The notes under the pieces: generated by a model | What the model was told of the DNA's origin: nothing | The model's database searches: none | Seen by the model: only the letters and a program-made list of their open reading frames with translations | In this document: positions 1 through 64,000 of the stretch, one piece after another | How positions within the stretch are numbered: position 1 is the stretch's first letter | Layout of the letters: each line of letters begins with the position of its first letter | NCBI GenBank assembly: GCA_027604185.1 | Contig: JADGKB010000034.1 | Location: 1-64,000 of the forward strand | Length of the DNA: 64,000 nucleotides | Direction of reading: 5' to 3' | DNA from: Boothiomyces macroporosus | Taxonomy: Eukaryota; Chytridiomycota; Chytridiomycetes; Rhizophydiales; Terramycetaceae | Made by a program: the position numbers and the translations under genes

Positions 1-2110
1 ACACCAAAGCAAAAGCAACTAAATATTCCATCAAATATCCAATTGTCTCAGGTTCCATGTTGGAACGAATTTTTTCTGCAAAACCTTTGATCATAGATGC
101 AAAAGGCACAAAGTAGCGGAGACATTCAATCACGGCCAATTCACTGATTTCTACCGTTCTCAGTATATTGTTTAGAACCAGACCGTAACCCAGCCCATAA
201 AGTATGGGCAAAGTACGCCACTTTCTTCCATATCAACTAGAAACTCCACATTCCCATTCCAAATTGCGTCGACCAACGCACGCTCAATCTTAGTGTGTAG
301 GACAACTCTGAGAAGAGGGTTCTTGTTGTTGTCCAGATCTCTTTTCAAAAATTGCAAGGGGAACTGAGGGCTGTTTGTATCGGATAGTCGAATGGCAAAT
401 TGATCGATTGCGTATTCAATATCTTTAAATTGCATATAATTATCCAGAATAAATGCTACAAAGCGTGGTCTTCCATGACAGAGTTTGAATGAAGAGATTC
501 TAGAAACTACATTACTCACATCCTGGACGTTATGCTCTTGCAGAAATTGTGTGGCATATGATACAACCTGTTCCTCCGACAGAGGTTCAAAATCGTAAAG
601 AGTTGCAGCTCTTCCCCAAAGCCCTCTCTTCATAGTGGTCGACAGTGACTCACTGAAATATGAATAGTTTATCCCAGTTCCTGACAATATATAGTGAGGA
701 AAACACTGTACCCTTGGAATAGTAAACTAACGGAGAAAAGAAAGGACGTTCGTTTTCACTTCCAGGTAGCTTATGCACTTTAGCGCTTTCTACACAACGC
801 TGAATTTCATCGATAGCAGTAAAAGGAAATGGATTTGAAATATTGATTTGATCAGTGAATTGATACCGCAATATCGTATAAAGATGATCAAAGGCATCGA
901 ATCCAAAGAACGTAACAGGATGGAGTTGCGCAAACAGGATTTCGCCGGGGGTATTGAATCCTTTTTCAATCAAGTAGTTGCATATAGTCACACGGATAAA
1001 GAATAACAACTTGATGAAAACTCCAACTTTTCCTGTTTCTTTTGCGTTGTCACATTCTATCATGCATCGGGTTATATCATTAGAGCCAAAATCATACTGA
1101 GTGGTCTTAAAAGTGAAAAAGTATCCATAATTGGAGTGCAGCAACTCCAACAGCATTCTTGTCTTTCCTGCACCAGAAACACCGAGAGCTACCTTAACAT
1201 CGTTCACTCCATCAAATTGATATGTAGTAGTTCTTCGATCCAGCCTATATTCCAAACAATTGTCATTGAACAAAACAGTGTTGTGGCGTTGAGCAACATC
1301 CACTTCCTTTTCGAGTAGGTAAATTGCATACTTTCTGAAACCTTCATTCGAATACAAGTCAAGATTGTTGTCTTGGATAAATTTTTCGTCGCTTTGGCGC
1401 CTTTCGAATTTAGCAATAGGAGTTTGACTTGAGGAATTGTCTACAACTCGGATGAATAGTGGGTTCAAGTCGTCATTTAGAGAGTAGCCAGGTAGATGGA
1501 GAATTTCGGTTAGTGGAAGACCAGGACGAATTGCCCCTTGTGAGGAAAGTGTGAGTTGATTGGGATCATATGTATCAAGCTGGATTTTGCAACTTAAACT
1601 CTTTTTGCAAGCCTTGAGAAAGTCGTATACATCTGTACATTCATTTGTGGACACTTCAGCTGGGTAGTTGTTTCCTCCCAGACAGTTCTGAACTGACGCC
1701 TGCCATTTTTTAAAAGATTTTCAAAATGAAATTAAACTTGGGTTCGTCAATGCAGATATTGATGACATGTGATTTGAAAGATAATAGGCCTTGTCTTACT
1801 AATGCTTGAAAAACCACTGGCAAATTATCTGTAATCTCTCTTGCAAGATATCACTGAAATACACCATATCATATAATAGAGAATAGGGAGTATTTTAAAC
1901 AAGGGTTCAGCAATAAATTGATTCATGCTTGGTGATGTATTCCTCAACGCATACCTTATTTTGAAATTTTAATCTGGGATGAAATGTATTCAATCCATGG
2001 TGCTCATTTTCTATTGAATATCGGATAATCACCATGGGTACATTCGTATTGTTGTTTCTTCCAAGACATTGTTTTCAGAATCAACAATGACCATTAAACT
2101 GAAACAAAGA
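1..2110 (-). pseudogene. decayed Crinkler-like P-loop NTPase gene (5' part; continues past window start)
   Basis: Homology-like reading runs on the minus strand from about 2110 to position 1 but changes frame several times. The best block (1654 to about 700) has a Walker-A motif GVSGAGKT followed by a stretch resembling the NTPase region of Crinkler (CRN) effectors. The next block (687 to 172) begins with SGTGIN, typical of the same family. Frame changes are seen at an A-run at 700-703, near 190-205, and at a T/A homopolymer near 1709-1719. Weaker fragments lie upstream between about 1800 and 2110. The longest open frame has no ATG at its start. Large genes nearby are intact, so sequencing error is a less likely cause, though homopolymer errors cannot be excluded. 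CRN proteins are secreted or nuclear cell-death effectors in oomycetes and some early fungi. This copy looks dead. Confidence 0.55.
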
Positions 2111-2693
2111 AATTACAACTGAGCTTGAGCAATTCTAAAACACTCGCTCAACTTTCTCTCAATAATTGTTCCTTGGCAATAGAAGGTTGGTACTAGAAGG
2201 GTTAAAGATGAGAGTATATCTTGTAGGTATTTTAATTCATATACACTCTTATGTTAGATATAACGGTGTTTCAATGTGTTCATGTTAATATAATATTCAC
2301 TTCATATCACATTATTTCGTATCAGGACAAGCTCAATAAAAGTAAGTTAAAAATGTACCATTGTAAAGCTAAAAATGAGTTGAAATCCAGCCAGACTTTT
2401 TGTTAATTTCGTAAACCAACAAAGATAGAATTTGAATGCAATGACGAAAGGTACTCTCTCACACAAGCAGTAAAGTTTTGATTGGGAGTGTGATGGAACT
2501 AACAATGTATACTTGGCTATTGTAATCAACCCCTTTGAAATACACAAATAGTTGATGTGATTTATATTTGGGACTATGTAGTACAAAGTGTGAACACAAA
2601 TATGCTTTTGGTGACTAGATAAATTTGCTGTCTATTAGCAAGAAATAAAGATAATCACTATTTTTCAAACGTGTTTATATTTGATAAAAGCAG
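2111..2693. other. intergenic, no gene recognised
   Basis: AT-rich stretch between the Crinkler-like relic and the PhzF-like gene. Only short open frames without family resemblance or plausible splice joins are present. I see nothing supportable in it. Confidence 0.5.
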
Positions 2694-3514
2694 CTATGGC
2701 AACTCAATGAATCCACCGCCAATTTCAACGACTCTTCCTTCAACATACACATTCTCTTCTTCAACTATAATGTTGACCACACATTTGCGATGTACTAGGT
2801 GTCCTTGCTCCAACTGGTATACACCATACATCTTTTTACTCTGCAACAGTCTCCCCAAACAAGCACATGCACTCCCGGTACCTATATCAAATACGAATTA
2901 CCTGGATCTTCTACTATTTGATGTCCCTCGTCGAAAAAGAATCTTGAAGTGATTTTGGATCCATCAAGTACATACATTAGTATCTGATTGACTCCCATGC
3001 GTTTCATTTCTGAAATGTTGGATACCGCTTTAAACAGGGTATCTCTGCTATCCACTTTGGCCATCAATTGTCTTATTCCAGAGTGCACCCAAATTGTTTC
3101 CAACAGCTTGATTCCTACACCAGATTCAACATTTCTAGTTTCTGGTTCAAATGTTGCCGGATTAGCTCGAAATTTGAAATAGTCATTACGGTGACTAATT
3201 GGAATGATACCAGCTTTGGTTTCAATTTGATCGCACTTTCCAAACAGCTTATGAATAATGAATGAGCTTCCCAATGTAGGATGTCCTGCGAATGGTAATT
3301 CAACCGATGTGGTAAATATGCGCACCTTTTTAGTGTCGGAATCTGTTTCCAAGATGAACAAAGTCTCGGAAAGGTTAAATTGTCGAGCTAGTTTCTGCAT
3401 CAACTCTTCCGGAGTAGGAGAAACAAACACGCATAGCTGGTTTCCTTGAAGCAAGTCTTTTTCTTCAGGGCAGAAAACATTCACTAGTCGGTACTCTAAT
3501 TTCATGAGATTCAA
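2694..3514 (-). CDS. PhzF-family epimerase/isomerase
   Basis: Two exons (3514-2902 and 2881-2694) around a 20-nt intron at 2882-2901 give about 266 residues, the usual PhzF length. The N-terminal part carries PhzF features: an early FCP.. segment, LPFAGHPTLG near residue 70 and EDPGTGSACACLG across the splice junction, equivalent to the EDPVTGSA motif. PhzF proteins have two similar diaminopimelate-epimerase-like lobes and isomerise small metabolites; eukaryotic members mostly have unknown substrates. The start is the first ATG of the frame, with a second Met three codons later. Divergent from the phosphoglucomutase, sharing a 256-bp promoter region that holds a tandem repeat. Confidence 0.85.
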
Positions 3515-3521
3515 AGACTAT

Positions 3522-3599
3522 GAACTGCGGAATGACAAAAAATCACCTGATTTCGAAATGCGGAATTACAAAGTCACCTGATTTCGAACTGCGGATTCC
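3522..3599. repeat. imperfect 31-33 bp tandem repeat in a bidirectional promoter
   Basis: Two near-complete units (3522-3554, 3555-3585) and a partial third (3586-3599). Each begins GAACTGCGG/GAAATGCGG and the complete units end TCACCTGATTTC. The array lies just upstream of the PhzF-like start and about 170 bp upstream of PGM2, so the repeated motifs could be factor-binding sites. That role is inference. Confidence 0.7.
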
Positions 3600-3770
3600 A
3601 ACTCTAGAGTCATTGTCGAGGATCTTTGGTGGGACATTGCGGGTCTAAATCTCGCCGAGAATACTAATAATCATATGCCCATTTTAATTTCCCATTCACA
3701 TCAACCCACTGAGCCGAAACATATGAGTAATTATTGCATGAAAAAATCTTGCAAAATAAAAAATAATCTC

Positions 3771-5549
3771 ATGGCCGACATTGACGCACTAGTTCAAGAA
3801 TATTTATCTCTCGATCAAAACCCAGCTACAAATCAGGAAATCAAGGGTCTATTTGAAAAAAAGGACTTTGCCACTCTCAAGGCCTTGTTGACCAACAGAT
3901 TAGAGTTTGGAACTGCAGGATTGCGGGCAGAGATGGGTTCAGGGTACTCAAGAATGAATGAATTGACTGTAATTCAAGCAACCCAGGGACTGTATGCTCA
4001 TTTACATTCTACTGTTCCAAATTTAAAAGACAAAGGTGTGGTCGTGGGACATGATCACAGGTTCAATTCCGATTCATTCGCGAAACTAACTGCCGCAGTA
4101 TTCCTATCAAAGGATGTCAAAGTCTATTATCTAAAAGGACTAGTACATACTCCACTTGTTCCATTCACTGTGACAACCACAGGGGCTGCGTGTGGTATCA
4201 TGATTACCGCCAGCCATAATCCAAAGCAAGACAATGGATACAAGGTGTACGCTGCCAACGGATGTCAAATAATTGCACCAACAGATAAGCAAGTTGCGCA
4301 AAAGATTCTCGAGAATTTGAAACCATGGACTTGGGATTACGACTTGGTAAACACCAGCAAGTTGGTCGTCGAAAAAACTGAAGAGTTCAAAGAAAAGTAC
4401 TTTGCAAGACTGGCTGAAATCCGACACTTCCCAACTAAATCAAAAAATGTAAAGTTTCTCTACACGGCTATGCATGGAGTTGGATTGGAATTTGCTAAAA
4501 AGTCTTTTAAAGCCTTCAATCTACCTGAATTTGAATTGTGCCAAGAGCAAGGTATGTTCTCTTTAATTTAGTGTTGCCTGATCCAGATTTTCCTACGGTA
4601 AAGTTCCCAAACCCTGAAGAAAAAGGTGCTTTGGATTTGGCAATAAAGAGTGCTGACAAAGTAGGAGCACAAATTATACTTGCCAACGATCCAGATGCGG
4701 ACAGATTAGCGATTGCTGAAAAGGTAGGAGACAAGTGGCACGTATTCACTGGCAATCAAATTGGTGTTATTTTGGCCAGTTTTATTCTTGAATCATTCAA
4801 GGAAAAAGGCCAAACTGCAAATCTAGGTGTGTTGACTACCACTGTCTCTAGTCATATGCTGGAAGAACTAGCAAAGATGAATGGAATGAGGTTTGAAGAA
4901 ACGCTTACTGGATTCAAGTGGCTAGGCAATAAAGCAATTGAAATGGAAAAAGAAGGAACCAAAGCAATATTTGCATATGAAGAAGCGATTGGTACGATTT
5001 GTTAATGTAGGCTTCATGTGCTATGATATTGTAAAGGACAAGGATGGAGTATCTGCCTTGGGAGTCTTTTCTGAATGGGCAAATCATTTGTATGGCAAAG
5101 GCCAAACTGTATATGATCATTTACAGAACTTGTACCAAAAGTATGGATACTGGGTTTCTCAAAACTCTTATTTCATTTGCCATGATAAGCCAACAATCAA
5201 CAAAATTTTTGATAAAATCCGATATGCCCCAAATTCAACAAACTTGGACTATCCAAATGAAATTGGAGGATTTAAAGTGGTCTATGTCAGAGATTTGACT
5301 ATTGGGTACGATAATCTAGCTCCAAACAACAAACCAGCTCTGCCTGTCTCAAGTTCATCTCAAATGGTCACATTCAAACTGGAAAACGATTGTCTTATTA
5401 CTCTCCGCACCAGCGGTACTGAACCAAAGATAAAGTACTATACCGAATACAAAGGTAGGGATGCTGAGTCTGGTAAAACCGAACTAGCAAAAATTGTGCA
5501 ATCCATGATTGACAATCTACTAGAACCTCAATTAAACAACCTTCAATAA
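3771..5549 (+). CDS. PGM2: phosphoglucomutase/phosphopentomutase, PGM2-like
   Basis: Three exons (3771-4551, 4572-4991, 5011-5549) split by 20- and 19-nt introns encode about 579 residues, right for PGM2-type alpha-D-phosphohexomutases. Key sites are visible: the phosphoserine loop TASHNPKQDNGYK (about residue 145), the metal loop DPDADR (about 300) and the phosphate-binding RTSGTEPK near the C-terminus. It interconverts glucose-1-P/glucose-6-P or ribose-1-P/ribose-5-P in the cytosol; the purine nucleoside phosphorylase at 58815 would supply ribose-1-P. The start is set at MADIDALV because the upstream in-frame ATGs add unconserved sequence. It ends 11 bp before the convergent 7TM gene stop. 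Confidence 0.95.
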
Positions 5550-5560
5550 AAAATTCCACT

Positions 5561-7285
5561 CTATTTATTTATAATCTTGAATTCATATCCTTTCTGTGGT
5601 CTGTAGTATACCTCTTTTGCACCCTGCCCACTGTACTGCATATCAATCAAATTTTCAAAAGCAGTGGAACTGGCACTGCGCTTCATACTGGAAGAAGTAG
5701 AATCAACTATAGGACTGGTATTCATCTGGAGTTTATCACTAGAATCGACGCGTTTCAAAATCTTGTTTTCCAAATGGATTGCTGGTGGTAAATCATCAAC
5801 AGTATTGTTTTTCAAGACACTGTCGGAATGGTAATGAGTTGGGCTTCCATTTGTAGTCGAACCAAAGTTGTTTTTACCCACCAATTTCAAAGTTTCAATA
5901 ATTCGTAGTGTAAAGATAGAGTGAAGGAGTAAACAAGTTGTAGTGTAAGCAACAATATTGATTTCTACGAGATCGCTGCCAAAAATACCAGTGTACCAGT
6001 CCAATACTTTAAGGACATAGTACATACCAAACACCAATACTTGGCCGCCAATTAAATAAACTAGTGCTGGATCAATTTCATTTAGGAGATATAGCACTCT
6101 AACAATTGAAGTTTCTTTAGATCCAAACTTTACCATTGTGAAAGCAAAATACATTGGCCAAAAGCAGTTCCAAATAAGCATGAAAAAAGTCCTACGGTTT
6201 AATCAAAAGTACCAGTAAACGCCCAATGAATGCCAAGTGGTAAATGAGGAGATATACGTCTGTGTGGTTTGGAAATATCCTCCGCCATTTAAATAGTAGA
6301 TGGTGTAGCTTCCACCGTTCAAACCAATATGAAGCAATATAATTGCACCGTACACAAATGCGCGGACCAGATAAGAAAACTCGAACAATACAGAGAAAAT
6401 CAAAGTGTTTGTGAGGAATGTGCTGGTAAGTGTCCCGATTCCATAACTGATTGCCAAAAATTCTGAAAAGACGGCCATGGATTCAGTTGATTTGAAATAA
6501 TACACCCAAAAGATGTAGGATAATATTCCCCAGAACAAGTAGAATAATTGGCAAGTGATTGTTAAAAAGTGCACAAAGAGAAAGCCTAGTTTGGATCTGA
6601 CAATCTTGTACAGTGCCTGTGAAAGCTTGATGAATTGGAATACAATCCCCAAAGAAATTGAAATTGCAGCCAGAAAATCATCTGGCTTGTTGAATTGTGG
6701 AATCAATAACGCGTTTGGGATTGATGCAACCCAGCTGAATTGAACATTACCCGTAATAGCACCAAATTGAGCAGTAACTGGTCCAAGGAATTGCGAATTG
6801 AAAGTTTGAGAAATCAAGGAGAGCTGAAACTCGTCAAACTTTCCAGAGCACTGTTTCTTTTCATATTGTCGAAAGGTACCATTTTGAAAGCACTCGAATA
6901 ATCCATCTATGCAATCTGATTGAGGAGTCAATAAAATCCGTTGTTGTCTTTGGGTAGAAGTAACTGAGCAATATTGATGTTTTGTTGCACTTTCAGGAAT
7001 CAGACTAGATAGATCACCATCCAATTGTGAGTTGCTTACAAACGTTGCACCACTACCAAATGGATTGGTCCACTGTGGAATCAATGACGAGTAGCAGCAG
7101 TTACCACCAAGCATATAGTTTCCACAGCTGCTTAGTGGAACCAACGCTGTTGTAAAGTTGTAGAATACAGAGTACATGTTTTCATTGAATACATAGATAA
7201 CTGGTGGTGCCCCAGAACAGTCATTCGTATAGTATTGAGACTGGACGATGATTGCTGATACTGCTGGAAATAACATTAAATTCAA
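5561..7285 (-). CDS. orphan secretory-pathway multi-pass membrane protein (7TM receptor-like)
   Basis: Two exons (7285-6213 and 6191-5561; 21-nt intron 6192-6212) encode about 567 residues. A short N-terminal hydrophobic segment (likely signal peptide) precedes a roughly 190-residue Cys- and Asn-rich ectodomain with paired Cys (SSCGNY, GNCCYS). About seven hydrophobic segments follow (residues roughly 205-455), then a 110-residue Ser/Thr-rich polar tail. The layout of a large ectodomain, seven helices and a cytosolic tail resembles a GPCR, but I recognise no family motif. It differs from the tandem receptors at 20.9-25.3 kb. Function unknown. Confidence 0.8.
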
Positions 7286-7350
7286 AGTCGTGGATTGGTG
7301 TTTTTAATACACAAACAAACCACAAATATTCTCTGATGAATTAATCACCG

Positions 7351-7420
7351 CTCTATTTATTCTAATGCTCTATTCATTCTAACCCTCTATTCATATTGAT
7401 GGTCTATTTATTCTTATGCT
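7351..7420. repeat. short tandem repeat, about 17 bp x 4, in a divergent promoter
   Basis: Four imperfect units based on CTCTATTTATTCTAATG lie between the 7TM gene and the methylesterase gene. The array overlaps the first in-frame ATG (7416) of the downstream open frame, which is one reason to place that gene's start further down at 7569. Confidence 0.65.
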
Positions 7421-7568
7421 GTTCCCATCTCCAAGGTCCAAATTGTCGTGTTTGCTCTCGGTTCTATCACCAGAGAAACTTATATCTTTGAGTTTGGTAC
7501 GTACATCGGGTTTAATAACCGACTCTAAGAGCATTGAAATATCTACCAAAAATATTCACTTTTTCAAA

Positions 7569-8459
7569 ATGCCAATCATGGAAGTAAACGGAAATCGGTT
7601 CAATTACGAACTGAAAATAGTTTCGCCTTCATCGCCACTGCTAGTATTTCATCATGGCGGCGGTCACTCTCTACATTCATTTACTCTGCTAGTAGACAAG
7701 CTAAATTACAACACGCTCACTTTTGATTGCCGCCAACATGGACAAACAGAAACCACGAATGATGCAGATTTATCGCTTGAAACATTAACCGATGATCTAG
7801 TGTCTCTAATTCAAAAGTTAGAGTACAAGGAACTGGTTTTAATAGGACACAGTATTTAAAGTTGACATAGGTATGGGTGCACCAGTGGTAATATCCGCAG
7901 TACCACGATTGAAAAAAGTAGTTGGTGTGATTGTGTTGGATGTTGTTGAAGGCACTGCGATTGAAAGCTTGGGAATGATGATGAGTATTCTTATGCGAAG
8001 ACCAAAGAGTTTCAAAAGTGAACAAGATGCAATCGAATGGAGTTTTAAAAACGGAGGAAAGAATCTGGAAAGTTTAAAGATTTCGGTTCCAGGACAGTTG
8101 CGTAAAGTGAACGAAAAGTATTATTGGAGAACGGACCTTGAATCTTCAAAAGTATATTGGCAAGGTAAGTTGGAAATCGTTATTTTTAGTCCAGATTAAT
8201 TGCAGGTTGGTTTGAAAATATGAGTGAAAAGTTTTTGGCGTGTAAATGTGCGAAATTGCTGGTATTGGCTGGTGCGGATAGATTGGACAAGCCATTGATG
8301 ATTGGCCAAATGCAAGGAAAGTTTCAATTGATCATTATTCCGGAAAGCGGGCATTTGATACAGGAAGATGTGCCAGAAAAGTTGGCGGTGATTATCGATG
8401 AATTCTACAAGCGAAATCAACCATTGGATATCTCGAAAATTAGAAAACCGCTCCATTAA
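7569..8459 (+). CDS. PPME1: protein phosphatase methylesterase 1 (PP2A demethylase)
   Basis: Exons 7569-7851, 7871-8164 and 8206-8459, joined across a 19-nt and a 41-nt intron, encode about 276 residues of an alpha/beta hydrolase. Diagnostic pieces are the oxyanion motif HHGGGHS (about residue 28), the nucleophile elbow GHSMG split by intron 1, and LAGADRLDKPLMIGQMQGKFQ followed by SGHLIQED with the catalytic His, closely matching PPME1. The enzyme removes the C-terminal methyl ester of PP2A catalytic subunits. An upstream in-frame ATG at 7416 would add 51 unconserved residues and begins inside a repeat, so 7569 is preferred. The 41-nt intron is anomalous in this genome. Confidence 0.92.
8165..8205 (+). 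other. 41-nt intron of PPME1, possibly nested (intron within intron)
   Basis: The reading frame and PPME1 homology require all 41 nt to be removed. It contains an internal GT at 8169 and AG at 8188-8189. Removing 8169-8189 (21 nt) leaves a 20-nt sequence with GTAA at the front, ATTAAT and a terminal GCAG, which matches the normal introns of this window. The inner piece has a poorer branch motif. A plain 41-nt intron is equally possible. Confidence 0.5.
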
Positions 8460-8512
8460 ATAAAGTGCTATTTAAATATCAATTTTTTGGGTTCAATTTT
8501 TTTGTTTCAGAA

Positions 8513-10122
8513 ATGCTTGTTATTTTAGCTACAGGCAACTTTCCAATAGATAAACAGCTCTGCAAACCAAAGCCGCTTTTGCAGTATGGTAATTGGGAAC
8601 TAACAAGGCGGAAAATCCCTCGTTTCCCGGTTATTTGGAATAGACGAGAATACCATACTGTTCACTGATCAACAGAATTACCATCACTATGAGCATTTTG
8701 AAAACGTCAAATGTACAGGATTAGTAACAGAATACCATGTTAGAGACAGTTTGAGGACTGTCATGGGATTATTATTTCGGTTGTTGGAACCCAAAGGAGA
8801 GAGTCAAAGACACTACTTTAATCCTATCGTATTGAAGCCGGATGAAACCATTACAGTTGTGACTGCAGACATGCTTCCAATTGCAGAGCTTAAAGAAAAC
8901 TGGACAGACGACTATTGCAGTTTTGCTTACTTGAAAACACCATGCAACTACCCAATATTTCAATTCAATTCCAAAGCGGTTCCAAAAGTAAGGTCGTGGA
9001 TAGAAAATGGGAGAAATTATTTCGATTTGCTCTATTCATTCAAAGAAAAAAACAGCTTTGAAATCTGTGGAAAGGTGAATGACTGGCTTCAGGATTATTT
9101 GAATTTGAAGGATTTCGATTGGTTTCCTACCCTTTACTCTCCGCAACTGGTTGAAGAGAGGGTTTATGCCCGAGTTGGCTTGATTGGAAACCCTTCTGGT
9201 ACTTTACACTAACACAGATGGATTCAACGGGAAATGCATATCAGCAACAATCAAAAACTATTACGCAACAGTAAAGCTAGAGTCGAGCCCTGACTCTACC
9301 ATAAAGCTGTTGTGCGATGAAGATTTGCCAAGTATTTCTGCAGCAAATCACTCTTTGCGGACGAACGGCTACTATGGCACCAACCGCTTGTTTTTAGCTA
9401 CATTGAAACAGTTTACGGATTACACTAATGAAAATGATACTGCATTGCCTGAAAAAGGGTTCAGATTATCTGTCAAAACCAATATTCCTAAACAAGTTGG
9501 ATTAGCGGGGAGTTCAGCAATAGTAATTGGGATTTTAAAGTGCTTGGTAAAGTATTACAATGTAACTATACCTCCTGAAATTCTATCTACTGTTGCATTA
9601 AACGTTGAGCTGGTAGAACTAGGTATTCAAGCTGGGTACCAAGATAGGGTTGTACAGAGCTATGGAGGCACGGTTTACATGGATTTCACAAATACATCCA
9701 AAGGATACGGCATATACGAAAAGATGAACGTTAAACTACCCAGGATGTGGTTGGCATACAATCCTAAACCCAAGGAAAGCGGCCAGGTACATAACAATGT
9801 AAAACAACGATACCTAGAAGGAGATTTCCAAGTTACAAATGTAATGAAACAACTTGGCCAACTAACAGATGAGTTTTACACTGCCTTGAAAACAAAAAGT
9901 GATATCACAAAGATGATAAAAAAGAATTTTGAACTACGAAAGAGTATTTATAGTATCAGCCCGGATATGCAAGAAATGATTTCTATTGCTGAAAAGTACG
10001 GAAATTGCGCAAAGTTTAGCGGGAGCGGTGGTTGCTGTATTGGAATTGGTGGCAATGAAGAAGAGTTGCAGAAAGAGATGGAGCAAAGAGGTTTTGTCTT
10101 TACTGTTATTGAATTTGAATAA
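8513..10122 (+). CDS. bifunctional nucleotidyltransferase-like / glucuronokinase (GHMP kinase) fusion
   Basis: Three exons (8513-8588, 8608-9198, 9218-10122; two 19-nt introns) encode about 523 residues. Residues 1-200 form a sugar-nucleotidyltransferase-like domain (ILATG start, KPKPLLQYGGKSL as the substrate-binding start), here quite short. From about 205 the sequence reads ARVGLIGNPSDGFNGKTIS-like, the N-terminal signature of glucuronokinase, followed by the GHMP ATP loop GLAGSSAIVIG (about 315), GIQAGYQDR (about 360) and C-terminal FSGSGG. It would phosphorylate glucuronic acid to glucuronate-1-P and perhaps couple this to UDP-glucuronate formation (salvage). The start is the ATG 53 bp after the methylesterase stop; an upstream GTG extension is unlikely. 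Confidence 0.85.
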
Positions 10123-10186
10123 AGAATAAACTTTGATCGAATGCGTATTAATAGCACGAAAGGAAATAGAAATATATTAAACAGTG

Positions 10187-11296
10187 TTAAATAGCTTTAC
10201 CAAACCCAATGGTTCCATGGCTTTCATCAAAGACAGTATAGTAAGCCCTTGCAATTACATTACCAAATACAACAAAGGGGAAACTGCCGTGGTTGAACCC
10301 AGACACGCACCATCCTTTATGTTCAATCACGTAAATCGAAGCAGGTATTGACAAGACGAAACTAGTGAAATTAAAGACCACGTCTTTCCCAGTCTTGGCA
10401 TGGCTGCATAGAATTGGGTAGGCGCCGAGACTCGTATTGTATGGTAAAGCTCCGATTCCAAGGTTGATATATTGAGCAACAGACTTTTCAAGGATCATTT
10501 GCTCTGTTCCGATATCAATGACTGCCGTGCTTAAATTAATTCCAAGACCACAGTTATATTTTCCTGCCTTTAGCTTTACGTTAGAGATATCAAATTGCCA
10601 ATAAAAATGTGGAATGAGTTTAACAAAATGCAGGTTCCCTTTGAATTTCGTGCTGTCAATTCCAAATAGAGATATTTCACCACCCGTGCCGCTGCCCAAG
10701 TATATAGAAAAAACAGCTTTACCGTACAAGAACCCAAGGTCGTTAAAGAAAGTAGACATTTGATCAGTGATTTCTGCAATTTGTGAGCTAGCTGGCAAAC
10801 CAAATCCCATTACACCGTCGCAACCTACATACCCATCGGTTTCTCTACTAACTCCAAATGGATAGTAAGCAGATAATCCGCCCATCGTAATCGGCCCTGT
10901 GTATACATCTCCTCTAACGTGTGTCTTGTTGTCAAACTCCAAGTAAAACTTGTTTACTAGATACCGATCGTCTATTGTCTTGATAGTAGGATCAGACAAG
11001 TTGATGATATGGCCATGACACGAATGATCAATACTCGTACATTTTGGTCCTTTGACCCAGGTATCAGAGTACAGAGTGGAAATTGCTAATTGGAATGATT
11101 GTTTTCCAAGCTTTACATTTGCAAGGTAAAAGTGGTTTTGGTAATTTTGTAAAGATATGTTGTTGATGGAGGGTATCTTGGGAAGCAAGATTTGAAATGG
11201 ATTTGACTTTGTGATGGGAATGATTACCGGATTAGCACTACCTAGTGCTGGAGTGGTGGTCGCAATTACAGTACTGAAAAGTAAGAGGTTCATCAT
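10187..11296 (-). CDS. pepsin-like aspartic protease homologue lacking the first catalytic Asp
   Basis: Single exon, 369 residues, with a signal peptide (LLLFSTVIATTTPALG) and the A1 pepsin fold. At the first active site, where the neighbouring paralogue has DLDTGSADTWV, this protein reads AISTLYSDTWV: the catalytic Asp is Ser and the Gly is Leu. The second site keeps Asp but reads VIDIGTEQ instead of DTGT. The frame is fully open and the rest of the fold is conserved, so this looks like a retained catalytically dead secreted protein (binding or decoy role), not a pseudogene. Tandem with the protease at 11914; convergent with the glucuronokinase. Confidence 0.88.
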   Translation of the reverse strand: MMNLLLFSTVIATTTPALGSANPVIIPITKSNPFQILLPKIPSINNISLQNYQNHFYLANVKLGKQSFQLAISTLYSDTWVKGPKCTSIDHSCHGHIINLSDPTIKTIDDRYLVNKFYLEFDNKTHVRGDVYTGPITMGGLSAYYPFGVSRETDGYVGCDGVMGFGLPASSQIAEITDQMSTFFNDLGFLYGKAVFSIYLGSGTGGEISLFGIDSTKFKGNLHFVKLIPHFYWQFDISNVKLKAGKYNCGLGINLSTAVIDIGTEQMILEKSVAQYINLGIGALPYNTSLGAYPILCSHAKTGKDVVFNFTSFVLSIPASIYVIEHKGWCVSGFNHGSFPFVVFGNVIARAYYTVFDESHGTIGFGKAI

Positions 11297-11913
11297 CTAG
11301 CCAAATTCTTTTTGATTTGCCCGATTTAATATACCTTTGTCATGGCGTATTTAATATTTCTTTGAGACACAAGAACCGCATAAAAATAATGGAAATCAGT
11401 GCGATGGTTCATTTTCGATTGTTTTGCTTCAAAATCAATTACCACACTCTGGTAAGAATTGCGAATCGGTTGATTCGTTTATTATGCCAAATCTTTTCTT
11501 CATAATCACAAATACCTTTGAAAACAGACTGAGATTTGTGAATTGCTGAAACTATTAGGTAATCCATCAAACGCGGCTTTGTATTACTCCCAGTCTTTTT
11601 GAAGAATTTAAATACCAACCTAAAAGGGGAATGGATGGTAAAGAGATTGCCAAAGACGACATTGATGCGAGTGTCAACAGCATCTCGCAATATGTTTTGA
11701 CATTTAATTACCAATAAACTCTGATTTGAAATATGGTTCCTTTTGGTGATTCATGTCGCATTTATCTTTCTAGAATATTTGATAGTCTTTGATCTCTCTT
11801 GTATATAAGCCCAGACAACAAGATTGTATCCATTTGTTCTCAACCACTCTCGTTTTGAATTCAGACTGTCATAGGACAACCCTAAGTTCTAAATTAATGA
11901 TAAACACAATATA
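11297..11913. other. 617-bp spacer between tandem proteases, no confident gene
   Basis: Holds the promoter of the inactive protease homologue and the 3' end of the active one. A 91-codon minus-strand frame (11714-11439) is present, but it has no recognisable domain, signal peptide or splice-supported extension, so I do not call it. Confidence 0.5.
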
Positions 11914-13050
11914 TTAAGGATGTAAAGCCCGCGAAAAACCAATTTGACTGTGTTGCTTATCATAGACGGTGTAATAAGCTCTTGTCAAAACATCACCAAA
12001 AATGTTGAAGCTTCCAGCACCTCTGTCAATTCCTGAAGCACAATTACCGCCGCCAAGATCAATGACATAGATATTACTAGGAATAGAAAGAGTAAAATTT
12101 GGGAATTTGAATTCAATATTAGGTCCAGATGTTGCTTTTGAACAGGCAATTGGATAATATCCACCCGAAGAATCATAAGGACTTGCACCAATACCTTGGT
12201 TTATAGCATCAGCTACAGGCGCATAGAGGATAATCAAAGTGGTGCCAGTATCTGAAATCGCGTTTCTAACTACATTACCAACACAGCCAACTTTAGTTCC
12301 CGCTTTAAAAGTAACTTTACTGACATCAAACTGCCAATAGGTTTTGGAAATCACAGGAACCCATTGTAAAGTACCTTTGAATCTCGTGCTATCTATTCCT
12401 CCAATAGTGATTTCGCCATAGTCTCCATTAGCAGCATTTGATAAATAAAAAGAGAATTTCTGGTAGCTTGGGCTGAATCCTAGAGCGTCAAAGTAATTCG
12501 CATTCTTCCCAGTGGTGCTTGAAATTTCAGAAAGAGAGTTGTAAGCTAAACCAACCAAACCTGAATTTCCAACAAACCCACTTTCATAGGTTGATACTCC
12601 GATTGGAATTGTGGCAGCTGCTCCACCTATATTTACTTTGGTGGTATAGATATTTGCAGATAATTGGCCGCTGCCATAAGTTACTTGGAATGACTTGCCC
12701 AAAGGCTTTATGGTTGTATCACTCAAGTTTACTCTTGCCCCAGAACATGAGCCATCAGTACTAGAACATGCTGGACCACGAACCCAAGTATCAGCAGAGC
12801 CAGTCTATGTTAACAACAATCTTACATCCAAGTCAAGCAAGAATGACTGCCCGTTCCCAACAGATACATACACCTGATAAAAGTAATTTCCAATATTTTT
12901 TAGGTTCACATTCGTTTTCGTGCTGGAAAATCGAGCAAGCGCGCTAGCACCAGATGCAATTGGGTTGTTGTTTCTCTTGGAGATCCTTAATGTAAACGTA
13001 TGGTTCTTTTTGGCGGATACAAAGAGCAACAAGAGAAAATACAAGATCAT
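11914..13050 (-). CDS. secreted pepsin-like aspartic protease (A1), active-site intact
   Basis: Two exons (13050-12826, 12804-11914) around a 21-nt intron encode 371 residues. MILYFLLLLFVSA is a clear signal peptide, followed by a pro-segment-like basic stretch. The intron falls inside the first catalytic motif and splicing creates LDLDTGSADTWV. The second motif is ISDTGTTLI, so both Asp are present. Two Cys pairs typical of pepsins are visible (ACSSTDGSC and the pair around YPIAC...GGNCASG). Likely a secreted or vacuolar endopeptidase. The 94-bp divergent spacer to MESH1 must contain both promoters. Confidence 0.92.
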
Positions 13051-13143
13051 TACTGATGATCAACTTTGGTGCGCTTTTAAATGCTTTTTAATATCCATTT
13101 TTAATTTTCCATAAATTAAAAAATTAACCCCTCAAATAAGGAA

Positions 13144-13690
13144 ATGGATTTGGAGAAATTACTGGACAGCATTGCGTTTGCGGCAGAGAAACACAAGAAC
13201 CAACGACGAAAGAATAGCGAAGCGACTCCGTACATCAACCACCCAATCGGAGTGTAAGCAATTTTAATATAGTGCCCAAATTCTGATCAAGGAAAAGATT
13301 GATGACATTGATATCCTCAGAGCGGCGATTTTACATGATACGGTCGAAGATACTGACACTACGTTTGAAGAATTATCAGAGATTTTTGGTCCGACTGTAA
13401 CTGATTACGTGAGAGAAGTAACCGATGACAAGACCAAGCCAAAACATGTCAGAAAACAACTTCAAGTTGATACCGGTGCTCATAAATCGTATGGGGCCAA
13501 GCTAATCAAAATGGCTGACAAGATATACAACTTGCGGGACCTTGAAAAAGAAACCCCAGTTGGGTGGGATCAAGAACGACGTGATCAGTACTTTATCTGG
13601 GCGAAAAAAGTTACTGATAACCTCAAGGTTCATGATGGATTGCAGCGGCAATTGCAAGAACTATATGCGCGTAACCTAACAGCAAAATAA
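13144..13690 (+). CDS. MESH1: metazoan SpoT homologue-type (p)ppGpp/NADPH hydrolase
   Basis: Exons 13144-13253 and 13273-13690 (19-nt intron) encode 175 residues, close to human MESH1/HDDC3 (179). HD-domain metal motifs are visible: HKNQRRKN...PYINHPIGV at the N-terminus, AAILHDTVEDTDTT (HD, about residue 56) and KMADKIYNLRD. Family enzymes hydrolyse ppGpp and, in animals, NADPH phosphate; no RelA-type synthetase domain is present here. Cytosolic by lack of a leader. Convergent with the first ceramidase across an unusually long 620-bp spacer. Confidence 0.93.
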
Positions 13691-13719
13691 AACATAACAT
13701 TTTGTTTCCCTTAAGATTT

Positions 13720-13862
13720 GATAAAGATTGGATGTAGGTTGGATGTAGGTTGGATAAAGATTGGATGTAGGTTGGATGTAGGTTGGATAAAGGTTGGATA
13801 AAGATTGGATGTAGGTTGGATAATGATTGGATGTAGGTTGGATGTAGGTTGGATGTAGGTTG
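13720..13862. repeat. 11-bp minisatellite, 13 units
   Basis: Thirteen contiguous 11-bp units alternate irregularly between two types, GATGTAGGTTG (eight copies) and GATAAAGATTG-like variants (five copies). It lies in the convergent 3' spacer after MESH1 and inside no gene. On the minus strand 33-bp triplets read as a spurious SNLHPTYIQSL repeat peptide. The rest of the spacer (13863-14314) shows no gene. Confidence 0.9.
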
Positions 13863-14314
13863 GATTCGTGACAGTGGGAAGCAGAAGAGATATTCAGCCA
13901 ATCCTAGTCTTGGCACTTGAGTTTAGAAAATATTTAGATGAGCAAAACATATGGTATTCGCAACACACCAGAATCAACAAACGTGGATAGAATCGTTTCA
14001 AATTCCATTCAAACCTGTACTGAACAAGTGGCATAGAAGCCAAAAGTTGCGGAATTGATTGTAAATGGGAAACATCAAGTTTTCTCGGGCAATGATGACC
14101 AAAGAAGGAATGAAATCAATATTCGATGATTTGCTGCATGGTTGCGATATAATGGTAAACAGCCATCAATATACTGCATATCGCTGAAAAGTACAGAGCG
14201 AAATTGGGTAGGAGAAATGCATCCTCCCGCTGTATAAAAGATCAGCGCCATTTGGATTGTGTGACAGTTTGGGTAATATTTCAAACCAGGGGAGGATGTA
14301 ATGTATTTATTGAT

Positions 14315-15216
14315 TCAATGCAACTTGTCCTTTTTAGGCAATATCATGGGATAAGGGCCATAAAAGACAAACTTTACTGGGATTCCTTTGACCAAGAACC
14401 GCATGTAGCGACAATGCACAACTTGGCCATAGCAACCCAGCCCAGTTAATATATGCCACCATCCATGAAATTGACTAAATATCCCAATATACCAAGGGAC
14501 AGTTTCCCTCCATGCCTGCGTTAATCATTATTACTCTGAGTGAATCGCAATAGTTGTTGTCGATATTCCACAATATAAAGGCGAGGATGTACATGCATAC
14601 GTTGAATGAATACATGCGCAAGAGCATCTTGACTTCCTCTGGGTGCTTGGAGCTGAGTCTAAATGTTTGAATTAGCGGGACAATGCCAAAGACTATCGCC
14701 AATATTGCATAACTGATTTGAAAAAATACTGGGATTCTCGTAATTTCATAGACTACAGTGACAATGATAGAGTACAAACTCAACAGGACGATCGATGATT
14801 TGATGTTTCTGTCGTATAGGTTGAATACATTGTACAAGCACAAACAAGTGCCGTAAATCATTGGTAATTCATCCGACAGCTGCGTTGAATATAATAGGGA
14901 CATGTGGAATAGAAAACTCCCTGAAATGAGTCCAAATTACCAGTTCCAATAACCAATAGTGCAATGCTTCCGTTATGTTCCCTCAAATCAGATTTGGTAA
15001 TGTAAGCGGAATAAGTACCAAGCAGCCCTATAATTAGTTAAATCTACCCAACAGGATGTAATTGAGGTTGGTGAGTGTATTAACATATTCGGCAATGTAT
15101 GGTGAAACGACATAGTTTGGTTCGCACCAGTCTAAAGTGGACGTTTGCTCTCCCCAGAATCCTTGTTTATTTGCGGGATCGGTTGGAAATTCACTTCTGT
15201 GAATGTTGAACTTCAT
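14315..15216 (-). CDS. alkaline ceramidase, copy 1
   Basis: Four exons (15216-15048, 15027-14941, 14920-14535, 14515-14315) with introns of 20, 20 and 19 nt encode about 280 residues. The family pattern is clear: [10 protein letters not shown] at the N-terminus, the catalytic Ser/His/Asp segment GSFLFHMSLLYSTQLSDELPM, and the C-terminal HGWWH pair that binds Zn. Seven hydrophobic segments fit an ER/Golgi membrane enzyme that hydrolyses ceramide to sphingosine and fatty acid. The second intron is absent from the paralogue at 16472. That paralogue and this copy flank an F-box gene, all on the same strand. Confidence 0.92.
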
Positions 15217-15288
15217 CCAAAAAAAGTGAAAAAGTATCGGCCTAAACGAGCCGAGAATTTACACGAATCATTTATTGAACGTGTTTTA

Positions 15289-16404
15289 TCAACGATCCAA
15301 CCGACTATACAGAGCGCTTTCGAGCAAATAGTGTAACTGAGAGTCATAATGTCCTGGATTACCTAGGAATTTCAATGTGTTTTCATTGTGTGAAACTGTG
15401 TGGGTAACCAAGGTTTCCAATTGTGGATACTCCAATTCAACCTCCAGAGTCCTGCTGAATTGATCGTCTCGTACTATATAATAGTCATACTGGTCTAAAT
15501 TAGAATCCATCATTGGAAAGTAATAAATCACTTTGGGCTTTAGAATCAGTGCAATTTTTTCTTGATGTTCATTTGTAAATGTCCAATCTCTAGCATATCC
15601 ATGTTGAACCAATTCATCTGTTTTGAGATGCTGAAAATAATACACTGAATAGTCAGCATTATCTCTACTGTTGATATCCAAACATTTAAAATGGATTTTT
15701 CGGTCAACAGAGTCATATGCGCGGGTAAAACTGTGGATTCCGGACCAAGTAATATTGTTGAAGCTCAAATCCACATAGCCTAGTGAACAATCGGGCAAGG
15801 TATCTGCAAAAAGTCGGACGGCTTTGTCATTCAAGTCACAATAGTGTAGTGTTATACTTTGCAGAACGGATTGATTTTGTAAAGAGCGGCATAGTTCCTG
15901 CGTGCCACTATATCCAAAGTCTGCATATTCAAGCTTCATTCTCTTTCTCCACCTCGCCATATTATCCAAATACTTTTGCCGCACTTGCACATCTCGGATT
16001 TCTCTAAAAGTGATATCCTTGAGATTACTGATTTCAAACAAAGCATCAATATCACCTGCTTCAGTTTCTGTATCTATATACACTTGAACCGCTTTTGAAA
16101 CTGATAAATCTTTGTTGTACTTGTAGATACTAGATGTAATTGTAATTGCGTCGAACCTGAATCTACTGCTAGCTAGCACTGCAAGAGGCTTTATTATTCG
16201 TACAGGCATCTTGATTGTCTTGCGAGACAGCTCTATACTTGGCCACACTCTATTTCGATAACCTTTCCGCATTGATTTCCCCAGATCATACAGAGGACCA
16301 AAGAACTCGTAGAGGTGTCTGTTTGCCATTGACAAGTTCCGCACATCGTCTGCTTGCATATATTCAAGAATCAGATAGAGTATATCGTGAGGTAATTGTT
16401 CCAT
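15289..16404 (-). CDS. F-box protein with leucine-rich-repeat-like region
   Basis: Single exon, 371 residues. The N-terminus MEQLPHDILYLILEYMQADDVRNLSMANRHLYEF is an F-box, predicting binding to Skp1 in an SCF ubiquitin ligase. The middle contains LRR-like segments (LCRSLQNQSVLQSITLHYCDL, then VDLSFNNITWSGI) that would select substrates. No other motif is seen toward the C-terminus. It sits between the two ceramidase paralogues with spacers of about 70 bp each side and has no intron. Confidence 0.8.
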   Translation of the reverse strand: MEQLPHDILYLILEYMQADDVRNLSMANRHLYEFFGPLYDLGKSMRKGYRNRVWPSIELSRKTIKMPVRIIKPLAVLASSRFRFDAITITSSIYKYNKDLSVSKAVQVYIDTETEAGDIDALFEISNLKDITFREIRDVQVRQKYLDNMARWRKRMKLEYADFGYSGTQELCRSLQNQSVLQSITLHYCDLNDKAVRLFADTLPDCSLGYVDLSFNNITWSGIHSFTRAYDSVDRKIHFKCLDINSRDNADYSVYYFQHLKTDELVQHGYARDWTFTNEHQEKIALILKPKVIYYFPMMDSNLDQYDYYIVRDDQFSRTLEVELEYPQLETLVTHTVSHNENTLKFLGNPGHYDSQLHYLLESALYSRLDR

Positions 16405-16471
16405 AGTGTCTGATTCTCGGATATCATTTTATGCTGAAGATGAGTCATATGAATAATCAAAATTGTTTTTA

Positions 16472-17406
16472 TTAATTGAAAGGCTTCTTGTCCATAGTAA
16501 AAGAGCCTTGTTTCTCCAAGTCTTCTTCTTTAGGAACTAGAGTGGGGTAAGGACCAATAAACACGAGTCTAACGGGAATTCCTTTCACCAAACATCGAAG
16601 GTATCTGCTGTGTACTATCTGTCCATAACAGCCCAGTCCAGTTAGCATGTGCCACCATCCATGCATTTGACTAAACATTCCAAGGTACCATGGCACAGTG
16701 TCTCTCCAAGCCTATGTTAACAACACTTACTCTAAGATGATCGCACACGTTATTATCAATGTTCCAGCAAACAAATGCTAAAAGGAACATTGAAAGGTTA
16801 AAGCAATACATGCGAATCAAAATTTTGACATCTTTAGGATGCTTGCTTTTCAAAGCAAAGGTTTGCCTGATTGGAATGATGGCGAATACCAGAGCTAATA
16901 GAGCATAACTGAATTGGAATATCAGTGGAATGCGGAGTGCAACATAAACCGCAGTGATGACTACTGAATAAGCTACTAGACCAGCAATAGATTTTTTAGA
17001 GTGTTTGTCGTATAATGTCAGCACATTGTATAGACACAAGCAAGTGCCATAAATCATTGGAAGTTCATCGCATAATTGAGTAGAGTATAGCAGCGTCATG
17101 TGAAATAGCCAACTACCCATTCCAATTACGACTAATGCCAAAGTGCCGCTATGCTCTCTTGTTTCAAGCTTGACTTGAATGGCAGAGTACAAAGCAAGGA
17201 ATCCTAGTGTCAATCTAAACACTACCTAACAGAATATAGTTTAGATTAGTGAGTGTGTTGAAAAACTCTGCAATGTAGAAGCTTACCACGTAGTCTGGCT
17301 CGCACCAATCTAGAGTTGAAGTTGCGTTTCCCCAGTATCCCTGTTTGTTGAGCGGATCAAACGGATACTCGCTTCGTTCAATACTAAACATACTGATTTT
17401 TTTCAA
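16472..17406 (-). CDS. alkaline ceramidase, copy 2
   Basis: Three exons (17406-17226, 17203-16731, 16711-16472) with 22- and 19-nt introns encode about 297 residues. The same landmarks as copy 1 are visible: [43 protein letters not shown] across the last junction, and [15 protein letters not shown]. The first and last introns share positions with copy 1, while the middle intron of copy 1 is absent here. C-terminal polar tail of about 30 residues. Predicted ER/Golgi ceramide hydrolase, a product of tandem duplication. Confidence 0.93.
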
Positions 17407-17538
17407 TCATATCTTTTAAACCCTTTGCACCGCTTCTTGTGCTACACACAATTTCCAAATTTGTGCTGCAGTCTTGATTCTGTGCTACGCTTTTTAGCCT
17501 ATATTTTCACATCGGCTGCCGCGACAATTTTATAGCAA

Positions 17539-19137
17539 ATGGACACTTCTCCTGTAACAGATAAAGAGATATTTGGATGGCAGTCGTATGGATTCGCTTC
17601 GGAAGCTTTTGCAGCCCTAGGCAAGCATACTTTAATCTAGGTTTGGCAGTGTTTTTCCCTATAGTATTGCAACAAATGGCTGCTCACTCGGCCTACGACA
17701 TTAATCACAACCCATGCAACACTACGGCTTCCTACAAGTGTTCAATAGACGTATTTTGGTTCAGCGTTGATACTTCCTCGGCAGTATTTTTTGCTTCTTC
17801 AATATCTGTTCTAATTCAGTTTGTATTGTTTGTATGTCTCGGATCAATAGCAGATTACGGGGAATACAGAAAGCTATTCATGATGGGATTCGGATACCTT
17901 TCGGCAGCGGTTGGATTGGGAATGTTGTTGATCGTGGATTCAACAATGTTCAAAACTGCAATTCTCATATACATCTTGGGAAGCGTATTTCACGGAGCTT
18001 CATATGTGTTTTTCTATAGCTATGTTCCAATACTAACTCGATATCACCCTAAAGTAATAGAAAAAAAGAATACTGCAGAATACTATAAAGTGATGGATAA
18101 AGTAGGAAATGACATTAGCAGCGCCGGATTCATGTATGCGTATTTTGCATCTGTCTTTGAACTAGTAGTTGCCTCAATTATTGTTTTTGTGCTGGGAAAC
18201 GGAGAAGACTACGGATTACCAGATGTATATCCTCTGCAAATTGGAATCGCTTTTGCTTGCATCTGGCAGATTGTAGTAATGATAAAATATACAGAGCCAA
18301 ATATCAAAGCAAGACCAGGACCACCACTGCCTCCAGGAGAGAATTTTATCGTGTATTCAATCAAGAATCTCCAAATCACTTTATCTAAAGCAAAGCAACT
18401 AAAGGAGCTCTTTACTTTTCTGCTGGGATGGTTTATATTTAGCGACGGAATCAGTACAGTTTCGACTGTAGCGATTTTATATTGCCAGTCTGAATTGGGA
18501 GTATCTGAAATAGGACTGCTAATAGCAGCAATACTTACTCCTTTCGCTGCAGGAATAGGAAATTTTACGTGGATTAAAATACAAGCAAAGTACAAGCTCA
18601 CTACGCAGCAAACACTAGTCATTCAATGCATCATGCACTGCTTGTTGCCAGTCTGGGGATTGATTGGATTCTTTACTCCAAAAGGTACTTTTTATTAAAC
18701 CAGGCTCTTTTGGATTACAGGCAAAGTGGGAGATTTATGTCCTGGCTTGCTACTATGGGTTTCTGCTTGGTGCTTCACAATCTTCTTGCAGAGTAATGTT
18801 TTCAGACCTGCTACCTCATGGCCAAGAAGCAGAATTCTTTTCACTGTATGAAATTACCGACCGCGGGAGTAGCTGGATCGGACCTCTAGTTGTAGGGGCG
18901 ATTGGCGATGCTGGAGATAAGCGATACTCTTTTGTCTTTTTATTATTTATGCTAATGATACCAGTCTATGTATTTAGCAAAGTAGACACGGTAAAAGGAA
19001 AGAGGGACGCTCTCCAATTCGCTTCAAAGGAAGAAGAAATGATTGCTTTGAGAACAACGATTCAGTCAGAGCCTCAGGAAGAAGATTTGGAGCGGTTGAT
19101 AGGCGGGGACGCGAATCCTGAGTTTATCAGGCCATAA
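17539..19137 (+). CDS. ATG22: Atg22-like vacuolar/MFS transporter
   Basis: Exons 17539-17620, 17641-18684 and 18704-19137 encode about 519 residues with roughly 12 membrane segments. Opening WQSYGFASEAFAAL and later FYSYVPIL, LPHGQEAEFFSLYEITDRGSSWIGPL are typical of the Atg22 (PF11700) branch of the major facilitator superfamily. Yeast Atg22 exports amino acids from the vacuole after autophagy. The first intron (17621-17640) is 20 nt and begins with GC, not GT. The C-terminal tail is acidic. Divergent from ceramidase copy 2, with starts 132 bp apart. Confidence 0.9.
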
Positions 19138-19278
19138 TAATAAATTATTAGAACCTATTTATAAATAATTAGACCCTTATTAGTCTGTTATATCTATCCT
19201 CGTTTCCATCAATTCGCTAGTTTCAAACTCCCCAGTTGTCAGTAAACTTTTCAATCTCAAAAATCGCCACGTAGGAAT

Positions 19279-20706
19279 ATGGCTTCAAGAGATACAGACA
19301 AGGAAGTACTAGAGTATTAATAAAGCTAATAATAGCTTTTTAGAGTCGCTGGATTCACTCGATATTAAAGGCACAAAGGAACAGAAACCAGCAACTCCAC
19401 CAGTAACTCAAAAACCATTCGCACCTTCTCAGAAACCTTTTGTTCCCAGCACAAATGGTTTTGTTCCATTCCAACCAAGCACTCCTCCATCAATATCTAG
19501 ATCGCAGTCCCCAAACAGTCCAGCACTTGGCAAACCACCAACTACTTCTGGATTCACTCCATTTCGACCACCTGTCCCTAATCAGCAAGCACCGCCTACT
19601 AAACCTGTATATCCTCCTGTTTCGCAAGCTGGACAAAACATTCCGCCACCATCTGTTCAACAACCAGTTGCAAATCAACCACCAGTTCAGAATTTCCCTC
19701 CAACACAACAAAATCAGCAGCCGCCAAATTCAAATCAAGCTCCTCCTATTGCAGGACCTCCGCCTCAAATTAAACCACCAGTAGAAGGATACCACCAACA
19801 CAAACCCCCTCCAAAAAGAACTGGTTTTGTTCCATCATTCCACCAACAGGCAGGACCATTGCCACCTCCAATCGAACCGCAACCTGTGCAAGAGCAAAAT
19901 TCACAAGAAGGAGGATGGTCGTGGAACAGCGTGTGGTCCACTGCATCCAAAGGATTGGAAAGTGCAAAAGCAATAGCTGGAACAGTAACAAAAGACCTTG
20001 CAAGCAGTGAAACTGTCAAGGGAATTTATCAAACAGTAACCCCTGAACTTCAAAACCTTGGTAATATATATTTTATATAGCCCAAATTGCCACCAAAGGA
20101 GTAACTACTCTGGCAGATACACTCGCTCCGCCTATTACTCCTACTGGACAGTCTTCCAAAATTCCTGGTACAATCAACATTTGGATGTGTGTGTCAGTCA
20201 CCGATCAAGAATTAAAGAACAGATTGCACATTATTGCTAACCAATCAAGTCACGAAATTTGGTTGTCCAAAAGACCACCATATCTTGGTCGTCAACCAGT
20301 GTGTGACCAAGTAAAAGTCAATTTGGTGGATGACAGTGAGCCAATAGTTCCAAATAATCTTCAAAACGCAATTTCAATGGCAGAGGTACATTTTAAACTA
20401 ATGTAGAACACAATGGAAAGATTGCAGAAACTAGCAGATGCAGAGAACGATGGATTTAGACAAGCTCTTCTTGTTGTGCAACCTTTCCAGACGGTTGTAG
20501 AATCAATGATATCTGATGCAAAAACGCACTTGTCATATTACTGTGTGCTAGTTTGCGATGCTCAGCAGGGTCTATTAACCGCAAATACCATCTCGCAGTC
20601 TGTTTTTGAAAACCACGCCAAGCCAGAATGGTTCAATGAGCAATGCTTTCGCGTTTTAGAAACCGCTGTGGTTGATATACTGGAAGAGTTTATGCTGAAT
20701 GTTTAA
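19279..20706 (+). CDS. MTC1: MTC1-family protein (maintenance of telomere capping 1 / COPI-associated)
   Basis: Exons 19279-19313, 19336-20060, 20081-20385 and 20407-20706 (introns 22, 20, 21 nt) encode about 454 residues. It starts with the family motif KEVLDFLESLDSL, followed by about 180 residues of Pro/Gln-rich linker with a repeated KPF.P/GF.PF motif, then GGWSWNSVWSTASKGLESAKA and a folded C-terminal domain (VTDQELKNRLHIIANQSS onwards), the order found in fungal Mtc1 (DUF5427). The family is largely fungal and in yeast is linked to COPI vesicles. The first exon is only 35 nt. Confidence 0.85.
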
Positions 20707-20878
20707 TAAGTGTGTTTAATCCATGAATAAAACTGTATTCATGAATATTTCACGGTTTTTGCGATTAGATAACATTGAATAGCTGTTTATTTCAGCTATC
20801 GATAAATTGCTTCAGTACCAAATATAGCTTACGCAACTCAGGTTCCTTCATTAATTAAAAGAAGGTTCACGTCATCTC

Positions 20879-21796
20879 ATGAAGGGTTTTGATCAAGGTA
20901 AAGCACTATACAGCATAAGTCTGTCCCTAGTATCAATGAGTACTATCTGTACATTCCTTACCATCTATTGTATAATCAAAAAGTGGAAACTAACCGGTAA
21001 ATTTCCAATGAGCCTCCGCTTTCCACTCTATATTGCAATAACAGACTTATTGGTATACACAGCTATTTATATCGACCAAATCAGAGTATTATTGACAGGG
21101 ACAGATTGGGATGTTGGACTACCGTGTTCAGCAGTAGCAACGTTTCTCGGATTTTCTGGTTATCTCAACATGACATTGGTAGCAACTGTAATATTCCAAT
21201 TATACGCCAGTATCGTGTTGAACATAAATATTAATTTTGGGTATGGGGATTGGAAGCTGTTTGTATGGACTGTTGGTGTAGCTGCTACTATTGCGTTTTG
21301 TTCCCTTTCCAGCACTGGGCAGGATCCATATTGGTGCTTTAATCAGTACAATATACTAATCTAGGATGTATACCGAAAACAAAACTATTGATATCCTTAC
21401 GCTATTACTCGATTCGTTAATGTTCTGTTCCATATGTTACTTTTCGATAATGATTCTGCTGAACATGAGGTACTCTAGGGACAAAAAACGCCTAAGTTCA
21501 AAGAAGGACAACCAGATTAATGAAATAACCATTCGCAAGATATTGGCCTATGTAGTAGTATATATTTTAGAATGGTCGCCGTGTGTTCCACAGTTTCTTT
21601 TGGGAATTTTCAACTATTACGCAGACTGGATTTATTTCACAACGATGGTTGGAATTGGATTAGCAGGTATCTGCATATTGACTTAGGGACATTCAACTTT
21701 GTAGCTTTCAATCTGAATGAGCGATTTAAAGAGAAAATTGTGGATAGAGTAAGTGTAAAGAAGGTACCCGTTGCAGGAACAGGCTCTACTTTCTAA
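20879..21796 (+). CDS. tandem 7TM receptor-like protein, copy A
   Basis: Exons 20879-21345, 21365-21666 and 21687-21796 (introns 19 and 20 nt) encode about 292 residues with seven hydrophobic segments. Family marks shared by all four copies: STIC in TM1, KFPMSLRFPLYIAITDLL in TM2, a Cys before TM3, FGYGDWKLF before TM4, DPYWCF in the second extracellular loop, a conserved R-K-I-L start of TM6, and a short basic tail. Topology and the paired loop Cys fit a G-protein-coupled receptor of the cAMP-receptor/Git3-like type, but I see no decisive family motif. Confidence 0.82.
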
Positions 21797-22277
21797 ATCA
21801 GCACCTTTTTGAAATAAATCACTCAGTGCAGTGTGTAATTTTGGGTTTCGAATAATTCGACTGAATGGTTTAAAGGCATGAATCGTCCCGTATGCATGAA
21901 TTATGTGATTATGGAATGTACTCTAAAGCTCTTTGTTGAAGTAGAAACAAGAGTTACTAGGTATCCTTTCAACCAGTTTACAGTTAAATTTACGCGTTGT
22001 CATTAATATAAACATGCCATGAACCATCCCTAGCCTTTATACATTAAACTTTCAGGAGCCCAGATAGCGTGAAATTTCGGATCTAATTCTCTTTATAAAG
22101 TGAGCTATTACTCAAAGAAAATCCCTCACCGAATTGAGGTATCCCAATATTAAAGACCCCTGTTTTGTAAATCCGCCGAAAAGTAAAGGATGAAAATAAT
22201 CTCCAAAATGGTACTCGAATATAATGGATTGTTTTGACAGTTTCGTTTTTCCCAATTGACCAACGTCATTCAAAGAC
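21797..22277. other. spacer between receptor copies A and B
   Basis: 481 bp, AT-rich, no open frame or RNA gene that I can support. It must contain the copy B promoter. Confidence 0.5.
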
Positions 22278-23205
22278 ATGTCAACTACATCAGAGTATCT
22301 CGTCTACGGAATAGGATTATCCCTCGCTGCAATTAGCACAATATGCTCTATAATAACCGTTATTAAAATTACGTACAAGTGGAAGTTAAGTGGATCTTTT
22401 CCAATGTCACTCAGGTTTCCGTTGTATATCGCAATAATAGATTTACTAATGTACACTACTATATATATTAATCAACTGAAAAATGCAATTACAGGTTCAA
22501 ATTGGGAGGGTGGAATGTGTTCAGCGATTGCTACATTGTTTGGATTCACTGTATACCTGAACATGGCTCTGTTCGCGGCAGTCATGGTTCAATTATACGC
22601 GAATATAGTACTTAACGTGATGATTGATTTTGGAAAGAGAGATTGGAAGCTATTTGTGTTTGTTTGTCTGGTAGCGGGAGGAATAGCGTTGTGCTCCATT
22701 CCGAGTACTGGACAAGATCCATATTGGTGTTTTGACAGGTATCACAGGACTAATTGAGAATGAATACCAATGACAAGACAATTGAGATATTAGCACTGTG
22801 CATATCTGCAATTCTATTCAATACAATCTGCTTTTGCGGGTTCCAAGTATATCTTACCATCAAAAACCCAGATTTCAGCAAGAGAGCCAAGTCAAAGCTG
22901 GACCAAATTACTGAACTGACGATCTGGAAGATGCTCACATTTGCAATTGTCTATGTATTAGAATGGACTCCTCAGCTCCCTGTAATGTTACTTGGAATAT
23001 TCAACTACTACCCAGACTGGATTTATGTTTTGTCAAACCTTGGATTAGGAGCTGGAGGTATTATGCTGCTGATATAGGTATGCTAAATTATCTTGGGTTC
23101 CTGTCAAACGAAAGATTAAAGGAGAAAATCTCTAGTAATTCCGCTCGCATAATAGAGGCCAACAACCCCGCGACTGTTGCAGTGCCAATCCATAATATAT
23201 CATGA
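22278..23205 (+). CDS. tandem 7TM receptor-like protein, copy B
   Basis: Exons 22278-22738, 22759-23057 and 23078-23205, with 20-nt introns at the same two places as copy A, encode about 295 residues. Same seven-segment layout, FPMSLRFPLYIAIIDLL, KRDWKLF, DPYWCFD, and a conserved GGMLNYLGFLSNERLKEKI start of the cytosolic tail. Sequence divergence from A is considerable in TM1 and the loops and lower in TM2 and the loop-2 Cys region. Function unresolved beyond receptor-like. Confidence 0.82.
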
Positions 23206-23281
23206 TTCAAGCATATTTTATAGGGTCAATAGCACTATGTAATTTGTGTCGGTTTGAAATGTTTCTCTAATACGTCACCTA

Positions 23282-24214
23282 ATGTCAATAAGTGATGGCA
23301 GAAATCTAGTCTACGGGTTGGGTATTCCGCTGATATCAATCAGCACAATTTGTTCAATATTAACAATATTTTCTATCATTAGATTATGGAAACGGAACGG
23401 GATTTTTCCAATGACGCTAAGATTCCCTTTGTATATTGCAGTTACAGATCTAATACTCTATTTTTCATTATATACCGACCAGCTAAAGAATATCACCAGC
23501 GGTACAGATTGGGATGGATTTATGTGTACTGCTGTAGCAACTGCTGTTGCATTTGCCGCAGCGCTCAATATGACATTGGTGGGATCAGTTGTTTTCCAGT
23601 TATACGCTCATATAGTGTTAAATATCGTGATAGGATTCGGGTATGGGGATTGGAAACTATTCAGCGGAATGGTGGTGGTTGCAGGAGCGATTGCGATTAT
23701 GGCACAAACCAGCTTTGGCCAGAATCGCTATTGGTGCTTTGATCAGTACGATTTACTAACAAAGAATGTACAGCACAAACAAGACAATTGAAATACTATC
23801 TCTGCTCATAGACGTATTAATGTTTGCGTCAATAGTGTATTTTGCGATCATGATCATGATAGCCATGAAACAAAACAGAAAGCAACTTGTGAATTCCAAA
23901 AAATACAAAAAGATCAATGAAATAACAACGAGAAAAATCTTGATGTTTGTGATCGTATACCTGTGCGAATGGACACCGCAAGTCCCGATGTTGCTTGGCG
24001 GTATATTCAATTACTACCCCGATTGGGTCTATGTACTTTCAAACATCGGTTTGGGAATAGGAGGTAATCGCAAACTAACTCAGGGATGTTAAACTTTGTA
24101 GGCTTCCTGATAAATCAAAAGCTGAAAGAGCAGTTTGAGGAAGACAGGAATATTACTATGCAAATAGCTCACACACAAGCAGCTTCAACCGCAATGGCGC
24201 CTACTCGAAAATAA
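23282..24214 (+). CDS. tandem 7TM receptor-like protein, copy C
   Basis: Exons 23282-23745, 23765-24063 and 24084-24214 (introns 19 and 20 nt) encode about 297 residues. Shares IFPMTLRFPLYIAVTDLI, FGYGDWKLF and RYWCFDQ with the other copies. The cytosolic tail after GGMLNFVGFLINQKLKEQF is short and ends in TRK. Only 76 bp separates it from copy B. Confidence 0.82.
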
Positions 24215-24321
24215 AGCAAGAATAATCATTTGTTAAACTTGCTAATGCGAGATTTGAATAATTACACTAAATTTGCAAGTAGGCCTGTCTATTTTAGGAT
24301 TAGGGATGGTTACGTTAAACT

Positions 24322-25313
24322 ATGGTATCTGAACTTCAAAGTTTTTTTACCGTGTCAATGTCATCCTATTCAGGAGGGAATATCGTATACGGAATTGGAG
24401 TCCCACTAATGGTTATTAGCACTATATGTTCGTTTCTGACAATATTTTCAATTACTCAAAAGTGGAAGAAAAATGGAGTGTTTCCAATGAGTCTGCGGTT
24501 TCCGTTTTACTTTGCCATTACAGATTTGGCATTATACACGGTTCTATACATTGATCAATTTAAAAATATCGTGACTCATTCTAATTGGAAAGGGGTACTA
24601 TGCACAACAGTAGCGACCTTGGTTGGTTTCACGGCTTCGTTAAATATGTGCCTGGTTTGCGGTGTCGTGTTTCAGTTATACGCAAACATTGTCCTTTGCT
24701 GGAGCTTGGATTATGGGTATGGAGATTGGAAGCTGCTCTTAGGAATAATGTCGGCAGCTGCTGTATTTGCCTTAATTTCATTTCCAAGTACCGGGGAAGA
24801 CCCTTACTGGTGTTTTGATCAGTACAGCTAATTAATCTAGGATGAATACCAGCAACAAAACTATCGAAATAGGCACGCTACTCATAGATAGCACAATGTT
24901 TTGTATAATATGCTTCCTTTCAATTATGATTCTCCATAAATTAAGAATGCAGACCAAGAATCCATCTTCAAAGAAATCATCTCATATTAATGAGATGACT
25001 ACTAGGAAAATCCTAATGTATGTAGTTGTATATTTGCTCGAGTGGTAGCGCCTGATTAACAAAGGACTCCACAGCTTCCACTCTTACTCGCTGGAATATT
25101 TGACTATTATCCTGATTGGATATACATACTGTCCAACATTGGACTGGGCCAAGGAGGTACATGCTTTTGAACGCAGGGATGTGGAATTTTGTAGCATACC
25201 AAATGAATGAGCGGATAAGAGAGAAAATTAACAGATCTCAGAAAATATTAAAACCAAAGGGAGTCACCACCGCAGTATTGAATCCACAAGCATCTTCACC
25301 GACTATTAAATAA
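24322..25313 (+). CDS. tandem 7TM receptor-like protein, copy D
   Basis: Exons 24322-24821, 24841-25044, 25065-25156 and 25177-25313 (introns 19, 20, 20 nt) encode about 310 residues. If the second Met (24358) is the start, the length matches the other copies. VFPMSLRFPFYFAITDLA, YGYGDWKLL and DPYWCFDQ identify the family. It has an extra intron at 25045-25064, immediately after the LEW of TM6, which copies A-C lack, indicating intron gain or loss since duplication. Its 3' end is 78 bp from the convergent RPB1 stop. Confidence 0.82.
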
Positions 25314-25390
25314 TAAAATAATCATAAAATTGCAATTTATTCTTAAAAAGCATTCTTGGCAACTAATTTTCACTAGTGTTAGCAATATTT

Positions 25391-28300
25391 TTACTCTTCT
25401 TCCTCAGGCGAATGGGTGTTTCCATTTGCTGGCGCATAGTTTGGTGTTGCTGGTGAATAGTTTGGAGTCTGCGCATATGGGGAGGAAGCAGTAGGAGAAT
25501 ATGGTGAATATACTGGGGAAGTTGGGGAATAAGATGGTGATTTTGGTGAAAATGCATTTGGAGCAGGGCTAACTGGTGAATAGTTTGGACTGGATGGGGA
25601 ATATGCAGGACTTGTAGGTGAGTAAGTTGGACTGGTTGGTGAATAGGCCGGGCTAGTTGGCGAATATGTTGGGGAGGTTGGTGAATAAGCAGGGGAAGTT
25701 GGAGAATATGAAGGACTGGTTGGTGAATACGACGGACTGGTTGGAGAGTAACTAGGCGAAGTTGGTGAGTACGATGGGCTTGTTGGGGAATAACTAGGGG
25801 ATGTTGGAGAGTAACTAGGCGAAGTTGGGGAATAACTAGGCGAAGTTGGAGAGTAACTAGGTGAGGTTGGGGAGTAGCTAGGCGAAGTTGGTGAATAGCT
25901 AGGTGAAGTTGGAGAGTATGAAGGGGATGTAGGTGAGTAACTAGGCGAAGTTGGTGAGTATGAAGGGGAAGTTGGAGAATATGAAGGACTGGTTGGTGAA
26001 TACGACGGACTGGTTGGAGAGTAACTAGGCGAAGTTGGAGAGTAGCTAGGTGAAGTTGGTGAATAGCTAGGTGAAGTTGGAGAGTATGAAGGGGATGTTG
26101 GAGAGTAACTAGGCGAAGTTGGTGAGTACGATGGGCTTGTTGGGGAATAACTAGGCGAAGTTGGAGAGTATGAAGGAGACGTTGGTGAAAACATTGGCGT
26201 CAATGGATTGTAGGATGGACTTTGAGCACCAAAGATAGGATTGGAGGGAGTATAGCTTGGAGTATTTGGCGGAAATGCTCCCCCACGCACTGGCGAAAAC
26301 ATTACGTTTCTAATAGGAGATGCACTTTGAGGAGACATTGGTCCTGGCGAGGTGTGATCAAACCATGGAGTAGCAACAGGCGACATTGGATTAAGTCCGA
26401 TATTCTGTCCATGTGCAAACACTGGCTGAGCAGGAGCTTTAAGCAACTCTTCTTCATCCAAAACAATTCCAAATCCTCCAGTTCCAATTGGTGCCAATTG
26501 ACCAAGCATAATATTTTCTGATACTCCTTTACAATCATCCAACTCTGCTGCTCCAGCAGCATCCATCAGCAGCTCAACTGTTTCTTCAAAAGAAGCTCTA
26601 GATAGGCAACCAGCTTCTGTTCGGTTAATACCATGTCTAGTAATTGCCATCAAGTTACCGCTCTGTGTCATCATATCCACCAACATGGACAAGTGTCTGT
26701 AATTTACATATGAACCGTCAAATTCAATGACTTTTCTCGTTTCCTTCAAAAGTGCAGCTCTTGCAGCTTCGATACCCAGCACTTGCCTAATTTCAGGGGT
26801 ATAGTTGGAATATGTTCTCGTGGAATCTACACCATCGTGAGCCAACACTTCGAGCAAGTTATTTCCATCAGTTTCCAGATAGTACTCTTTGTTATCTGCC
26901 TTGATCGACCCGTACTCATCATCCGCAGCATATTTGGTGTCAGTGATAAACACTTTTTGGATGCCTTTGATACCACAGAGAGAAATTTCATTCAATATGG
27001 TATGTTCAATCTTTTTCAAAAAGATATCTTCTGGTTCTTCATCGTCATCATCCTTTCCAACAGTTAATCTGACCAAAAGCGATAATTCAGCAGCGTTATC
27101 GTCAGAGTGCCAGCATTTCACTTCTCCATTGAATAATTCCATAATTTTACCAGCAATCATATCCATGGATAATCCTTTTGTACTCTTCTTTCCGGTATTC
27201 AAAATAATACGAAGAACCCAAGGAGAATATTTGGACATGTCATCGTCCTCCATTTCATTGTACATTCTCAAGATTTCCCCGTCCTGTTCATAAATAGATT
27301 CAAGTGGGTCTGGGTCATAACAGATTTCTGTGAAATCAGCAAGCTTCTTCAAAGTAGTATGTTCAAGTGTGTTGTGAATTCTCTTGGCCATGTCCATGGA
27401 TCTGCGATAAGGATCAAGCAGGTAAACTTCCAATTGCGGGGTTTTGATATTCGTGGCAACATTGATTACTTCCTTTAGTCTAGGTACACCAAGAGTAACG
27501 TTCTTTGCGGACACACCAGCATAATGGAAAGTGTTCAATGTCATCTGTGTGGCAGGTTCACCAATAGATTGAGCAGCAATGGTACCCACCATCTCACCTG
27601 GATGAACAATCGCTTGATTGAATCGAGCATCGATTTCGCCGAGAACCCAATCAAAGGCTTGAGTAGACAGTCTGAATTCTTCAATAAGTCTTTTGGAAGC
27701 CAAAGTACTTCTAAGCAAGATAGAGAACAGCAGTGTAGCATTCTTTTGCGCTTCGATAGACAACTGATCATTACCGCGAACTACCAACAAATTCTCCATC
27801 AATTCATTCACACTCTTGATAACATGAAGTGGATTCAAGTCTGTTGGCTTGGATCTATCAATTCCAAAAGTATGACGGGCATTCCAGATCAATCTTTCAA
27901 GGTTAACAGGTAAAGTCCATTTGTCAATTGCGGAATTCTTGAAAATCACGTTACGAAGTGTTGCCCTGTCCTTTAACAACTGATTGTATTCCCTGTCCAA
28001 AATATCTTGAGATGCTGGATTATTAATCAAGTCATTATAAGTGGATTGTTCACAAGATCCTGGTTTAAATACTTGAGGCTCAGAAATATCGATTCTGTAC
28101 TTTTTCTTGAAAGCTGCATCACTCATAGTCATTGACGGCAACTTTTGTTTTTCCAAACGAGCACCATCCATACCATCTTCACCATAAGAAAATTGAATAA
28201 TATCTCCAAGGGAATTACGCACAGTGCCATCGTACTTAACAGTGGCATCTTCTAATGCTTTTACAAGACGACGCTGGATATAGCCAGTCTCGGCAGTCTT

Positions 28301-30892
28301 TACAGCAGTATCAATCAACCCTTCTCTACCACCCATCGCGTGGAAAAAGAATTCCTGCGGGGTCAACCCTCGCAAATAAGAGTTTTCTACAAAACCTCTA
28401 GATTCTGGCGAGTGATCATCTTTTGTAAAGTGAGGAAGGGTACGATCTTTAAATCCAAACGGAATACGTTTGCCTTCAACGTTTTGTTGGCCTACACAAG
28501 CGGTCATCTGTGAAATATTCAAGAAAGAGCCTTTAGAACCAGCTACTACCATCTGTTTGACATTGTTGAACTCTTTCAAGGATTTCTGAGCACTTTTACC
28601 AGCGTTATCTCTGGCTCTGTTCAACTCCATATTGACCAGAGACTCAAAAGATCCTCTGATTGTCATACCAGGCAAGCATTCCAGTTCATTGTTTTGCGCT
28701 TTCAAAATAATCTTGTTGACTTCCTTTTTAGCATGTGCAATAGTATCGTTGATGGCTTTCATGGTGTTCTTATCAGCAATAGTATCACCAATACCAATAG
28801 AGAACCCATTTTGAAGCAACCAGTAGTTGACTACCGCTTGTGTTCCGTTAAAGAAATCTTTGGTAATTTCTGGGCCGTGTTCATTCATTGAAGTGTGAAT
28901 AACACCACTAGCACTGGAGCCAACAGTTTTTTTGCATAAAATTCCGGCAAGCAATTCACCGTTTTCAATAATTACCTTGGTATCTCCAGGACTAATATCT
29001 GTGTTTTCATCATCAGGGTGTGTACTGTGGAAGCCAATCATGTTAATTTGTGGGATAATAATTGACATTACTTGTTTGGCAGTCCAGAGTGGGATAGGTT
29101 TCAATATTGCAGGCATTGGTATAATACCATCCCAATTTGGAACCCACATAAGCAAGTTCATTAGTAAATCCCTATGCAAAAAAGTATCTCGTTTGGTAAA
29201 TTTGCGAATTCCACACAAAGTATCTTGTACAATACCCATAACTGGCGCATTCTTTTGTGGAGAAACAATTTGTTTTGGCACCATACACAATTGCTGGATT
29301 TCCGCTCTGGTTTCATGTGATTGAGGAACATGCAAGTTCATTTCGTCACCGTCAAAATCAGCATTATATGGCGAAGTAACAGACAAGTTCAGTCTAAAAG
29401 TACTGTAGGGCATAATTTTAACACGATGGCCCATCATACTCATTTTGTGAAGAGATGGTTGTCGATTGAAAATGATATAATCGTCGTCCAGCAAGTGTCT
29501 TTCCACTTTGTATCCATATTGCAAGTGAATATCTCCTCCTCGCTTACTGTAGCGCAAATCAATACGTTCACCAGTATCTCTGATGACGTGTTTAGCACCA
29601 GGGTGAACATTTGGTCCATTTCTAACCATTTGAGAAAGCATTTCGAGATTGTATGGAGTAACGGTTTCAGGAAAAGTCAAGTTTCTCGCAATAGATCTTG
29701 GAACACCGACCTGATCGATAGAAAGATTAGGATCACCGGTAATAACAGTACGAGCACTGAAATCTACACGCTTACCCATCAAGTTTCCACGCAATCTACC
29801 TTCCTTTCCTTTTAATCTTGCACGAATCGATTTGATCTAATTTAATATTAAAATACAGGTCTTCCAGATTTTTGCGAGGCTTGCGGAATACCAGCAGTTT
29901 CATTATTCATATAAGTACATACATGCCATTGAAGCAAGTTCTCCAGCTCAGCAATAATGTGGCTGGGAGCACCATCAACTTCATGTTTTTTCAAGTTTGT
30001 GTTTGCTTTAATAATATCACTCAATTTGTGAGTCAAATCGTCCTCACCACGGCCCATTCCGTCCATACTAATAGAAGGACGGACAGCCATTGGCGGAACT
30101 GGCAGAACAGTTAAAATCATCCATTCTGGCCGAGCCCAAATAGGAGAGAGACCCATTTTCAAGCATTCTTCATCGCTGATCTTGATCAAGACTTCAAGTG
30201 CTTTTGAAGCAGAGATATCTATTGTCCTAGCTTCAATTTTTTCACCATCCTATCATTAGCTATCAGTACTTCATCGCTCGATGCTTTGAAACTAGCAGAT
30301 AAAGTCAAGCCTTTTAATCGAAAAGTAGGCTGTCTTTGACCACATCCACCGTGATTATGCTTTATTTTCCCTTGATCTCCTTCCAAATTCTCTTCAACTG
30401 CACAAATCGTTTTTCCTTTTGACAAACTCCAAACTTCTTGAAACTTTTTGGCATTGTTCTTGAAAGTTTGCGCTCTCTTGAATCTGAAATCAGATTCATC
30501 AGTCTTGATTTTACTGCAAAACCAGCACACTGTTTCCAATGTTTTTTTAATTTTTTTCAAATAGCCTGAATAAGCAATAATTACCAGCATGATAAACAGG
30601 TTTTGCAAATTCAATATGACCAAAGTGGCCAGGACAGTCAGTCATGCTTTCACCACAAGTTTGGCACTTGAAGTTGCGATCTATAGTTCCCATGCGAGGA
30701 TCCAATAGACCTCCGCGCTTTGGGCTGTCATTTTCCATCGTTTCTGGATACTCAATCAATGCAACTGACATTGCTTTCTTACGTTAGATTATAAATTACG
30801 GTTTCTTCTGGAGCCATGATCCCGAATTGGACGTGATTAACCACTTTCAATGGAGCAGAAGAATGAGGAAATCCATGAACATTTGCAGACAT
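25391..30892 (-). CDS. RPB1: RNA polymerase II largest subunit
   Basis: Five exons (30892-30800, 30777-30585, 30565-30270, 30249-29857, 29836-25391) with introns of 22, 19, 20 and 20 nt, all near the 5' end, encode about 1806 residues. N-terminal zinc ligands ([20 protein letters not shown], then CWFCSK), the catalytic loop [14 protein letters not shown], the bridge-helix/trigger-loop region around [25 protein letters not shown], and a C-terminal domain of near-perfect YSPTSPS heptads are all present. The C-terminus is a short acidic EEEE. This is the catalytic subunit that makes mRNA. Normal length and organisation for fungi and animals. Confidence 0.97.
25560..26190 (-). repeat. RPB1 CTD heptad-coding repeat (21-bp units)
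   Basis: From the FSPTSPS unit near 26190 there are 23 units ending in Ser (FSPTSPS plus 22 YSPTSPS), then about seven units with A, T or N at position 7 or other changes. Blocks within the array are duplicated at the DNA level. For example, 25692-25764 repeats at 25965-26037, an offset of 273 bp (13 units), which indicates unequal exchange. Confidence 0.85.
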
Positions 30893-31378
30893 TTTACTGT
30901 TGTTTTGTTCTGATGGTTTTTCTTTGAAGAGAAAACTTTTTCGCAAAATTTGAGCCTTTTTAAAGTGCCTTGTGAGTCATTTCAATTCGATTTTTTACAG
31001 ATTTTTTACTGCAGAAATAGCCTATCCTGATACTGCAACTGTTGCGGTGATTTTTTTTCATACTGCTTTTTAATAGGCGTATTTGAAATAGCTTGCCTGA
31101 CGCCAGCATTTTGTGAAAGTTGAAAAAGTGGCTGAATGACATACCAATTCCGACCGCGATTATGCTCTAGTTAGCAGATTCTCTTTAGATGACACGTATT
31201 CCTTGTACAGCAGATTCTCTTTAGATGGCCGGTATTCTTTACTAGACATCGCAAGTGGTTTTGACTTGTTGACTAGGATTTAGTATCGTATGAGTGAGTG
31301 AGTTGTTAGCATTGACCGCATTCTCATAGAGATTACTATAGAAGGTAGGATAAATTTAATGGAAGCGAATTGATGAAT
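30893..31378. other. RPB1 promoter region and short direct repeat
   Basis: Promoter of RPB1 and 3' flank of SOD1. Contains an imperfect direct repeat with a 36-bp offset (31173-31208 and 31209-31244) that shares AGCAGATTCTCTTTAGATG. No gene recognised. Confidence 0.55.
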
Positions 31379-31880
31379 TTATTTAGCAATACCAATAACT
31401 CCACAAGCAACTCTTCCACCGGCATTACCAGTAGTCTTTGAGAATTCATGAGTAGTCTAGATTAGTATTAAAATACCAAGCCCAAATCATCTTGGTCAGC
31501 GTGCAAGACAACAGTTCTTCCAACAACACTGTGAGGACCGTACAGTTTGATTTGAGAGTCGGTAATGGTAGTTTCAACTTTGCCGCTAGCATCTGCTTTA
31601 ACGTTTCCTAAATCTCCAACATGGCGGATAGCAGCATCTGGAGCACCGTGAGTGTGCCCATGAGGGTTAAAGTGACCGCCAGCACTAACACACCCATTGG
31701 TGTTGTCTCCGAATTCGTGGACGTGGAATCCATGCAACCCTACAATTAGCAATGATTACCAGGAGTGAGACCAGAGAGAGAAATTTGGATAGTAGTTGGT
31801 TGGGATTCAGCTTCTTGAGTGAATGTTACAGTTCCGGTGGATGGAGAATCACCTTTCAATACACATACAGCCTTGACCAT
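31379..31880 (-). CDS. SOD1: Cu/Zn superoxide dismutase
   Basis: Three exons (31880-31760, 31739-31477, 31456-31379; two 20-nt introns) encode 153 residues, the standard SOD1 length. Copper and zinc ligands are in place: [25 protein letters not shown] and [10 protein letters not shown]; the C-terminus [13 protein letters not shown] includes the second disulphide Cys. A cytosolic (and intermembrane-space) enzyme converting superoxide to peroxide and oxygen. Starts [10 protein letters not shown] like most fungal SOD1, so the start is secure. Confidence 0.97.
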
Positions 31881-32445
31881 TTTGTAGATTGCGAAAACTG
31901 GTTGAGATTACTATTTGAAAATCAATGCATGAGGGATTTTTGCAATTGGATGAATTTTGATGATGTGGGAAAAATATGCGGATAAATTTCAATGCACTAA
32001 ACACTGGATACATAAACTTTGGATAGAGTAACTTTGCGAAATAGGTGTCGCATTCAATAATAACCCGGATAATGATTATTGGTTTTCTATACCATTAATA
32101 ACACTGGATAGTGATTAATAGCATTGGATGGATAAATACCGATCATGCATTGCAGATCACTATGGATTTCAATAGCCAGGTCATTAGATCAATCAAAATA
32201 GTTGATCTGCGACAGTACCTGAGCAACGGCAACACCCCTACACCCTATTTGGAATATTTTTTTTCTTTGAGAAAAAAAAAGAAAAAGAAAATTACCATAA
32301 CGATTCTGAGTTTGTTTTTTTCAAGAGATTAATGAGTGTGTAAACATTATTTTACAGAGGGAAACCATGTCGGATGAAACCCGCGATTCACCCCTCCCTG
32401 AACGTTTTCTCTTTTAAAACGCTCCAAATTTTTCCTTTTTTTTCT
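31881..32445. other. divergent promoter region SOD1 / zinc-finger gene
   Basis: 565 bp, AT-rich, with A/T runs near 32260-32290. No supportable gene. Should hold both promoters. Confidence 0.5.
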
Positions 32446-33095
32446 ATGGAGAACACAACAGCTTCACTCATCCCAAATCACTTGTACGGCACTTATGAGC
32501 AACACGCAATGTATTTATCGCTAATCCTAGGATCGCCTTTCAGCACCTCACTCAGAAACAACAGCAAATTCAAATCGCCGCCAAAGTAGCGTTGGATACA
32601 GTAAACCAAGAAATGTATGAACAAGAGTTTATGGAAACCTCGCAAGAGTTTGAGAAACCGCAAGAAGAAGAGGAAGAGGAAGAGGATTTTGAAGAGTCCA
32701 GTTCTAATTTCAAACAACGATATACATGTCCACGACCAAACTGTTCCAAAGTATACAAAAACAGAAACGGATTGAAATACCATTTACAAAAAGGTTTATT
32801 TTATTTTATATTAGGGAGCTGTAGGATATCTCAAGAACCTACTCTCGTACTTGGCCCTGATGGTCAACTAGTACAAATGCAAACCCCTGTCCCTTCTACT
32901 CCAAACTCACCATTACCTAGAGAACGTGTATTTAAACCAATGATGGAGTTTGGAACTGATCCTGATGCTTACAATAGAGTAAAGCCTTTCTGGTGCAGGC
33001 TATGCACAAAGCGATACAAGAATCCTAACGGCTTGAAATATCACGCCAAAGTTGAACATCCTGAATGGGATTTTGAAGAGATTAAAGGAATGTAA
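32446..33095 (+). CDS. SFP1/JAZF1-type zinc-finger protein
   Basis: Exons 32446-32510, 32531-32793 and 32815-33095 (introns 20 and 21 nt) encode about 202 residues. Finger 1 (CPRPNCSKVYKNRNGLKYHLQKG, final ligand contributed by exon 3) and finger 2 (CRLCTKRYKNPNGLKYHAKVEH) both carry the K-Y/R-Y-K-N-x-N-G-L-K-Y-H core typical of JAZF1 and yeast Sfp1. An acidic Glu-run (about residues 70-80) precedes finger 1 and a Pro/Ser linker separates the fingers. Likely a transcriptional regulator of growth or ribosome genes by analogy with Sfp1. Finger 1 ends HLQKGSC, so its fourth ligand may be Cys. Confidence 0.85.
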
Positions 33096-33160
33096 TGGCA
33101 GTTAATAAAAATCAATTTTATAAATGACAATACCTAAATAGATCTGGAACAAGTTTTTAT

Positions 33161-34339
33161 TTAGAATCTGGCTGGTGGCAATTCCGGCTTGTTTTCAAGG
33201 ATCTCATCAATCCTCTTCATAATCTCATCGGTCAATTTACCAACGATTTTCAACGAAGCAAGGTTCTCTTCAACTTGCGATGGCCTAGAAGCACCAGTAA
33301 TAACTGATGATACATTCTTGTTCTTTAGACACCAAGCCAATGCTAGTTGAGCTAATGAGCAATCAAGTTCTTTGGCAATAGCACCCAAAGAGCGGACTTT
33401 TTCCTGCTTGAGCTTACCTTCATCACTTTCAACAAAATTCTTTCTGATTCTTGCCATCTATGTTAGCAAACAGTACAATTGCATCGTTCTTGATTCCTAA
33501 ACGAGAATCTGGAGGGATTCCGTCCAAGTACTTGCCAGTTAGCACACCTGAAGCTAGTGGAGACCAAATAGTAGTTCCTAGGCCAAACTTTTTGTACAAT
33601 GGAGCGTATTCAACTTCAAAACGTTCACGGTGGAACATGTTGTATTGAGGCTGCTCCATCAATGGTCCAATCAACCCCAAGCGTTCAGCTACTCGGTGTG
33701 CATCCATCAATTGCTCAGCACTGGTTAGAATAAAGATACCTCCATTCACTTGTCCCCCAGTAAAAAGCCAATCCTTGATCAATACACCAATTGAATGCAC
33801 GAACGATTTCTACTCTTAATTTTGAATTACCTTCCATCGGAGTACTGAATTAACATTAAATACCTAAAAATGAGTTGAGCTATACCTATCATCTAATATT
33901 AGAACCAATTGTACCTGGTCTGTGAGCAAATACCAAATCGACATAGTCAAGCTCCAATCTCTTCAAACTGGCTCTCAATCCTTCAATGATATGCTTGCGA
34001 GACAATCCACGATCATTTGGTCCACTTCCAGCCCAGTATAGTTTGGTTGAGATTACCAATGAACTTCTAGGCCAGTTGAACTTTTTGATTGCTTTACCAA
34101 TAACTCGCTCAGATTCACCAGCTGCATAGACTTCAGCGGTGTCGAAAAAGTTTACTCCCTTTTCATACGCTACTCGGAGGCATTCGTAAGTTGTATCTGG
34201 TTAGATTAAGGTTTACCGTCCGAGACTTGCTTGCCGAATGTCACCCATCCACCTAGCGATAATGCGGATACTTTGAGACCTTTATTAGTGTAGATGAACC
34301 TGAGTTTCCCAAGAAACGATATTCCATTTCATCAGACAT
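33161..34339 (-). CDS. aldo/keto reductase, voltage-gated K+ channel beta-subunit-like
   Basis: Eight exons with seven introns (34280-34299, 34197-34216, 33893-33914, 33845-33885, 33810-33830, 33721-33739, 33458-33476) encode about 338 residues. The order [27 protein letters not shown] (catalytic Asp/Tyr), LVISTKLYW (Lys), [31 protein letters not shown] and the C-terminal NADPH-binding block place it with KCNAB/YajO-type AKRs. Two exons are only 14 nt (33831-33844) and 7 nt (33886-33892). The 41-nt intron between them can be split into two abutting canonical introns. The start ATG at 34339 gives the family N-terminus [14 protein letters not shown]. Confidence 0.92.
33845..33885 (-). other. 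41-nt intron that reads as two abutting ultra-short introns (22 + 19 nt)
   Basis: On the minus strand the intron starts GTATAGC, contains ...TTTTAG immediately followed by GTATTTAATG, and ends ...TTAATTCAG. Each half (33885-33864 and 33863-33845) is a canonical GT-AG intron of the size normal here, with no exon base between them. Homology to RPDxxTPMEE demands that all 41 nt be removed. Confidence 0.65.
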
Positions 34340-34459
34340 TTTGAGATGCACGAAAAACCGAGTGTGTTTCGGCCTTGTAATTTATTGCGGAAAACTGTGC
34401 GCATGATTAAATGTGGAAAAATACAATACTGGACTGCAATATCTCAATATATTATACAT

Positions 34460-37400
34460 CTACCAAGCCATTTTTGCAATAAAAGATTTGGGGAATGCGC
34501 GTACAAGTGCTTTCCTGATTTCATCCATAATGATAATTCCCAGTGCGAGCAAAAATGGAATACCCCAGTATTTCGCTGGAATTGGAGCAGTATAGAATGC
34601 ATTTTCAATAAATGGCAAGTAAAGTGATAGGATACAAATGAGTACCGACCCAGCCATTGAAATAGGGATAACCAGGTTTTTCCTTGGTCCCCAAAGAGGA
34701 TTCGATTCAAAGATTGAACTGGTTCGATTTCTAACCGCAAACAAGGTGCCAAATTGGCAAATTGCGAGTGTGACGTAATAAACACCGTCTCCAATATATA
34801 CGCTGTTGTTTAGACTGTCTATAGATTGCCCAGCCCAGCCATCCTGCCATTTGTCATATACCAGCATCAAATCATAAAAATGTAATCCATTATCAGCCAT
34901 GAACATGAACCACATTCCCATAGCAGAGATCCATACCATTGCCCCAATGAACATGTATATCTGTAAAAAGAACTTCCAGTCGGCCAAATGATCCGTTCTT
35001 GCGTTTCTTGGTGGCTTATTCATCAAGTTACTTTCTGCAGTTTCATACATTAGTGAAATTGACATGAATACATCGTTTGTAACACAAAATAGGACTTGTT
35101 GGAAAGCAGTCATTGGTGATTGCATTCCAAAGAATACGGTGGATACTGTGGCCATTAGCTCACCATAGCTTCCGGCTGGCATCAGGTACATGATCACTTT
35201 TTTCAAGTTTTCAAACACCAAGCGTCCATTTTCTATACCGACCAACAGGGACGAGAAATCGCTATCCAAGAGGATCATTGCTGCCGCTTCCTTGGCGACA
35301 TCCGTTCCATTGCCCATCGCCACACCGATATCAGCAGCTTTCAGTGCTGGCGCGTCATTCGTACCGTCCCCAGTAACCGCAACAATGTTGTCACCCCTGC
35401 ATTTCAAATGCTCTACAATCAACAGTTTTTGTTCAGGGGTAGTTCGAGCAAACACCATTTCTGAAAAGAAACGCGCGATAAAGTCCCAATCTTGTTCCGA
35501 AATATTCGTGAGATCTTTTCCATTGAAAACGATTGCTCTGACAGGATCATCGGGATGTGGATGATAATCGAAATTCTTTAAATTTGGAGATAATGGATTA
35601 TCATTTTTAAGTTGTGGCAGATCCGCAATGCTATATGCATTTTCAGTAGTAACTATACCCACTTGCTTTGCAATGGAAAACGCAGTGAGTTCAAAATCAC
35701 CGGTGACCATAAACACTCTTATTCCTGCTTTTTTCATTGCATTAACAGTTGGGAGAGTTTCTTTTCTTGGAGGATCACGAATTGAAAGCATTCCAACAAG
35801 AGTTAGCCCTTTGATTTCGTTGATAATGAGCTTTTCAAATTCGTCCTGATTATCAGTAGGTAGTGCTACCCCCTTTAGTGATTTTTTGCACAAAGCCAGC
35901 ACTCTGAACCCGCTAGAAGAAGCTTTTCTTTGCAGATCATTGACAGTTGAGCTTACTTTTTCCATATCCTCTGAACCCCCAGTTGATAAAATTGCCTCGG
36001 TACAGGAGGGCATCAAAATATCTGGTGCTCCTTTGATCAACATTTCAATATCGCCGTCTTCTTTGGTAACAACTTTAGCCATGAATTTGTTTTTGGAATT
36101 AAACGCAAGAGAAAATATAACTTTTGGCTTTACATCGAAAATATGCTTTTGATACCCCTCTGAAAAGCGCAAGATAGCAGAGTCCGTCAAATCGCCATTG
36201 ACTGGCCTGTCCTTGATTGGAAGATTTTCGTTTCCAGGAAGAAAGGTCGCATCACAGCAGATTGAGGAGAAATTTGAAACCATCTTGAAACCAGGAAATC
36301 CGTTCAACCTTAAACTTCTTTCAGCATCAGAGTCGTTTTCATCTTCTGGTAGACTTTGATCCACAAACATCACGTTGCACACTTGCATTTTGCCCATTGT
36401 TAAAGTTCCGGTTTTATCAGAGCATAATACAGACATGCACCCTAATGTTTCAATGGTACTGAGGTTCTTTACAAGTACATTTCGATCAGACATCCTCTTT
36501 GCAATGATAGTGAGCGCTAGTGCAAAACAGACTGGCAAACCTTGAGGGACAAATGCGGTTAGACAGCCAAGGGCATCTACCATAGCACTAGCAGCATTTT
36601 CATACAAAGGATAAGATGTTCTAATCCAGCACGCCCATGCAAGTACAGATACAATAAAGAAAGTGAACGCCAAAGTAGATATAATGATGGTAAAAGTATT
36701 CAGTTCGCGCTGGATTGGGGTCGCAACAGTCTTTTGCTTTCCAGACATCTGTACAATTTGCCCAATGATAGTTTTATCTCCAGTTTGAAAAACAACCCCT
36801 TTGGCTTTTCCTCTTACGACAAAAGTCGAAGATAATGCCAAATTCTTGCTTTCTAAAGCATTTTCATCGGTGGGAGCAGTAGTACCATTAACCAGCTTAC
36901 TTTCACCGGTCAACAAAGACCTGTCAAATAACAAATCAGAAGAAACTTCTACTAATCGAATGTCTGCTGGAACCCTTTGCCCCATAGACAATAAAACCAC
37001 ATCCCCCGGTACTAATTTAGCAGCATCAATAAGCGTTTCGTTTCCTTCGCGGATAACTAGAGCTTGTTGCGCTACCATGCCTTGGATTGACTGCATGATT
37101 TTAGAAGCGTTATAGTCCACATAGGCGTAAAACACGGTTGAGATAAAAATCACGATAATGAGCAAGATCCCCACTCCTAAAGGAAAAATTGCTGCACCAG
37201 GCCCACCTAGCGGCTCATACGAGATAAATGAGATGATGGCCGCCAACCACATCAGTGAATTAAATCCACCGAATGTATACCCCAAGAATTTCATAAAGTA
37301 GTTAGTCTTGGCAGGGGTAAGAACGTTAAATCCGTGGGAAGCTTCCTTTCTTGCAATAGCTGGCGCTTCCAAACCATTCTGGATGTCCGTAGAGAAAGCA

Positions 37401-37650
37401 ATACACAAATCGTTTTCACGAAGCAAATGAGCCTTGATTGGTGCAGGTTTGTTTCCATCATTTGCTTTGCTCTTCATTTCAATCGTGTTGTAAGTCGTCA
37501 GAGTTCTAAAGAGCACTTGCAACTTTGCATCAGGTTTTGAGTCCTGTCATTAGTTAAAAGTACCAATCTGAGAACAGATGTATCGTTGGCTATCCTATCG
37601 TGGTCTTCATGACCTTTCTTTGGCCTTTCTCTCAATTCCACCTCTGACAT
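34460..37650 (-). CDS. type IIC (Na+/K+-ATPase alpha-like) P-type ATPase, copy 1
   Basis: Exons 37650-37564 and 37543-34460 (20-nt intron) encode about 1056 residues. P-ATPase marks are complete: LLTGES actuator loop, CSDKTGTLT phosphorylation site, KGAPD nucleotide site, GDGTNDAPALKAADIGVAMG hinge, ten membrane segments, short C-terminus. The actuator and VEHLKCRGDNIVAVTGDG region resemble Na+/K+- and H+/K+-ATPases. In TM4 the canonical PEGL Glu is replaced (FVPQGLP). In TM6 the first Asp of DLGTD appears to be Cys, while the second Asp and the TM5 Glu are kept, so ion specificity is uncertain. Plasma-membrane cation pump, tandem with copy 2. Confidence 0.93.
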
Positions 37651-37779
37651 AATACTTTTCTTTGAAATTCCCTCACTATATATACAAACCGTGGCTGTGA
37701 CGCGGCTATGTGATGAAAAAAATTATTGGGTGCTAAAGAGAATAAAAACGAGTAACTGGGATTGATTTATTGAGACTAT

Positions 37780-40700
37780 TCACCACGCTATTTTTGCAAT
37801 AAAAGATTTTGGGAAGAGTCTTACGATTAGTTTTCGAACTTCATCTAGTATAATTGTCAGCAATGCAAATATAAAGGGAATCCCCCAATATTTGCCAGGT
37901 ATTGGAGCAGTATCAAATGCAGATTGAATAAATGGCACATAGAGGGTAATTAAACATATTCCAATCGAACAACATATTGAAATTGGTATTACCAGATTTT
38001 TCCTTGGTCCCCAAAGAGGATTCGATTCCAGTATGGATGTGGTGCGATTTCGGACAGCCATCAAGGTTCCAAACTGACATATTGCCATGGTAACAAAATA
38101 AATTCCTTGTCCTTTCAGCACCAAATCATTTAAAGTTTCCAAAGACTTGCCAGCCCAGCCATCCTGCCATTTGTCATATACCAGCATCAAATCATAAAAA
38201 TGTAATCCATTTTCAGCCATGAACATGAACCACATTGTCATTGCAGAGATCCAATCCATCGCACCAATATAACAGTATACTTGCAGGAAAAATTTCCAAT
38301 CAGCCAAATGATCAGTTCGTGCATTCCTTGGAGCTCTATTCATCAAGTTGCTCTCTGCACTTTCATACATGAGAGAGATGGACATTACGACGTCATTAAA
38401 GACACAAAAAACCACTTGTTGAAAGGCTGTCATTGGAATCTGCATTCCAAAGAACACTGTTGCAATAATGGCCATTAGCTCACCATAGCTTCCGGCTGGC
38501 ATCAGGTACATGATCACTTTTTTCAAGTTTTCAAACACCAAGCGTCCATTTTCTATGCCAACCAACAGGGACGAGAAATCGCTATCCAAGAGGATCATTG
38601 CTGCCGCTTCCTTGGCGACATCCGTTCCATTGCCCATCGCCACACCGATATCAGCAGCTTTCAGTGCTGGCGCGTCATTCGTACCGTCCCCAGTAACCGC
38701 AACAATGTTGTCACCCCTGCATTTCAAATGCTCTACAATCAACAGTTTTTGTTCAGGGGTAGTTCGAGCAAACACCATTTCTGAAAAGAAACTTGCAATA
38801 AAATTCCAATCTTCGTCAGACAAATTAGGAACATCCTTTCCATTTAGCACTATAGATCTTGTTGGGTCGTTCAACTTTGGTCTATAATCATATGGCTGCA
38901 GTGAATTTGAAAGAGGATATTCTTTTTTCAATCTTGGTAAATCGTCCACATAATATGCTTGATTGGTAGTAACTATTCCCACTTGTTTGGCGATTGCAAA
39001 AGCAGTGAGTTCAAAATCACCGGTGACCATAAACACTCTTATTCCTGCTTTGCGAAGAGCTTCAACTGTTGGACGAGTTTCTTTTCTTGGTGGATCTCGG
39101 ATTGAAAGCATGCCCAAAAGAGTAAGCTCTTTCATTTCATTCAAAATCAGCTTTTCAAAACTTTCTTGGTCGCCAATCGGTAGTTCCATTTGGTTTAAAT
39201 TTCTTTTGCATAGAGCAAGAACCCTGAATCCTTCGGAGGATGCTTTTCTCTGTAAATCATATACCATATCAATCTTTGTAGAAATTTGTGTAACTTCCCC
39301 CTTTGAATCCACTACTTGAATACATAGCGGTACAAGGATATCTGGTGCTCCTTTAATTAGCAACTCTACATCTCCATTTGGATGGGATATAACTTTGGCC
39401 ATAAACTTGCTTTTGGAATTGAAGGCAATTGAAAATAAAACGTGCGGTTTAACTGGATAACTGTATTGCTGATAAGATTCAGAGTATAATAGAACTGCCG
39501 TATCTGTAAGGTCTCCATTGACTGGTCTGTCAGCTAGAGGTATATTGTCGTTTCCGGGTTGGAACGATGCATCACAACACACAGTGGCAAAGTCCACGAT
39601 ATTTTGGTAGGACGGAACATTTTCCAACCTAGCAAGGCGATCTTCTTTTGCATCTTGGATACTTTCATCAAACGATTGGTCAAGAAACAGTGTTCCGCAA
39701 ACTTGCATTTTACCCATGGTTAATGTCCCAGTTTTATCGGAACATAAAACCGACATACATCCTAGTGTTTCGATTGTACTTAGATTCTTTACCAAAACAT
39801 TCCTTTCAGCCATTCTCTGAGCAATGATACTCAGCGCCAATGCAAAACAAACAGGCAGCCCAATTGGCACAAAAGCAGTTAAACATCCAAGAGCATTTAC
39901 CATTGCGGTTGCTGCAGTTTCGTAGTTTGGATATGATATTCGTATCCAACAAGCCCAAGCCAATATCGATAAGGTGAAAAATGTAAATGCTAGTGAAGAT
40001 ATAATAATCGTAAAAGTATTAATTTCCTTTTGTATGGGAGTAGGCGATAGTTTTTGCTTTCCCGATCGCTGAACTATCTGACCAATAATCGTATGATCCC
40101 CAGTTTGAAAGACTATTCCTTTTGCCTTCCCGCGTACAACAAATGTCGAAGATAGCGCCAAATTTTTGCTTTCTAGACCATTTTCATCGGTTGGGTTTGT
40201 TGTGCCTCGAACCAGCTTGCTTTCTCCGGTAAGCAATGAGCGATCAAACAGCAGATCAGAAGACACTTCCACTAATCTAATATCAGCAGGTACTCTTTGA
40301 CCCATATGTAACAAAACTAGGTCACCAGGAACAAGGGTGGTTGCATCCACTTCCAGTTGAATCCCATCCCTTACTACCAGGGCTTTGTGCGCAACCATAC
40401 TTTGAATCGATTGCATAATCTTTGAAGCATGATAGTCTACAGAGGCATAAAATAGAGTGGATATGAATATGACGATTATCAACAGCAACCCAACGCCAAG
40501 AGCAAATATTGGCGGATCAGGTCCTCCTAAAGGCTTGTACGATATAAATGAAATTATCGCGGCCAACCACATCATTGCATTGAATCCTCCAAAAGTATAA
40601 CCCAGGAATTTGAACAGATAGTTTGTTTTTGGGGGAGATAATCTGTTTTCTCCGTGTAATAATTCCTTGCGTGCAAGAACACTGCTCTCCAATCCTTTTT

Positions 40701-40917
40701 GTATATCTGTTGAATACGCGATACATAAATCTGAATCCCGTAGCAAGTGCGCCTGTATAGGTTCTGGTTTATGCGAATCTTGCGAATCTCTAATCAAATC
40801 CGGATCGTTGTAAGTCGTCAGAGTTCGGAATCCAACGAGGGTTGCTGCATCGGGATGATCCTGGTGTTAGCATGTAAAGACCAAACGCAAGACTGTAATT
40901 TTATTTTCATCAGCCAT
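37780..40917 (-). CDS. type IIC (Na+/K+-ATPase alpha-like) P-type ATPase, copy 2
   Basis: Exons 40917-40882 and 40860-37780 (21-nt intron at the position homologous to copy 1) encode about 1038 residues. Same P-ATPase motifs as copy 1, including CSDKTGTLT and the TGDGTNDAP hinge. TM4 reads FVPIGLP, so the canonical Glu is Ile here, unlike Gln in copy 1; TM6 reads FCVFNDVVMSISL. Within otherwise diverged DNA, 38469-38792 is almost identical to 35149-35472 of copy 1, and shorter identical tracts occur elsewhere, suggesting gene conversion. No beta-subunit gene is in this window. Confidence 0.93.
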
Positions 40918-41171
40918 CACAGTATTTGTTTACAACGAAAAAAGGACAACAAAAAACTGGTATACATGAACCGAGTTTGCAATTGAATAATGAGGGTAAC
41001 CCAATGGAATGGTTCCGTTCGTAGACCATATTTACGTACAAGAAACCTTTTTCGCTAATTCAAACCAGGACGAATACCGTCGATCCCGCCTACAACTAGA
41101 CATCATGGCTATGCTGTTTATCATTGGGCTTTGACACTTTGAAAACATTGGAAATTTTTCGCGTATTTGAA

Positions 41172-41924
41172 ATGGCAACAGGTGGAATCTACAGTGCAGA
41201 GCAAATCAAAATACCTCCAGAACTCCCAGAAATATTAAAAAATTACGCCAAATTCATCATTAAATCCAACCCGCCAAACATTATTGCTTCCTCTCAGGAA
41301 TACTTTTCCCGATTGTCGAACCAAACAAGAGCCATGGTCGGAGGCAAACTATCGAATGAGCAGCTGACTACATTTTATAGAAAAGTAGGTTTTGATTGAT
41401 ATAGTTTACGTTGCAAAAGACTACTGTTACTAGGAAGGATATTGAAGAAGCTTGTCAGTGGGCAGATGTCCCAGCATCGCAAATTGCAGACACATTGGCA
41501 TTAGGAGACTGGACTAGCGATCAAGTGCCTTGGATTTCATTCTGGGCGTTCTTGGTTGCCTCAGTAGCTGGGGTAATTTCTGCTAACGTAGAACTTTGAA
41601 AGCACGCTGAAGCTGTTGATTCAGCTATCTTCGGAAAATGGTCAATCTAATTTATCCTTGATTAGAGCTGCGTTTGAATTTCTGTCCTCAAAAGACACTT
41701 CAATCGATGCTTATGTTTTAGAAACCATAGGTGTAGCAGTTTCTTCTATTAATGGGTAAATACTAGTTAAGAGTAGAAACGTTGTTCCTACTGAAGGGTT
41801 GTTGACCACCATCGGTGGTGCGTTTGAAGCAAAGCCAGTTGTAGAGCAAAAAGACGAACCAATGGAAGAGCAACCAGTGGAGGAATCCACAATTGAAGAA
41901 ACAGAAACCCCGGCTGAAGAATAA
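41172..41924 (+). CDS. ropporin-1-like / radial-spoke RIIa-domain protein
   Basis: Exons 41172-41384, 41405-41572, 41592-41755 and 41777-41924 (introns 20, 19, 21 nt) encode about 230 residues. The N-terminus AEQIKIPPELPEILKNYAKF is nearly the ropporin/ROPN1L RIIa dimerisation-docking domain, which binds A-kinase anchoring proteins on radial spokes and the fibrous sheath of flagella. The middle keeps the ropporin spacing (PWISFWAFLVASVAG...). The C-terminal 45 residues are acidic (PVVEQ, EEQPVEEST). Its presence argues for a flagellated stage. An upstream in-frame ATG at 41124 would add 16 residues. The start at MATGG is chosen because similarity begins there. Confidence 0.88.
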
Positions 41925-41988
41925 ACCTCTGTAAGTTTTAAAGTCTTTTTATTCGAAACGTCCTGAAGGATAACCAACCAAACAGAAC

Positions 41989-43362
41989 TCAAAAAGAAAA
42001 GGAGAACGATTTTTCCATACACAAGTTATTCCAAGTTTCTTTGGCGCTGGCTTGGTCAAGGTGCTTTACTTTATCCCACACTTGCGGCATATCTTGCTGT
42101 AATCCCTTCTTGAATTCTTCATATAAATCGCCATGACAAAAGCCACTGACTTGCTCGGGCTTCTTTTTGCAGAAATTCAATACGCTTTCCAAGTTTTCCA
42201 TACCTACAAAGTTTTGAGTGAGGGCTATGCCTGGTTCAAGGTTCATTACGCAATGCCACCATTTGTTTGGAACAAAAAGGATCTCTCCCTCTTTACACAC
42301 TGCTTCAACAGGTCTTTGTTCTATCGGATCATCTTGAATATCTTGGTAATAGTTCAGGAACCATTCAGCCAACGATACAGGTGAAGTTACTTCTGAACCA
42401 TCTCTAGAAGGATACACACCAGGTGGTATATGGTTTGGAGGATACAAGATCCACTTTTTGCTTCCTTTAATAACTGCATTCCAAGCATTGGTTGAATTTG
42501 GGTCGATATGGAATGTAGAACCGCTTCTTTCTGGACCGACAATTAACCACCTGTAATCTGGCCGCTTTTCTTTCAATACACTAAACAAATCTTGATTAAA
42601 GTAATCTGGAATTTGGAAATCGTTCCGCATCTTTTCATCAAAGGTGCATTTTTTATCAAACAAGTACAGAGGAGCTTCTTCCTTGCACTGGGTCATGTAT
42701 TTGTAATAGTTGGCAAACGTGATATCCACCGCTTCCGCTCTGAATTTAAAATCCGTTCCAAGTAGATATTCAAAATTCCACTTCTTGTATGCCGGCCAGT
42801 TTTGGACTACATCCGTCAAAATCACTGGCTTGTTTGGAATCATGTACTCTTGAATAAAAGCTTCTAAAGTCATGTTGCTCCTTCTATCAATATTATCATT
42901 CTCTACTCCGCACAAATCTTTAAGAGGAACTGAAACGCACCTCCATGCAGTGTACAACAAATCGGAATAGAATCCTTGGATTTTAATCGGCGAATCTTGA
43001 ATATATTTCTGATATTTAGATTTGAATGTGTTTCTCCAATTGATTATGAATTCAAAGTCGCCATTGAATCGCTTGATGGTAAACTGCCTCCATAAATCAT
43101 CATGATAACAATATACATAGAATGCTCTTGATGTTTGAGCCAACTTTGCGGCTGCCTCTGGTCCGAGATAAATCAATAATTCAAGTAACTGCTGTTCAGG
43201 GAGGACGTTGAATACTGACAGTCCATGGGATTTGCATTCCTTGATTCCATTAGAAGAATCAAAGTATGAATTACCCATTGGCTTGATACCAAATGGATGG
43301 TCGTATGTGGATTGCTTGAGCACTGATGCTCCCTTCTTTCTCTTTTGTGGAATGACAGTCAT
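41989..43362 (-). CDS. F-box / JmjC-domain 2-oxoglutarate oxygenase (JMJD6-like)
   Basis: Single exon, 457 residues. An F-box-like segment (FNVLPEQQLLELLIYLGPEAAAKLAQTSRAFYVYCYHDDLWRQF) spans about residues 50-95. The JmjC domain follows from about 170, with Fe(II) ligands in TFHIDPNSTNAWNAV (HxD) and the distal His in WWHCVMNLEPG; the Lys of KGSKKWILYPP would bind 2-oxoglutarate. This arrangement matches JMJD6-like hydroxylases and fungal F-box/JmjC proteins. Substrate unknown. Starts with a basic MTVIPQKRKKG, possibly a nuclear signal. Its 3' end lies 64 bp from the convergent ropporin gene. Confidence 0.9.
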   Translation of the reverse strand: MTVIPQKRKKGASVLKQSTYDHPFGIKPMGNSYFDSSNGIKECKSHGLSVFNVLPEQQLLELLIYLGPEAAAKLAQTSRAFYVYCYHDDLWRQFTIKRFNGDFEFIINWRNTFKSKYQKYIQDSPIKIQGFYSDLLYTAWRCVSVPLKDLCGVENDNIDRRSNMTLEAFIQEYMIPNKPVILTDVVQNWPAYKKWNFEYLLGTDFKFRAEAVDITFANYYKYMTQCKEEAPLYLFDKKCTFDEKMRNDFQIPDYFNQDLFSVLKEKRPDYRWLIVGPERSGSTFHIDPNSTNAWNAVIKGSKKWILYPPNHIPPGVYPSRDGSEVTSPVSLAEWFLNYYQDIQDDPIEQRPVEAVCKEGEILFVPNKWWHCVMNLEPGIALTQNFVGMENLESVLNFCKKKPEQVSGFCHGDLYEEFKKGLQQDMPQVWDKVKHLDQASAKETWNNLCMEKSFSFSF

Positions 43363-43585
43363 TTTTCAAAAAAAAATTATGAAGCAAAATTGCTCATTGG
43401 TGGCACATCAGTAGACATTACCAAACTGCCTTGGATGTTGCTTTTCATATTGTGAGTGAGCATATACACTGCTGAGGCGGTTGAGTCTGGATGATCCCAT
43501 TCCTAAAAACGTTTCAGTTACATTAGATTCAGCTGAAAGAATGACATCACTGAATGATTAGCATATTTTTTGTCAGGGTAAATCT

Positions 43586-44537
43586 ATGGGCTGGAGAATC
43601 GATGGAGTTCACTTATTATCTCCAGATTACAGCAAACCGCTGACATGGATAATGACTGTCGTCATGGCAATATATTTCATATTTACCACGGTCCTGTTTG
43701 TCTTGGAAGTATACAATTTGTTTAAAAAACCATTCAAATGGGTAATGGGATACCTAGTGCTTATTTTATTTTCAGCAATGATGTTTTATATCTTTCAAGC
43801 AATCCATATTTATGTTGCAGATGTTCCAGTGTTCTTCCACTGGTTCTTTCTATGGCTGGGAACGATACTCACCCTAATGGCAGTTTGTGGGCAAGTAAAA
43901 TGTATTAATATAGCTGGAGATGGCCAAATTATTTTCATTGCTGATTCCACAACTGGACGAAAAGGTTATGACTCGGTTGCAAATAATCTCTGTCTGTTCT
44001 TATCCAATACTATACTCTTGTTTTTATGGGTTGCTGATCAATCTGGGAAAAGAACAGCCAGCGTGGGCCAATTTAGGATATAGTATTGGGTCAGCAATAT
44101 CTGAACTAGTATCAATCAGTCTTGATAACTATATTTCAATAGCTGTCATCAGAAACCTTTTACAGAATGTAAACAGTTTGAAAGGAATCGGTGATCTTAA
44201 ATCAGTTACTAATAGTGAAATTGCGCAAGAACGTGGAAAGACTTCAGTTAGCACAGAGATACAAACGCGTGCTAAAACAAGAAAGTCGCTTACAACTGAA
44301 ATCGTGAGTAGGTCTTCCAGAAATGAAAGGAAGCTATTGAAGCGTTTACAGCTCATTTCAAACCAATCCAAATTTATCTATTTATTCACATTTACTATGA
44401 TATTAGACTGGATCGGTATAATTATCTGGCTAGCATCTTGGCTAGTATCCGATTATGTTGACTCGATTTATGTTAGCGCAATTGGCTGCACAATAATTGT
44501 AGGTCATATTATGTATAGTAATTCCAAATTAATGTAG
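43586..44537 (+). CDS. orphan multi-pass membrane protein, family 2 copy 1
   Basis: Exons 43586-43894 and 43914-44537 (19-nt intron) encode about 310 residues with about seven hydrophobic segments. It opens MGWRIDGVHLLSPDYSKPLTW, shared with the copy at 45070 (MGWRIDGPQLLAPDFS). Other shared blocks are FKWVMGYLV, FYIFQAIHIY, W..LTLMAVCGQLE, NLGKEQP.W.NLGY and a C-terminal ILDWIGIIIWLASWLV..YISSIYVSAIGCT-like block. A polar insertion (about residues 195-255) is longer here than in copy 2. I recognise no known family; the layout would fit a receptor or transporter. Confidence 0.78.
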
Positions 44538-45069
44538 TTGTAATCATATTTAGAAATTATAAACTATTGAGCAAACGTGAAATCACTCAATAAAAGTCTT
44601 ACAAATTCACTTGGTCGTTGGTGCTGCCAACAAACTAAAGTATTTGTTGGTTTTGCAGGATATTTGAGGTTGTCCTCCAGTGGTTGCGATCAGAGCACAT
44701 TGTCTAATATTCAATATTTGCTTACATCACGGTTCCAGGTATTGTCTCCTTCACTAGCTACTTGTGCTGCTCTTTATTGACGCCATGGCAATTATATCAA
44801 TGTTTGCTAGTATGATACTCGCCTTTCCGTATTTGCGTTGTTCCAATTGAAAATAGCTCATCTTTTAATCCCATTAGTGTTTCCAATACTGCATACTCTT
44901 CTATTTACCCACAACAAGATTACTTATAATTCACTCATCTTAAACCTTCTTTCACATTAAAATCCAGAGATGTTTCTCTTCTAGACATAATATAAATGCA
45001 TATTTTACTAAGAGTTACACTATTATCTTTGGACAATGAAATAATGTCTAAATTTTTATCATTATTTTA
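44538..45069. other. spacer between family 2 copies, possible decayed coding fragments
   Basis: Between 44577 and 44940 the plus strand has short hydrophobic frames (for example LKIAHLLIPLVFPILHTLLF near 44850) interrupted by stops in all frames, with no intron joins that restore a family. Could be a decayed membrane-protein gene. Not called. Confidence 0.3.
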
Positions 45070-45934
45070 ATGGGATGGAGAATAGATGGACCACAGTTAT
45101 TGGCTCCAGATTTCAGTACCTTCTTGCCCTGGGTAATGACTATCGTGATGGGATTGTACTTGACAGCTACAGCCGTCTTTTTCTTTCTGGAACTGTACAA
45201 CTTGATCAGATCATTTAAATGGGTAACAGGGTACTTGGTAACTCTACTGTTTTCTACTATATTATTCTATATTTTTCAAGGAATACACCTGTACATTTCT
45301 GATGCAAACGTGTATTACCACTGGGTATTTCTCTGGATAGGGTCGCTTTTGACTCTATTAGCAATATGCGGCCAAGTAATAGGATCTAATATAGTTGGAA
45401 ATTGCAAAAATGTTTGTGGTAATCATTCCTCATGTCAAAAAGAAAACAATTACGCGTATGCAAATTGCATCAATTGTAATCTACCCAGTGATATACTTCT
45501 TTTTTTATGCGCTCTTGGCAAACTTGGGAAAAGAACAACCGCAGTGGATCAACCTTGGGTATGCTGTGAGCAGCTGTATAGCAGGACTAGGAGCAATCGG
45601 ACTGGATAATTTCATTTCAATATCAATCATACGTTATTTATACTACACAATGAATGAATTAAAGCAAGCAAAAGCCAGCATCCAAATGACAGTATCCGTA
45701 AATGGAGAAATACAGCAAATCCAGCAGAAACAGCAGAATACAAAGTACAAATTTCTCTACATGTTTATAGCGACAATTATTCTCGACTGGATAGGGCTAA
45801 TACTATGGCTGGGGTCTTGGCTGATACAGGATTACATTTCATCGATATATGTGAGCGCCATTGGATGCACAATGATTGTCGGCCACATAATATCCAGTAA
45901 AAAAGAGATTAATTCTAGTCGCTATTACATTTAG
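45070..45934 (+). CDS. orphan multi-pass membrane protein, family 2 copy 2
   Basis: Exons 45070-45375 and 45395-45934, with a 19-nt intron at the same codon boundary as copy 1 (after CGQ), encode about 281 residues. The seven-segment layout and conserved blocks match copy 1; the cytosolic loop before the last two helices is Gln-rich (IQQIQQKQQN) and shorter. Tail ends polar. Tandem duplicate; function unknown. Confidence 0.78.
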
Positions 45935-46203
45935 AAACTATAAACTAATGAGCCAAACTAAACATCCATCGTGAATTAAATCCAGTGATCACGTTCCAGT
46001 CATTTGATCCAAAATAGACATGTAAATAAAGAAAAATTCAGCAAAAACTGAGCAAATGGCTCCTTTGAATGAAGCAAAGAAGCTGCGACCGTTCATATTT
46101 GAACCCTTTCTTTCCTTGCTGACGAGCCTATACAACTTTACCTTGTGGCTTTGAAAAAGTTTTTTGAATCGGACCCGCACAAAAAACCTTGGGAAAAAGA
46201 AGG

Positions 46204-47178
46204 ATGACCAAAGAGCATGGGCAGTCAACGTATTTAACTCTTAATCCATAGCTTGACTAAAAAATTGATCAGCGGAGCTATAGCTGGTGTGATTGGTACT
46301 TGCATGTAGGCTATTTCTAACGTAGAATATTTCCTCTTGATATTATCAAGACCAGGCTGCAAAATTCATCTTCCCAGTACCGGGGAATGTAATATTTGTT
46401 AATGTAGGTTGGACGTGGCAACAAAGATGTTCAAAGCGGAAGGGATTGCTGGGTTTTACCAAGGACTGATCCCAAATCTCACTGGTATTTTGTTTTTTAT
46501 AAAGGAATTATTCCTGAAAAGGCCATTAAACTAGCAGTTAATGACTACGCAAGGGAATACTGGGGCAGAAGGTTGAATATACATCCTGACGAATTACCAT
46601 TATCCTATGGAATGTTATCAGGAGCTACAGCAGGATTCTGCCAAGTTATAGCTACCAACCCAATGGAAATTGTAAAGATTCAACTACAGCTAGCGGGACT
46701 ACAAGGGAATTCTCTCTCTGCGTCAAACGTCGTAAAGGAAATGGGGATAAAAGGACTGTATAGGGGCACTACTGCTACATTAGCCAGAGATGTGCCCTTT
46801 TCTATTGTATTTTTTTCACTTGTATCTTTATTTAAGCAGCTTGGAACTCCAAAAGATCAGCCCACACCTTTCTCTACTATTTTTGCCAGTGGGATTAGTG
46901 CTGGAGCAATAGCGTCTGCATTGGTTACCCCTATGGATGTAGTCAAGACTAGACTGCAAGTTATGCAAAAGGAAGGTATTGTGGTTTACAAAGGCCAATT
47001 AGACTGCTACAAGTAATTATAGCTGACGTAGATCTATTATTGCCAAAGAAGGTCCGCAAGCATTATTTAACGGGTGTCTTCCAAGAGTATTAATTGTATC
47101 TGTAATTTTTGTCTAATCTAGCCATTATTCGCAATCACTGTGATGGTGTATGAATTCCAGCAAAGACTATTCGCTTGA
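46204..47178 (+). CDS. mitochondrial carrier (SLC25), glutamate/aspartate-carrier-like
   Basis: Seven exons with introns at 46230-46251, 46306-46325, 46389-46407, 46485-46504, 47013-47031 and 47102-47121 encode about 284 residues, standard for SLC25. Three tripartite repeats are seen with signatures FPLDIIKTRLQ, NPMEIVKIQLQ and TPMDVVKTRLQ, each followed by the Gly-rich second half (GFYQGLIPNLTG, GLYRGTTATLARD, LFNGCLPRV). The matrix-loop wording and the PEKAIKLAVNDYAR segment resemble glutamate carriers (SLC25A22/Agc type). Inner mitochondrial membrane. The first exon is 26 nt. Confidence 0.9.
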
Positions 47179-48908
47179 TTATTTAATATTTAAAATAAAT
47201 TTCGTAAGTCTGATCTTTACTCAATGAGGAATATCTTAGCCCTGGCTAAATAAAAAGTATTTATTGAAATATCTACAGTTTGGTGAGATTGCTTTGGTTG
47301 TTACCGCTGCTAAACAGGAGCAAGGTCTCTGCAGCTACTAGTTCTACAATAAAGCAAAAGCTACCTTTGTCCGACTTTAGATTATACATTATATATCGCA
47401 ACTTGATTCCCAATTCTAAAGCCAAAACACTGACACTCATCTTGGGATCTGTAATTGGTACATTGTTTTATAGACGTGTCCCTCATTTGGCAGGGATTTC
47501 TTCACATGAAAGAAAAAGACTGTCACATGTAATTTGCAATATTTTGGGTGATTAATGGTTTATCTCCTTTACCCAGGGCCCGATAACAGGATAAAAGGAT
47601 GTGATTGTGGTAAGCACAAGACCTATTTGTGCAAAAGAAATTGCACAAAGCTGAAAATAATGGCGGAATGTTAGCGACAGCAACCACAAAAATGATCTCT
47701 TGGCCATTCATCACTACCTTTTTCATCAAAAGTGAATATCCAACGTTCCAGGTTTTGTATTGCGGTAAAACTTTGGAAGGTACCACAATCAATCGAATGG
47801 TTGCATTGATAACCAAATTGTATGAAAATAAATCATCCATTTCCAAGCAAACGTGTTTTGCTTTTGGAGCAGTTCTATACCATAAATGGGTTAAAGTACT
47901 GGCTTCAAGAATTTATAGCCGAATAAAATGAATGTTACGGTTGCATTCTAGATGGTGATTCGATAGCGGTATCGGAAAATTTGAGATTAAGCAATCACAG
48001 GTCTTGATTGGTAATTAGCTATCGGTAATCAAATGGATTGGGTTGACTTTGGCCTTTGATTTTTCACCTTTTTATGGTTGGCACTTTGCAACTAGTACAG
48101 CTATGCCTCTATCCCGATTAGTGCATATGGTAGATATCCTGCTAACTGGATGCGTACATAGTTTAAACAATCCCTTGATTCGCTATGCAAAACAGGTTAA
48201 TTTCTAGGGCTTAAGTGAATAAAGTCTAAAATAATGTCTCCATTGAACGAGGGGCTTGTATATTAGGTCTTTTAATTACACATGAAAGCTACTTTCTCTT
48301 GAAAAACCAAAAGTAGGGGAGGCTTTGTGCTTGGAATTGAATTCAAAGTAAAAGTTCAACTACCATGCAACCACACCGTCATTGCAAACTAGAAAGTCGA
48401 TATAACATACCAAATATGCCGCTAATTGATGGAAACCCCTGTTGCGGGAAGATGTGTCGTGTGTGCGGCGTCATCAAGACGAAATCAACTGACTAAAACT
48501 ACCACTCTACAGATAAATACAACTAATTTATTAAACAGGATAAACAATTCACTCTTACCCTCCACACAACAGCGTCTTCGTACATTCAATATTTTGATTT
48601 TCTAAGCAAAAGTAGCGATTCCGCAGCTAAAAGTTCTAGTTCAGTGTTGAATTACCTTTCTCAGTTTTCAATTGGAAGAGAATGTATCTCAGCTTTATCG
48701 CCATTTCAAGTGCCATTCGGTTTATGGACGGTTCATACATTCAAATTGTGCACCGTGTTCAAAGTATTTATCCACAAACTGATGGTCACTCTGTAGTCAT
48801 GTGATCACAACAAATGATTTGGTAGTCACAGCGAGTTTCGTGGTTAAGTTTGAAAATGAGCAAATGGCGTTCTTTAGCAGAATATCACTAAACGTACAGA
48901 TTTTTGCT
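47179..48908. other. 1.7-kb region without a confident gene; possible unrecognised minus-strand membrane gene at 47283-47880
   Basis: Minus-strand frames between 47880 and 47283 look coding-like in pieces: a hydrophobic stretch FRHYFQLCAISFAQIGLVL (about 47690-47551), and MSVSVLALELGIKLRYIM onward (about 47450-47283). I found no set of GT-AG introns joining them. Plus-strand frames (47280-47555, 47629-47931) are also open but unrecognised. From 47940 to 48908 I see only AT-rich sequence without gene signals. Confidence 0.3.
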
Positions 48909-51251
48909 TTATTTGGCTAGTTCTATAGCTTCTTCAACATCCATGAATTCAAACTCTTCTCCTTTCTTTAGTTGGCAATACAACAAATCGTCATCAATGT
49001 AGGCCAGCAGTTTACCCATGCGATACAAATCTCTGCCATTCTTTTGCTTGTTGATTGGCAAGAATTCTATATTCGCATCAGCACACAAGCTTTCAACAAG
49101 ATCTTGGAAATGGAATTCTAGTTCTGTAATAGCGCTTTGTTCTTGTTTCTTGGCCACATTGGTAGGTACAAAGTCCATATTAGACGATAATCCTTGGTTG
49201 ATCATATCTAGACCAGTGCGGAACCCGTCTTTGAAACACTGTAGGTGATCAAGATTATTGTCGATAAAGAACGTTTTCCATGTAGTGTACCACTGGCTAA
49301 TTTCAGAATGATTTGATTCAGGCAATTTAATCCATTCCCATAGTACATTTTGCCACTTGTTAAAGAACTCTGTTTGTAATAAATTAGAAAACAAATGCGA
49401 CGGAATTACCTTTGACCAATTAATCACTGTAAGTAACGGCTCAATTTGCTGGTTTCCAGGATCAACTTCGAATTCGTTCCTCAAGTATAATATCAACTGT
49501 GGTAGAATTGAATTAACAATTAGCTGTTGCAGCTCATCCTTTGTAAAGACCTTTTGTAAAGTACTGTTTACCTCTGCCCATGTAGTTACTATTCTTAACG
49601 CAGTATCATCTGTAGGATGCCACTTTTTGAAAAACACTTGAAACTTTCTTCTAATAACAGGAAACAGTGGGTATATAGATTCTTGTAGTATGGGAAGCCA
49701 AGGGAATACCCACCCGTGTATTTGATATCCATCTTGCTTAATTCTGTGCAGCTCTAGAGCATGTTCAAGCTTTGGAAGTATTAATTGATTGACGATATTC
49801 GAGTGTAACCAAGGTGGTATAATTGCAGTATATTTTGACCAGTTTTCGATTAATTCTACTACAGGTTCAGGTTTGTATGGATTCCAATCGTTATTTATTG
49901 CCTGTCGTACTTTGGGTAACCAATATGAATAAATCATGTGTTCAAACAGTGACATTGTATCTTTATCATGAGAAGGGACTGCCAGTTGACTCCATTGGTA
50001 CAAGTCGTCCAGCATAAATGTAGGATTTTCCAGTGGGCTCCATCTCTTCATATTGTTTTTAAATACTGGTGTAAATATGGAAACAACCAAGGAATCCAAG
50101 TTATAGGCTTGGTATTCTTCCAGATATTCTTTGGCAATAGTAGCAAAATGACTGCCAAACAACTCGTTAATAATCTTTGGACTCACGTCTGGAGCTGATA
50201 ATTTCCAACTATTAGAAGAACTAATTTGCTGAACTTGAAGTGCAATCTCTAGAATCTTTTCCAATCTCGCCAATTTCCTTTCATGATCAGAAATAAGCTC
50301 TTTCGTAGCTTTGATTTCAGTATTATACCGTTCCTGCATTGCTATTTCTATTCGATTCTGTCTAGCGATATGTAACAGTTCATTTTGACACAAATCAGTT
50401 AGTAACTTCATGTTATGCAATAGTTCTGGAAGCCTTTCTGTGGCCTGCTCCTTTTCTTTAAGCAAATCTGCCATGTCCGTGACAATCTTTTCTTCCTTTC
50501 CAGTCAAATCGCGAATCTTTGTTGTTGTTGGCTGTGCAGTGACTGGTACTGTGCCAGACTCTGCTTGTTCAGCAATAATCTGCTGAGCAGTCTTGTACTT
50601 TGGTTTCCTTTTCTTTACAGATTTTTTCCAACTTGGCAAATTAGCGACTTCTTTAACTTCTTGTTTCTTTGTAGATTTACTCTTTTCTTCAACCATACCC
50701 AACCCTGCACCTTGTGGCCGAAGATTTACTTCTATAGGAGTAGCAATACCAGCGCCATCTCTACCTAGACCTTGACCAGGAACATAGCCCTGTTTCAGCA
50801 ACATTTTCAGACCAAACCCCTTGGTATGTTTGTTGAAAGCACCAAATTCTTGATCTAATACTACTGGTGCTGCCTTTACTGGCCGGTATTTGGTATCGTT
50901 TAATGTTTTAGGGGTGTATTTTGTTTCCTTTCTATCCGATGTATTCATATTGATATTTTCCATTTCAGACCTGTTGATATTTTCCATTCCTAAATCCGGA
51001 CGAGGTTTTCCAAACGAAGGTCGCTCTTCTTCCTCCTCTTCGTCCCTATCCCGCTTTACTGGAACATAGCCTTCAGAATCAGAGCCGGAATCCGAACCTG
51101 AAGATGATTCAATTTGTTTCTTTTGGAACTTGATTCCTCCCTTTTTCAGATTAATTCTTGGTTCATCTTCCATGAAATCACCGTAAATTTCTTTTTCTTT
51201 CTTTGAGTAAAATGTCTCTTCTTCGTCGCTCGAGTTTTCTTGATCAAACAT
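48909..51251 (-). CDS. TFIP11: TFIP11/NTR1-like G-patch spliceosome-disassembly factor
   Basis: Single exon, 780 residues. It starts with an acidic TFIP11-type N-terminus (YGDFMEDEP), then the G-patch (about residues 140-185: GFGLKMLLKQGYVPGQGLG, later GAGLGM), a Lys-rich linker with KTAQQIIAE, and a long helical C-terminal region of the GCFC type (WSPLENPTFMLDDLYQW and WNPYKPEPVVELIENW). Ntr1/TFIP11 recruits and activates the DEAH helicase Prp43/DHX15 to dismantle the post-splicing lariat complex. The gene itself has no intron although the genome depends heavily on splicing of 20-nt introns. Confidence 0.92.
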   Translation of the reverse strand: MFDQENSSDEEETFYSKKEKEIYGDFMEDEPRINLKKGGIKFQKKQIESSSGSDSGSDSEGYVPVKRDRDEEEEEERPSFGKPRPDLGMENINRSEMENINMNTSDRKETKYTPKTLNDTKYRPVKAAPVVLDQEFGAFNKHTKGFGLKMLLKQGYVPGQGLGRDGAGIATPIEVNLRPQGAGLGMVEEKSKSTKKQEVKEVANLPSWKKSVKKRKPKYKTAQQIIAEQAESGTVPVTAQPTTTKIRDLTGKEEKIVTDMADLLKEKEQATERLPELLHNMKLLTDLCQNELLHIARQNRIEIAMQERYNTEIKATKELISDHERKLARLEKILEIALQVQQISSSNSWKLSAPDVSPKIINELFGSHFATIAKEYLEEYQAYNLDSLVVSIFTPVFKNNMKRWSPLENPTFMLDDLYQWSQLAVPSHDKDTMSLFEHMIYSYWLPKVRQAINNDWNPYKPEPVVELIENWSKYTAIIPPWLHSNIVNQLILPKLEHALELHRIKQDGYQIHGWVFPWLPILQESIYPLFPVIRRKFQVFFKKWHPTDDTALRIVTTWAEVNSTLQKVFTKDELQQLIVNSILPQLILYLRNEFEVDPGNQQIEPLLTVINWSKVIPSHLFSNLLQTEFFNKWQNVLWEWIKLPESNHSEISQWYTTWKTFFIDNNLDHLQCFKDGFRTGLDMINQGLSSNMDFVPTNVAKKQEQSAITELEFHFQDLVESLCADANIEFLPINKQKNGRDLYRMGKLLAYIDDDLLYCQLKKGEEFEFMDVEEAIELAK

Positions 51252-51376
51252 TTTTGTAAAAATTAGAATGAGATTTATTGCCCTAAATTGGGAAAGCTAT
51301 TGGATGATACGGAAAGTGGAAATGAGCCAAGAAGATTTATTCGGTTCAAGGAGTGAGATAGTGAGATTTATTTGGG

Positions 51377-53392
51377 TCAAGAAACAATGCGATGCAAGAA
51401 TTTGATTCTACCGGTTGGACCTAATTGAATATCAAACCTTAGTTTGTTACCCATAGCATCCATCACATTGAATTCATCTAGGAGTTTGTGTTTCTTCATT
51501 GGCGGTAATTTCGCAATGAAATCCTCGATATCATTCCGTTTCAAGATAACGTTTCCAGTGTTCCAAATGCCATCAGGTTCAAATAAACGAGCAGCCCGCT
51601 TTCCATCTCGGTGATCAACTTTGTCTAGGAAAACTGCTAGTTTCTCTTTCAAACCACCCCGTGGATAGTATGTAGTATGAAGGTAATATTCAGATTCATG
51701 AGAGAGGGGTTTACCCAAAGTGTTTTTATACAGTGCAATAACATCAGGGTTTTCATGGCTCTTTCTTAAAGTTGATCTTTCATCAATGGAATAGATTGCC
51801 TTCATACGCTTCAGTAGAATATCTGGGTCCATAGATTTAGGTTCACCGCCTCCACCTAGACACCCACCTTTACATGCCATTACCTCAACCATCACATACT
51901 TTTTGTACCAGTTTGGATCATCATGGAACAGCTTTACAACATTACCAATTCCATTTACTACGCATACCTTTCCTACCGGTGTATCGCTTTCTTTAATAGC
52001 TCCAAGACCTCGGAGATCCTCAAACACTAGTGGGTGTTCGACACCAGCTAAATCCAGAGCGGTTCGAAGCGCTGCTTCCAAGACACCGCCAGTTGCACCA
52101 AATATCATTGCTGCACCTGTAGACTCTCCCAACGGAGAATCAAACTTTCCATCTGGTAGTTGAGTAAATGCTATTTTTCTGCTTTTGAATAACTGTCCAA
52201 GTTCTCGAGTGGTTAGCACTGCATCCACATCACCAGTCATTCCTGGTCGAATAGATTCCCCTTTTTTAGCAGTACATGGCATGATAGATACTATAAATGC
52301 ATCTTTATAAAACTTTCTTGTTATTGCTCCATGCATTTGTTGCGGCGATTTAGCAGTTGACAGCAAAGGAATAAGCTGTGGTTGATGCTTTTCAACATAA
52401 TTGATCCATCCAGGACAACAGCTAGTCATAATGGGTAGATTCTCTTTAGTTTTCAATCTTTCTAATAACTCTGATCCTTCTTCCATAATAGTCAAGTCAG
52501 CAGTAAAATTAGTGTCAAACACAAGATCGAACCCAGACTGTCGTAAAGCAGTAATCAGTTTTCCTGTTGAAACTGTTCCGGAAGGTAGCCCAAACTCTTC
52601 GCTGATAGCTACTCTAGTTGCCGGTGCAACTTGCACAATCAACTGCTTTCGTTTGGAATCAAGCTCTTTTAATACCTTTGGCCAGTCAAAGTGCTCTGTT
52701 AATGCACCAACAGGACATACATTGGTACACTGTCCACAGTCAATACACGGTGTATCTTTTAACGGCTTATCAAATACAGTAACTGGGAGCATCCGACCAC
52801 CACGTCCTTTGAACCCAATCACATTCAAGTTTTGGCCTTCACTCCCACACGCTTGAACACACAATCCACATTCAATACATTTACGCATATCTCTACTGAT
52901 ACAAGGGGAGGTGAAATCTTGACGATACTCTTCCCCACCCCTAATATTCTTTCCCAGCCTGATATCTTGAGTCTCATAATCGAGTTTTTTTTTGAAATCA
53001 TCATCACTTGTCAATTCAGTCTTTTCAAATGCGTGTTCGAGATTTAAATCTCTAACTGCATCTTGTAGTTTGCAGTTACCGTTTACTTGGCATACCATAC
53101 ACTCGTTTGGATGGCGTCCTACTAGTAACTCGAGATCTCTCTGTCTGTATTCCAGTAATTCTTTAGAGTCTGTTGTTACTTCCATGTCTTGTTCAACTGG
53201 TGTAATGCAGGACGGTAGTGGTTTTGAGGATTTGTTTGTTGTAACGAGGCATAATCTACAAGTTGCGTGGGGTTTGTAACGAGGGTTGTAGCATAATGTG
53301 GGCACCCTTGCTCCAGCTAACTGCACTGCTTGGAGAATAGTTGAGCCAGCAGCTACTTGAACAGGCTTGTTATTGATCAGTACTCTGAGCAT
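51377..53392 (-). CDS. hydA: [FeFe]-hydrogenase with complete N-terminal Fe-S relay and a novel C-terminal extension
   Basis: Single exon, 671 residues. Modules in order: [2Fe-2S] ferredoxin (C34, C45, C48, C62), His-ligated [4Fe-4S] (H94, C98, C101, C107), two [4Fe-4S] clusters (C172/175/178/182 and C216/219/222/226), then the H-cluster domain with L1 TSCCPGW (323-329), L2 MPCTAKKGE (371-379) and L3 MACKGGCLGGGGEP (505-518), and the small-subunit-like tail ending near LHTTY (575). This is the M3-type monomeric enzyme, catalysing reversible 2H+ + 2e- to H2. Residues 576-671 are an extra basic tail I do not recognise. The ferredoxin fold starts at residue 1, so no cleavable mitochondrial leader is visible. 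Maturases HydE/F/G are not in this window. Confidence 0.93.
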   Translation of the reverse strand: MLRVLINNKPVQVAAGSTILQAVQLAGARVPTLCYNPRYKPHATCRLCLVTTNKSSKPLPSCITPVEQDMEVTTDSKELLEYRQRDLELLVGRHPNECMVCQVNGNCKLQDAVRDLNLEHAFEKTELTSDDDFKKKLDYETQDIRLGKNIRGGEEYRQDFTSPCISRDMRKCIECGLCVQACGSEGQNLNVIGFKGRGGRMLPVTVFDKPLKDTPCIDCGQCTNVCPVGALTEHFDWPKVLKELDSKRKQLIVQVAPATRVAISEEFGLPSGTVSTGKLITALRQSGFDLVFDTNFTADLTIMEEGSELLERLKTKENLPIMTSCCPGWINYVEKHQPQLIPLLSTAKSPQQMHGAITRKFYKDAFIVSIMPCTAKKGESIRPGMTGDVDAVLTTRELGQLFKSRKIAFTQLPDGKFDSPLGESTGAAMIFGATGGVLEAALRTALDLAGVEHPLVFEDLRGLGAIKESDTPVGKVCVVNGIGNVVKLFHDDPNWYKKYVMVEVMACKGGCLGGGGEPKSMDPDILLKRMKAIYSIDERSTLRKSHENPDVIALYKNTLGKPLSHESEYYLHTTYYPRGGLKEKLAVFLDKVDHRDGKRAARLFEPDGIWNTGNVILKRNDIEDFIAKLPPMKKHKLLDEFNVMDAMGNKLRFDIQLGPTGRIKFLHRIVS

Positions 53393-53430
53393 TGTAATTT
53401 TTCCATTTTTTCGGTATATATATTCGATTA
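53377..53430 (-). promoter_or_regulatory. possible promoter and overlapping upstream ORF of the hydrogenase gene
   Basis: A 9-codon upstream ORF (ATG at 53406, stop at 53377-53379) overlaps the hydrogenase start codon (53392) in another frame. An AT-rich TATA-like run lies at about 53415-53424. If transcription starts about 25-30 bp after that run, the upstream ATG would not be in the mRNA, so a regulatory role is only a possibility. Confidence 0.3.
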
Positions 53431-53485
53431 ATAATTATGAGTCACAATGTCTGAAAATGACGGACAATTCGATTTATTCAACTTT

Positions 53486-54357
53486 CTATTTTGGTCCTGG
53501 GTAATCAAACAGAACTCTTAATCTCGTTACGAGTTCAAGGAACCCTTCCTCGTCATTCAAAAACCCTTTCCGAACCATAAAGTCAATCATTACCAAAGCC
53601 GCTTCCGGTTTAAACTTTTCTTTTAAAATCAATTCCTTAATTTCAGGTATTTCAAGTAATCGGAACGAATCTACTTCATCATCTTGTTGTTTTGGGACGA
53701 AATCGTTAGGTAATTGTAAATCAAACACATAGTTTGTTGCTGGTTCGCTTTCATATTCATCCAATCGCCAGAATGATATGCAACTGGTTTGGACCATGTC
53801 TTTGCACAATTCCTTTGATATTCCCGCCTCTGAATTAACGCGATTTACCTTCCCAGGCTTCTTTTACCATGCATTCTAATGGAGTATAACCGACTGTTAG
53901 TCTATATTAGATAATTGTACCCTCCAGCAGCAAGGTTGTCCAAATACCCTGGAAACGTTTGTTTGTTCAATGACCGCTTTCCAATCCACACTTTAACTTG
54001 ATCATTATCCAATATATATCCATTCATGTGACATCCATAACCCCGAATTCCCAACAGTGTGTTTGCTGATCGTTCAATTTCAAATAAAATAGAATCGGAG
54101 CCATAAACGTTGTATCTTTCATTTCGCCATCCTTTCAGGCATTTAAATAAACCCTTCGCCTTCCATTCCAGCAACATTTTTTCAATCGTTTCGGTACAGT
54201 TCGTTAATAAGATAATTTCATTTTGTTCCACTTGGAAAAAGGATGGCAGATGCGGTACCATTTTCGGCTGGATATGACCAATGGTTTCCGACTTGTATTT
54301 CAACGGAATGGGGTTGAATTGTTGGTAATTGCTATACTTTTTGACCAACTTCAACAT
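53486..54357 (-). CDS. DUF4743-Nudix hydrolase (Tnr3/YJR142W/NUDT20-like)
   Basis: Three exons (54357-53921, 53901-53849, 53829-53486; two 19-nt introns) encode about 277 residues. An N-terminal DUF4743-like domain (GWRNERYNVYG, FEIERSANTLLGIRGYGCHMNGY) precedes the Nudix part: VWIGKRSLNKQTFPGYLDNLAAGG, then the box core KEAWEEAGI formed by exon joining, then YVFDLQLPNDFVPKQQDDEV. The family includes the fungal thiamine-linked Tnr3 C-terminal domain and plant NUDT20/24; some act on oxidised thiamine diphosphates. No thiamine pyrophosphokinase domain is fused here. Divergent from the next gene with only 21 bp between starts. Confidence 0.9.
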
Positions 54358-54378
54358 TTTTAAAAAAATTCAAATCTC

Positions 54379-54960
54379 ATGATTGGACAGATTATTAAAG
54401 TTCAGCAGTTTCAGAAATACAGTAAATTAACGATTCGTACGGATCAAATACAGGATTTTAGTTTTTTCAATCCGGTAGATCAGTCAATGGTTGGGAGATA
54501 CTGCTATTTCCGAACCAAAAAGAACGTGGTGGATTACTTGGTGTGGTTATACAAAGAGCCTTCTCTAAAAGAGATTCAAGTAGTGGATAAAGAAGTAATG
54601 GAATCGCGTACCATCAGCCAACTAGCAGAGAGCATTGTAAATAACCTACCCTCGCTCCCACAAACAAAAGAGGGCCAATTAGATCCAAAGATAGATGATA
54701 TGATGATGAATTTAAAGATTGAAGATGTACAGGTAGAATTTGATGAAATGACTGTCCAGGAATACATGTCCGAATTGAACCAAGATATTGAAGAAATTCT
54801 ATTTGATGATTTACTTTCAAACTCGCTGCTTTCAGAGTTGAAACAAGATTCCTTTTTGGGTGAATCTATCGTCGACGAAACTCTTCCCTTGGTATTTGAT
54901 GAATCCTGTACTCTAACAGGTACTCAAACCAACAACTTGCTACAACAGCTATTGGGCTAG
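54379..54960 (+). CDS. hypothetical acidic protein
   Basis: Single open frame of 193 residues starting 21 bp from the divergent Nudix gene. The N-terminal 70 residues (MIGQIIKVQQFQKYSKLTI.. FSFFNPVDQSMVGRYCYF) have the alternating pattern of a small beta-barrel such as an OB fold. The remainder is acidic and helical (EFDEMTVQEYMSELNQDIEE). No recognised family, signal peptide or membrane segment. It could encode an adaptor or DNA/RNA-binding protein, but that is a guess from pattern alone. Confidence 0.6.
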   Translation: MIGQIIKVQQFQKYSKLTIRTDQIQDFSFFNPVDQSMVGRYCYFRTKKNVVDYLVWLYKEPSLKEIQVVDKEVMESRTISQLAESIVNNLPSLPQTKEGQLDPKIDDMMMNLKIEDVQVEFDEMTVQEYMSELNQDIEEILFDDLLSNSLLSELKQDSFLGESIVDETLPLVFDESCTLTGTQTNNLLQQLLG

Positions 54961-55042
54961 ATGTGATATATTTTGACTTTTGTAGCCCGGATTTAGTAAA
55001 TGGATTCTTGCAAGACCGGGTCAACGAATAAATTATTGACTT

Positions 55043-55201
55043 TTATACACGAGATTTATTGTAGTTGTCGAGTGCAATCGTTGGTTCAGGACGAAGGGCT
55101 TTGACAGGCACACATCCAAAAATACCACATTTGTTTCCCCTTTTTTCGATCGGTATAGAAAGTGCCAAGACATTAACTGCAACCAGTAGCAAGGATATCA
55201 T
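55043..55201 (-). CDS. small secreted peptide precursor 1 (CX4C, KR site)
   Basis: 52 residues from the ATG at 55201: MISLLLVAVNVLALS is a clean signal peptide. IPIEKR follows, a Kex2-type dibasic site, and then GNKCGIFGCVPVKALRPEP... with a C-x4-C loop. A Met at 55231 would add ten residues in front of the signal peptide, so 55201 is preferred. First of four small secreted-product genes on the same strand. No homology recognised. Confidence 0.6.
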   Translation of the reverse strand: MISLLLVAVNVLALSIPIEKRGNKCGIFGCVPVKALRPEPTIALDNYNKSRV

Positions 55202-55526
55202 TTTAAAGAAAGAATTATAGTAGAACAGCATGACCTACAATAATTGACGTCATTACTATGGCAACATGAGTAAATCAAGTCTGAATATGACCTGATTAAG
55301 TTTAGACTTGTTGCTGTGGAGATGAATACGCGTAGAATTGTATTTGATCACGTAAATCAATTTGGAATTGTCATTTGATCCCTCGAGATATTTTTATTCA
55401 AAAGGCAAATGCATTGGGCTAACGAGATTGGCTTCAAGTTATATTAGTATTATTTAGGTAAGGTCCATCTCCTGTTCCTACGGAAGAGTCAAAAAAGACA
55501 TACTATGATGATATATTTTATTGGTA

Positions 55527-55721
55527 TTAATTATCCATGGTATCACATGGAGGGAATGGACAGAATGCTGCCGCTCTCTTGGAGTGAGATTTTACCACTG
55601 TTGGACATCCCGCACCAATGCAAAAAGTAGCATCCAATTCCCTTCTGACAATTCCAGCATCACGTTTTGATGGAGGTGGGATTGCAAGTGCAACCGCTGC
55701 AAGGATGAGAGTGATCTTCAT
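55527..55721 (-). CDS. small secreted peptide precursor 2 (two CX4C peptides, KR/RR sites)
   Basis: 64 residues. The signal peptide MKITLILAAVALA is followed by PPPSKR, then DAGIVRR, then a segment with FCIGAGCPTVV, then SHSKR, then AAAFCPFPPCDTMDN to the end. Dibasic sites thus bracket two peptides, each with a C-x4-C loop like the single one in precursor 1. This is the organisation of Kex2-processed pheromone or toxin-like propeptides. Function unknown. Confidence 0.65.
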   Translation of the reverse strand: MKITLILAAVALAIPPPSKRDAGIVRRELDATFCIGAGCPTVVKSHSKRAAAFCPFPPCDTMDN

Positions 55722-55888
55722 CTAGCAATGGGTTCCTCAGATCACTTTGTCAGTTTTATATAGTAGGACCCCAATACGACATTGTCCCTGTTTTATATGA
55801 TGAATGTAATCTAAAACACCATGAGAATCATTGTTCCCATCAACTTGGTGTTATTATTGTATAGAAAATGAAACTGGAGCATCAATTT

Positions 55889-56020
55889 ATTACTTTCTAG
55901 TTGCATAAGGGTTAGTTGGGTCAATTCCAAATCGTGAAGGAGGGACCGCCATTGCTGATGGGAGCGCTACAAAGAAACTGACAAGAACCCAGAGAGACAT
56001 GCCATCCATCACATTCATGG
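55889..56020 (-). CDS. very small secreted peptide precursor 3
   Basis: 43 residues. After MNVMDGMS comes a hydrophobic core LWVLVSFFVALPSAMA with a good signal-cleavage context, leaving about 18-20 residues (VPPSRFGIDPTNPYATRK) that end in RK. No Cys. It is the third in the row of small secreted genes. The short length limits confidence, but the signal-peptide architecture and position match its neighbours. Confidence 0.5.
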
Positions 56021-56148
56021 GAATTTATATGGCGTGGTCTGGGTTCATGTTCCAAACATCCACGCAAAGTAAAATAATGAGGGGGATAAGATAAACCCAA
56101 AATAGACTTAAATATTTATTCAAAGACCGAAAACATTTATGCAAGACC

Positions 56149-56601
56149 TTATTGACTGTGGTGTCCATGATATCCTTCATGCTTAGTTGTTGGCGGGTGG
56201 TATGGAATGGCTGTACCGCGATAGATAGGATCAGCTTCAGCTTCTCTTTTATGGTTGTTATTTCCTCCATAGTGTTCGTGTTTTCTTGGAGGAGGTGGTG
56301 GAGGATGATAAAAGGAAGCAATATTAGCATCAGCTTCTCTTTTGTGGTTGTTGTTACCATTATAGTGCTCGTGCTTTATAGGAGGGCGTGGTGGTGGTGG
56401 ATGATGGAAATAGACTATATTTGCTTCTCTTTTATGAACATGATTACCACCATTGTGTTCATGTTTCTTTGGTGGTTGGCCAAAGATATTTGGTTCAGGT
56501 TCAGCGTCTCTTTTAAGTAAATCGTTTGGTATGTGTTTGAACCACCACGGTGAAGGGACTGGTGCTGCATTTATAGCCAAGAGACAGAGACTAAACTTCA
56601 T
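56149..56601 (-). CDS. multi-copy Kex2/Ste13-type secreted propeptide
   Basis: 150 residues from the ATG at 56601. A short signal peptide (MKFSLCLLAINAAPVPSP) precedes four KR sites, each followed by EA, DA or EAEA, the classic Kex2 + dipeptidyl-aminopeptidase arrangement of alpha-factor precursors. Each site starts a 25-30-residue unit: a short hydrophobic core (NIFG, NIVYF, NIASFY, PIYRGTAIPY), a poly-Pro stretch, KHEHY/KHEGY, and a Gly/Asn/His tail ending HKR. The units are related but not identical, suggesting diversified mature peptides. The His/Asn/Pro composition is unlike known fungal pheromones. Possible roles are pheromone, metal-binding peptide or effector. Confidence 0.75.
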   Translation of the reverse strand: MKFSLCLLAINAAPVPSPWWFKHIPNDLLKRDAEPEPNIFGQPPKKHEHNGGNHVHKREANIVYFHHPPPPRPPIKHEHYNGNNNHKREADANIASFYHPPPPPPRKHEHYGGNNNHKREAEADPIYRGTAIPYHPPTTKHEGYHGHHSQ

Positions 56602-56789
56602 TTTCAAGAACGGATCACAATTGGATATTTATATCTGGTGGCAGGGTGGAAGCTGCTTCATCCACATTGAGTAAACATTGTGTGATATTCTCCACTTGCC
56701 TGCTCATTGTTGATCACCCTAGCGTGGATAACTATTAGAATTTGGTAATTTGCCACCAAAGCACTATGAGGGGTTGAGGAATATATTTG

Positions 56790-57045
56790 GGAATCTTCAT
56801 GAGAATGTACTTGGGAATCATTACCACCGCAAAAAGTAAGATCAACAGTCCTCACAATTTCCGATCCAAGAAGAAAATGGTAAAAGTCCATGGCTTGCTG
56901 GGTTGTAAAAACCCTCAGTGTATCGAGCAAGTTGGTGGAATGAGATACTGGAACAGAGATACGTCAAGTACCTGCAATATGCTGCAAATTGTCAAATCCC
57001 TTCTGGATGGAAATGGAAGACCAAATCCATTTAAAAGAACTAGTA
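56790..57045 (+). pseudogene. relic resembling the C-terminus of a Fanzor/TnpB-like nuclease
   Basis: The frame around MVKVHGLLGCKNPQC...RYWNRD...N.LQIVKSLLDGNGRPNPFKRT resembles the C-terminal zinc ribbon and RuvC-III part (NRD followed by a spaced Asn) of eukaryotic TnpB homologues (Fanzor), including the xNGxxPxxFxR end. The first Cys pair of the ribbon is missing (TTAKSKINSPHNF where CxxC would be) and no upstream nuclease domain exists, because the next gene upstream is the minus-strand propeptide. Most likely a decayed end of a mobile-element gene. The frame stays open to 57218 without further similarity. Confidence 0.45.
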
Positions 57046-57316
57046 ATGATCTTTCTGATATAGCGTCTACAATTGCTGTTCCTACCGATAATCCCGGGGG
57101 AAGTTGTCTGAAGGGTTCTGCCCTTTGCCCAATTATTGGGTGGGATTATGGGTGGGATTTAAAGGATACATGTCAGTCAGCAATTTTTTGTCACTTGCTG
57201 TACATTTTTCAACTTTGAAACTCCCCACTACTGCTTGTGTAACAAAGAAATTGGCTTTTCAAGAAATTCAAAATCAAAAAGAGAATATAAAAACTAGAAT
57301 TCAATAGCAATTATAT

Positions 57317-58015
57317 TTAAACCATTTCTGCAAATCTATCCCCAAATCTTTTGAGTGCACTGTACACTTTGATCTGCATTTCGTTCACAGGACAATCGTG
57401 GATATCGTTCCGCAACTCCCATTCATCAGCATCACACTCTACATCGTCATCATAATCAAAATATTCCATCATATACTGGACTTTTTTGAGTATCTCCTGG
57501 ATATCCTTCTTTTTCCTTTTCGAAGCTTCTAAGTAAGGTATTCAATTACTTGCAGTTTCCTTCTTTTCTTCCTTTTCCTCTTCATTCTCTTTAAGCGACT
57601 CTTGCTTTTCAGGAGACTCTCGTTCTTTTTCCTCCTCTTTATCGCTGGTCCTTCTTCTCCTCTTCTTTTCTATGGTTGGCTCTTCTAGCATCGCATCAAA
57701 GTCAGAGATCCTTGAATTCATTGTATTCCTTCTTCCTCCTTCTCTTTTTTTGGTAACAAACAGGCTAGGTGAGTAACAGATACAGATAATATGGATGCCC
57801 TTCTGGTTTACATTCCTCACAATAATAATTTCTACATTAACAAATTGGTACTTTGGTAATTTCTTTCCCAAGTTTACACATTCGCAATGTTGCCAAACAG
57901 AACAGGTTTCACACTGGATCATTGTCCCAATAGATTCTGATATAAGTTTGGTATTACCGCTTGTGCCGCATACACAGCGAGTAACTTCATCATCGCTATC
58001 GTCTTTCCTCTTCAT
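57317..58015 (-). CDS. PHD-finger chromatin protein
   Basis: Four exons (58015-57852, 57831-57784, 57764-57550, 57528-57317; introns 20, 19, 21 nt) encode about 212 residues. The PHD finger is complete only after splicing: RCVCG, MIQCETCSVWQHCECVNLG, then YYCEECKPEGHPYY, the type that reads methylated histone H3 (Cti6/BYE1-like). A long Lys/Glu-rich charged region follows (about 110-160), then a C-terminal part with DYDDDVECDADEWELRNDIHDCP. Nuclear; likely part of a histone-modifying complex. Confidence 0.85.
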
Positions 58016-58814
58016 ATCTCTGCAAGTTAAATTTTTTACTTTTGTTTTACTTTAGAAATGCGTGTGGCTTGGCTAGCAAATGTTTGAATAATTGAGAGCT
58101 GAACTTGAGCAAGAGATTGTGGATTAATATTAAGTGTAGCAGTAGCCAAGGCAAAATACTTGAGCAATTTATCTGGTTGATTGAAGCAATATACATCATA
58201 TCTGTGTTGCTATGCATAGCTACTACAGAACTATTAGTTGCTATATGTCGGACAGTCAAATTCAGCCTGCTGTTCGCTATTATTCAAGCCGGTTCATTAG
58301 AGCAAGTGCACCGGTTTCTAGATTTCCATGCTCATCGGGATCGAAAACGGCTCTGTAGTAGAAATCAGGCTAGTGGCTTGAGTAAGCGTAATTCAAGCGG
58401 ACCAGATGACTAGTGATAATCTGGTAGCGGTTCGCAAGGTGGATTTCTAAAGTCTTGACTGTGATTTCAAGACAGGAAAGCCGCTTATACTAAGAAGGTT
58501 AGGATGCCCACTTTGTCCGGTGTGCCAACTACCTTTGAAAGCTATTGAACGGGATATTAAATGCGGCATTTCCCTTTTAGAAAATTCAAAAAAGTGCCCC
58601 GCACCAAATCAAAAGGTTTTCAAAGGGATTATTCTCGCCCTACAGCTGATTTATAATTGAGAAATACTATCCTGGGAATCCCATACCAATCGCACTGCTC
58701 AAGGCCAGCTTTGAATAAACAACTCTCTGTATCAGGCTTATCCGTCGTCGCACAAGATTTTTACCACCTGACAAGGTCACTATAAATTGCGGCAGCAACT
58801 TTTTCAAAAAAAAC
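58016..58814. other. divergent promoter region PHD / PNP, no gene supported
   Basis: About 800 bp. A plus-strand 102-codon frame (58105-58413) with one hydrophobic stretch is open but has no recognisable family, signal peptide or splice support. No tRNA or snRNA was identified by eye. Confidence 0.45.
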
Positions 58815-59825
58815 ATGACCACTCCAAACAATTTACCAGTATCTACAAGCAATTACTTTGATATAACTACATATCAAGAAACCGCCACATTCTTGATCGA
58901 CAAGCTTCCTTCTCATCTAAAGACAATCAAGCTTGGTGTCGTTTGTGGATCTGGATTGGGTGGATTAGTAGAATGCTTTGATGGCGAAACCGTTTCTTTT
59001 GATTACAAGGATATCCCTCACTTTCCTGTATCAACTGGTACCTTGTACTAATCTCAGTTCATGGCCATGCCGGAAAGTTTGTTTTTGGTATGATTGGAAA
59101 CACTCCAACCGTATGTATGCTTGGAAGAATGCACTTGTATGAAGGACACCCTCCAATTAGAACCGCATTTCCTATCAGGATTATGCGCCAGTTGGGTGCG
59201 CAGAATTTGATTGTTACAAATGCAGGTACTCTTAATTAATATTAGCTGGTGGATTGAACAAGGATTTCAAAGTTGGCGATTTCATGATCATTAGAGATCA
59301 TGTTTCTTTTGCTGGAATGGCTGGTCAAAATGCGTTGATTGGTCATAATATCGAACAGTTAGGTCCAAGGTTTCCACCTGTATCGGATGCCTACGATTTC
59401 GACTTGAGAGTAATCGCAGCTCAAGTTGGATTTGATTTAGGATTAGAATCAACTCTTCGTGAAGGTATTTACACTTTTGTTGGTAATTTTTATTTAATTT
59501 AGCTGGACCTAGTTTTGAAACCAGGGCAGAGGCAAGATTCCTTCGCGATGCTCTACATGGCGATTGCGTAGGAATGTCTACAGTGCCAGAAGTTGTTGTT
59601 GCCAAACACTGCGGTTTAAAAGTCTTGGGGCTGTCTTTGATTACCAACAAAGTCTCTGTTGGATATGGAAGATCCGCTTTGGAACACGTTCGCAACAAGG
59701 GAGGTAGCAGTGCAATGGCAGACGATGAATTGAACCTCGCCAGTCATGAAGAGGTGTTGGAAACCAGCAAAGTTAGATCGATAGTGTTTACTGACTACGT
59801 AAGGAAAATCATAAAATCTCTTTAA
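58815..59825 (+). CDS. PNP: purine nucleoside phosphorylase
   Basis: Four exons (58815-59037, 59058-59225, 59246-59482, 59503-59825; three 20-nt introns) encode about 316 residues of the trimeric PNP family. Visible motifs: GVVCGSGLGGL (phosphate Ser), VHGHAGKF, GRMHLYEGHP (phosphate Arg/His), TNAAGGLN, GPSFETRAEARFLR (base-binding Glu/Phe), GMSTVPEVVVAKHCG and ITNK (Asn for the purine). It splits inosine/guanosine to base and ribose-1-P in purine salvage. N-terminal start by Met before the family's usual short lead. Confidence 0.95.
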
Positions 59826-60079
59826 TATAATCCCCATCGTTACTAGTAACACCACCCATATATTACTCATCTAAGCGATTATATCCGAGCAGTAGGGTGT
59901 GATTCATACCGCAACAGACCTTTGCAGAAATCAGCACCACCCAAACACAGTGGTGGATCAGGACCCAAATATAAAAGAAGAATTTCCTTCTAGCACAGCA
60001 GAACCTCAAAATTCCTAATTCTAATTGTAAATTTCTTTATTTAGATTTTCCATTGTATAAATTGACTTTTTCACCAACA

Positions 60080-62837
60080 ATGAGTGATAAGACGACACTG
60101 CAGAAATTAGCTATGAACAGAGACAACACTGACAGATCTGAAGATATGATCGCCAGCAACATAGAGTCATTTGTACAGGGAGATGGTATTTGTTATTAAT
60201 GAAGAAAAGGAGTCTAAGAATGTAAATACGGTGCTCACAGCAATTGCGAGCAAATCCAATTTTGATTATCCATCAAATGATTCGCTAGTGGCATTAGCAG
60301 AAGATAAAGTAAATTACAAAGTGCAGATAAAGGAACATCAGCGAAAGACGTCGTTTTTGAAGGACTCGAAACAGCCTAGTCAGCAGCCAATTTCTAAAGC
60401 TACAACCTTACCTATTAATAGACCTATGAGTGCCTATAGCCACGCTAAGCCAGCCAGCCATCAAAAAATGGAGAGCACGGGCACTACAAACGATAATTCA
60501 CAAAGTAACCTTCTGGAAAAACAAGGGAATTCCTTAGATAAATCAACCAACATTATCGAAAAGCAAGCGAAATCGCCAGTGTCTGCTCCTAGTACTCCAA
60601 CAAAGCCAGCATTAAGCCCAACTTCAGGAAAACCGGCAAGTCCCAATCCTCGGGATGACAAGGGCAAAAATAAATCGCTGGAATTGAAATCACTAGGTAT
60701 ATTGTATTTTAATTAGACACTTCTCATGCTTTGACAGCCCAAGAGCTAGAGTACTGGGAGGAATCAAAAACCGCAGGTGTAGGACCAGGACTATCTTCAC
60801 CTCTTCCTCCAACAGATGACAAGAGTAATTTTTTATTAACCCAAAGAAATCGCAGATACAGTAAACTACTATCACCAAGTAAAACTCTACTCTGTAAAGG
60901 TTTTGCACTGCTGCGAACAGTTAAAGTCTGTACGACAGGATGGCAGGATAACCTTATTGCAAGAATTCGTATCTCACTTCAGACTAGTTAGGGATTGCTT
61001 GCGAAAATTTATCGATTTAATGGTCGGGTCTACTAGTATCGCTGATCTGAAAAGAAACGGAGTCGACTTGTTGAAATATGAAATATTAATGACTACAGAA
61101 TTTTTGTTGGGCAATGGATCAAGCCCAAATGCGATTGAATTTAAAAGATTGGTAAGCTACGTTTAATTCAGTTTGAGCAATTGAATACTAATATTGATAC
61201 TGTAATGCGAAAATATCAACCAGCCAGCAAAGTAAATCTTTCTTAACGTGTAGACTATGGTAAAGCAATGTGCAGGGTTCAAAGAAGAATCATGTTACGA
61301 TGGTCCATTCTTTATCGCCGATGAAGTTTCTTATGTGGACATGCAATTGGAACATATGCCCGATGTGCATTATTACAGAAGACACTTTGTTAATCAAGGT
61401 AATTCATGGGTAATCCAGAACACACTACTTTTGTTGGGCATCTTGAAAAATATGGGCCTGTCATCATTTCGCTAAAGAAGGAAGACCCAATCGACAAATC
61501 GTTCGAAAATAAGGATGGGTCATATAGAGTTATCTTCAGATCCAAGGACCATCCTGACAGAAGAGAACTACTACCAGGCTCTCATATCAAAAAGTCGTTT
61601 TTGGGTCGCAAACACTCTACCAAGCAGGTGTTACAATTACTGCACAAGGATATAAATTTATCTAAATTGAAGCAAGTAGAAAAAGATCACAATATTGAAA
61701 ACAAGATTTTGAAGCTAGACGAGCTTAAAGTACGTTGTTTTTAATTCTAGTATCGTGACAAATACAAATTTGGTGTGCTCTTGGTGAAGCCAGGCCAAAC
61801 TACAGACAACGAATACTTTAGCAATGGTACTTGACAAATAACTGTAGTGTCTGGAAGCCCTGCTTATGAGAAATTCCTGACTTGTCTGGGGGATAAGGTA
61901 GAGTTATTGAATTTCAAAGGGTTTGCCGGTGGTTTGGATACTACCCACGGGAGAACTGGCAAGTACTCTATCTACAACGCTTGGAAAGATTACGAAATTA
62001 TGTATCACTGCTCTACTTATTTGCCTTACAGCGAAGAAGACTCGCAGCAAATTGAAAGGAAGAGACATTTAGGAAATGGTACTTTTCTTCTTATGTAGAT
62101 ATTATTAATATTGTATATTTAGATGGGGATGTTCAATTTGACCCAAAAAGTATAAAAACACAATTTACACACATATATATATTAGTTAAGCACGAAATCG
62201 TAGTAGTTAATGGCCAAAGTATTGACGGTTACAGAGTAGCAATGACAAGCAGCGTTGACGTTCCAAAGTTCGGTCCTCCTCTTCCAAACCCACCAGTTTT
62301 CGATTCATATATTCGTCTAAACCAGTTCCTTATGGCTAAATGTAACCATTTTCTAATCTAGTAATTAATGGAGAAAACGCCGCTTTGAAAGCTCCAAAGT
62401 TCTCCAAACCAAATGAACGCGCACATCATGCAATGTTTGATGATATTGTGGAAGAGTTTTTGCAGCCAGCTAGGGTTCCAAGCAGTAAATCTGATCGCAA
62501 AAAAGTTGCCAAATCAATGATTCTTTCCCCATCAGACAAGGAAACGCCAATGCAGATGCACAAGATATTTACACAAGGATTGAAGCAACGCCAATCTTTC
62601 CATGGAAGTGCTCCAGAAGTCAATACGCCAATTACTGCTCACTCTCCATTTAATGTGCAAAATTATCCACCACCTCCAGGGCCATTACAAAAACCAAGAT
62701 CGGACACTCCATCCAAAGATTCGTTAAATTCGCTAACAAAGCAAGAGCAAGTAATGGAGACTATGGCTGATAGCAGCCCATTAGACTTGAGAAGTTCCCA
62801 CTCCAAATCAGAACCTATGCTGACAAAAGGAAAATAG
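60080..62837 (+). CDS. Rap-type GTPase-activating protein (RapGAP domain)
   Basis: Eleven exons, with introns at 60186-60204, 60697-60716, 60825-60846, 61152-61171, 61232-61253, 61399-61418, 61730-61750, 61827-61847, 62079-62098 and 62342-62361, encode about 850 residues. The RapGAP core is seen across exons: GPVIISLKKE, FGVLLVKPGQTTDNEYFSN, FLTCLGDKVELLNFKGFAGGLD, YEIMYHCSTYLPY, and ERKRHLGNDIINIV containing the catalytic Asn (formed at a splice junction). The first 200 residues are a Ser/Pro/Lys-rich disordered region and the last 170 a Pro/Ser-rich tail. It stimulates GTP hydrolysis by Rap/Rheb-like GTPases. The most intron-dense gene here. Confidence 0.9.
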
Positions 62838-62871
62838 TTTAAATAAATACAAGTTTTAGAAAAGGATTTAT

Positions 62872-64000
62872 TTAGTCATGCCATTCTGCTCCAGTTGTTA
62901 GAGCAATAAAGGCATACATGTCGGCTTTCTTTTCGAGAACCATAGAAATTGGCTGGCCAGCGCCGTGTCCAGCTTTGATTTCTAAATTAATAAAAGTTAC
63001 CAATGCGTCCCAAAACAATTTTACCCTTCTTGTGTTGCATTTCGGCAATTAGCTTCAAAGAATGTAAAGGAACAACCCTATCATCATGGTCTCCGGTCAA
63101 AATCATGATTGGTGGGTTCTTGCCTGTTACATTGTGCAGTGGTGAGAAATTCCTCACTACTTCAAAATCTTCTTTGACGTCTGGATCACCATAGTCGGAT
63201 TTCCAGGCATACCCGATGGTGAATTTGTGGAATCTGTACAAGTCCATCACACCTACTTCAGCAACTGCACATCCAAACAGTTCAGGGGCTTGGTTTACGC
63301 ACGCACCGATAAGTAACCCGCCGTTACTTCCACCATTAATAGTAATAAGATTGTGAGAGGTGTATTTTTCTTTTACCAGGTATTTAGCAGCATACTGGAA
63401 ATCGTCAAATACATTCTGCTTGTTCTTTAATCTTCCTTGGTTGTGCCAGCCTAAACCAAACTCACCACCACCGCGCAAGTTAGCAATGCAGTAAATTCCA
63501 TCAAAGTGTTGTACGAATGAAAGAATAGTTGTAGAAAATGAGGGTAAAATAGGAACTCCAAATCCACCATACCCATACAAGACTGCTGGATTTGCAGAGT
63601 TTAGTTCAATATCTTTCTTGTGGATAATGTACATTGGAATCAATGTACCATCTTTTGAAGGATAAAAGACTTGAGTGGTTGTTAAATTATTTAAATCAAA
63701 CTTGACCTTTTGCTGAATGATGGAGTGTGAAGTGTTGAAATCGTATTTGAAAATTTCTCCAGGAATCGTGAATGAAGAAATTTTGTAAAAGAAGTAGTCA
63801 TCCTTTTCCTTTCCGTCTAGTTCAACAACCATCGCTCCAGTTGGTAATTCGATATTCTTGATAAACTGCCCATTAAGATCATAGATTTCCATGACGTGTT
63901 GGACATTTTCCAATCTGACAGTGACAAACAAATTATTGACCGGTAAAACACTTTCTAAAACGCTAGTCTTTTCCGGAATAATAGTTTTGAATCCTTCTTC
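62872..64000 (-). CDS. prolyl oligopeptidase (S9A), C-terminal part
   Basis: Exons 64000-63001 (running off the window) and 62981-62872, joined across a 19-nt intron, give the C-terminal 369 residues. The catalytic triad is visible: GGSNGGLLIG (Ser), DHDDRVVP (Asp) and KAGHGAGQP (His, in the last exon). YGYGGFGVPILPSF and NLRGGGEFGLGWH are typical of the family. Cytosolic serine peptidase that cleaves after proline in peptides shorter than about 30 residues, so it could also process or degrade short peptides. The beta-propeller and the start lie beyond 64000. Confidence 0.95.

Follow-up and report, generated by a model that had tools for sequence, protein, structure and literature searches.

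Introns of 19 to 22 nucleotides in the genome of the chytrid fungus Boothiomyces macroporosus

Introduction

The 64,000-nucleotide stretch of Boothiomyces macroporosus DNA analyzed here (the window) raises the question of whether its genes are interrupted by spliceosomal introns of an almost fixed length and, if so, what sets that length. An initial annotation had listed 76 introns in about 30 genes, 74 of them 19 to 22 nt long, in what it called a fungus-like lineage. The organism is a true fungus, a chytrid (Chytridiomycota, Rhizophydiales), so that wording does not stand. A literature search turned up no description of ultra-short introns in a free-living fungus.

Results

The genome comprises 15.2 Mb, of which 264 kb were modelled, i.e., the window and the first 200 kb of a second contig (C1:1-200000). 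Using a first-pass gene finder with a uniform length prior of 8 to 300 nt and no motif model, in which GT..AG was the sole requirement, 17 of 35 GT-AG introns in the 264 kb were 19 to 22 nt long. When the same finder was run with seven decoy dinucleotide pairs, 0 to 3 of 32 to 36 calls fell in this range. The finder was tuned towards short introns after this first pass. The final models of the window, obtained with a peaked length prior, comprise 28 genes, 22 of them with introns, and 52 of their 54 introns are 19 to 22 nt long, compared with 39 of 50 under a uniform prior over 12 to 100 nt. The count given in the initial annotation was thus not reproduced, while the proportion of ultra-short introns is similar. 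In C1:1-200000, introns of this size number 207 of 219 under the peaked prior and 154 of 199 under the uniform one. Ultra-short introns are present beyond the window, on the second contig too, and the genome-wide spread that had been claimed is borne out to the extent of the 264 kb sampled. Introns of 19 to 22 nt total 259 in these 264 kb (peaked prior), which extrapolates to about 15,000 genome-wide if the sampled density holds. In this sample, the modal intron length is narrow and below about 30 nt, as in ultra-short intron genomes. In a less refined open-frame test, the excess at 19 to 21 nt was only modest, and the coding fraction of the modelled sequence was 0.63 to 0.67.

Protein comparison supported 27 exact junctions (4 in RPB1, 9 of 10 in Rap-GAP, 2 in PPME1, 3 in PNP, 2 in SOD, 4 in ISY1, and 3 in PRP8), of which 25 belong to introns of 19 to 22 nt (Table 1). 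Splice-aware alignment of proteins, without length or motif preference and with gaps of at most 400 nt permitted in RPB1 and 120 nt in Rap-GAP and ISY1, gave lengths of 22, 19, 20, and 20 nt in RPB1 and of 20, 22, 20, 21, 21, 20, and 20 nt in Rap-GAP. Identical junctions were required in both genes to match the proteins of several species. GT-AG alignments were the best, four decoy dinucleotide pairs yielding lower scores and scattered lengths. Four introns were supported in ISY1, which lies outside the window, one of them 46 nt long, and a 422-residue stretch of PRP8 spliced across three introns aligns gap-free with human PRPF8. Some proteins disagreed locally: Globomyces P0245 replaced three short Rap-GAP introns with segments of 114 and 44 nt, Terramyces P0242 showed two such discrepancies in the same gene, of 102 and 107 nt, and Spizellomyces P0129 placed the last ISY1 intron at 29 rather than 20 nt, with an extra 54-nt gap.

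The public Terramyces Rap-GAP protein model lacks two stretches that are found in B. macroporosus and in other chytrid proteins. Both start directly after an ultra-short intron, Terramyces being known here from its protein only.

Table 1. Introns and intron-bearing genes in the window, with the support for each
Feature	Length (nt)	Position	Strand	Support
Intron	20	2882..2901	-	gene finder
Phosphoglucomutase intron	20	4552..4571	+	gene finder; weak protein support, left out of count
Phosphoglucomutase intron	19	4992..5010	+	gene finder only
Intron	21	6192..6212	-	gene finder
Protein phosphatase methylesterase (PPME1) intron	19	7852..7870	+	gap-free vs PDB 3c5w
PPME1 intron, longer exception, GTAAG donor	41	8165..8205	+	gap-free vs PDB 3c5w
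Intron	19	8589..8607	+	gene finder
Intron	19	9199..9217	+	gene finder
Intron	21	12805..12825	-	gene finder
Intron	19	13254..13272	+	gene finder
Intron	19	18685..18703	+	gene finder
Intron	22	19314..19335	+	gene finder
Intron	20	20061..20080	+	gene finder
Intron	21	20386..20406	+	gene finder
Gene for the largest subunit of RNA polymerase II (RPB1), with four ultra-short introns		25391..30892	-	
RPB1 intron	20	29837..29856	-	exact, four proteins
RPB1 intron	20	30250..30269	-	exact, four proteins
RPB1 intron	19	30566..30584	-	exact, P0001, P0002, P0009, P0017
RPB1 intron	22	30778..30799	-	exact, P0001, P0009, P0017; P0002 does not extend there
Cu/Zn superoxide dismutase (SOD) intron	20	31457..31476	-	gap-free junction
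SOD intron	20	31740..31759	-	gap-free junction
Intron	20	32511..32530	+	gene finder
Intron	19	33458..33476	-	gene finder; model wrongly fuses neighbouring genes
Intron	20	34197..34216	-	gene finder; model wrongly fuses neighbouring genes
Intron	20	41385..41404	+	gene finder
Intron	19	41573..41591	+	gene finder
Intron	21	41756..41776	+	gene finder
Gene model overlapping mitochondrial carrier frame, six introns	19-22	46204..47178	+	gene finder
Intron	19	53830..53848	-	gene finder
Intron	19	53902..53920	-	gene finder
Intron	21	57529..57549	-	gene finder
Purine nucleoside phosphorylase (PNP) intron	20	59038..59057	+	gap-free junction
PNP intron	20	59226..59245	+	gap-free junction
PNP intron	20	59483..59502	+	gap-free junction
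Rap-GAP gene, ten ultra-short introns		60113..62837	+	
Rap-GAP intron	19	60186..60204	+	exact, Terramyces P0242 only
Rap-GAP intron	20	60697..60716	+	poor upstream-flank alignment; left out of supported count
Rap-GAP intron	22	60825..60846	+	exact, P0242; missed at span edge in five-protein alignment
Rap-GAP intron	20	61152..61171	+	exact, P0243, P0244, P0245, P0246, P0249; P0242 lacks next exon
Rap-GAP intron	22	61232..61253	+	exact, five proteins; P0242 lacks preceding exon
Rap-GAP intron	20	61399..61418	+	six proteins
Rap-GAP intron	21	61730..61750	+	protein alignments, except P0245
Rap-GAP intron	21	61827..61847	+	protein alignments, except P0245
Rap-GAP intron	20	62079..62098	+	4/5 proteins; P0242 does not agree
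Rap-GAP intron	20	62342..62361	+	six proteins
Intron	19	62982..63000	-	gene finder

The anatomy of the introns was analyzed in a catalogue of 304, built with a length prior; GT-AG ends were imposed by the finder, the other features being absent from its first pass. As the initial annotation had described, they share a GTA donor, a YTRAY branch motif, and an NAG end. The branch A, assigned via this motif, lies at +14, +15, or +16 in 288 of the 304 introns of this length-prior catalogue, mostly at +14 or +15, and is followed by 5 to 6 nt in 262 of them. The corresponding figures in a length-agnostic set are 105 and 98 of 120. Strict YTRAY occurs in 120 of 137 length-agnostic introns of at most 60 nt, although the finder used a branch model. 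Since the branch motif sits 5 to 6 nt from the 3′ end, branch point and 3′ splice site are nearly one element, as had been proposed. A G at position +5 is the usual donor consensus, not a strict requirement; it is rare in the short introns (present in 42 of 291) and commoner in the calls of 40 to 79 nt (5 of 8; Fisher P = 0.003). Protein support among these eight is confined to the 41-nt intron of the window and the 46-nt ISY1 intron. A 62-nt call sits at the extreme end of its model, and a 42-nt call is apparently a miscall.

U1, U2, and U6 snRNAs were found with their pairing motifs intact: U2 twice, with GUAGUA; U6, with ACAGAGA; and U1, with the 5′ end AUACUUACCUG and a score of 68.8, just below the gathering score of 69.5. 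The Rfam U5 model had no match in the genome, nor in the controls. The initial annotation had raised the question of reductions or changes in the splicing proteins. All seven that were searched for (PRP8, SF1, U2AF65, YJU2, ISY1, CWC25, and SLU7) were matched, the U2AF65-like match (six-frame search, E value of 1.1e-67) scoring 230.7 bits against a curated cut-off of 310.3. Three branching factors (YJU2, CWC25, and ISY1) and one second-step factor (SLU7) are encoded. CWC25 keeps MGGG, and the N terminus of ISY1 looks diverged, which we regard as a lead only.

Discussion

These segments are very probably U2-type introns that, in a chytrid of the Terramyces/Boothiomyces group, have become almost as short as a normal spliceosome can handle and are built on two fixed spacings. 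Their GT-AG ends, the U2-pairable branch motif, the U1, U2, and U6 motifs, and the presence of PRP8 and SF1 all argue for the major spliceosome, and a size near the known minimum for GT-AG introns, as claimed initially, is supported. At this length, the 5′ splice site and the branch helix would just seat side by side, the branch motif pairing with U2 and the donor with U6. Lariat loops would measure 14 to 15 nt and tails 5 to 6 nt. The total length would then be narrow because two spacings are each fixed on their own, the branch A coming no earlier than about +14 and the branch-AG unit measuring 5 to 6 nt, and not because the intron is measured as a whole. Such fixed spacing may allow short introns to dispense with the +5 G, which longer introns would retain more often.

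The initial annotation favored a spliceosome acting as a ruler for the whole intron, under which off-size introns would be poorly removed and a long 5′ half offset by a short 3′ half. Total length is indeed narrow, with or without a length prior in the finder, and a +14 branch followed by 4 nt (18 nt in all) is absent from the core table, one followed by 3 nt being present. The two halves also correlate at −0.60 in 275 of the 304 introns, i.e., the peaked-prior catalogue restricted to 19 to 22 nt, a value that goes with the truncation by length and with a small number of early branch assignments. In the length-agnostic set, however, they are uncorrelated (r = −0.09, permutation P = 0.37; 98 of 120 in the core range), and protein alignment backs introns of 41 and 46 nt. 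Consequently, no ruler for total length was found, and we consider one unlikely.

If the introns were of ordinary fungal length apart from a tail of short ones, and the longer majority had been missed, the 19- to 22-nt class would be an annotation bias. The tuning of the finder, the modelling of 264 kb out of 15.2 Mb, and a coding fraction that leaves space for missed genes speak for this reading. Nonetheless, the peak stays in place under uniform length priors, and protein alignments tolerating gaps of 120 or 400 nt yield mostly 19- to 22-nt introns, making such a bias very improbable. It is scarcely credible that the segments are not introns at all, i.e., that they are kept in mRNA and bypassed in translation or stem from assembly or sequencing errors: the 304 share a branch motif and narrow spacing besides their finder-imposed GT-AG ends, decoy dinucleotides perform worse, splicing RNAs and proteins are encoded, and proteins of several species match only with identical junctions.

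Beyond the preferred reading of shortened U2-type introns, a more tentative possibility is that the spliceosome of one branch of the Rhizophydiales became adjusted for lariat loops of about 14 to 15 nt. Branch placement and branch-AG distance would be two fixed units and the +5 G dispensable; the active-site-reaching N terminus of ISY1 might have diverged in parallel to Stentor, with the CWC25 plug, the YJU2 N terminus, and SLU7 kept.

Until now, very short introns had been recorded in ciliates, in nucleomorphs, and in a handful of parasites; this chytrid adds 259 in 264 kb. The matches to all seven splicing proteins that were searched for suggest that a drastically reduced spliceosome is unnecessary for ultra-short introns, and the chytrid offers a fungal system for asking what the minimum distance between 5′ splice site and branch is. 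Ultra-short introns may also signal gene-prediction failures, of which the Terramyces Rap-GAP model, seen from its protein only, is a possible warning.

Introns of Stentor coeruleus are 15 to 16 nt long, GT-AG, and genome-wide, with the branch A fixed at the 10th or 11th position, a tail of about 5 nt, and no strong branch consensus; the major-spliceosome snRNAs are present, SLU7 and PRP18 are tabulated as N/A, and CWC25 is without the Gly-rich plug (PMC9505925). The chytrid shares the genome-wide ultra-short GT-AG introns, fixed branch A, short tail, and major-spliceosome snRNAs. Unlike Stentor, it has introns of 19 to 22 nt with the branch A mostly at +14 or +15 and a clear YTRAY, SLU7 was found, and CWC25 keeps its MGGG; absence of SLU7 is not a defining feature of the ultra-short intron group. 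The Bigelowiella natans nucleomorph, with 865 introns of 18 to 21 nt and no obvious 5′ or branch motif, retains pairing motifs in U1, U2, and U6 despite weak donor motifs (PMC6461891). Its length range is nearly equal and its snRNA motifs are likewise retained, whereas in the chytrid the introns are nuclear, carry GTA and YTRAY motifs, and number about 15,000 by extrapolation. The introns in Paramecium and Nyctotherus, at about 25 nt, are also ultra-short and genome-wide (PMC5014332), but they are a few nucleotides longer and their hosts are ciliates rather than fungi. Finally, a 23-nt intron of Trichomonas vaginalis is likened, in the report describing it, only to the 15-nt introns of Stentor and the 18-nt introns of B. 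natans (PMC12316389); it is likewise a very short spliceosomal intron, in an intron-poor organism, in contrast to the density of 259 introns in 264 kb of the chytrid.

Intron lengths in a chytrid genome

The window covers bases 1-64000 of the 126-kb contig 34 in a eukaryotic genome of 15.2 Mb and 216 contigs. Its RPB1 is closest to that of Terramyces sp. JEL0728 (95% identity), followed by Kappamyces (79%; 1200 residues compared), Terramyces is also the nearest relative for its Rap-GAP, and ISY1, located on another contig of the same genome, is 98% identical to that of Boothiomyces sp. JEL0838. Since Terramyces and Boothiomyces belong to the Terramycetaceae (Rhizophydiales, Chytridiomycota), the source is a chytrid fungus, which we take from the same relatives to be free-living.

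Long open frames served to train the Viterbi gene finder that produced the gene models. Run without a motif and under a length prior that was uniform over 8-300 nt, it called 35 introns in 264 kb (the window plus C1:1-200000, a 200-kb stretch of a second contig), of which 17 measured 19-22 nt; seven decoy dinucleotide pairs, run on the same 264 kb with the uniform prior, placed only 0-3 of 32-36 introns in this range. A motif model ignoring length put 112 of its 173 calls at 19-22 nt (25, 54, 22, and 11 for 19, 20, 21, and 22 nt, respectively). In the final models, introns of 19-22 nt amounted to 52/54 in the window and 207/219 in C1:1-200000 under a peaked prior, and to 39/50 and 154/199 under a uniform prior. 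An open-frame test lent weak support, the excess at 19-21 nt being modest. Given the decoy-controlled length peak and the protein-supported junctions, the ultra-short introns described in the initial annotation are real, and they also occur on the second contig; its total of 76 introns was not reproduced, the final window models holding 54.

Introns of 281, 284, and 124 nt and a joined ATPase model were rejected and are missing from later window models. Most of the 31- to 75-nt calls of the length-ignoring motif model were also rejected, many of which open with a complete short intron. In-frame stops, present in 62 of 64 21-nt introns, were rejected as a sign of selection because the gene finder favors such stops. 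Other genes were found in the window, among which the hydrogenase-like gene is of interest for a chytrid.

Other genes and open frames in the window
Feature	Coordinates	Strand	Remarks
[FeFe]-hydrogenase + NADH-dehydrogenase-G-like domain gene	51377-53434	minus	no predicted introns
Two adjacent similar 1028-residue frames	34460-40866	minus	tested one is a P-type cation ATPase
Tandem array of four similar hydrophobic frames	20855-24831	plus	tested one without Pfam match

Protein-supported junctions

Protein comparison supported a total of 27 junctions, 25 of them of 19-22 nt and 20 located in the window; the Rap-GAP intron at 60697-60716, both phosphoglucomutase introns, and the first ISY1 intron were left out of this list. 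In a splice-aware protein aligner, for which GT plus AG was the sole requirement, the Terramyces, Batrachochytrium, and Spizellomyces proteins each recovered all four RPB1 introns (22, 19, 20, and 20 nt); the Kappamyces model, which begins later, recovered three. For Rap-GAP, the Terramyces protein (P0242) returned 7 of the 10 introns exactly, with readings of 102 and 107 nt at two other places because P0242 lacks residues there. A shorter Rap-GAP span containing 8 of the introns was aligned with proteins from five relatives, four of which (P0243, P0244, P0246, and P0249) each gave 7 of the 8 exactly; the Globomyces protein (P0245) gave 4 of the 8 together with two gaps, one of 114 nt and one of 44 nt. 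Overall, 9 of 10 Rap-GAP introns are supported, and the upstream flank at 60697-60716 aligns poorly. Four decoy dinucleotide pairs applied to RPB1 and Rap-GAP yielded scattered lengths and lower scores.

Junctions were gapless against solved structures for the spliced proteins of methylesterase PME-1 (19- and 41-nt introns), purine nucleoside phosphorylase (three 20-nt introns), and Cu/Zn superoxide dismutase (two 20-nt introns); support for the phosphoglucomutase introns was weak. Beyond the window, three introns of 21, 21, and 22 nt interrupt PRP8, a spliced segment of 422 residues from this protein being gapless against human PRPF8, and ISY1 has introns of 20, 19, 46, and 20 nt according to the Boothiomyces, Globomyces, and Kappamyces proteins. 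In the Spizellomyces ISY1 alignment, the last intron reads 29 nt and there is an extra 54-nt gap. The first ISY1 intron (positions 1225-1310 of the ISY1 locus, L040) is ambiguous, being either two 20-nt introns around the 1-nt exon that the gene model needs or the single 49-nt intron implied by the Boothiomyces protein.

At most junctions compared, intron-encoded residues are absent from the Terramyces and Boothiomyces protein models; thus, either these annotations already splice such introns or the species lack them there. Missing from the Terramyces Rap-GAP model are exon 61172-61231 and the stretch 62099-62185. Most of the other chytrid proteins in the comparison have both, and these omissions are possibly annotation errors arising from ultra-short introns. 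The 62099-62185 stretch holds a motif common to other chytrid proteins and a fish protein, and part of the stretch is missing from the Globomyces model. An insertion of 7 residues in the metagenome protein P0244 coincides exactly with the junction of intron 62079-62098 and may be a 21-nt intron left unspliced in a related chytrid.

Intron anatomy and spacing

Anatomy was counted in a catalogue of 304 introns (19-22 nt, duplicate entries among them) that were called with a length prior. A stands at +3 in 93%, G at +5 in 14%, and T or C at -3 in 90%. In 227 of them, the best match to a branch site reads TAAT or TAAC; the predicted branch A lies at +14, +15, or +16 in 288, with 5 or 6 nt remaining after it in 262. 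In the length-agnostic set, called with the motif model ignoring length, 105 of the 120 introns with a strict YTRAY have the branch A at +14/+15/+16, and 98 have 5-6 nt after it.

For the half-length test on this set, 120 of 137 introns were kept (≤60 nt, strict YTRAY) and 22 of the 120 were then dropped as outside the core range. In the remaining 98, the distances from 5′ site to branch and from branch to end were uncorrelated (r = -0.09, p = 0.37), and the standard deviation of total length was 0.99 versus 1.04 expected if the halves were independent. A correlation of -0.60 between halves in the catalogue was set aside in favor of the length-agnostic value. The initial annotation had proposed a spliceosome that measures intron length; since the two halves are uncorrelated, the spacing supports reading the narrow length as two units that would be fixed separately, with a sharp lower limit at +14. 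In the 41- and 46-nt introns, the branch motif is retained, 6 nt follow its A, and the difference lies upstream. Two nested 20-nt introns were rejected as an account of these 41- to 46-nt introns, though the 41-nt one can be split by eye, a split we judged to be likely chance because GT and AG are so common.

Removal of 13 duplicates from the 304 left 291 unique short introns, 42 of which carry G at +5, versus 5 of 8 calls of 40-79 nt (Fisher p = 0.003). Protein alignment backs only two of these eight, and those two alone give p = 0.02. The same G occurs in 7 of 13 unique calls below 80 nt outside 19-22 nt (p = 0.0015) and in 2 of 5 calls of 23-28 nt alone (p = 0.16). A first test on six hand-picked longer introns (5/6, p = 4e-4) had omitted two G-less 40- to 79-nt calls and was replaced. 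One hypothesis is that fixed spacing substitutes for donor strength.

Splicing machinery

The genome carries two copies of U2 snRNA with GUAGUA, a U6 snRNA with ACAGAGA, and a U1 snRNA (5′ AUACUUACCUG) scoring slightly below the family cut-off; a genome search for U5 snRNA, run without a positive control, gave no match. PRP8, SF1, YJU2, ISY1, CWC25, and SLU7 were matched, along with a U2AF65-like protein below its cut-off, and the gene models of PRP8, SF1, the U2AF65-like protein, ISY1, and CWC25 themselves contain 19- to 22-nt introns. The N-terminus of YJU2 is kept, as is the MGGG start of CWC25. An identical 3288-base stretch with CWC25 lies on two contigs, C49 and C100 (loci L042 and L043), reflecting a recent duplication or redundant assembly.

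Among the 120 matches listed of 375 relatives, ISY1 starts with M.RN.[EA]KA in 62 and, as counted from the list, with close variants in 12 more. Among these listed matches, the start differs in Boothiomyces, Kappamyces, Gorgonomyces, and, less strongly, Globomyces, all Rhizophydiales. The remaining 42 listed models have no comparable start, including that of Batrachochytrium (also Rhizophydiales), which retains the next conserved residues. The ISY1 N-terminus thus appears diverged in our chytrid; gene-model error is a real possibility, more plausible because the first ISY1 intron is unsettled.

Comparison with known ultra-short introns

Among the openly licensed papers listed by our searches, no title or abstract opening described ultra-short chytrid introns, though a description may exist elsewhere, and two reports on chytrid genomes (PMC13391722 and PMC5364385) give no intron lengths in the passages covered. 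Nucleomorph introns of B. natans measure 18-21 nt in a passage of PMC6461891, and a passage of a 2025 paper describes a 23-nt intron as comparable only with those of Stentor and B. natans (PMC12316389). In yeast, SLU7 and PRP18 matter if the distance from branch to 3′ site is at least 12 nt (passage of PMC11651659); SLU7 is kept here although the predicted branch-to-end distance is 5-6 nt. Stentor introns, as described in part of PMC9505925, are 15-16 nt long; the branch A is their 10th or 11th nucleotide, followed by a tail of 5 nt. The same paper tabulates SLU7 and PRP18 as N/A in Stentor, whereas the chytrid has SLU7. It also reports that neither the plug of CWC25 nor the N-terminus of ISY1 is conserved in Stentor; here the former retains MGGG and the latter appears diverged.
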